From a virus, in the IMG/VR virus record IMGVR_UViG_3300023202_000395, positions 1-23,842 of that record: a DNA stretch of 23,842 bases; one strand, 5' to 3'. A model generated the notes under the pieces. It had not been told where the DNA came from. It did no database searches and was given only the letters and a program-made list of their open reading frames with translations. Shown here one piece after another: positions 1 through 23,842 of this stretch. The position numbers and the translations under genes are program-made. How positions within the stretch are numbered: the stretch's first letter is position 1; each line of letters starts with the position of its first letter.

Positions 1-741
1 GTGCAGCACCTCTTGGCCGCCAACTCGCTACGCGACTACCGCTCGCTCGTGCTGGAGCTTCGGCCGGTCGGTTACTGGCCGCTCGACGGGTCGGGGAGTG
101 CCGTCGTCGGGCCGAGCGGCACCTTGGGCGGCGGTCCTGGACCGGCCGTCGCGCGCCCGCTCGTGCCCGGTCGAGGCAGGGGCCTGCTCTTCGATGGCGA
201 CGACGATCGCGTCGACCTCGGCACAATCGAGCCCGACGATCCGCTGTCTCTTGCCGCGTCGCCATTCACAATCTGCGCGTGGATACACGTGTCGACCGCG
301 GCGATGGACAACTACGCGCGGGTTATCGATCGGAGTGACGGAGGGCAGGGGGCGAACGGATGGAACCTCATCCTCCAGGCGGATGGCTCAGTGCCAGACA
401 CCGATGGCATCGCCCGAATTGAAATCAACGTGAACACGACGCGATTTAATAGCAACGCGGCGGTTTACACGCGCGGCCAGACTCACTTCGTCGCCGGCCG
501 AGTGACGGCCGACACCTACGCGATCTTTGTCGACGCGGTAGACGTCGGCGGCACCTATCTGAGCGGGGCGCATCAGCTACCCCCAGCGACGACGACGGGA
601 TGCCGCATCGGCACCTGGAATCATTCGACGGCGCGAGAGTTCCGCGGCACCATGCAGCACGTCGCCGTCTTCAACCGCGGCCTCGCCGCCGACGAGATCG
701 TCGCCCTCTACAAGGGCGGCCTGCACGGAAGGAGCCAGTGA
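1..741 (+). CDS. LamG/concanavalin-like tail adhesin, probably 5'-partial
   Basis: The 246 residues read as a jelly-roll lectin-like domain of the LamG/concanavalin A superfamily. An opening block 'VGYWPLDG' lies near residues 23-30, 'FDGDDDRVDLG' near 64-74, 'FTICAWIHV' near 89-97, and a closing 'FRGTMQHVAVFNRGLAADEIVALY' type block near 214-237, which is the usual end strand of these domains. In phages such domains sit on tail fibres or capsid decorations and bind sugars. The reading frame is open to the first base and begins with GTG at position 1, so the true start may lie outside the window. Its stop overlaps the next ATG by one base (TGATG), so it belongs to the same transcript as the downstream genes. 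The LamG assignment is fairly sure; the adhesin role is inference from family and context. Confidence 0.75.
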   Translation: MQHLLAANSLRDYRSLVLELRPVGYWPLDGSGSAVVGPSGTLGGGPGPAVARPLVPGRGRGLLFDGDDDRVDLGTIEPDDPLSLAASPFTICAWIHVSTAAMDNYARVIDRSDGGQGANGWNLILQADGSVPDTDGIARIEINVNTTRFNSNAAVYTRGQTHFVAGRVTADTYAIFVDAVDVGGTYLSGAHQLPPATTTGCRIGTWNHSTAREFRGTMQHVAVFNRGLAADEIVALYKGGLHGRSQ

Positions 742-815
742 TGGCCAAACTGATCGACCTCGTCCAACCGCAGGACACCCCGGAGCAGTCGCAGTTCGCG
801 CGCGATCGATGTTGA
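741..815 (+). CDS. 5' fragment of a small phage gene, probably frameshifted
   Basis: A 24-residue frame, MAKLIDLVQPQDTPEQSQFA plus four residues, starts at an ATG overlapping the previous stop and follows a good ribosome-binding site (aaggag at 729-734). It stops at 813-815. The reading frame that continues from about 805 (IDVETAIAVPAVIAATV and onward) has no start codon with a ribosome-binding site and flows naturally from this fragment. The two therefore look like one gene of roughly 107 codons broken near the CG-rich stretch gcgcgcgatcgat at 798-810. Either a real frameshift, an assembly indel or programmed frameshifting could explain it. Function is not recognised. Confidence 0.45.
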   Translation: MAKLIDLVQPQDTPEQSQFARDRC

Positions 816-828
816 AACCGCGATCGCA

Positions 829-1062
829 GTGCCGGCGGTGATCGCCGCGACCGTCCGCAGCCAAGTCGCCACGCTCCAGCAGCTCGCGTCGCGCCGCGGC
901 TTGGATGCCCTGATCGCCGCCATGCCGGAGCCGCTGCGGCAGCCGTACCGGGATGCGTTGGGCGCGACCCGCGACTACTGGGCCGCGCACAGCTCGCTGC
1001 CGTTCCCAGAGCTGTCGGCCGAGGCGGTGCCGGCTGATCCCGCCCCCGAGCCGCAGGTATAG
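829..1062 (+). CDS. small hypothetical phage protein (3' part of a frameshifted gene)
   Basis: This frame encodes 77 residues from a GTG at 829. It is helical in character ('VRSQVATLQQLASRRGLDALIAAM', with proline and acidic residues at the C-terminus). No ribosome-binding site precedes the GTG. Protein-like sequence (AIDVETAIA) extends upstream in the same frame to about 802 without a start, so the gene most likely begins at the ATG at 741 in another frame. It ends 3 nt before the next ATG (1066), consistent with co-transcription in the left tail-gene cluster. I do not recognise the family. A small chaperone or structural accessory of the neighbouring 440-aa protein is only a guess. Confidence 0.5.
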   Translation: MPAVIAATVRSQVATLQQLASRRGLDALIAAMPEPLRQPYRDALGATRDYWAAHSSLPFPELSAEAVPADPAPEPQV

Positions 1063-1065
1063 CCG

Positions 1066-2388
1066 ATGGCGTTCACCCTCAAAACCGACTTGATCAGCGC
1101 TGCCAACATCACCAGCCGCACGCTGGTGGGCTCGTATGTCGCCACCGCCGACGGCGTGGTCTTCATCGACCTGCGGCTGACCGGGCTGTCGGGGTCGGCG
1201 GTGGCGACGATCATCGCCGAAGTCGTTTTGACCCGCGCCATGAGTACCCATGCGGGACCGCGGTGGGCGGACACCACGCGGGCCGCGGCAGAAACGACCT
1301 TCGCCAGGCCGGGGGCTTTCGCACTGCCGGTCAACGGGGGGGATCAACTCGACCTCTATATCGAGTCCTCCAATGCCGCAGACACCGGGGTGAGCGGCGA
1401 CGTGATCTTCCGCGACGGGTCGGACCCGTCGCGTCTGGACGCCACGATCAGCTCGCGGACGACGCTCGCCGACATCCGCGTCCTCGGGCTGGGCGACGTT
1501 GACGTAATCGACGACCCCTCCCTGCTCGCCGACACCGCCTCGACCAGCTTCGACGTCGCGAACGGCGACCGCTTCCGCATCGGCGACCAGGTCCAGGAGG
1601 AGGGCTCGCAGGAGGTGATGCTGGTGACCGAAGTCAGCGTCGGCACGATCACCGTAGTCCGCGGCTACGCGGGCACGACGCCCGAGGGGCTGCACGACGG
1701 GCACGTGTTGCGGATCATGCCGCCGGCCGCGGTGAGCGTAGCGGCGCGGACGATCGAATCGCGGCTCACGAGCGGGCGGGCCGACAACCTCGACAACCTG
1801 GACGCGGCGGTGAGCACGAGGTCCACCCACAGCGCTGAAGACGCGGCGACGGCTACGGCCGCGGAAGTCACCGCCGATCATGGGGAGGGCAGCTACGTCG
1901 ATGCCGGGCCGGCTGACGTGTCGGCGCTCGCCCTCGAAGCATCGCTGCAGCAGGTGAAGCTCAAGACCGATCTCATTACCGCGGGGGCCATCACCGTGGA
2001 GATCGGCAGCCACATTGCCAGCCCCGGCGATCAACTCACGCTCGTGCAGGGCGAGACGTACGCCGCGGCAATCGGCAACGCGATCGTCGTGAATGTCGCC
2101 GACAACAGGCTGCCGGCGACGCTGCTGACTGATGGCTCAGTGCCGACGCTGCGGATCGAGCCGAGCGAAGCGGCGGGGACGCCGCTTGCGAAGGTGGGGG
2201 CGGTCACAGCGTTCGACGTGGTCACGAGCACCGCGACGCTGCAGTTCGAGCTCACCCGTGCCGAGTCGGCCGCACTGAAGGACGGGCCGAATCGGTACGA
2301 GCTCGACGTGCATGTCGCTGGGGACGCTGACAGCGTGCTCACGCTCGTTGCGGCCGGCAGATGCCGTGTGGTGCGGCAGATCGCGTAA
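1066..2388 (+). CDS. tail/baseplate-appendage-like structural protein
   Basis: The 440-residue protein is rich in beta-prone, Ser/Thr/Ala/Asp segments. It carries 'GTITVVRGYAGTTPEGLHDG' near residues 192-211, a turn pattern frequent in phage structural proteins ('TRG..GT...H..G'). 'RLTSGRADNLDNLDAAVSTRS' lies near 233-253, a motif recurrent in phage tail proteins. The C-terminal segment (about 330-440, ending 'LTRAESAALKDGPNRYELDVHV' and a hydrophobic strand) resembles the Ig-like domain of BppU/tail-fibre N-termini. The phrase 'LKTDLI-(S/T)A-(2)-IT' occurs twice, near residues 5-16 and 298-309, suggesting an internal duplication. Virion-appendage function is inference from these family resemblances and from its position beside the LamG gene. 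Confidence 0.55.
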   Translation: MAFTLKTDLISAANITSRTLVGSYVATADGVVFIDLRLTGLSGSAVATIIAEVVLTRAMSTHAGPRWADTTRAAAETTFARPGAFALPVNGGDQLDLYIESSNAADTGVSGDVIFRDGSDPSRLDATISSRTTLADIRVLGLGDVDVIDDPSLLADTASTSFDVANGDRFRIGDQVQEEGSQEVMLVTEVSVGTITVVRGYAGTTPEGLHDGHVLRIMPPAAVSVAARTIESRLTSGRADNLDNLDAAVSTRSTHSAEDAATATAAEVTADHGEGSYVDAGPADVSALALEASLQQVKLKTDLITAGAITVEIGSHIASPGDQLTLVQGETYAAAIGNAIVVNVADNRLPATLLTDGSVPTLRIEPSEAAGTPLAKVGAVTAFDVVTSTATLQFELTRAESAALKDGPNRYELDVHVAGDADSVLTLVAAGRCRVVRQIA

Positions 2389-2502
2389 AGGCTTAGGAGG
2401 CGTTGTTAAGGCCCGCGGGTCCTTCCCGGGGGGCGGCCACGCGTGCCCCCACAGGGAACAGCAGCCTGTCACCTTTGATTCGTCCGCGGCGGCGAGAGAG
2501 CC
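2389..2502. other. 114-bp intergenic region before the terminase
   Basis: No gene is supported here. An aggagg Shine-Dalgarno-like hexamer sits at 2395-2400, but the frames it could serve do not look protein-like. The stretch gcccgcgggtccttcccggg and its flanks are GC-rich and partly self-complementary. No convincing promoter hexamers were found, so whether the terminase operon has its own promoter here is unknown. Confidence 0.4.
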
Positions 2503-4569
2503 ATGAGGGAGGGAACCGCCGAGCAGGATCGACGCGAGCGGGATCTCGAGCGCAAGCTGGAGGCGGGGAAAAAGGCCCGCGACATCGGCCCGATCCCGGC
2601 GGTCGCCGACCCCGAACGGCGCGAGCGGTGCAGTGCCACTTTCCAGGGATTCTGCGAGACCTACTTCGCGGATGCCTTCAGCCTCGGCTGGTCCGACGAC
2701 CACCTGCGGGTGCTCGGCAAGATCGAGCAGGTCCTGACCGTCGGCGGGTTGTTCGGCTTCGGGATGCCACGGGGCAGCGGCAAGACCACGCTCTGCCGGG
2801 CGGCGGTGCTCGACGCGCTGCTCTACGGTCGCCATCCCTACGTCGTGCTGATCGCCTCGGCCGAGGACATGGCCCGCAGCCTGCTCGACTCGATCAAGCG
2901 GGTGCTGCTGGGCAACCCGCTGCTCGCCGAGGACTTCCCCGAGGTCGTCGCGCCCATCCGCGCGCTGGAGAACAACGCCCGCAAGCAGGTCGGCCAGCTC
3001 TGCGAGGGGCAGCCCACCTACATCACGTGGGCGGCGGACAAGCTCGTGCTGCCGACGATCCCGAAGTCGGCCGCCTCGGGTTCGATCATCACCGTCGCCG
3101 GTCTCGACAGCTCGATGCGCGGGCAGCAACACACGCGGATGGACGGCACGGTGATCCGCCCGTCCCTGGTCGTGCTCGACGACCCGCAGACCCGTCAGTC
3201 GGCCGGGTCGGTCACGCAGACCCGCCGACGGCTGGCGACGCTCTACGGCGACGTGCTCGGCATGGCCGGGCCGGGCAAGAAGATTTCCGGCTTCATGCCC
3301 TGCACGAAGATCTACCACGACGACCTCGCCGACCAGGTGCTCGACCCGGAGCGGACGCCGGAGTTCCAGGGCGAATGCACGAAGCTGGTGTACGAGTTCC
3401 CGGCCGCGGACGACCTGTGGGAGCAGTACGCCAAGCTCCGAGCCGATGGCCTGCGTGCCGGCGACGCCGGCCGCGAAGCGACCGCGTTCTATAACGCGAA
3501 CCGCAAGGCGATGGACAAGGGGGCGAGGGTCGCGTGGGCGGACCGCTTCAACGATGACGAGCTGTCGGCTATCCAGCACGCGATGAACCTGAAGCTCCGC
3601 GACGAGGAGGCGTTCTTTGCGGAGTACCAGAACGAGCCGGTCGCCGACCAGGACGAGGACCTGGTCGTCACCGCCGAGCAGATCATGCAGCGGACCAACG
3701 GCCGGCCCCGGAAGGAAGCGCCGGCGAGCACGGCCCACCTCACCGCGTTCATCGACGTGCAGGAGAAGGCGCTGTACTACGTCGTCGCGGCTTGGGAGCC
3801 GGGCTTCACCGGCGTGGTCGCCGACTACGGCACGTTCCCGGATCAGAAGCGTCGGTACTTCACGCTCCGCGACGCGAAGCGGACGCTCAAGCGGACGTAC
3901 CAGGGGGCCGGGACCGAGGGCGCGATTCAGGCCGGGCTGGAGCAACTCGGCGGGGAGCTGCTCGACCAGGCGTGGCCGGTGGCCGGGGCCGGCGGGCAGC
4001 AGACGCTGCGGATCGAGCGGCTGCTCGTGGACGCGGGTTACCTGCCGCAAGTCGTCGGCGCGGCCTGCCGGCAGCTCGGGTCGGCGGCGATGCCGAGCAA
4101 GGGCGTGGGTATCAAGGCCGGCCAGCGGCCGATGACCGCTTACCGCCGCCGGCCGGGTGAACGGCACGGGTGGCACTGGTACGTGCCGAGCATCGCGCGG
4201 ACCGCCGAGGTCCGCCATGTGCTCTACGACACGAACCACTGGAAGGCGTTCGTCCACGCCCGGCTCGGGACGATGCCCGGTGACCGCGGGGCGCTCACGC
4301 TGTGGGGCAAGTCGCCGACGACACACAAGATGCTCGCCGACCACGTCGGCTCGGCCGAGACCTGCATACGCACCGAGGGCTTCGGCCGGGTGGTGAACGA
4401 GTGGAATCACAAGCCGTCAAACCCGGACAACCACCTGTTCGACTGCCTGGTCGGGGCGGCGGTCGCGGGGTCGATGGCCGGGGCGTCGCTGGGCGAGCAG
4501 GCGGGCAACGGCCGATCATCAGGGGGGAAGGTGAAGCTGTCGGAGCTCCAGCGCAAGCGAGCCGCCTGA
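2503..4569 (+). CDS. phage terminase large subunit (GpA-like ATPase/nuclease)
   Basis: The 688-residue protein is the DNA-packaging motor that cuts concatemers and pumps DNA into the prohead through the portal. The N-terminal ATPase has a Walker A motif GMPRGSGKTT at 87-96 and a Walker B 'SLVVLDDPQT' at 221-230 (hydrophobic strand ending in D226-D227). The C-terminal half shows an RNase H-like nuclease pattern with three acidic candidates: 'LTAFIDVQ' (D418), 'LLVDAGY' (D510) and 'NHLFDCLVGAAVA' (D647). The last is typical of GpA-type large terminases. Length fits the GpA family (about 600-700). A lysine/arginine-rich tail ends the protein. It is directly followed by the zinc-ribbon gene (TGATG overlap). 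No separate small terminase gene is recognised upstream. Confidence 0.93.
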   Translation: MREGTAEQDRRERDLERKLEAGKKARDIGPIPAVADPERRERCSATFQGFCETYFADAFSLGWSDDHLRVLGKIEQVLTVGGLFGFGMPRGSGKTTLCRAAVLDALLYGRHPYVVLIASAEDMARSLLDSIKRVLLGNPLLAEDFPEVVAPIRALENNARKQVGQLCEGQPTYITWAADKLVLPTIPKSAASGSIITVAGLDSSMRGQQHTRMDGTVIRPSLVVLDDPQTRQSAGSVTQTRRRLATLYGDVLGMAGPGKKISGFMPCTKIYHDDLADQVLDPERTPEFQGECTKLVYEFPAADDLWEQYAKLRADGLRAGDAGREATAFYNANRKAMDKGARVAWADRFNDDELSAIQHAMNLKLRDEEAFFAEYQNEPVADQDEDLVVTAEQIMQRTNGRPRKEAPASTAHLTAFIDVQEKALYYVVAAWEPGFTGVVADYGTFPDQKRRYFTLRDAKRTLKRTYQGAGTEGAIQAGLEQLGGELLDQAWPVAGAGGQQTLRIERLLVDAGYLPQVVGAACRQLGSAAMPSKGVGIKAGQRPMTAYRRRPGERHGWHWYVPSIARTAEVRHVLYDTNHWKAFVHARLGTMPGDRGALTLWGKSPTTHKMLADHVGSAETCIRTEGFGRVVNEWNHKPSNPDNHLFDCLVGAAVAGSMAGASLGEQAGNGRSSGGKVKLSELQRKRAA

Positions 4570-4778
4570 TGCCCTCGACCACAACGACGCCCCACCGCCC
4601 GGCCACCGCCGGCGACGGCGATCATTACGGCCGTAATACCGGCCTCGCCTGCCCCGGCTGCGGCGGGCAAAAGCTCCCGGTCGCGTACACCCGGCAGCGA
4701 CCGGGCCACGTGTTGCGGGTTCGCGCCTGCCCCGGCTGCGGCCGCCGCGTGGTGACCCGCGAACGGCTCGATCGCTAG
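4569..4778 (+). CDS. small zinc-ribbon protein
   Basis: The 69-residue protein starts at an ATG overlapping the terminase stop by one base. It has two CPGCG knuckles ('LACPGCGGQKLPV' and 'RACPGCGRRVVTRE') separated by about 24 residues, a four-cysteine zinc ribbon. Small zinc-ribbon proteins of this kind occur between terminase and portal genes in some phages and in late transcription activators (Ogr/Com-like), so a DNA- or RNA-binding role is plausible but unproven. The linker upstream of the first knuckle (residues 19-23, 'HYGRN') is encoded by the 14-bp palindrome ATTACGGCCGTAAT at 4624-4637. That suggests the palindrome was inserted or retained inside a tolerant, disordered part of the protein. 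Confidence 0.75.
   Translation: MPSTTTTPHRPATAGDGDHYGRNTGLACPGCGGQKLPVAYTRQRPGHVLRVRACPGCGRRVVTRERLDR
4624..4637. repeat. 14-bp palindrome, copy 1 (exact)
   Basis: ATTACGGCCGTAAT, perfectly self-complementary without a spacer, preceded by tc and followed by acc. It lies inside the coding sequence of the zinc-ribbon protein, in its low-complexity N-terminal linker. The other copies are at 9601, 17624 and (one mismatch) 21890. Candidate protein-binding site. Confidence 0.85.
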
Positions 4779-4812
4779 CATTTTCGGCGACCCGGTACAC
4801 ATCTGTAACTTT

Positions 4813-4831
4813 CCCGGCCGCTTCGGCCGGG
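4813..4831 (+). other. GC-rich hairpin between zinc-ribbon and gpW-like genes
   Basis: A 7-bp stem CCCGGCC (4813-4819) pairs with GGCCGGG (4825-4831) around the loop gcttc. It lies in the 93-bp gap between two late genes. No T-tract follows, so it is not a convincing intrinsic terminator. It could modulate mRNA stability or attenuate transcription. Confidence 0.4.
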
Positions 4832-4871
4832 GCCGCTTCACCCGCCCCGCTCGCTGATCGATGCGGATGGC

Positions 4872-5066
4872 GTGAGCGACCTGGCGCAGCAGATCGAAGA
4901 GAACGCCGCCGGCCCGGCCGAAGCCACGGTGGACAATCAGACCGTCCGCCGGCACTCGCTGCGCGACCAGATCGAAGCCGATCGGTACCTCGCGAGCAAG
5001 GCCGCGACCCGGAAGTCCGGGCTCGGCATCAAGCGAACGCGGGCCGTCCCGCCGGGGGCGGCGTGA
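4872..5066 (+). CDS. gpW-like small head-tail joining/head completion protein
   Basis: The 64-residue protein uses a GTG start. The upstream in-frame option is absent, and the ATG at 4861 is in another frame and stops at once. The C-terminal two thirds read 'TVRRHSLRDQIEADRYLASK' and then end 'VPPGAA'. This is the pattern I recall for the short proteins that sit immediately before lambda-type portal genes in GpA-terminase phages. They are often called gpW-like or are left uncharacterised. Its stop overlaps the portal start (GTGATG). Function as a head-completion or portal-associated protein is inferred from this invariant position rather than from visible catalytic motifs. Confidence 0.65.
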   Translation: MSDLAQQIEENAAGPAEATVDNQTVRRHSLRDQIEADRYLASKAATRKSGLGIKRTRAVPPGAA

Positions 5067-6526
5067 TGTTCGGGATGCTGAAGAGAGCGAAGGCCGCGCG
5101 GATCAGTGAGCGCGGGGGCACCCTCAACGCCCGGTACGACGCGGCCCAGACCACCGACGAAAACCGGCGGCACTGGGGCAACGCCGACTACCTCTCGGCC
5201 GACGCCGCGACCAGCCCCGAGGTCCGCCGCACGCTCCGGGCCCGGGCCCGGTACGAGACGGCGAACAACACCTACGCCCGCGGGATCGTCAACACCCTCG
5301 CCGACTACATCGTCGGCACCGGACCGCGGCTGCAGGTGCTGCTCGACGACGACGAGGCCAACCGCGTGATCGAGCGGGAGTTCACCCGCTGGGCGAGGTC
5401 GATCGACCTGGCCGCTCGGCTGCGTTCGATGAAGGCCGCCGAGACCGAGTCGGGCGAGGTTTTCGCGCGGCTGAAGACGAACAACGCGATAGATGGGCCA
5501 GTGCAGCTGGATATCTGCCTGATCGAGGCGGACCAGGTCGCCACGCCGACGATCGACCGGCCGGACGAGACCGGCGTCGACGGCATCGTGTTCGATGACG
5601 ACGGCAACCCGATCACCTACCACGTCCTGCGGCAGCACCCCGGCAGCAGCCGGTGGCTTGGGCTCGCGACGGAGTTCGAGCCGGTCCCGGCCGACCTGGT
5701 GATCCATCTCTTCCACGCGGCGAGGCCGGGCCAGAGCCGTGGCATCCCGGCGATCACGCCGGCGTTGCCGCTGTTCGCCTTGCTCCGCAGGTACACGCTG
5801 GCGGTCGTCGGCTCGGCCGAGCAGGCCGCGCTGATCGGGGGCGTGATCTATACCGACGGCCCGGCCGCCGAGACGGCCGACGTCGAGCCGATGGACAAGG
5901 TCGAGCTCGACCGCAACACGTGGATGACGCTGCCCGCCGGCTGGAAGCTCGGGCAGCCGAAGGCCGAGCAGCCCACGACCATGTACGGCGACTTCAAGCG
6001 GCACGTGATCGCCGAGATCGCGCGGTGTTTGAACATGCCGTTCAACATCGCGGCCGGCGACAGCTCGGGCTACAACTACGCCTCGGGCCGGCTGGACCAT
6101 CAGTCCTTCTTCCGCAGCCTGCGGATCGAGCAGCAGCGGATCGAACACGTCGTGCTCGATCGGCTGCTTGCCGCGTGGCTCGACGAGGCCGCGCTGGTCG
6201 AGGGGTTGCTGCCCGGTTCGGCCCGGACGCTCGACGCCGCCGGGGGCCGCATCCCGCACCAGTGGTTCTGGGATGGGTTCGAACACGTCGATCCGCTGAA
6301 GGAAGCGAACGCCCAGAAGGCCAGGCTCGCCGCGAACACGACGACGCTCGCCGCCGAGTACGCGCGGCAGGGGCTCGACTGGGAGCAGGAGCTGCGCCAG
6401 CGCGGCCGCGAGGCGGCGCTGATGCGAGAGCTCCAGCTCACGCTCGCCGACGCCGTCGACGACGACGCTGACGACCAAGACGACCCGGAGGACGCGGCCA
6501 GTGAGCCAGCCGACGCCCGAGTTTGA
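5066..6526 (+). CDS. phage portal protein, lambda family
   Basis: The 486-residue protein forms the dodecameric DNA gate at one capsid vertex and docks the terminase. Recognisable blocks run through the protein: 'YETANNTYARGIVNTLADYIVGTG' near 71-94, 'RSMKAAETESGEVFARLK' near 119-136, and 'LFHAARPGQSRGIPAITPAL', which is the typical lambda-portal 'G-Q-x-RG-P' block, near 218-237. 'GDSSGYNYASGRL' follows near 330-342 and 'WDGFEHVDPLKEANA' near 405-419. The acidic tail (DDDADDQDDPEDA) is typical of late portal C-termini. I chose ATG 5066; the GTG at 5063 would add one residue. The gene overlaps the capsid gene by 26 nt, implying translational coupling. Confidence 0.93.
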   Translation: MFGMLKRAKAARISERGGTLNARYDAAQTTDENRRHWGNADYLSADAATSPEVRRTLRARARYETANNTYARGIVNTLADYIVGTGPRLQVLLDDDEANRVIEREFTRWARSIDLAARLRSMKAAETESGEVFARLKTNNAIDGPVQLDICLIEADQVATPTIDRPDETGVDGIVFDDDGNPITYHVLRQHPGSSRWLGLATEFEPVPADLVIHLFHAARPGQSRGIPAITPALPLFALLRRYTLAVVGSAEQAALIGGVIYTDGPAAETADVEPMDKVELDRNTWMTLPAGWKLGQPKAEQPTTMYGDFKRHVIAEIARCLNMPFNIAAGDSSGYNYASGRLDHQSFFRSLRIEQQRIEHVVLDRLLAAWLDEAALVEGLLPGSARTLDAAGGRIPHQWFWDGFEHVDPLKEANAQKARLAANTTTLAAEYARQGLDWEQELRQRGREAALMRELQLTLADAVDDDADDQDDPEDAASEPADARV

Positions 6527-9131
6527 CGCCGCCATGAAGGTGGCGATCGCCGGCGTGCTGCCGGCGAAGGACGTGGCCGCTGCGAAGAAGTCGCTGCAGG
6601 CCGGCGACCTCGCGGAGCTCGACCTGCGCCTGCACCTGCGGGCGCTGGTGACCAAGGGTGAGCCCACCGACGCGGCGGCGACCTGCACGCTGCTGAACAA
6701 GGCGGCGCTCGCGTGGCTGATACAGCGGATGGGCTGCACGAAGGCCGCGCTGCTGGACGCGCTGCAGGAGCTGGCCAACGAAGCCATCGCCAACGGCGGC
6801 AAAGTCCGCGACGACCTGATCGAGAAGGACCACGAGCTGCTGAAGACGATCGCCGAGGTGCAGCACGCCGTCGTCGCCAGGCTGCCCCGCACCGTCCGCG
6901 ACGGCTCCGTGAAGGTCGCCGGGCGGATCGAACCTCTCACCGACGATGAATCGACGCCCTTGCAGATCGCGGCAGAACAGCCGGCGGGCAACTCAGACCT
7001 GCGGCTGCTGACCGCCGAATGCGCCATTACCGCGGCCGGGGCCGACGGAGGGTCGGCCCCGCCGCGGTTTTCGATGACCGCCTACAACGGCGGCGCGATC
7101 CGGCTCGACGGGTGGAAGCATCCGGTCGTCATCGACCTGCAGGGGCTCAATGTCCCGTCGCAGCGCCGGCCGATCCGCTTCAACCACTCGAAAGACCGCG
7201 GCGTCGGCCACACCGAGCGGATCACGGTCGCCGCCGGCGACAGCGGCCTGCCGGTCCTTGTTGCCGAAGGCGTGATCAGCCGGCAGACGGCCGAGGCGCA
7301 GGAAATCATCGCCAGCAGCCGCAGCGGCTTCCCGTGGCAGGCGTCGATCGGCGCGACCGCCGACCAGGTGCAGACGCTGCGGGCCGGGGCCGGCACCACC
7401 GTCAATGGCCGGGCCATCCAAGGCCCCGCCCACGTCGTGCGTCGATCGACGCTCGCCGAGATCAGCTTCGTCGACCTGGGCGCTGATGACACCACCAGCG
7501 TCGCGGTCGCCGCCCAGACCCCAGAGGGAGACCAGGACATGAACTTCGAACAGTGGCTGCGTGCGCGGGGCTTCGATCCCGCCGATATCAACGATGCCCA
7601 GCGGACGTCGCTGAAGGCGATGTACGACGCCGACCAGGACGCCGGGAGCGGTGGGGCGGGCGGCGACTCACCCGATCCCGCCGCCCCGGCGAACGGCGGC
7701 AACGGCGGCGTGCAGGCCGCTGCCTCGGCCCGTGGCAACGGCCCCGACACGACCGGCGACGGCGACCTCGAACAGGTCCTCGCCGAGGCCCAGCGGGAAG
7801 GCGAGCGTCGGCGGCGAATTACCGCCGCCACCGCCGAGGTGCTCGCCGAGCGGCCGGAGCTGTCCGACCACGTCGGCCGGCTCGCCAACTCGGCGATCGA
7901 GGCCGGCTGGGACAGCCAGCGGTACCAGCTCGAGCTGCTCCGCATCGGCCGCGGCCGCGGCGGGGCCGGCTCCGCCGTCCGCCGCGACGAGCAGCGGGAC
8001 GGCCGGGTCGTCGAGGCGGCGCTCTGCCTCGCCGGCGGGCTGGAGAACCCCGACAAGGCCTTCGATGAACCGACGCTCGAAGCGGCCGGCCGGCAGTTCG
8101 GCAGCGGGCTCGGGCTCGGCGAAACCCTGCTGATGTTCGCCCAGCAGAACGGCTACCGCGGGCACGGCACGTCCAACGTCCGCGGGCTGCTGCAGTGCGC
8201 CTTCAGCGACGGCCAGATCAACGCCGCCGGCGGCTTCAGCACGCTGTCGCTGCCCGGCATCCTTAGCAACGTCGCGAACAAGTTCCTCCGCGCAGGGTTC
8301 GACGCGGTCGAGAGCACGTGGCGGGCGGTCGCCGCGACGCGGCCGGTCCGCGACTTCAAGCAGGTCACCAGCTACAGCCTCACCGGCGGCTTCCAGTACG
8401 AGAAGGTCGGCCCCGGCGGCGAGCTGAAGCACGCCACCGCGGGCGAGGTCTCGTATACCAACCAGGCCGAGACCTTCGGGCGGATGTTCGCCATCACCCG
8501 GCAGGACATCATCAACGACGACCTCGGGGCGCTCACCCAGGTCCCGCGTCGGCTCGGCCGGGGGGCCGCGCTGAAGCTCAACGAGGTCTTCTGGAAGGCC
8601 TTCCTCGACAACGCCGGGTTCTTCAAATCGGCGAACAAGAACTACGCCGACGGCTCGGCCACCGCGCTGGACCTCGACGCCCTGACCCAGGGCGAGCAGC
8701 TGTTCCTCGACCAGACCGACCCGGACGGCAACCCGCTCGGCATCCTGCCGACGCTGCTGCTCGTCCCGAACGCGCTGCACGTCACCGGCTCGAACCTGAT
8801 GAACTCCACCGAGGTTCGGCCCGCCGGCGGCAGCAGCAAGACCGTCACCGCGGTGAGCAACCCGCACGCGGGCAAGTTCGAGGTCGTCCGCAGCTCCTAC
8901 CTCTCGACCGCCGGCTGGACCGGGGCGTCGACGAAGGCGTGGTACCTGCTCGCCTCGCCGGGCGACATGCCCGTGATCGAGGTGGCGTTCCTCAACGGCC
9001 GGCAACAGCCGGTCGTCGAGTCGGCCGACGCCGACTTCAACGTGCTCGGCATCCAGATGCGGGGCTACCACGACTTCGGCGTGGCACTCCAGGAGCCCCG
9101 TGGCGGCGTGAAGATGAAGGGTGAGGCGTAG
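6501..9131 (+). CDS. prohead protease-scaffold-major capsid fusion protein
   Basis: The 876-residue protein appears to join three functions. Residues about 165-340 resemble a phage prohead serine protease: 'IRFNHSKDRGVGHT' (H229), 'FPWQASIGA' (S282) and 'STLAEISFVDLGAD' (E320) are the expected catalytic neighbourhoods. Residues 347-490 form a charged, Gly/Pro- and Glu/Arg-rich scaffold-like segment. Residues about 500-876 look like an HK97-fold, Mu gpT-like major capsid protein ('FAITRQDIINDDLGAL', 'EVFWKAFLDNAGFF', ending 'MRGYHDFGVALQEP'). Residues 1-160 are an extra N-terminal domain I do not recognise. GTG 6501 is preferred because ggagg lies 9 nt upstream (6487-6491), whereas ATG 6534 lacks a ribosome-binding site. 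An internal in-frame ATG at 7539 has its own ribosome-binding site and may make the capsid precursor alone. Confidence 0.88.
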   Translation: MSQPTPEFDAAMKVAIAGVLPAKDVAAAKKSLQAGDLAELDLRLHLRALVTKGEPTDAAATCTLLNKAALAWLIQRMGCTKAALLDALQELANEAIANGGKVRDDLIEKDHELLKTIAEVQHAVVARLPRTVRDGSVKVAGRIEPLTDDESTPLQIAAEQPAGNSDLRLLTAECAITAAGADGGSAPPRFSMTAYNGGAIRLDGWKHPVVIDLQGLNVPSQRRPIRFNHSKDRGVGHTERITVAAGDSGLPVLVAEGVISRQTAEAQEIIASSRSGFPWQASIGATADQVQTLRAGAGTTVNGRAIQGPAHVVRRSTLAEISFVDLGADDTTSVAVAAQTPEGDQDMNFEQWLRARGFDPADINDAQRTSLKAMYDADQDAGSGGAGGDSPDPAAPANGGNGGVQAAASARGNGPDTTGDGDLEQVLAEAQREGERRRRITAATAEVLAERPELSDHVGRLANSAIEAGWDSQRYQLELLRIGRGRGGAGSAVRRDEQRDGRVVEAALCLAGGLENPDKAFDEPTLEAAGRQFGSGLGLGETLLMFAQQNGYRGHGTSNVRGLLQCAFSDGQINAAGGFSTLSLPGILSNVANKFLRAGFDAVESTWRAVAATRPVRDFKQVTSYSLTGGFQYEKVGPGGELKHATAGEVSYTNQAETFGRMFAITRQDIINDDLGALTQVPRRLGRGAALKLNEVFWKAFLDNAGFFKSANKNYADGSATALDLDALTQGEQLFLDQTDPDGNPLGILPTLLLVPNALHVTGSNLMNSTEVRPAGGSSKTVTAVSNPHAGKFEVVRSSYLSTAGWTGASTKAWYLLASPGDMPVIEVAFLNGRQQPVVESADADFNVLGIQMRGYHDFGVALQEPRGGVKMKGEA
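7524..7541 (+). promoter_or_regulatory. internal ribosome-binding site and start for the scaffold-capsid part
   Basis: GAGGGAG (7524-7530) lies 8 nt before an in-frame ATG (7539-7541, residue 347 of the fusion), exactly between the protease-like and scaffold-like regions. The peptide after it ('MNFEQWLRARGF') looks like a natural N-terminus. Use of this start would give a 530-residue scaffold-capsid product in excess over the protease fusion, in the manner of the nested lambda C/Nu3 arrangement. This is inference from sequence. Confidence 0.6.
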
Positions 9132-9151
9132 ACCGCCTCCCGGCCCTGAAC

Positions 9152-9184
9152 GCCGCGAGGCGGCCGCACACGCCGCCTCGCGGC
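9152..9184 (+). terminator. 12-bp perfect stem-loop after the capsid gene
   Basis: GCCGCGAGGCGG (9152-9163) pairs perfectly with CCGCCTCGCGGC (9173-9184) around a 9-nt loop. It lies 20 bp after the capsid stop, in the 107-bp gap before the decoration gene. No T-run follows, so it may be a leaky attenuator or an mRNA 3'-end stabiliser rather than a full terminator. Such a device would adjust capsid against decoration and tail expression. Confidence 0.55.
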
Positions 9185-9238
9185 TGCCTCGGCGACTGAC
9201 CCCAGCATCCCCAGAACACCAAGCGAAAGGACCCACCG

Positions 9239-9568
9239 ATGGGAGCCAAGTACAAGCACGAAGGCGCGGCGATCGAGTACATCCCCGGCCTCGACATCGA
9301 GGCCGGGGACGTGGTCATCCTCAGCGGCCTGGTCGGCGTCGCGAACCACCCGATCACCAGCGGCCAGGTCGGCACGCTGGCGATCGAGGGCGTCTTCGAC
9401 TTCCCGAAGGCGCTCAGCGGCGTCACGTTCAATCAGGGCGGCGACGCTTACTGGGACGACAGCGCCGACGTGGCCGTCGTGCTGGCCAGCGGCAACACGC
9501 TGATCGGCCCGATCACCAAGGCCGCCGGCGACGGCGACGAGTTCGTCAGCGTCAAGCTCAGCCCGTAA
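9239..9568 (+). CDS. capsid decoration protein, DUF2190-like
   Basis: The 109-residue protein follows the capsid gene. It has the pattern of DUF2190 phage proteins: an early 'GLDIEAGDVVILSGLVGVA', a central 'IEGVFDFPKALS' (the family's 'l-x-G-V-F-x-L-P-K' block), then 'FNQGGDAYWDD', and a final short strand. Members coat or cement the head surface. Length (about 110) fits. It is preceded by a purine-rich ribosome-binding region (gaaagga near 9223-9229). Confidence in the family is good; the surface-cement role comes from family knowledge. Confidence 0.8.
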   Translation: MGAKYKHEGAAIEYIPGLDIEAGDVVILSGLVGVANHPITSGQVGTLAIEGVFDFPKALSGVTFNQGGDAYWDDSADVAVVLASGNTLIGPITKAAGDGDEFVSVKLSP

Positions 9569-9600
9569 CCGCCCCCGGAGCGCCCCGAGCCGGCCCGTTC

Positions 9601-9614
9601 ATTACGGCCGTAAT
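9601..9614. repeat. 14-bp palindrome, copy 2 (exact)
   Basis: ATTACGGCCGTAAT ends 4 nt before the ATG of the head-tail connector gene (9619), occupying the place where a Shine-Dalgarno would be expected. A protein bound here on DNA could affect transcription through the operon. In mRNA it could fold back to sequester initiation. Confidence 0.85.
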
Positions 9615-9618
9615 CACC

Positions 9619-9993
9619 ATGCCCAACCTGCTCGCCGAAGCCGCCGCGATGGTCAGCGCCAACCGCCACGAGCACCTCACGTCTGAGGTCAGCTTCGAGC
9701 GAGGGGGCGAGGCGGTCACGGTGCAGGCGACGGTGGGCGAGACGGTGTTCCGCCTCGACAACGGGGCGGGGGGGACGATCCGCTACGTGAGCCGCGACTA
9801 CCTGGTCCGCTCGCAGGATTTGGTGATCGGCGGCGTCGTGGTCGAGCCCCGGCGGGGCGACCGCATCGTCCACGCGATCGGCGGCGATCACAAGCGGCAC
9901 GAGGTGCTCGGCCCCGGCGGCGACGAGCCGGACTGGCGGTACAGCGACCCGTCGCACTTGACCATCCGCCTGCACACCCGGGAGGTCGGCTGA
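9619..9993 (+). CDS. head-tail connector/head completion protein candidate
   Basis: The 124-residue protein ends with 'PRRGDRIVHAIGGDHKRHEVLGPGGDEPDWRYSDPSHLTIRLHTREVG'-like features: an 'R-G-D-x-I' turn, a 'P-x-W-R-x-S-D-P' block near 107-114 and a terminal 'IRLHTREV' strand. This pattern is common in proteins found between decoration and tail-terminator genes of siphophages and is compatible with gpFII-like stoppers. The start is the ATG at 9619; there is no Shine-Dalgarno because the 14-bp palindrome occupies that region. Its stop overlaps the next ATG (TGATG). The connector role rests on gene order plus that C-terminal pattern. Confidence 0.6.
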   Translation: MPNLLAEAAAMVSANRHEHLTSEVSFERGGEAVTVQATVGETVFRLDNGAGGTIRYVSRDYLVRSQDLVIGGVVVEPRRGDRIVHAIGGDHKRHEVLGPGGDEPDWRYSDPSHLTIRLHTREVG

Positions 9994-10229
9994 TGCAGTC
10001 GCTCCGCACCCTGCAGGCGCTGATCGGCGGGGCCGCCACCCTCGGCACGGTCCAGGTGGTGTCCCTGGACACGCTGGTGCCGCTGGGCCTGGTCGTGCTC
10101 GGCGGCGGGCTGCTGTGGCGGGTTTCCGCGCTGATCCATCGCGTCAACGATCGGCTCTCCAACCTCGAGCGCCGCATCAACGGCCTCGACCGCCGACGCG
10201 AGTCGAGAGCGGTGGGGGGAGACCGATGA
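9993..10229 (+). CDS. small membrane protein with C-terminal coiled coil (holin candidate)
   Basis: The 78-residue protein has a hydrophobic N-terminal half with one or two membrane-spanning stretches (about residues 7-22 and 25-42, 'LVPLGLVVLGGGLLW'). A basic amphipathic helix follows ('IHRVNDRLSNLERRINGLDRRRESR'). Architecture of this kind is seen in small phage holins and in membrane-anchored accessory proteins. It sits in the head-completion/tail-terminator cluster, with one-base overlap upstream and a 4-base overlap (ATGA) downstream. No family is recognised by sequence, so holin is a hypothesis only. Confidence 0.6.
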   Translation: MQSLRTLQALIGGAATLGTVQVVSLDTLVPLGLVVLGGGLLWRVSALIHRVNDRLSNLERRINGLDRRRESRAVGGDR

Positions 10230-10672
10230 CCGTTGCCCTGCTGGTACAGCTCCAGGCCGCCGTGATCGCCGAGCTCAACGACGCCGCCTTCGCCGCCGAA
10301 CACGGCGAGGAGTTCGTGGCCGTGCGGAAGTACCGCGCAGAGTACGAAGTGAAAGATCTCACCGACCTGAAGGTGACGGTCGTGCCCAAGGCGGCCGACC
10401 GGACCATCGCCAGCCGGGGGGAGACCGCCCAAGAGTTCCAGATCGACGTGGCCGTTCAGCAAAGGCTGCCGGCCGACTTCGAGCAGGAGCGGATCGACGA
10501 GCTGCTGCTGCTGGTCGAGCAGATCGCCGAGTGGATGCTCGCCCGCCGACCGGCCACATTCACCACCGCCATCTGCGTCGCCGTGAGCGAGACGCCCATC
10601 TACAGCGTCGAGCACCTCGACGCGATGCGCGTGCTCACCGCCCCCGTGACGCTGACCTTCAAGGTGCTGTGA
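10226..10672 (+). CDS. tail terminator/tail completion protein candidate
   Basis: The 148-residue protein starts at an ATG overlapping the previous stop and is preceded by a strong purine-rich ribosome-binding site (gggggaga). It has an N-terminal helix, a beta-rich centre ('LKVTVVPKAADRT', then 'EFQIDVAVQQRL'), an amphipathic helix ('ERIDELLLLVEQIAEWMLARR') and a final strand 'TAPVTLTFKVL'. This alternation and length are typical of gpU/tail-terminator-type proteins, which cap the tail tube at the head end. The location just before the tail tube gene agrees. The assignment is by pattern and gene order, not by a diagnostic motif. Confidence 0.55.
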   Translation: MTVALLVQLQAAVIAELNDAAFAAEHGEEFVAVRKYRAEYEVKDLTDLKVTVVPKAADRTIASRGETAQEFQIDVAVQQRLPADFEQERIDELLLLVEQIAEWMLARRPATFTTAICVAVSETPIYSVEHLDAMRVLTAPVTLTFKVL

Positions 10673-10682
10673 GGAACCGACC

Positions 10683-11180
10683 ATGAACCGCAAGACCCTC
10701 ATCATCGCCGCCGTGCTCACCGCCGTCACCTTCGGTGGCGTGGCCGCCTGCGCCGGCTTCGACGCCGGCGACGTCGTCCACGTGAAGACGCCGCCGACGA
10801 TCCAGCAGCAGACCGGGCTGCCGAGCAAGACCTCCCTGAACGAAGCCCGCGCCGAATACCAGGCGTGGCACCAGGACGTGCAGCGCGCCGGCGCGGCGTG
10901 GCAGGCGTCGATCGACAAGGGCGAGCAGGTCCGCTCCCTGATCGGCCAGCTCACGCTGCAGGCGCTCGACCAGGTCGGCCCGACGATCGCCGGCGTGCCC
11001 GTGCTCGGGCCACTGATACCGACCGCGACGGGCCTGCTCGGCCTGCTGCTCGGCACCGGCCGGCTGCGGAAGGAGAAGGAGAGCTCGTACAACGCCGGCC
11101 TCGACCGCGGCCAGCAGCTGCCGACCCCGGAGACCGGCCCGCCGGTCGTGCCGCCGCCCGGCCCGCGGCTGGCGACCTGA
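10683..11180 (+). CDS. putative lipoprotein with a central membrane segment
   Basis: The 165-residue protein opens with a signal peptide ('MNRKTLIIAAVLTAVTFGG') and a lipobox-like 'VAAC' with Cys23, predicting lipidation. Residues 70-110 are a helical, charged region. A hydrophobic segment near 108-127 ('VLGPLIPTATGLLGLLLG') is followed by positively charged 'RLRKEKE'. The C-terminus is Pro-rich. aggaa at 10674-10678 is its ribosome-binding site. A lipoprotein inside a virion-assembly operon is unusual; a spanin-like lysis or superinfection-exclusion role is possible. No enzyme motif is visible. With the preceding small membrane protein it could form a membrane module. Function unknown. Confidence 0.65.
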   Translation: MNRKTLIIAAVLTAVTFGGVAACAGFDAGDVVHVKTPPTIQQQTGLPSKTSLNEARAEYQAWHQDVQRAGAAWQASIDKGEQVRSLIGQLTLQALDQVGPTIAGVPVLGPLIPTATGLLGLLLGTGRLRKEKESSYNAGLDRGQQLPTPETGPPVVPPPGPRLAT

Positions 11181-11231
11181 CGCGCTGATCGACGCCCCCA
11201 CCCACGAACAACAGGTAAGGAGAACACCACC

Positions 11232-11687
11232 ATGGCCAAGAAAACCGGCCTCGACATGAAGGCGTACCTGTCCAGCACCGCGCTGGACGGGTCGAGCAAC
11301 ACCCCCGGCACGGTCACCTGGACCGAGGTCCCGGAGATCAGAGACGCCACCCCGTCGATCGAGGTGGGCGAGGCGGACGTGAGCTCGCGGGCCAGCGTGT
11401 TCCGCGAGCGCCTCACCACGCTTCTGGACCTCGGTGTTGACTTCAGCATCGTCTGGGACAGCGGCAACGCCAACATGCAGGCGCTCCGCGACGCGTGCCT
11501 CAACCGCACGACGCTCGCGATGGCGTTCATGGACGGGCCGATCGCCACCGAGGGCAGCGAAGGCCCCGTCGCGAACATGCACGTCTTCGGGTTCAGCCGG
11601 GCCGAGCAGCTCGAAGACGGTGTCACCGTCGACCTGAGCGTGAAGCCGGCCAGCCATACCGAGTGGTACGAGGTGCCCGCGGCGTAA
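11232..11687 (+). CDS. major tail tube protein
   Basis: The 151-residue protein has a strong ribosome-binding site (aaggaga, 11217-11223), expected for an abundant virion protein. It shows the usual tail-tube order: a short N-terminal arm ('KKTGLDMKAYLSS'), then 'WTEVPEIRDATPSIEVGEADVSSR'-type strands (near 35-58), a helix around 'NANMQALRDACLN', and closing strands 'EDGVTVDLSVKPASHTEWYEV'. This fits short TTP-like tube proteins placed between tail-terminator and assembly-chaperone genes. The protein polymerises into the tube through which DNA passes. Family assignment is by pattern and position, and fairly secure. Confidence 0.78.
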   Translation: MAKKTGLDMKAYLSSTALDGSSNTPGTVTWTEVPEIRDATPSIEVGEADVSSRASVFRERLTTLLDLGVDFSIVWDSGNANMQALRDACLNRTTLAMAFMDGPIATEGSEGPVANMHVFGFSRAEQLEDGVTVDLSVKPASHTEWYEVPAA

Positions 11688-11938
11688 TGGAGCGGAACGA
11701 CCCCCGAGACCGGCTCGGCCGTGTGTTTGAGCAGGAGGGCGAGCTCGCCGTCCTGGTCGAGCTGCCGCCCGAGATCAACGCCGGCCGCCGCACGGTCGTG
11801 CGGCTGCCGATCGACCGCGCCGCGCTCGACCGCGATCTGCCGGCGGCGTCGCCCCTGCCTCAGGCGACGCCGCCGGCGCCGGTCGAGCTCCCGGACACCG
11901 ACGAGGGCGAGAACGAGCACGATGGCGAGATTCACTGA
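11687..11938 (+). CDS. small hypothetical protein between tail tube and chaperone
   Basis: The 83-residue protein starts at an ATG overlapping the tail-tube stop by one base (TAATG). Its own 3' end overlaps the chaperone start by 17 nt. The first half is a compact strand-rich stretch ('LAVLVELPPEINAGRRTVV'). The second half is Pro/Ala- and Glu/Asp-rich and likely disordered. No family is recognised. The tight translational coupling suggests a tail-assembly accessory role, by context only. Confidence 0.6.
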   Translation: MERNDPRDRLGRVFEQEGELAVLVELPPEINAGRRTVVRLPIDRAALDRDLPAASPLPQATPPAPVELPDTDEGENEHDGEIH

Positions 11939-12383
11939 CGACAAGGGCCGCGTCTGGCGGGTCGCGATCGACGTGGGCGCGGCGAAGCGGGTCAAGGCCC
12001 GCACCGACGCCGACCTGCTCAAGGCGATCGAGGACGGCGGTCTGCTGCGTCAGCTCGGCGAGGACCCGGTCCTGCTGGTCGATGTGCTCTACGCGCTGTG
12101 CCTGCCCCAGGCGGAGCGTGACGGCATCGACGAGGACGCATTCGTGGAGGGCCTGGTTGGCGACGCGATCGAGTCGGCGGCCGACGCGCTGGTCGAGGGG
12201 CTCGTCGATTTTTTCCCGCAGCGCCGGGCCGCACTGCTGCGCGCGATCTTCGCGAAGACGGAGCGGGCGGCGGACCTGGCGATGACGAGCCTGGAGAAGG
12301 GGGTGGCGAACGGCGACTACGACGACGTGATCGAGAAGGCGGTGGCCGGGGCGTCCGCACGGCCGCCGAGCTCTGGCGGCTGA
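11922..12383 (+). CDS. tail assembly chaperone, upstream (gpG-like) product
   Basis: The 153-residue protein opens 'MARFTDDKGRVWRVAIDVG', a beginning typical of small tail assembly chaperones. It continues as a helical, Asp/Leu-rich domain ('LLKAIEDGGLLRQLGEDPVLLVDVLYALC'). Its last residues ('SARPPSSGG') look out of frame. The -1 frame from about 12353 onward instead reads as good protein (AAELWRLIFEIAGRVG) with no start codon nearby. This is the classic gpG/gpGT layout, in which ribosomes slip near the end of the first product to make a longer chaperone that recruits the tape measure. It lies in the expected place, between tail tube and tape measure. Confidence 0.72.
   Translation: MARFTDDKGRVWRVAIDVGAAKRVKARTDADLLKAIEDGGLLRQLGEDPVLLVDVLYALCLPQAERDGIDEDAFVEGLVGDAIESAADALVEGLVDFFPQRRAALLRAIFAKTERAADLAMTSLEKGVANGDYDDVIEKAVAGASARPPSSGG
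12340..12356 (+). promoter_or_regulatory. probable -1 ribosomal frameshift region of the tail chaperone
   Basis: Coding character switches from frame 0 (up to 'EKAVAG') to the -1 frame ('VRTAAELWRL') within this short window around ggccggggcg. Neither frame looks coding on the wrong side of it. A canonical X-XXY-YYZ heptamer is not present, so the exact slip site is uncertain; GGGG at 12348-12351 is the best local candidate. An assembly indel would give the same picture. Confidence 0.5.
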
Positions 12384-12409
12384 TCTTCGAGATCGCCGGC
12401 CGGGTCGGC

Positions 12410-12637
12410 ATGGACCCCTCACCGTTCACGTTCGCGGAGCTGATCGACATGCACCGCGGCCGTGAAATGGCCGAGTGGCAGATCGCCGCCCAGGTCATGG
12501 CGACCATGGCCCGCTGCCACGGCTCGAAGCGCGCCCAGCCGTGGCAGTTCGACCCGTACGCGAAGGAGCGCCGGCGCTCGCCCGGGAAGGGCGAGGGCTG
12601 GGCCGCGATGAAGGCGGCGCTGAAGAGGGGACCATGA
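12410..12637 (+). CDS. tail assembly chaperone, frameshift (gpT-like) extension
   Basis: This is the -1 frame extension of the tail chaperone. From the first in-frame ATG it has 75 codons ('MDPSPFTFAELIDMHRGREMAEWQIAAQVMATMARC', continuing 'PWQFDPYAKERR'), but protein-like sequence extends upstream to about 12353 without any start codon. It is probably made only as a C-terminal extension of the 11922 product. The 'W-x-x-A-x-x-M-A' helix followed by 'P-x-x-F-x-P' is what is commonly seen in such extensions, which bind the tape measure during tail assembly. Independent translation from the ATG is the alternative. Its stop overlaps the next start (ATGATGA). Confidence 0.6.
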   Translation: MDPSPFTFAELIDMHRGREMAEWQIAAQVMATMARCHGSKRAQPWQFDPYAKERRRSPGKGEGWAAMKAALKRGP

Positions 12638-13122
12638 TGAACAGCGGCGGCTTCGTCACGATCGACTACTCGATGTTCTTCGACCGCCGGGCGGTCACCA
12701 GCCGCGTCGATCGCGCGAAGCTCCGCGGCCTCTCGAAAGCGGGGGCGTTCGTCCGCCGGCGTGCCCGCACGCTGATGCGGAAGCGGAAGACGAAGACGAG
12801 GCGGGTCAGCGACCCGGGCGGCCCGCCGCTGCAGCACGCCGGCGGTCTGCGGCGGGTGTTCTTCGGCCTCGACCGCGACACCGACAGCGTCGTGATCGGC
12901 CCGGCGCTCAATACCTCCCAGCGGCCGGGCGGGAAGACCGTGCCGGAGCTGATCGAGTTCGGCGGCCGGGTCCGACAGCCCGCCCGCACCGTCCCCCGCC
13001 GCGACGGCAGCCGACGCGTGATCCCGGCCCAGACGCTCACCTACGAGCCGCGGCCGTACATGGGGCCGGCGCTTGCAGACGAGGCCCCGAAGTTCCCCGA
13101 GCTCTTCAAGGTAAAGGGCTGA
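12634..13122 (+). CDS. HK97 gp10-like/minor tail protein candidate
   Basis: The 162-residue protein starts at ATG 12634 with gagggg just upstream. It has a basic helix ('LSKAGAFVRRRARTLMRKRK'), the block 'SDPGGPPLQHAGGLRR', a strand-rich centre ('DSVVIGPALN', 'TVPELIEFGG') and 'RPYMGPALADEAPKF' near the C-terminus. This combination of Arg-rich helix, 'PG-PP', 'L-E-x-G' and 'PFM/PYM-x-PAL' is the pattern of gp10-like and virion-morphogenesis tail proteins. In this operon it lies between the chaperone and tape-measure genes. A role in tail completion or tube joining is likely but not proven from sequence. Confidence 0.65.
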   Translation: MMNSGGFVTIDYSMFFDRRAVTSRVDRAKLRGLSKAGAFVRRRARTLMRKRKTKTRRVSDPGGPPLQHAGGLRRVFFGLDRDTDSVVIGPALNTSQRPGGKTVPELIEFGGRVRQPARTVPRRDGSRRVIPAQTLTYEPRPYMGPALADEAPKFPELFKVKG

Positions 13123-13125
13123 CCC

Positions 13126-15498
13126 ATGGCATCGGAACGCAGCATCCGAGCCGGCAAAGCCGACGTCGAGCTGTCGCTCAACGACAAGCTCGACCGCGGG
13201 CTGAAGCGCGCCCAGGCGAAGCTCCGCCGGCTCGGCACGTCGATCCAGAACATCGGCCGTTCTTTTCTCGCCGCGGGCGGCGTGATTGTCGGCAGCCTCG
13301 GGCTCGCCGTCCGCCAGTTCGCCGCCGCCGGCGACGAGCTCGACAAGATGAGCCGCCGCACGGGCGTGTCGGTGCGGGCGCTGTCCGAGTTGAAGTTTGC
13401 GGCCGAGCAGTCGGGTTCGTCGCTGGACAGCTTCGAGAAGGGCGTCCGCCGGATGCAGCGGTCGATCTTCGACCTGGAGCGGGGATCGTCCACGGCCGTC
13501 GATGCGTTCGCGGCGATCGGGCTCACGCTCGACGACCTGCGGGGCCTCTCGCCCGAGGCCCAGTTCGAGATGATCGCCGGCCGGCTTGCCCAGGTCGAGG
13601 ACATGAGCCGCCGGGCCGCGATCGCCCAGCAGCTCTTCGGCCGGGCCGGCACCGAACTGCTCCCGCTCCTGGAGCAGGGGGCGGCGGGGATCGACAAGCT
13701 CCGCCAACAGGCCCGCGACCTCGGCATCACCCTCGACGACGAGGATGCCGCCGCCGCGGCGAAGCTCAGCGACCAGCTGAACATCCTGAAGCGGCAGCTC
13801 GGGGCCGCCGCGGTCCAGATCGGATCTGTCCTTCAGCCGGCGGTCAGCGAGGTCGCGACCACGATCGCCAACAAAGGGAAGGCGGTCATTGACCTGGTCA
13901 AGCGGAACGGCGACCTGATCCGCACCGTCGGGAAGGTCGGCGTCACGCTGGTTGCCGCCGGCGCGGCACTGACGGCGCTCGGGCTCACGATCAAGGTCGT
14001 CGCGGCCGGGATCGGCGGGCTGAGCGTCGCCGTCAAGGCCCTCACGGCCGCCTTGACCTTCCTCGCCGCTCACCCGGCGGTGATCACCGTGGCGGCGCTC
14101 GCCGCCGGCGTCACCGCCCTCGCCGGGGCGTACCTCCACGCGACCAACCGCGTCGAGGGCTTCAGCCGCGCCGCGGCCGACGCCACCAAGCGGGGCGACC
14201 AGCTCCGAAAGACCGACCAGCTCCGGTTCCAGCGGCTCAAGCAACTCGACCGCCAGCAGTCGCTGACCAACGGGCAGATGGCCGAGGCCCGGGACCTGAT
14301 CGCGGCCCTGACCGGGCGGTACGGCGATCTGGGGCTGTCGATCGATCAGACGACCGGCAAGATCGAGGGGCTCGCCAGCGCCCAGCAGAAGGCCAACGCG
14401 CTGATGCGGCAGGCGGCGATCAAGGAGGTTGAGGCCGACCTCGCAGAGACACGGCGGAACGCCGCGGCGCTTCGGAAGAAGTCGAACATCCAACAGGACC
14501 AGTCGGCCTTCGAGGAGGGTTTGCGCACCGTGGCCTCGGTGACCACCCTGGTCGATAGCCCAGAAGAGAAGGCCCGCCGCTTTCACGAGCGGTTCAAAAT
14601 CGAGGAACAGCGGGTCGCGGCGCTGCAGCTGCGTCTGGAGGCACTCCGCGGCGGCGACGAAGCGGCGGTCACCGGCGAGTCGCAGGACCAGTCGCTTGCC
14701 GAGCGGGTCGCGGCCGGCGAAGCGACCGTCGCGGAAGACGCGGCCGCAGTGAAGAAGGCCGCCGACGAGGCCGCCCGCGCCGAGCAGCGGCTCGCCGACA
14801 TCGCCGAGGACCGTGCCCGCGACCGCCGCTCGGCGATCGAGAATGAAATCCACGACATCCGGGCCTTAGGCGAAGAACAGAAGCGGCTGTACGACCAGCT
14901 GATCGCGCATGAGCGGTCGCGACCCGAGCCCGACACCGATCGTCTCGCCGCCCTCGAAGGTGCCCGGCTTGGCATCGACGCGCAGACCGCCGACGACATC
15001 GCCCGCGTCCGGGAGCGGGAGGCGGACCGCGTCCGCCAGGACCGCGAGGAAGAGCGTCGCCGCGAGCTGCAGGCCGCCCAGGAGCAGGCCGAACGCGAGG
15101 CCGAGGCCCGGCTCGACGCCGAGCAGCACATCCAGGACGAGATCGAGCGGCTGCGGGTCCAGACCGATCCGGCTTTCAAAGACGACGACCTCGGGCGGGA
15201 CCTTGCGTTGCTAGATCTGGAGCGACAGCAGGCGCTCCGCGACGCGGCCGAGCTTGGGCTGGACGAGGACCTCATCAACCGCAAGTTCAACTTCCGCGCC
15301 ACGCTGTTGAAACAGCAGGACGTCGGGGTCGACACCGGCAGCGCCGCCGGCACGTCCTCACGGGGCATCTTCAACGCCGCCGCTCTGCAGAGCCTGCAGG
15401 GCGGCAGCTTCCAGACGGAGCTGCTCGACGCCAACAAGCGGATCGCCCGCAACACCGACCGCATCCCCGAGCCCGATGAGCTCGGGAACGCCTACTAG
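13126..15498 (+). CDS. tail tape measure protein
   Basis: The 790-residue protein sets tail length and is ejected with DNA. 'DELDKMSRRTGVSVRALSELKFAAEQSG' near 70-97 is a classic tape-measure block. A long hydrophobic stretch near 270-335 would insert in the host membrane. Residues about 540-680 are a highly charged coiled coil rich in Glu/Arg/Ala. Using the common rule of thumb of about 0.15 nm per residue, the tail would be roughly 115-120 nm long. It starts 3 nt after the previous stop. No lysozyme or peptidase domain is visible, so cell-wall penetration is probably handled elsewhere. The absence of sheath genes around it points to a siphovirus. Confidence 0.92.
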   Translation: MASERSIRAGKADVELSLNDKLDRGLKRAQAKLRRLGTSIQNIGRSFLAAGGVIVGSLGLAVRQFAAAGDELDKMSRRTGVSVRALSELKFAAEQSGSSLDSFEKGVRRMQRSIFDLERGSSTAVDAFAAIGLTLDDLRGLSPEAQFEMIAGRLAQVEDMSRRAAIAQQLFGRAGTELLPLLEQGAAGIDKLRQQARDLGITLDDEDAAAAAKLSDQLNILKRQLGAAAVQIGSVLQPAVSEVATTIANKGKAVIDLVKRNGDLIRTVGKVGVTLVAAGAALTALGLTIKVVAAGIGGLSVAVKALTAALTFLAAHPAVITVAALAAGVTALAGAYLHATNRVEGFSRAAADATKRGDQLRKTDQLRFQRLKQLDRQQSLTNGQMAEARDLIAALTGRYGDLGLSIDQTTGKIEGLASAQQKANALMRQAAIKEVEADLAETRRNAAALRKKSNIQQDQSAFEEGLRTVASVTTLVDSPEEKARRFHERFKIEEQRVAALQLRLEALRGGDEAAVTGESQDQSLAERVAAGEATVAEDAAAVKKAADEAARAEQRLADIAEDRARDRRSAIENEIHDIRALGEEQKRLYDQLIAHERSRPEPDTDRLAALEGARLGIDAQTADDIARVREREADRVRQDREEERRRELQAAQEQAEREAEARLDAEQHIQDEIERLRVQTDPAFKDDDLGRDLALLDLERQQALRDAAELGLDEDLINRKFNFRATLLKQQDVGVDTGSAAGTSSRGIFNAAALQSLQGGSFQTELLDANKRIARNTDRIPEPDELGNAY

Positions 15499-15512
15499 CC
15501 AAGGACCTCGAC

Positions 15513-16322
15513 GTGCCGATCACCGTCGCGGACAAACACGCGGGTTACAAGCTCGGCGGGAAGACCGCCGAGCGGCTCTACGTCGTGAAGGGGACCACCG
15601 ACGTCGCCGCGGCCCGCTCCGCGCTGATCGCCGCGGCCCCGGCGACGTGGGAGGGCCTGACCCGTGACACCGACGCGGCCGACGTGGAGGACCTCGCCCA
15701 CCAGGCGTGGCTCGGCCGCGTGCCTTACAAGCTCCCCAACGCTACGCAGAAGGACGTCGGCGAGAGCAGCTTCAACTTCGAGGTCGGCGGGCAGACGGTG
15801 AACATCCGCCAGTCGCCCAACACGCTCGCCAGCTACGCCCCGGCCGGCGAGACCGCGCCCGACTTCGAGGGCGCGATCGGGGTGAGCCAGCAGGGCGAGA
15901 CGATCAGCGTTGCCGGCGTCGATATCGTCGTGCCTCGTTACAGCTTCAGCGAGACGCACGTCTTTGCCGCGGCGTCGATCGACGCCGCCTACAAGGGCAC
16001 GCTCTTCAGCCTGGTCGGGTCGACGAACGACGCCAGCTTCAAGGGCCTCGCCGCCGGCGAGTGCCTGCTGCAGGGCGTGAGCGGCGGCGCGCGGGGCGAC
16101 GGCGACTACGAGCTCACGTTCAACTTCGAGGGGCTGCCCAACGAGACGGACATCACCGTCGGCGACATCACCGTCGCCAGCAAGGGCGGCTGGGATTATC
16201 TCTGGGCCTACTACGCCGAAGAGGTCGACGCCGGTCGATACATCAGCAAGCCGGTCGCTGCCTACGTCGAGCGGCTCTACCCGCGGAAGAACTTCAGCCT
16301 GCTCGGCATAGGGACCGCGTGA
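15513..16322 (+). CDS. distal tail/virion structural protein of unknown family
   Basis: The 269-residue protein starts at a GTG with aagga (15501-15505) upstream, 14 nt after the tape-measure stop. It is strand-rich with many aromatic and Gly residues ('ESSFNFEVGGQTVNIRQS', 'GDYELTFNFEGLPNETDI', 'GGWDYLWAYYAEEVDAGRYI'). No recognisable enzymatic motif is present. The position directly after the tape measure is that of distal tail or hub proteins. The sequence 'FNFE' recurs at about 87-90 and 205-208, hinting at two related beta-domains. The one-base overlap with the next gene (TGATG) couples it to the tail-tip protein. The structural role is inferred from place and composition. Confidence 0.6.
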   Translation: MPITVADKHAGYKLGGKTAERLYVVKGTTDVAAARSALIAAAPATWEGLTRDTDAADVEDLAHQAWLGRVPYKLPNATQKDVGESSFNFEVGGQTVNIRQSPNTLASYAPAGETAPDFEGAIGVSQQGETISVAGVDIVVPRYSFSETHVFAAASIDAAYKGTLFSLVGSTNDASFKGLAAGECLLQGVSGGARGDGDYELTFNFEGLPNETDITVGDITVASKGGWDYLWAYYAEEVDAGRYISKPVAAYVERLYPRKNFSLLGIGTA

Positions 16323-17614
16323 TGCGATCGCTCCGCAAGGTCAGCTCGACATCTCCGCCGGGGAAGCTGAGGGCCCGGACCTTCAACGCGATCGTTGACG
16401 GCCTGCAGGCCGAGCGCCGGTCGATGCGGCAAGGCCCGCCGATCGGCCAGGCCGCGACCGCGGCCGGGCTGATCACGATCCGCAACGGCACCGGGGCCGA
16501 CCTGCTGCCGCACCAGGTGGTGGGGCTGGGCGACCCGCTGATCCATCCCACGACCGGCGCGGCGAGCGAGCCGGGCTGGTTGAGCCGGCCGGGCCTGGTC
16601 GGCGAGACGCCGGCGATCGCCGACCACCTCGGCCGGTTCGCGATCACCGCGACCCCGATCCCCGACGGCGGGCTCGGCTTCGCCCGCGTCGACGGCGCGG
16701 TCCACTGCAAGGTGCAGATGGAAGACGACGGTCACCAGTGGGCGGACGTGGACGACGGCGAGGTCGCCCACCTGGTCAGCGGGTCCGCCGGCACCGCCCG
16801 CATCCTCTGGGTCGATACCGGCGACAACCCCCGCCACGCGCTCGTGCTGCTCGGCACGAACGCCCCGCTCGGGCTCTTCGCCAACTACCAGGCCTACTTT
16901 GCCGACGACACGCTCAGCGTCCCGGCGTCCCGGATGCGGGCTGTCCTGGTCGGCGGCGGCGGCGGTGGCGGCGGCGGCAGCAACAGCTCGACGAGCTTCG
17001 AGTTCTACGTCGCCGGCAGCTCCGGCGGTGACACGACCGTGCGGCTCGCCGAGGGGCTCGCCGGCGGCGGCGGGGGCGGTGCCGGAGGGCTTGCCTTCGT
17101 CGACCTCGACGGGCTCGTGATCGGCGACACGATCACGATTACGGTTGGGGCGGCCGGGGCGGCCGGGGCGATGGCCACGAAGGGCGCAACCGGCGGTCAC
17201 TCGTCGATTGTGATCGCAGGCGACGCGGCGGTGGAGAAGATCGTCGCCCGCGGGGGTTACCCCGGCCTCTCCGGCGGATCAAACAATCCGGGCGGCGGCG
17301 GGGTCGGTGGGCAGTGCGGTGTCGGGTCGTCGGCCGAGGACGCCTTCATCAGCTCGGCCAACGCGGTCTATGGGGCACGCACCGGCGACCGTTACAACGT
17401 GCTCGCCGTCGGCGGGGTCGGCGGCGCGAGCGGGCAGTGGGGCCGGATCAACGACCACGTCGATGACGGCATCGGTGGCCGGGGCGGCGACGGCCAGTTC
17501 GCGCCGTTCGTGGTCGCCGAGGGCTCTTTGGCCAAGGGCAGCGGGGGGGCGGGCGGCAAGGGCGGCTCGGCCGGCGTCGCCGGCCAGAAGGGGGCGGTCG
17601 CGCTGCTCTGGTAG
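16322..17614 (+). CDS. glycine-rich tail-tip/receptor-binding protein candidate
   Basis: The 430-residue protein has an N-terminal region ('RTFNAIVDGLQAERR') followed by a compact domain to about residue 200. From about 205 a glycine-rich domain takes over: 'VLVGGGGGGGGGS', 'GLAGGGGGGAGG', 'NNPGGGGVGGQCG' and 'GSGGAGGKGGSAG', with intervening variable loops. This resembles glycine-rich tail-tip proteins with packed polyglycine-II helices (as in the S16 gp38 adhesin type), whose loops contact the receptor. The protein is the last gene of the late operon, a usual place for host-range determinants. Annotation rests on composition; no sequence family is certain. Confidence 0.65.
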   Translation: MRSLRKVSSTSPPGKLRARTFNAIVDGLQAERRSMRQGPPIGQAATAAGLITIRNGTGADLLPHQVVGLGDPLIHPTTGAASEPGWLSRPGLVGETPAIADHLGRFAITATPIPDGGLGFARVDGAVHCKVQMEDDGHQWADVDDGEVAHLVSGSAGTARILWVDTGDNPRHALVLLGTNAPLGLFANYQAYFADDTLSVPASRMRAVLVGGGGGGGGGSNSSTSFEFYVAGSSGGDTTVRLAEGLAGGGGGGAGGLAFVDLDGLVIGDTITITVGAAGAAGAMATKGATGGHSSIVIAGDAAVEKIVARGGYPGLSGGSNNPGGGGVGGQCGVGSSAEDAFISSANAVYGARTGDRYNVLAVGGVGGASGQWGRINDHVDDGIGGRGGDGQFAPFVVAEGSLAKGSGGAGGKGGSAGVAGQKGAVALLW

Positions 17615-17623
17615 CCGCGGGTC

Positions 17624-17637
17624 ATTACGGCCGTAAT
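17624..17637. repeat. 14-bp palindrome, copy 3 (exact), at the convergent junction
   Basis: ATTACGGCCGTAAT sits in the 22-bp gap between the stop of the last late gene (17614) and the stop of the minus-strand membrane protein gene, touching the latter by one base. It is flanked by gtc and caccgcc, as in copy 2. It has no loop or T-tract, so it is not a normal terminator. Confidence 0.85.
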
Positions 17638-18017
17638 CACCGCCCCGTGTTGACCGCGATGTCGCGGAGCAGGCCGACGGCGCAGCCCATCAGCATCCAG
17701 ATCACGCCGCTGCTCGCAAGCATGAACGCCGGCACCAGGCCGATCGCGACCGTGATGCCCCGCAGGTCGCGCATCTCGGGGCCGACGTAGTCGTCGGCCG
17801 TCACCATCACGCCGAACGCCCACAGCAAGCCAATGAAGAACAGCACCAAGCCCAGCGCGATGCTCACGCCGGCCAGGATCGGGGCGAGCGAGACGTAGCT
17901 GCTCCGCGACGCCGGCGATCGCCGTGGCCGCGGCGTCGATGCGGCGCGTCGTGCGGGCGTGCGGCGAGCTGGCCGGCCTTCGGTGTGGGCGAGGTCCGCG
18001 AGCGGGTTGTCTGACAT
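17637..18017 (-). CDS. two-helix membrane protein of unknown function
   Basis: The 126-residue protein has a basic, disordered N-terminus ('RPARRTPARRAASTPRPRRS') and two hydrophobic segments. The first is near residues 45-72 ('APILAGVSIALGLVLFFIGLLWAFGVMV') and the second near 88-112 ('ITVAIGLVPAFMLASSGVIWMLMGC'). The start was chosen at the ATG giving 'MSDNPLADL'; the upstream extension is Arg/Pro-rich shadow sequence. It faces the late operon tail to tail. A two-segment membrane protein here could be a holin or a superinfection-exclusion protein, but no family motif supports either. Confidence 0.65.
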   Translation of the reverse strand: MSDNPLADLAHTEGRPARRTPARRAASTPRPRRSPASRSSYVSLAPILAGVSIALGLVLFFIGLLWAFGVMVTADDYVGPEMRDLRGITVAIGLVPAFMLASSGVIWMLMGCAVGLLRDIAVNTGR

Positions 18018-18049
18018 CGGCTGCCCCAGATTGAGAGGAGGGGCCGAGG

Positions 18050-18271
18050 TTAGGGCCGCCCGGGTGGACGTGCAACCCGCGTCGGCCGGCCCAACTCGCC
18101 CGCCGGCACGAGCAGCCGGTCGCCGGGCTCGAGTTCGACCCCGGCCTCGCGTCGCCGGACGCGGCGGACCTCGACCAGGGCGAAGCCGTGGTGGCGGTTG
18201 AGCTCCACGGCGGTGTACCGGCCGAAGGCGTCGGCGATCGCGTGCAGGGGGCCGTCGGAGGTCGCGGTCAT
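18050..18271 (-). CDS. small hypothetical protein next to the integrase
   Basis: The 73-residue protein starts 'MTATSDGPLHAIADAFGRYTAVELNRHHG' and continues with short strands ('FALVEVRRVRR', 'GVELEPGDRLLVPAG'), a small beta-rich fold by appearance. The ATG lies inside the heptamer GAGCATG, a third copy of the arm of the inverted repeat just upstream (18285-18323). Translation may therefore be affected by RNA folding if the integrase transcript reads through. No family is recognised. It is probably expressed with the integrase or the membrane protein 32 nt downstream. Confidence 0.5.
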   Translation of the reverse strand: MTATSDGPLHAIADAFGRYTAVELNRHHGFALVEVRRVRRREAGVELEPGDRLLVPAGELGRPTRVARPPGRP

Positions 18272-18284
18272 GCTCCGAGAAGGC

Positions 18285-18323
18285 GAGCATGGCCGCACGC
18301 TACATGAGCGTGCGGCCATGCTC
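18285..18323. repeat. 16-bp perfect inverted repeat with 7-nt spacer beside the integrase
   Basis: GAGCATGGCCGCACGC (18285-18300) and its exact complement GCGTGCGGCCATGCTC (18308-18323) flank the 7-nt spacer tacatga. It lies 22 bp beyond the integrase stop. As RNA it would be a very strong hairpin, a terminator without a clear U-tract. As DNA, an inverted pair around a 7-bp spacer also fits the core of a tyrosine recombinase crossover site. A further CATGCTC at 18269-18275 gives a third arm copy. Confidence 0.75.
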
Positions 18324-18345
18324 AGGGGGCCGGCGCTCCCGGGCG

Positions 18346-19548
18346 TCACCCGAACCCGACCAGCCGCAGCGGCGGCCGGCCGTCGCCGGCGCCGGTGCCG
18401 GTCGGGGCCAGCGGGTCGGGCGTGCGGGGCGGCGGGCCGTCGGTACCGCTCCGCCCCAGGCGGACGATCAGCTGCCGGCGAGCTTCGCCATCATCGTTGA
18501 CGTACCGCTGGGTCGTCGTGATCCGGCGGTGGCCCATCTGCACCCGCGTGCCCTCGGGATCCACGCGGACGCTCCGCGTCGCGAACGCGTGGCGGAGCTG
18601 AAGCGGGGTCAGCGGCGGCAGCCCCGCCCGCGTCAGCGCCCGCGCGATCGCCCGGTACATCGCCGTGCGGGCGTGGTAGGGGTGCGAGGCCGACCAGGGG
18701 AACAGCCGGGCGGCGGGGTCGAAGTCCACCGCAAACGACAGCCGGGCCTGCCCCGCGTCGGTCGAGTTCGCCCACACCGCCTCGTCGATCAGGGCCTTCG
18801 CCCGAGCGGTCAGCCCGACCACGCGCCGCTCTTCGCCCTCGTGCTCGGTCTTCCACTCCGGCGGCAGATACTGCCAACCGCCGCTTCCGGGGCTTCCGGG
18901 GGCGTCTTCGACCACGTCGCACCGCCGCATGATGACCAGCTCGATCGCCCGCATCCCGGTCTCCCACATCAGCTCGAGCGCGACCGCGACCAGCAGCCGT
19001 CGGCGGTGCTGGTCCCGCTGGTACGCGGTGCGGCGGGGCATCCGCCGGCACTCGCCGCGGATCGCCGCGACCAGGTCAAAGACGACCTCGGCCGGGGCCG
19101 CGGGCACCCGCTCGCTCCGCCTCGCCTTGCCCTTGCCCGGCTTCGACGGCCGGCACCGCTTCAGCTCGTGGGTCACCTCGCGGTCGAGCAGGTCCTCGCC
19201 TTCCGCCCACGCGTACATGCCGATCACCATCTGCCGGCACTTGTTCACGTGGGCCAGCGTCCACGGCTTGCCGTGACAGTTGACCTTGGTCTGCAGGTGG
19301 TCGAGGTAGGCCCGCAGATGTTGGCGATTGAGCTCCTCGGCCGGCAGGTCGCCGATGCCCCCGGAAGCGTCGTCACCGCCAAGCAACGGCAGGTTCGAGC
19401 CGGGGCCGGATTCCGGGGGCGGGGGGACTTCGAGCAGGTACTCGGTCGCGGCCCGGATCGCCGACGCGGTCGAGGTCGATCGGCCGTGTTTGACGTACTC
19501 GCGTGCGGCGTGCGCCCGGTAGTGGTGGACCAGTTCGGCAAGCTTCAT
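18346..19548 (-). CDS. tyrosine recombinase (phage integrase)
   Basis: The roughly 400-residue protein catalyses site-specific integration and excision through a covalent 3'-phosphotyrosyl link. Catalytic positions, numbered from the GTG one codon before my chosen ATG, are R201 ('ETGMRAIELVIMR'), K234 in 'PEWKTEHEGEERRVVGL', R320 in 'LQLRHAFATR', H341 in 'QMGHRRITT' and Y350 ('TQRYVN'). The His of the usual H-x-x-R box is replaced by Leu317 (PLQLR), as I recall for planctomycete-type integrases. The N-terminal core-binding domain (about 70-135) precedes a basic linker. The ATG at 19548 is preceded by gaggtg. A strong inverted repeat lies just downstream. It diverges from the toxin-antitoxin genes across a 428-bp region. 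Confidence 0.92.
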   Translation of the reverse strand: MKLAELVHHYRAHAAREYVKHGRSTSTASAIRAATEYLLEVPPPPESGPGSNLPLLGGDDASGGIGDLPAEELNRQHLRAYLDHLQTKVNCHGKPWTLAHVNKCRQMVIGMYAWAEGEDLLDREVTHELKRCRPSKPGKGKARRSERVPAAPAEVVFDLVAAIRGECRRMPRRTAYQRDQHRRRLLVAVALELMWETGMRAIELVIMRRCDVVEDAPGSPGSGGWQYLPPEWKTEHEGEERRVVGLTARAKALIDEAVWANSTDAGQARLSFAVDFDPAARLFPWSASHPYHARTAMYRAIARALTRAGLPPLTPLQLRHAFATRSVRVDPEGTRVQMGHRRITTTQRYVNDDGEARRQLIVRLGRSGTDGPPPRTPDPLAPTGTGAGDGRPPLRLVGFG

Positions 19549-19687
19549 CACTTCACCTCGTGATCGCCTCCGTGCTGGGGTGAGGATTGAGGCCCCGGCG
19601 ATGACGCTAGAGTCTTCCGGCCGCTCGCTCCGCTCCTGAACGTCGCGATCGGCTGCCGGGCCGTGGTGGGGACCGATGACCGCCGCG

Positions 19688-19725
19688 GAAACGGGCCGCG
19701 CCGTTCACGCAGCGCGGCCCGTTTC
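19688..19725. repeat. 14-bp perfect stem-loop, control region
   Basis: GAAACGGGCCGCGC (19688-19701) pairs exactly with GCGCGGCCCGTTTC (19712-19725) around a 10-nt loop. The A/T-rich outer end of the stem gives terminator-like character in both directions, with gtttc at the 3' side. It could stop transcription entering from either flank. Confidence 0.7.
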
Positions 19726-19751
19726 ACTACCCGGCGACGGCCACCATCAAC

Positions 19752-19773
19752 GGCTGTAGCATCGGCTACAGCC
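19752..19773. repeat. 9-bp inverted repeat, operator-like
   Basis: GGCTGTAGC (19752-19760) and GCTACAGCC (19765-19773) flank atcg. The short symmetric arms with a 4-bp centre resemble a helix-turn-helix operator, and the pair encodes an XRE-type regulator downstream. It lies about 150 bp upstream of the identified promoter, so direct repression of that promoter from here is uncertain. Confidence 0.6.
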
Positions 19774-19806
19774 GAGGGCCCGTGCAGTCGCCACGGCCCG
19801 AGGCAA

Positions 19807-19840
19807 GGCCCCGCCGGCGGATCAGTCGCCGTGCGGGGCC
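19807..19840 (+). terminator. terminator-like compound stem-loop
   Basis: GGCCCCGC (19807-19814) pairs with GCGGGGCC (19833-19840). An inner CGGCG/CGCCG stem (19815-19819 with 19827-19831) stacks on it with one bulged T. It is followed by gctttgt, a weak T-rich tail. It could insulate the toxin-antitoxin promoter from upstream transcription. Confidence 0.5.
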
Positions 19841-19920
19841 GCTTTGTAAACGCAGAGGCCCGGCGGCTTCCTCCGATCCCTCGAACGCCGGGAAGTCTTT
19901 TACACGCGTGGTTGTGACGC

Positions 19921-19949
19921 TTGACAACTACGCGGGGCGGGGTTATCCT
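19921..19949 (+). promoter_or_regulatory. sigma70-type promoter of the toxin-antitoxin pair
   Basis: A perfect -35 TTGACA (19921-19926), a 17-nt spacer and the -10 TATCCT (19944-19949, four of six to consensus) are followed 28 nt later by the toxin ATG. A gaggg ribosome-binding site lies between. It is the clearest promoter in the window. Confidence 0.75.
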
Positions 19950-19976
19950 TCCACACAACCCTTGAGGGTCGACCCG

Positions 19977-20222
19977 ATGCCCGTCCGCTACTACTTCTGG
20001 ACCCCGCGAGCCGAAGCGAAGGTCGCCGAGCACGGCGTCGAGAAGCACGAGGCGGAACAGGTGCTGGAGCACCCCGAGCGGGACGAGCCGAGCGCATCGG
20101 ACCCGGACCACATGTGGGCCGCCGGGTACACCGCGGCCGGCCGCTGGATCGTCGTCGCCTACGAGCCGCTGGACGACCTGTGGGTCGCCCCGATCACCGC
20201 CTACGAACCCGCCGAGGAATGA
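19977..20222 (+). CDS. BrnT/RelE-like toxin of a toxin-antitoxin pair
   Basis: The 81-residue protein shows a pattern recalling BrnT and related RelE-superfamily toxins: 'FWTPRAEAKVAEHGVEKHEAEQVLEHP', then 'WAAGYTAAGRWIVVAYEPLDD', then 'WVAPITAYEP'. The 'HGV-x-x-x-E-x-E-x-V' helix followed by 'GR-x-x-x-V' strands and a final 'P-I-T-A-Y' strand is the family signature I rely on. Such toxins are mRNA interferases that act on the ribosome or on free RNA. The gene follows a strong promoter and is 4 nt upstream of an XRE-type antitoxin, the usual HigBA-like order. An alternative is a DUF4258-type protein without toxic activity. Catalytic residues cannot be assigned with certainty. Confidence 0.72.
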   Translation: MPVRYYFWTPRAEAKVAEHGVEKHEAEQVLEHPERDEPSASDPDHMWAAGYTAAGRWIVVAYEPLDDLWVAPITAYEPAEE

Positions 20223-20226
20223 ACCC

Positions 20227-20610
20227 ATGCCGACGCGACAGACCAAGCCGAAGCCGCCGAAGCTCTCGAAAAAGAAGCTCGCCCAGCTCGACCGGGCGGT
20301 CGATCGGATCGACGAGCAGATGCCGGCCATGACCGCCTGGGCGCTGGCGGCGAAGCGGGAGACCGACACGATCCGCGGCATCCGCCGGGCGCTCAAGGCG
20401 GCCCGGCTGCACAAGGGCGTCTCGCTCGCCGACCTCGACGCGAAGACCGGGATGGGCAAGGCGAACCTCTCCCGCCTCGAGAACAGCGACCAGGCGAACC
20501 CGACGATCGAGACCCTGCTCCGCGTGGCCGACGCGCTGGGCGTCGAGGTGAAGATCGCGGTCCTCGATCGCGAGGCCGGTGAAATGATCGACACGGGCAA
20601 GGCGGCGTAG
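20227..20610 (+). CDS. XRE-family antitoxin/transcriptional regulator
   Basis: The 127-residue protein has a Lys-rich N-terminal arm and helix (1-50, with 'AQLDRAVDRIDEQM'), then a helix-turn-helix of the XRE/Cro type at about 54-110. Its key elements are 'ARLHKGVSLADLDAKTGMGKANLSRLEN', followed by 'NPTIETLLRVADALGVEVKIAV'. It lies 4 nt after the toxin gene with gagga upstream of its ATG, so the pair is translated together. In such pairs the antitoxin neutralises the toxin and, alone or with it, represses their promoter. Besides stabilising the prophage, it could double as a phage regulator, because no CI-like repressor is visible elsewhere. Confidence 0.85.
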   Translation: MPTRQTKPKPPKLSKKKLAQLDRAVDRIDEQMPAMTAWALAAKRETDTIRGIRRALKAARLHKGVSLADLDAKTGMGKANLSRLENSDQANPTIETLLRVADALGVEVKIAVLDREAGEMIDTGKAA

Positions 20611-20611
20611 G

Positions 20612-20815
20612 TCATCGCAGGGCCTCCGCATCCTCGACCAACCGGACCCGCAGCACGCCGTCGCCGAGCATGATCCGCTCGGCGAGGTCGACCGGCAGGT
20701 CGACGGTGAACGTCGCCGGCCCGTCGCCGTCCGAGGTGAAGCGGGTCGCGACCGGCCGGAGCTCCAGCACCGGCCGGGGCGGTTCCGGGGGGCGGCGGCG
20801 GAAGAAGCGGATCAT
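20612..20815 (-). CDS. small hypothetical protein downstream of the ParB-like gene
   Basis: The 67-residue protein starts 'MIRFFRRRPPEPPRPVLELRPVATRF' and has a strand-rich end ('ATFTVDLPVDLAERIMLGDGVLRVRLV'). Its ATG overlaps the ParB-like stop by four bases (ATGA), so it is made from the same message. Its stop lies one base beyond the end of the convergent XRE antitoxin gene. No family is recognised. Confidence 0.6.
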   Translation of the reverse strand: MIRFFRRRPPEPPRPVLELRPVATRFTSDGDGPATFTVDLPVDLAERIMLGDGVLRVRLVEDAEALR

Positions 20816-22620
20816 CGCCGCCCCGCCTTCCGCAGCGCCTGAGGCGCGGGCTTGTCTCCGGCCTGCTCCACCAGCGCGTCGATCAGCTGCTCGCGGTTCA
20901 ACTTCGTGATGCCGACGACGCGCACCTTCCACTCGCGGGCGAGGCTGCGGAGCTGGCGGGCACAGTACATGCCCAGGAACGTCCGGCCGCCGGCCGAGGC
21001 GTCGGCGTCGAGGTCGGCTTCGGCCAGCCGCCAGCCGTCGAGCGTCAGGCCGAGGGCCTCGGCGATCGCGTCGACCACGCCGTCCTGGTAGACCACTGGA
21101 TCGACGATCGTCGCGCTGATCACCGCCCGCAGCACCTCGATCGCGCCGCCGGGGTCGAGCGACAAAACAGCAGCCGCGCCGTTCCGCGTGTACCCGAAGG
21201 GGCGGGCGATAGTAAGGTCCCGCTCTCCGCCGGCGGCGTTGATGGCGGCGACGACCTGGGCTTCTTCGAGCGGATCACCAAACGCCCACCCGCACAGCGC
21301 GAGCTTCACCAGCAGCGGCTCCGGGGCGTCGGTCACTCGCTCGGCCACCTGCGCCCGCAGGTAGGCGTCGCGATAGCGGGCTAGCAAGCGGTCGAGCGCG
21401 TCGTCTTCCCGCTGGTGGTTCGCCTTCGTCTTCGCCGCTCGGGCGTCGCCCGTCATCGCGTCGACCTGGTCGGCGGGCGGCCCCTCCGAGAGCGTCGGCC
21501 GCGTCGCCGCCTTCGCTTCCTTCGCCGCACGCTTCTTGCGTCGCTCGACGCCGGCGGCCTGCAGCTCTTCCCAGCGGTCGACGTTGAAGGCCCGCGGCTC
21601 TTTCCGCCCGCCAAGCGTGAGCGTCTCGACGTCGAGCTCTTCGCGTTGTTTCCTGGTCGCGCGGAACGCGACCGTGCCATGCCGGATCCGGCCCGTTTCG
21701 TCGTGCTGGCAGTAGGTCCCGGAGAGGGGACGCGAGCACCGCCTCACCGCTGCCATGATGCCGCGGCGGAAATCAGGAAGTGTCATAACATCGACGCCGA
21801 TCCCCTCGTTCTCCACCGCGCCCGCCAGCAGCGTCATCACCCGCTCGCGGCCGACCCACGGCACGAGCTCCCGCGCCCAGCTCGCCGGCATTACGCCCGT
21901 AATCACCCGTTCCCGCCAGGCCTCGGGCAGCTCCAGCAGACCCAACCGCTGGGCGACCTTCGGCTGACTGATCCCCAGCCGCCTGGCCAGCGCCGCCTGC
22001 GTGTAGCCGGCGGTCTCGATCATCGCCTCGAACCAGCCCGCCTCTTCGACCGCGTTGAGCTCGGCGCGGGCGAAGTTCTCCATGCCCGCGAGCTCGACGG
22101 CCCGCTTGTCGTCGGCCTCGATCACCGCGCACCGCAGCGGCAGCCCGGCCAGCTTCGCCGCCCGCCACCGTCGCTCGCCCGCGATCAGCTCGTAGCGATC
22201 GCCGCCCCCGGAAGCGCCGCCCCCGGAAGCGCCGCCCCCGGAAGCGCCGCCCTCTGAAGCCGCGCCCTCCGAGCCGCCCACCCGGCGGACGACCGCGTTC
22301 TGGAGCTGGCCGTCGGTCTTCAGCGAGTCGGCGAGCTTCCGCAGCTCCGCCTCGTCGAAGTGCTTCCGCATCTGGAACGGGCTCGGGTCGATCAGCTCGG
22401 TCGCGATCGGCCGGACCCCCCCGGAAGCCTGGTCGGGCCTGGCATCGACGCTGACCGGCTCGGCCGGGGCCATGCTGGCCAGCCGGCCGCGCCGCTCGGG
22501 GTGCCGGGCGATCGCCGACTCGGCCGCGGACCTGGTCGCGTGCTCGCTGATCCGCTCGCCGGCCGGGTCGATCACCGCCCAGCTCGCGCGGCCGTTACGT
22601 CCTTCGGTTGCCGTCGCCAT
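20812..22620 (-). CDS. ParB-like DNA-binding protein with long C-terminal extension
   Basis: The 602-residue protein belongs to the ParB/RepB/Spo0J superfamily. The N-terminal ParB domain (about 71-175) has 'ELIDPSPFQMRKHFDEAELRKLADSLK', 'ELIAGERRWRAAKLAGL' (the GERR CTPase motif at 148-151) and 'ELAGMENFARAELNAVEEA' (the usual 'EN-x-x-R-x-x-LN'). A helix-turn-helix follows at about 205-230 ('TQAALARRLGISQPKVAQRL'). A Gly/Ser pentapeptide repeat (121-140) interrupts the ParB domain. The C-terminal 350 residues are unlike typical ParB; the last part ('KLNREQLIDALVEQ') looks SAP/Rho-N-like. The start is ATG 22620 with aggagag upstream; TTG 22653 would add 11 residues. No ParA is present. It may act on a centromere-like site, in replication or in regulation. 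Confidence 0.85.
   Translation of the reverse strand: MATATEGRNGRASWAVIDPAGERISEHATRSAAESAIARHPERRGRLASMAPAEPVSVDARPDQASGGVRPIATELIDPSPFQMRKHFDEAELRKLADSLKTDGQLQNAVVRRVGGSEGAASEGGASGGGASGGGASGGGDRYELIAGERRWRAAKLAGLPLRCAVIEADDKRAVELAGMENFARAELNAVEEAGWFEAMIETAGYTQAALARRLGISQPKVAQRLGLLELPEAWRERVITGVMPASWARELVPWVGRERVMTLLAGAVENEGIGVDVMTLPDFRRGIMAAVRRCSRPLSGTYCQHDETGRIRHGTVAFRATRKQREELDVETLTLGGRKEPRAFNVDRWEELQAAGVERRKKRAAKEAKAATRPTLSEGPPADQVDAMTGDARAAKTKANHQREDDALDRLLARYRDAYLRAQVAERVTDAPEPLLVKLALCGWAFGDPLEEAQVVAAINAAGGERDLTIARPFGYTRNGAAAVLSLDPGGAIEVLRAVISATIVDPVVYQDGVVDAIAEALGLTLDGWRLAEADLDADASAGGRTFLGMYCARQLRSLAREWKVRVVGITKLNREQLIDALVEQAGDKPAPQALRKAGRR
21890..21903. repeat. 14-bp palindrome, copy 4 (one mismatch), inside the ParB-like gene
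   Basis: ATTACGCCCGTAAT differs from the other copies at one of the central bases. The 3' flank caccc matches copies 2 and 3. It falls in the ParB-like coding sequence just after the helix-turn-helix region (residues 'VITGVM', about 239-244), where protein-coding constraint may explain the change. Confidence 0.7.
22201..22260. repeat. 15-bp tandem repeat encoding ASGGG pentapeptides
   Basis: Three identical 15-bp units GCCGCCCCCGGAAGC (22201, 22216, 22231) and a fourth with two changes (22246-22260) encode, on the minus strand, ASEGG and three ASGGG units. They lie inside the ParB-like domain as a flexible loop. The 12-mer GCCCCCGGAAGC of the unit also occurs in the integrase gene in both orientations. 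Confidence 0.85.
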
Positions 22621-22633
22621 CGTGCTCTCCTGG

Positions 22634-22885
22634 TCAAGCTGCCTCGGGTTCAAGCCACTCGATCGCCACGCGGATGCGGCTGCCGACCGGCACGGGCAGC
22701 CCGGGCCATCGGCGATCGAGCCACGCCAGCACTTCCACCACCACGCTTAACGTCGCGAGGTCGGCGGTCTGCGGCAGGACCCGGACGCGATAGCTGCCGT
22801 CGCGGCACCGCCGCAGGGTCCGATCACGCTCGGGCTCGCCCCGCCCCGCCGCATCGCCGATCACTGTCGTGTCGCGCAGGCTCAT
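22634..22885 (-). CDS. small hypothetical protein upstream of the ParB-like gene
   Basis: The 83-residue protein reads 'MSLRDTTVIGDAAG' then 'RTLRRCRDGSYRVRVLPQTADLATLSVVVEVLAWLDRRWPG' and ends with a strand 'SRIRVAIEWLEP'. Its ATG overlaps the previous stop (ATGA), with aaagggg upstream, and it ends 13 nt before the ParB-like start. The core looks like a small alpha/beta domain. No family is recognised; it is a partner in an early or maintenance operon by context. Confidence 0.6.
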   Translation of the reverse strand: MSLRDTTVIGDAAGRGEPERDRTLRRCRDGSYRVRVLPQTADLATLSVVVEVLAWLDRRWPGLPVPVGSRIRVAIEWLEPEAA

Positions 22886-23187
22886 CGTGAACCGCCCCTT
22901 TCTGCCGGGGGTTGGGCGGCGGGGGTATGCGCCGCTCGCTTGAGCAGCTCCGGGGCCATCTGCACGCCGGCGACGTAGGCGAGGGCCCAGGCGATCGACG
23001 GGTCGGCGAGCGCGTTGCACAGCGCGTCCTCGATCGCGTCAAGCTGCTCGGCCAGCGATTGGTAGGTCGCCACGCTGTCGATCACCGAGGCCCGCGCGGC
23101 TCGGCGGATGGTGTCCTCGGCCGACCGCCGAAGCACCTCGTGTGGGTCACGGCGTGGCAGGGTCCGCGCTTTTTGGTCTGGCTGCAT
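22882..23187 (-). CDS. small helical hypothetical protein
   Basis: The 101-residue protein is mainly helical: 'HEVLRRSAEDTIRRAARASVIDSVATYQSLAEQLDAIEDALCNALADP' and then 'WALAYVAGVQMAPELLKRAAH'. The start is the ATG at 23187; the stop overlaps the next start by four bases. No motif points to a function. It lies between the coiled-coil protein and the ParB-like gene, so replication or maintenance is only a contextual guess. Confidence 0.6.
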   Translation of the reverse strand: MQPDQKARTLPRRDPHEVLRRSAEDTIRRAARASVIDSVATYQSLAEQLDAIEDALCNALADPSIAWALAYVAGVQMAPELLKRAAHTPAAQPPAERGGSR

Positions 23188-23226
23188 TGGGGGTCGTCCC
23201 GGTACAGTGGGGCGGGGGTCAAACCC

Positions 23227-23250
23227 GGCCGCGGGCGCTAGCCCACGGCC
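23227..23250 (-). terminator. stem-loop between the coiled-coil and helical protein genes
   Basis: GGCCG-C-GGGC (23227-23236) pairs with GCCC-A-CGGCC (23241-23250) around gcta, with one mismatch. It follows the stop of the partial gene at 23258 on the minus strand. It could be an attenuator; no T-tract is seen. Confidence 0.4.
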
Positions 23251-23257
23251 GAGCGCA

Positions 23258-23842
23258 TCAGTGATCGGGCCGCCGGTGATCCGGCGGCTCGGTTGCTTGG
23301 TGGGCGGTCACACGTTTGGCGAGAGCGGCGAGGAACAGCCGGTTGTCGCGGAGTTCGGCGGGGTCCATCGCGGCCCACCGCCGACGGGCCGGCTCGTCGG
23401 CCACCGCGAGGACCTCACGCCGAAGCCCCGCGACCTGCTCGTCGTCGAGCTCGTCGAGCCACGCCCGCATCCGGGCCTCCTCGGCTCGCTCACGGTCGTG
23501 TCGCTCTCGCTCCGCCGCTTGCTCACGCTCTCGCCGCTGACGTTCGCCGGCTCGCTCGGCGGCCCGCTCGGCCCGCTTGGCGAGGGCGTCCGCCTTGGCT
23601 TCCAGCCGCCGCACGAGCAGGCCGCCGCGACCGCCGGCGGCGCGGTTCGCGGCGGCGACCTCGCGGATCACCGCTGGCGTCAGCTCCGGCCGAGCGGCCA
23701 GCCGGGGCAGCGCAGGCGGCCCGATCTCCGCCTCGACCAGCGCGTCCCGCCTCGCCTCCGTCTCCGTGTCCGGCGGCTCGTCCGGCTCGATTTGCAACGC
23801 ACCACCAGCAGCAGCTGCTGTATTAGCGCGGGGGGGGGGGGG
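23258..23842 (-). CDS. coiled-coil protein, 5'-partial, possibly replication-associated
   Basis: The minus-strand frame is open to the window end, so the start lies outside. A TTG at 23797 is the only start-like codon and has no clear ribosome-binding site. The visible part runs 'NTAAAAGGALQIEPDEPPD', then 'LTPAVIREVAAANRAAGGRGGLLVRRLEAK', then a long Arg/Glu/Ala coiled coil (about 'KRAERAAERAGERQRREREQAAERERHDRERAE'). It ends with a helical domain 'LDDEQVAGLRREVLAV' to 'MDPAELRDNRLFLAALAKRV'. Phage and plasmid replication proteins sometimes end in this way, and the gene precedes a ParB-like operon. That is weak evidence, so function is left open. The G-run at 23830-23842 would read as polyproline and is probably artefact. 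Confidence 0.6.
   Translation of the reverse strand, partial: PPPPRANTAAAAGGALQIEPDEPPDTETEARRDALVEAEIGPPALPRLAARPELTPAVIREVAAANRAAGGRGGLLVRRLEAKADALAKRAERAAERAGERQRREREQAAERERHDRERAEEARMRAWLDELDDEQVAGLRREVLAVADEPARRRWAAMDPAELRDNRLFLAALAKRVTAHQATEPPDHRRPDH

Follow-up and report, generated by a model that had tools for sequence, protein, structure and literature searches.

In phage N15, partition relies on the phage's own SopA, and the four IR sites are scattered over the phage genome. KorB recognizes an operator of known sequence and also acts with IncC. The sites of Noc are scattered over the replicon, with about 70 of them in B. subtilis (PMC4331003), and the base read at position 1 of the site by ParB and Noc follows a rule in which Gln at position 173 reads A1 and Arg reads G1 (PMC7383237). 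According to a survey of the ParB-CTPase fold, homologues encoded away from parAB operons are numerous and are often carried by prophages and plasmids; orphan proteins of the ParB type are common on mobile elements and for the most part uncharacterised (PMC12704722).

The window analyzed here is the whole 23,842-nucleotide stretch of the virus record IMGVR_UViG_3300023202_000395. It encodes a large ParB-like protein and contains four copies of a 14-bp palindrome, which are probably dispersed loading sites of this same-contig protein, a predicted clamp. The features of the window that are used below are the following.

2503 to 17614, plus strand: run of packaging and virion genes that holds sites 1 and 2
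4624 to 4637, no strand: site 1, ATTACGGCCGTAAT, within the zinc-ribbon ORF (N-terminal part, encoding H-Y-G-R-N)
9601 to 9614, no strand: site 2, exact copy, between the end of an ORF at 9568 and the ATG of the head-tail joining gene at 9619
17624 to 17637, no strand: site 3, exact copy, between two converging ORFs that end at 17614 (plus strand) and 17637 (minus strand)
18346 to 19551, minus strand: tyrosine integrase, given as context
19842 to 20610, plus strand: weak BrnT-like ORF (below the Pfam cut-off) and, after it, an XRE antitoxin-like protein
20812 to 22620, minus strand: ParB-like protein of 602 aa with ParB_N and HTH_ParB domains
21890 to 21903, no strand: site 4, copy with one mismatch, ATTACGCCCGTAAT, within parB, codons V-I-T-G-V-M

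Palindrome Copies within the Window

A scan of the window, which has a GC content of 70.9%, returned the three exact copies and the single one-mismatch copy listed above, and no further copies appeared in the window when the tolerance was raised to three mismatches. In 100 dinucleotide shuffles of the window the mean number of matches was 0.12 (maximum 2), and four matches were never reached (0/100). The palindrome is preceded by C in all four copies and followed on its 3′ side by CACC in three of the four, the exception being site 1, which is followed by ACCG. Site 2 ends 4 nt before the start codon of the head-tail joining protein, and the final T of site 3 falls in the stop codon of the ORF on the minus strand. 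The earlier note had described three exact copies and one single-mismatch copy as very rare by chance, with partly conserved flanks and with positions in the zinc-ribbon gene, shortly before a start codon, in the convergent gap and in the ParB-like gene, and the rescan bears out each of these points. Perfect palindromes of 12, 14, or 16 bp were scanned for in 81 sequences, the window and 80 terminase relatives; at least three copies of any one palindrome occurred in the window only.

Family searches on the gene run that holds sites 1 and 2 identified a terminase, a portal protein, a protease-capsid protein, and the head-tail joining protein, and returned no family match for the later genes of the run. 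The name "tape measure" for 13126–15498 was assigned by eye, and Pfam gave nothing for eight further window proteins.

The ParB-Like Protein

The two Pfam domains of the window protein, ParB_N and HTH_ParB, were matched at 2.6e-16 and 5.6e-12, respectively, and an alternative TTG start at 22653 would give a protein of 613 aa. The protein matches Box II GERRxRA (as GERRWRA) and Box III ENxxRxxLxxxExA (as ENFARAELNAVEEA). Among solved structures the top match is Noc (4.7e-23), closely followed by Spo0J (1.1e-22), and the match to KorB is weak (0.0028). The residue at the base-1 contact position (173) is Gln, as in Noc. Counted along the sequence, the window protein has Arg179, Glu184, and Ser201, base 6 of the palindrome is G, and the Noc combination of Lys179 or Lys184 with Arg201 and C6 is absent. 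An amphipathic membrane helix was not apparent by eye in the N-terminal stretch MATATEGRNGRASW.

Two ParA queries gave no tblastn match at 1e-2 in the examined stretches of the window and of eight other elements whose ParB carries Gln at position 173 (Gln elements), and the control plasmids were detected in the same type of search. The earlier description of a ParB-type gene without ParA thus holds for the window, which is a fragment, so that a ParA gene may lie outside it. The canonical ParA-binding motif (L/F/I)G(K/R)G(L/F/I) is absent from the ParB proteins of all nine Gln elements, the window included, and the window contains no GTTnC-type (G-type) parS.

A Common Site Class in ParB-Bearing Elements

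The sites belong to the class ATTnC-N4-GnAAT with complementary arms (A-type). A total of 42 such sites were found in nine elements (392 kb, 2–8 sites per element), where 1.1 would be expected from controls; the motif was the reason for choosing the window; G502 and G587 ranked in the top four by ParB match, but a copy within parB was already apparent in both before more of their sequence was included; and the remaining six were picked by ParB match and a long open frame. The control loci contained 6 sites in 160 loci (2.2 Mb), with a maximum of one per locus. Each of the nine elements encodes a large ParB without detectable ParA, and eight of them are clearly phage. G423 has two sites only, and G502 qualified via divergent sites and was not passed by the unsupervised scan. 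Several sites in the ParB elements lie inside genes, and the same parB codons hold a copy in five of the nine elements (window, pPLIM01, G502, G587, and G031), the other four having no copy there.

Repeated perfect palindromes reached significance in the unsupervised scan in 13 out of 30 ParB-selected sequences, a set that includes some ParAB or parS controls, and in 1 out of 111 terminase-relative controls, where the result was marginal. A TGGCCA repeat flagged by the scan in G031 (L240) was judged to be local clustering of GGCCA units and discounted. At 1e-5, the window ParB had no match among the terminase relatives examined, and the sites were not present in number there. The comparison with related elements raised in the earlier note therefore speaks for a ParB-associated site: elements with similar ParB proteins have dispersed palindromes of their own, built on the same plan, and terminase relatives without such a ParB nearly lack these.

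No A-type site was found beside the ParB ORFs of G592, G135, G176, G063, and G548, the last of which resembles a ParA-ParB fusion with a G-type parS. Five other phage-ParB sequences without annotated ParA (Maja, Schnabeltier, Taranis in the first 50 of its 54 kb, ctl617, and Bbif-1) contained no repeated perfect palindrome, and neither did MT835611. An IMG/VR search for close ParB relatives returned none for the window, pPLIM01, or G502 and two for VarioGold. The VarioGold sites have GTGC arms, and the VarioGold-type phages appear to carry a parallel system with a different site.

The contact residue was obtained in 65 of 83 targets, the remaining 18 not fitting the pattern. The exclusion of G176, matched at the wrong place, left 48 Arg rows, and 7 of the 16 Gln rows were short duplicates of the nine elements. 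A-type sites are in the majority in 9/9 Gln elements. Among the 48 Arg loci the majority is G-type (parS) in 24, of neither type in 24 (4 VarioGold-type and 20 short loci) and A-type in none, and in three Arg rows a single A-type site accompanies three G-type sites. A Fisher test on the 9 and the 24 gives 3e-8, the loci not being independent. The predicted pairing of site and protein thus fits the residue-to-base rule of ParB and Noc, and the comparative evidence for it is strong.

Confinement and Spacing of the Sites

The circular 37-kb phage-plasmid pPLIM01 of Planctopirus limnophila DSM 3776 encodes this ParB type, has no annotated ParA and contains eight predicted sites; in the genome that includes pPLIM01, all seven class matches (7/7) are on pPLIM01. 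In G625, six of seven matches fall within a single 32-kb stretch beside its ParB gene, and in G526 the ParB contig holds 8 of 16 matches, with seven sites of the G526 class on contigs without ParB in the portions examined. The sites are spaced more evenly than random in pPLIM01 (P 0.0015) and G526 (P 0.0003), and in several elements the evenness is not significant. The spacing test admitted mismatched sites in G587 (two) and G502 (one) and up to one each in VarioGold, G648, and G649; three-mismatch VarioGold hits were excluded, and for Aval five sites were used without the weak hit at 8332.

Possible Functions and Alternative Explanations

If the window protein behaves like Noc, ParB, and KorB, a dimer would bind the palindrome, close around the DNA with CTP and then slide off the site. 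Such clamps may cover or organize the whole phage DNA, since the predicted loading sites occur every few kb across early and late genes; they are dispersed over the element and apparently not concentrated at a single centromere or at promoters. We infer the binding, CTP use, sliding, and genome-organizing purpose of the window ParB, and CTP use is perhaps not general because GHTR replaces GERR in Box II of the ParB proteins of pPLIM01, G502, and G587.

The site-protein pairing leaves room for other purposes. Long-range silencing or activation, as by KorB on RK2 or by VirB, would mean that clamps loaded at distal sites reach phage promoters by sliding and keep the prophage quiet or its genes timed. 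The CTP clamp KorB exerts its repression from operators at a distance (PMC11790492), the window parB gene is near the integrase gene and sites lie in and between phage genes, but the sites in the site-rich elements are evenly spaced and several sites are within genes, and we regard this purpose as rather unlikely. Partition of an extrachromosomal prophage, with a host ParA or none and the sites as a dispersed centromere like that of phage N15, is likewise a rather unlikely purpose in our judgment: it would suit the phage-plasmid pPLIM01, phage Eta has been proposed to segregate via a ParB homologue and host factors (PMC7556043), and among glacial phages 25 have ParB-like genes, 13 of these 25 also with a ParA-family gene (PMC4490671). 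Against it, the VarioGold prophage is integrated in a tRNA gene (PMC9658991), the elements of G502, G625, and G423 are embedded in contigs of 6.8–7.9 Mb, the nine ParB proteins are without the canonical ParA-binding motif, and partition does not need an even spread over all genes.

Two explanations would sever the palindromes from ParB. Any dimeric repressor would suit a perfect palindrome, and the XRE antitoxin-like protein (20227–20610) is encoded in the window; the palindrome is, however, neither in the XRE pair nor just upstream, the site type tracks the ParB contact residue across elements and nothing in the evidence gathered indicates the XRE protein as binder, which makes operators of another regulator very unlikely. 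A host-wide or mobile dispersed repeat, the main alternative in the earlier note, or mere chance is hardly credible: in the searched genomes the 14-mer occurs in 0/14 with related phages and in 4/397 of host-like classes (one copy each) versus 7/397 for a reversed control pattern, the shuffles yield far fewer matches, and the genome with pPLIM01 has its related motifs solely on the ParB element, with G625 coming close to this. The 28 IMG/VR stretches with a single copy of the 14-mer are consistent with chance in a large collection. In one IMG/VR stretch (L018) the 14-mer extends to TGATTACGGCCGTAATCA; this copy was rejected as chance because the 13.5 kb examined gave no ParB match and the ORFs appear by eye cyanobacterial phage-like, with psbA/psbD-like genes.

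Returning to clamps loaded along the phage DNA, we tentatively suggest a broader picture in which temperate phages of planctomycetes and VarioGold-type proteobacterial phages might use ParA-independent ParB clamps, with evenly spaced genome-wide loading sites, for chromatin-like coating or marking instead of partition. Site and protein would have diverged together, and parB would often carry its own site at fixed codons. If clamps do cover whole phage genomes, the ParB switch would here be put to a purpose not seen before. For a set of orphan ParB proteins, predicted DNA sites and a residue-to-base rule are now at hand, together with a cultivable model in pPLIM01, and the function of these proteins therefore becomes directly testable.

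Comparison with Known Systems

The likeness of the window palindrome to Noc sites was judged on the letters of the Noc site. As in the Noc system, a ParB paralogue is associated with palindromic sites dispersed over the replicon, and Gln at the base-1 contact is paired with A at base 1 (PMC7383237). Unlike Noc, this ParB type is ∼600 aa long and has an extended additional region at the C terminus, Ser and G stand in the window where Noc has Arg201 and C6, and the carriers are phages of planctomycetes, which are described as lacking FtsZ, whereas Noc serves nucleoid occlusion in Firmicutes. The ParB_N and HTH_ParB domains and the palindromic sites are shared with ParABS, from which the window differs in that ParA was not detected in it, that the ParA-binding motif and GTTnC parS are absent from it, that window-type sites extend over the whole element, and that Gln instead of Arg occupies position 173.

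KorB of RK2 is also a ParB-family clamp with several operators, but it has the partner KorA (PMC11790492) and its operator differs from the window palindrome. SopB of N15 is a phage ParB-family protein with four sites (IR1–IR4), whose letters contain GTGC arms resembling the VarioGold sites and differ from the window palindrome (PMC7205306). The main text of the survey of orphan ParB-CTPase-fold proteins does not contain the strings "palindrom" and "dispersed", and cognate dispersed sites for these proteins appear not to be described there (PMC12704722). The earlier idea of a parS-like or KorB-like operator is supported by the comparison as far as a role as ParB site is concerned and needs revision as to class: the window sites appear more akin to Noc-binding sites than to either the operator of KorB or a canonical parS.

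A dispersed palindrome in a temperate phage

The window is, judged by its gene content, a temperate tailed phage: the 23,842 bases of this virus record (GC 70.9%) encode a gpA-type terminase, a portal, a protease-capsid fusion, a head-tail joining protein, a tyrosine integrase, an XRE antitoxin-like protein and a ParB-like protein. The three exact and one single-mismatch copies of a palindrome described in the earlier note were recovered by a scan of the window, and shuffled windows gave 0.12 matches (100 shuffles, up to 3 mismatches allowed).

Features of the window
4624, 9601 and 17624: exact copies of ATTACGGCCGTAAT
21890-21903: one-mismatch copy (site 4), within parB
20812-22620, minus strand: ParB-like protein (602 aa)
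6501-9131: single long ORF matching the head maturation protease and major head protein families (the protease-capsid fusion)
19842-20610: weak BrnT-like ORF, then XRE antitoxin-like ORF; possible toxin-antitoxin pair

Among genome contigs, the best 80 of 234 listed matches to the terminase are mostly labelled as planctomycetes, the nearest being a Phycisphaera MAG. Three genomes among these best 80 of 234 carry at least three or four copies of the terminase family each (loci L112, L116, L118 and L185; L132, L142, L156 and L173; L151, L161 and L186), which suggests several related prophages per genome.

A host-wide dispersed repeat had been considered the main alternative. The 14-mer was found in none of 14 genomes holding related phages, in 4 of 397 genomes in the class of the nearest relative (single copy each; a reversed control pattern in 7 of 397) and as a single copy in each of 28 IMG/VR stretches. 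A host repeat was thus rejected for the genomes searched.

The sites accompany ParB

A total of 160 loci (two sets of 80) chosen by terminase similarity served as controls. They contained 6 site-class copies in 2.2 Mb, at most one per locus, and the window ParB had no match at 1e-5 among the terminase-similar loci compared with it. The comparison by ParB rather than by terminase is the decisive one. An unsupervised scan for repeated perfect palindromes, first run on 144 loci, flagged besides the window ParB-encoding replicons including the phages VarioGold and Aval and the Planctopirus limnophila phage-plasmid pPLIM01, in which GATTTC-N4-GAAATC occurs eight times. It also picked out a plasmid with ParAB, a locus where parS adjoins a ParB, a local repeat in genome G031 and, weakest, one control. 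In the repeat scan, 13 of 30 sequences chosen for ParB content (including ParAB controls, and the IMG/VR stretch L018 for its palindrome) were significant, as was, marginally, 1 of 111 controls.

The planctomycete elements share the motif geometry ATTnC-N4-GnAAT, and the nine together hold 42 sites over 392 kb, where the control density predicts 1.1. The window was supplied because of its motif; G502 and G587 ranked among the top ParB matches, but their in-gene copy was already visible before more sequence was taken; the remaining six elements were selected by ParB match and a long frame. Eight of the nine carry a terminase together with portal or capsid genes, judged by similarity or annotation; G587 yielded only an integrase and two proteins of the pPLIM01 type. 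Across related elements, dispersed palindromes accompany a similar ParB and are nearly absent from terminase-relative controls.

Sites of the ATTnC-N4-GnAAT class, with codons of the copy at the matching place in parB
Window (ATTACGGCCGTAAT): 4 sites; V-I-T-G-V-M
pPLIM01: 8 sites; V-I-S-G-E-I
G526: 8 sites
G031: 6 sites; I-I-S-G-E-M
G625: 4 sites (6 with flanking stretch)
G627: 4 sites
G587: 3 sites; L-I-S-G-E-I
G502: 3 sites; L-I-T-G-G-I
G423: 2 sites

Confinement and spacing

In G483, the genome with pPLIM01 (100% match to its ParB), all seven occurrences of the exact 18-bp pattern lie on pPLIM01, whose eighth site has a mismatch, and six of the seven sites in G625 fall inside a 32-kb stretch ending beside the ParB gene. 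Of the 16 sites in G526, 8 share a contig with ParB, 7 lie on two further contigs and 1 elsewhere. These two contigs, C29 (3339-14888; L301) and C34 (62852-86124; L303, L304), bear a Dam-like methylase or, on one of them, phage structural genes, and ParB was not found in the parts examined; they are perhaps one split prophage, or perhaps a prophage using the ParB of the other phage.

Spacing was more even than random in pPLIM01 (P = 0.0015), G526 (P = 0.0003) and G625 (six sites, P = 0.03), and not significantly so when Aval (0.51), G502 (0.32), G627 (0.31), the window (0.10) and G031 (0.08) were taken singly. The combined statistic for 12 elements was matched in 0 of 200,000 simulations (2 of 200,000 without pPLIM01 and G526), an optimistic figure because VarioGold, G648 and G649 are related.

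The copy within parB

Five elements (window, pPLIM01, G502, G587 and G031) carry an in-gene copy at matching parB codons. Compared with pPLIM01 (ATTTC..GAAAT), the window (ATTAC..GTAAT) differs in both arms together, with S replaced by T and E by V. The mismatch of site 4 preserves a glycine found in 15 of 19 aligned ParBs, where a perfect palindrome would give alanine. G526 has its copy at a different place (V-I-S-D-E-I, residues 117-123), and none of the class sites of G627, G625 and G423 lies within parB. Because a near-palindrome can, on codon grounds, encode I-S-G-E-I, these codons may be an easy seed for a site.

Site type follows the ParB contact residue

In ParB it is Arg173 that reads guanine 1 of parS; in Noc, Gln173 reads adenine 1 of the Noc site (PMC7383237). 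Among solved structures the window ParB matched Noc best, with a narrow lead over Spo0J, and the alignment places the Gln of Noc in the window ParB. At base 6 and position 201 the window departs from the Noc rule. Gln was present in all nine elements with A-type (ATTnC-N4-GnAAT) sites. The 48 Arg loci comprised 24 with a majority of G-type (GTTnC-type parS) sites, 24 with neither and none with an A-type majority (Fisher test, 9 versus 24, 3e-8, which is optimistic because the loci are related). Site class and site type both track ParB across elements, which by comparison strongly supports the binding-site role suggested in the earlier note.

ParA, CTP boxes and possible function

In the nine elements, of which the window and several more are incomplete, two ParA queries found no ParA in the available sequence; the same queries matched control plasmids, G548, G063 and G176. 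ParA is also absent among the 54 annotated features of pPLIM01, and the canonical ParA-binding motif from all nine ParB proteins. Given the site-ParB pairing, partition, for example with a host ParA, is a possible but less likely purpose. Contig C81 of G548 (L287) contains an ORF resembling a ParA-ParB fusion (16241-18268) with three G-type parS sites nearby.

ParB, Noc and KorB, once bound to a site, close into a clamp in a CTP-dependent manner and then slide (PMC8429893, PMC4331003, PMC11790492). The window ParB retains the CTP boxes; Box II reads GHTR for GERR in the ParBs of pPLIM01 (L237:31483-33477), G502 and G587, hinting at altered nucleotide use. By analogy, the window ParB would bind the palindrome, close as a CTP-dependent clamp and slide along DNA. 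Since sites recur at a mean spacing of 4-8 kb, also among structural genes, we infer that such clamps would serve the whole phage genome in organisation, marking or segregation. Long-range silencing, again granting the pairing, is about as likely a purpose as partition.

Comparison with known systems

Dispersed sites of ParB-family proteins are already known for Noc (PMC4331003) and KorB (PMC11790492) and orphan ParB folds have been surveyed (PMC12704722); a search of open-licence PMC papers showed no earlier description of evenly dispersed cognate sites for orphan phage ParBs. The VarioGold paper names ParB, and "palindrom" and "parS" are absent from its main text (PMC9658991). The VarioGold-type phages (L238, L239, and the complete L242 and L243 records, G648 and G649) form a parallel group with 5-7 dispersed GTGCAsAC-GTsTGCAC-like sites, one within parB. 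In VarioGold, Aval and two IMG/VR relatives the in-gene copy lies at another common place (S-A-D-x-C-T). Dispersed sites of a ParB-family protein also occur in N15. The VarioGold-type sites resemble those of N15 SopB in that GTGC is found both in their arms and in the SopB repeats (PMC7205306).

What the first reader, a model, noticed from the sequence alone, without database searches (positions are those of the whole stretch)
6501..9131. Protease-scaffold-capsid polyprotein with an internal translation start
One 876-residue frame joins a prohead-protease-like domain (H229, S282, E320), a scaffold-like charged segment and a gpT-like capsid. An in-frame ATG at 7539 with GAGGGAG 8 nt upstream lies precisely at the protease/scaffold boundary. 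This suggests a nested gene making excess capsid precursor and a minority protease fusion, solving stoichiometry with one reading frame. The first 160 residues are an extra unrecognised domain.
Basis: partly seen in the sequence, partly recalled or inferred. Interest (0 to 1): 0.6.

Follow-up and report, generated by a model that had tools for sequence, protein, structure and literature searches.

The report
Capsid gene nested inside protease fusion
This phage gene fuses the head protease, scaffold and major capsid protein in one reading frame, and a conserved ribosome-binding site exactly at the protease/scaffold boundary shows it very probably makes two proteins, the full fusion and a capsid precursor without the protease.

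Summary
The 876-aa frame (6501-9131) holds an extra 160-aa N-terminus, a prohead-protease fold (residues ~162-326; best solved match T4 gp21, Z 14.2; H229/S282/E320 invariant), a helical scaffold-like segment and a gpT-like/Phage_capsid_4 capsid. The fusion itself is a known kind; no report of the internal start was found. ATG 7539 (GAGGGAG, 8-nt spacer) is the only one of 11 in-frame ATGs in the window with a Shine-Dalgarno (SD) match. In 72 relatives (<80% identical) ATG+SD sits at this junction in 83%; only the true N-terminal starts show anything comparable, although the linker is hypervariable (58 different pentapeptides before 59 ATGs). Below 60% identity, all 12 clusters have a start codon plus SD there. 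The signal exceeds a synonymous-codon null and recurs in proteobacterial, ClpP-type and several actinophage fusions. Bacillota relatives have separate genes, with the capsid gene starting at the same point (530 aa in FP_Epona, as in the internal product here). Best reading: a nested in-frame gene giving protease-scaffold-capsid plus scaffold-capsid. The product ratio is untested. New variant of a lambda C/Nu3-like device.

The parts
6487..6491 (+). Shine-Dalgarno GGAGG of the full-length fusion (9 nt before GTG 6501)
   Evidence: sequence; score
6501..9131 (+). Full-length protease-scaffold-capsid fusion ORF, 876 aa, GTG start
   Evidence: NF045541 5.5e-78 (below curated cut-off); phrog_4523
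6501..6980 (+). Extra N-terminal segment (about 160 aa), no confident family hit; shared only with L002 among the loci fetched
6984..7478 (+). Prohead protease domain (residues about 162-326); catalytic-type residues H229 (7185-7187), S282 (7344-7346), E320 (7458-7460)
   Evidence: model pLDDT 82; Z 14.2 to T4 gp21 5jbl; invariant residues
7524..7530 (+). Internal Shine-Dalgarno GAGGGAG, 8-nt spacer
   Evidence: conserved AGGAG-type site in relatives
7539..9131 (+). Nested gene: scaffold-capsid precursor, 530 aa, starts MNFEQW
   Evidence: split homologue FP_Epona MCP is also 530 aa
7539..7643 (+). Small folded helical cap (residues 347-381) that begins at the internal Met; 12 of 72 non-redundant relatives carry the same M-x-F-[ED]-x-W-type cap
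   Evidence: pLDDT 94-96 for residues 1-30 of the internal product
7539..8240 (+). Scaffold-like segment: cap, low-complexity linker, long helices (model residues 75-141)
   Evidence: no family hit
8241..9113 (+). Major capsid domain, Phage_capsid_4 / Mu gpT-like
   Evidence: related to the solved chains 8rkc and 9jod by sequence profile

Best explanation
One reading frame encodes two nested, in-frame products. Ribosomes starting at GTG 6501 make a protease-scaffold-capsid fusion. Ribosomes starting at ATG 7539 make the scaffold-capsid precursor without the protease. Both carry the same capsid domain, so the fusion would co-assemble with the short form, bring a controlled number of protease domains into the procapsid, and there cut off the scaffold parts and itself. 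It works like lambda C/Nu3 in using a nested start, combined with an HK97-like capsid precursor whose scaffold is its own N-terminus. Shown here: domains, conserved internal start and SD, agreement with the start of split-gene homologues. Inferred: that both products are made, co-assembly, cleavage, and any excess of the short form.
For:: along the whole fused frame only two places carry ATG+SD in most of 72 relatives, the true N-terminal start (81%) and the junction (83%; SD of 5 nt or more in 72%). RcKemmy-like set: 97% of 29. ClpP-like set: 5 of 5; 92% against 16% for other in-frame ATGs; below 60% identity, 12/12 have a start codon plus SD (Fisher 9.8e-8), RcKemmy-like 8/8 (3.5e-6); observed SD frequency exceeds all 300 synonymous-codon redraws (S1 SD>=5 0.81 vs 0.57; S2 0.69 vs 0.33); logo AGGAGAA with 9-nt spacer, 58 different pentapeptides before the start; most sequences lacking ATG have GTG+SD at the same place (V replaces M, so a start codon and not a methionine is kept). 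Bacillota relatives have a separate capsid gene that starts there with a strong SD, and two clades lost the separating stop but kept that SD; the same in RcKemmy, Gifsy-2, Chris1, CF55b, Pd_22F, RRH1, Penoan, Adaia, Schiebs, BlueFeather (clear) and mEp460, PBb002, B8b, Maggie, Yavru (weaker); a well-predicted small helical domain begins at the internal Met.
Against: No expression or proteomic data were available. The window's own contiguous SD match is only moderate (GAGG/GGAG within GAGGGAG). Relatives L040, L397, L375 and L405 lack a clear junction start and L031 has a weak one. Emperor, SallySpecial and PensacolaC28 fusions lack it and EricDab has only a weak site, so it is not universal. 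In GC-rich genomes the -AG GAG- codons are partly favoured by codon usage (synonymous null 0.57). In S1 the SD keeps mostly one codon phase (56/59), so part of the signal travels with a conserved Glu codon.
Confidence: 0.82

Rival explanations
1. Only the full-length fusion is made; the conserved junction motif is a protease cleavage site or hinge, and the short capsid precursor arises by proteolysis.
For: Prohead proteases do cut scaffolds and themselves (established for HK97, lambda, T4); a Glu lies 4-5 residues before the Met in most relatives.
Against: The residues around the Met are otherwise different in nearly every relative (58 different pentapeptides in 59 sequences), while the nucleotides AGGAG and the start codon are kept, including GTG in place of ATG; the signal exceeds the synonymous-codon null; split relatives start a gene there.
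Confidence: 0.1
2. The internal site is a non-functional relic of an older separate capsid gene; fusion by loss of a stop left the old RBS behind.
For: Two Bacillota clades look exactly like recent stop loss with the RBS kept (L291/L308, L316/L319).
Against: In the window's own family the site is kept at less than 60% protein identity in a hypervariable linker, which a relic would not be; lost ATGs are replaced by GTG+SD.
Confidence: 0.05
3. The internal start works, but its role is not capsid excess: the two products are made in similar amounts, or the short form is the minor one.
For: The predicted strengths of the two ribosome-binding sites are similar in the window and in the RcKemmy-like set.
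Against: A capsid with one protease per capsid subunit would be unusual (general knowledge of HK97, T4 and lambda proheads); the window's internal start is ATG while the full-length start is GTG.
Confidence: 0.2

Closest known systems
Prohead protease/major capsid fusions: NCBIfam NF045541 (scaf_prot_MCP2) and NF045540 (ClpP-like), PHROG 4523 and 133; Pseudomonas phage MD8 gp5 (PMC8508860); Rhodobacter RcC phages (PMC8601537); small actinophages such as RRH1, Arthrobacter AN and Microbacterium EE (PMC5513430, PMC7302621)
   Same: Protease, scaffold and gpT-like or HK97-like capsid in one open frame between portal and decoration or connector genes.
   Different: The passages read in these papers describe one gene and mention no internal start. 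The window protein scores below the curated NF045541 cut-off (263 vs 525 bits) and has a 160-aa N-terminal extension.
Lambda C/Nu3 and Mu I/Z nested protease/scaffold genes
   Same: In-frame internal start at the protease/scaffold boundary gives a protease-scaffold fusion plus free scaffold.
   Different: In lambda and Mu the capsid protein is a separate gene; here the nested product is scaffold plus capsid, and the protease has a T4 gp21/assemblin-type fold instead of the lambda ClpP/S49 type.
HK97 gp4 (protease) and gp5 (delta domain-capsid)
   Same: Capsid precursor carries its scaffold as an N-terminal domain; the protease is encoded just upstream.
   Different: In HK97 they are separate genes; here the frame runs through without a stop.
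Herpesvirus UL26/UL26.5 assemblin-scaffold pair
   Same: Nested in-frame products with and without the protease; related protease fold (Z 6-7).
   Different: The herpesvirus short form comes from its own transcript and has no capsid domain (own knowledge).

Membership tests
Prohead protease/MCP fusion (NCBIfam NF045541) | Score above the curated cut-off of 525 bits | tested here: not met
   263 bits, E 5.5e-78, residues 252-874; a divergent relative, not filed as a member
Prohead protease/MCP fusion (NCBIfam NF045541) | Protease and capsid domains in one open frame | tested here: met
Herpesvirus-assemblin/T4 gp21-like prohead protease fold | Fold | tested here: met
   model pLDDT 82; T4 gp21 5jbl Z 14.2 over 141 residues, well above unrelated rows; many predicted phage prohead proteases in BFVD
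Herpesvirus-assemblin/T4 gp21-like prohead protease fold | Conserved His and Ser (and acidic) residues | tested here: met
   H229, S282, E320 invariant
Peptidase S78 (Pfam PF04586) | Score above Pfam's gathering threshold | tested here: not met
   13.5 bits vs 21
Phage_capsid_4 / gpT-like capsid protein (PF25209, PF10124) | Score above Pfam's gathering threshold | tested here: met
   164.8 vs 27 bits; 34.3 vs 20.1 bits
HK97-fold capsid protein | Fold of the capsid domain | tested here: inconclusive
   AF2 model of the capsid part has pLDDT mostly under 50; profile relation to the solved capsid chains 8rkc and 9jod supports it
Nested protease/scaffold gene (lambda C/Nu3 type) | Conserved in-frame internal start with SD at the protease/scaffold boundary | tested here: met
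Nested protease/scaffold gene (lambda C/Nu3 type) | Both products detected in vivo | not testable with these tools
   needs proteomics or ribosome profiling
Nested protease/scaffold gene (lambda C/Nu3 type) | Nested product is scaffold only, capsid gene separate | tested here: not met
   the internal product contains the capsid domain
HK97 gp5-type precursor | Scaffold segment removed by the phage protease | not testable with these tools
   no cleavage data

The most novel reading that the evidence does not exclude
Most 'protease-capsid fusion' genes of tailed phages (S78-like and ClpP-like proteases, Planctomycetota to Actinobacteria) are really two-product nested genes. A second RBS at the protease/scaffold boundary makes the bulk scaffold-capsid subunit, and the long form doses the protease into the shell as a modified capsid subunit; the device evolved repeatedly by loss of the stop codon between two adjacent genes while the capsid RBS was kept.
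Probability: 0.65. Interest if true: 0.65.

Novelty: new variant of a known kind. Interest (0 to 1): 0.57.

Why it matters
Protease-capsid fusions are annotated widely as single proteins, which would imply one protease per capsid subunit. A conserved internal start removes that paradox, shows how phages can set protease dose with one frame, corrects start-site annotation for a large family (hundreds of contigs here), and is directly testable in isolated laboratory phages (RcKemmy on Rhodobacter capsulatus, RRH1, Maggie, mEp460). The parallel with lambda C/Nu3 and herpesvirus UL26/UL26.5 suggests nested protease/scaffold products are a recurrent solution in this virus lineage.

Tried and rejected
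Chance: rejected by the control ATGs and clustering. Protein-level motif alone: largely rejected, although SD phase is mostly constant in S1 (56/59), so an argument from differing codon phase was dropped. Internal promoter: no sigma-70-like site found in 6301-9300, but planctomycete promoters are not covered; no Rfam match. N-terminal 160 aa as a domain borrowed from a neighbouring gene: no homologue in the fetched relatives except L002, only sub-threshold family hits. Capsid fold by AlphaFold2: low confidence with 46 sequences, not used for a fold search. Comparing strengths of the first and internal RBS across relatives: biased by picking the best upstream site, so mainly the window values are quoted. 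Literature: ten searches found fusion reports but no report of an internal start; the library lacks most subscription journals, so absence there is weak evidence.

Full report
WHAT IS THERE. The window is a 23.8-kb virus record with a head module: terminase large subunit (2503-4569), lambda-type portal (5063-6526), the 876-aa frame (6501-9131), a decoration/cement protein (9239-9568) and further head-tail and tail genes. The frame starts at GTG 6501 with GGAGG 9 nt upstream. Closest relatives lie in IMG/VR contigs and in genome contigs labelled mostly Planctomycetota, so the host is probably a planctomycete (inference).

DOMAINS. Residues 581-871 match Phage_capsid_4 (6e-48) and Mu gpT (2e-8); a profile of the internal product finds the solved gpT-like capsid chains 8rkc and 9jod. 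Residues ~204-349 match head-maturation protease PHROGs. The AlphaFold2 model of residues 141-346 (pLDDT 82) matches the T4 prohead protease gp21 (Z 14.2, 141 residues) and then herpesvirus assemblins (Z 6-7). H229, S282 and E320 are invariant. Residues 347-580 are predicted helical with a low-complexity linker, and residues 347-381 form a well-predicted small helical cap that begins at the internal Met. The first 160 residues are shared only with L002 (43%) and hit no family above threshold. The protease-capsid fusion as such is a known kind (PMC8508860, PMC7302621, PMC5513430, PMC8601537).

THE INTERNAL START. ATG 7539 is the only one of 11 in-frame ATGs in the window frame with an SD match of 4 nt or more. 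In 80 viral relatives the junction linker is hypervariable, yet an ATG preceded by -AG GAG- about 9 nt upstream recurs. Among 48 non-redundant sequences 92% have ATG+SD at the junction, against 16% of 389 other in-frame ATGs. Scanning whole frames of 72 relatives (<80% identity), only two places show ATG+SD in most sequences: the real N-terminal start (81%) and the junction (83%). At <60% identity all 12 clusters have a start codon with SD (11 ATG, one GTG/TTG). Observed SD frequency exceeds 300 redraws of synonymous codons from each gene's own usage. The site's logo is A(73%)G(85%)G(88%)A(93%)G(93%), spacer mostly 9 nt, before 58 different pentapeptides in 59 sequences; several sequences without ATG have GTG+SD there instead.

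BEYOND THE FAMILY. RcKemmy-like fusions show it in 97% of 29. Fusions with a ClpP-like protease show it too: Gifsy-2, Chris1 and CF55b clearly, mEp460 weakly. In FP_Epona the genes are separate: protease of 176 aa and capsid of 530 aa with AGGAGGT, the same length as the window's internal product. In its relatives the capsid frame is mostly separate and always has ATG+SD at that place (43/43 representatives); four loci in two clades have a fused frame with the capsid SD kept. In eleven actinophage fusions, RRH1, Penoan, Adaia, Schiebs and BlueFeather have a clear junction start, Maggie, Yavru and EricDab a weaker one, and Emperor, SallySpecial and PensacolaC28 none at that place. The rule is therefore common, not universal. 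As a control, the scorer picks codon 309 in lambda C (AGGAGG), not the annotated nu3 start at codon 239, which has no SD; from memory later work also favours a short Nu3, which was not checked here.

MECHANISM. Two in-frame products: protease-scaffold-capsid and scaffold-capsid. Shown: domains, conserved start and SD, agreement with split genes. Inferred: translation of both, co-assembly, proteolysis inside the prohead, excess of the short form. The predicted strengths of the two RBSs are similar in the window, so the ratio remains open.

NOVELTY. Nested protease/scaffold genes (lambda C/Nu3, Mu I/Z) and protease-capsid fusions are both known; a nested start that yields the scaffold-capsid precursor from such fusions was not found in the papers that could be searched. 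It is graded as a new variant of a known kind, and it changes how a large annotated family should be read.

Noticed in passing
L019:2402-5959: The portal gene is in the same open frame as the protease-capsid fusion (1186 codons stop to stop), a possible portal-protease-capsid frame or an assembly error.
   Followed up: no
L415, L419, L420 (Gordonia phages Emperor, EricDab, SallySpecial): In these fusions the clear internal ATG with AAGGA lies before the protease domain, after an N-terminal extension of about 120 aa, so the real protease-capsid start may be annotated too far upstream.
   Followed up: partly
L412:919-2238 (lambda C): The annotated nu3 start (codon 239) has no Shine-Dalgarno, whereas codon 309 (ATG after AGGAGG) does.
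   Followed up: no
window 6501-6980: The 160-aa N-terminal extension is shared only with L002 and reaches no family threshold; its function is unknown.
   Followed up: partly
L040, L397, L375, L405: Relatives with fusion but no recognisable junction start: either other signals or a true single-product fusion.
   Followed up: no
L291, L308, L316, L319: Bacillota contigs in two clades in which the protease and capsid genes, usually separate, have become one frame with the capsid RBS intact: apparent recent stop losses.
   Followed up: partly
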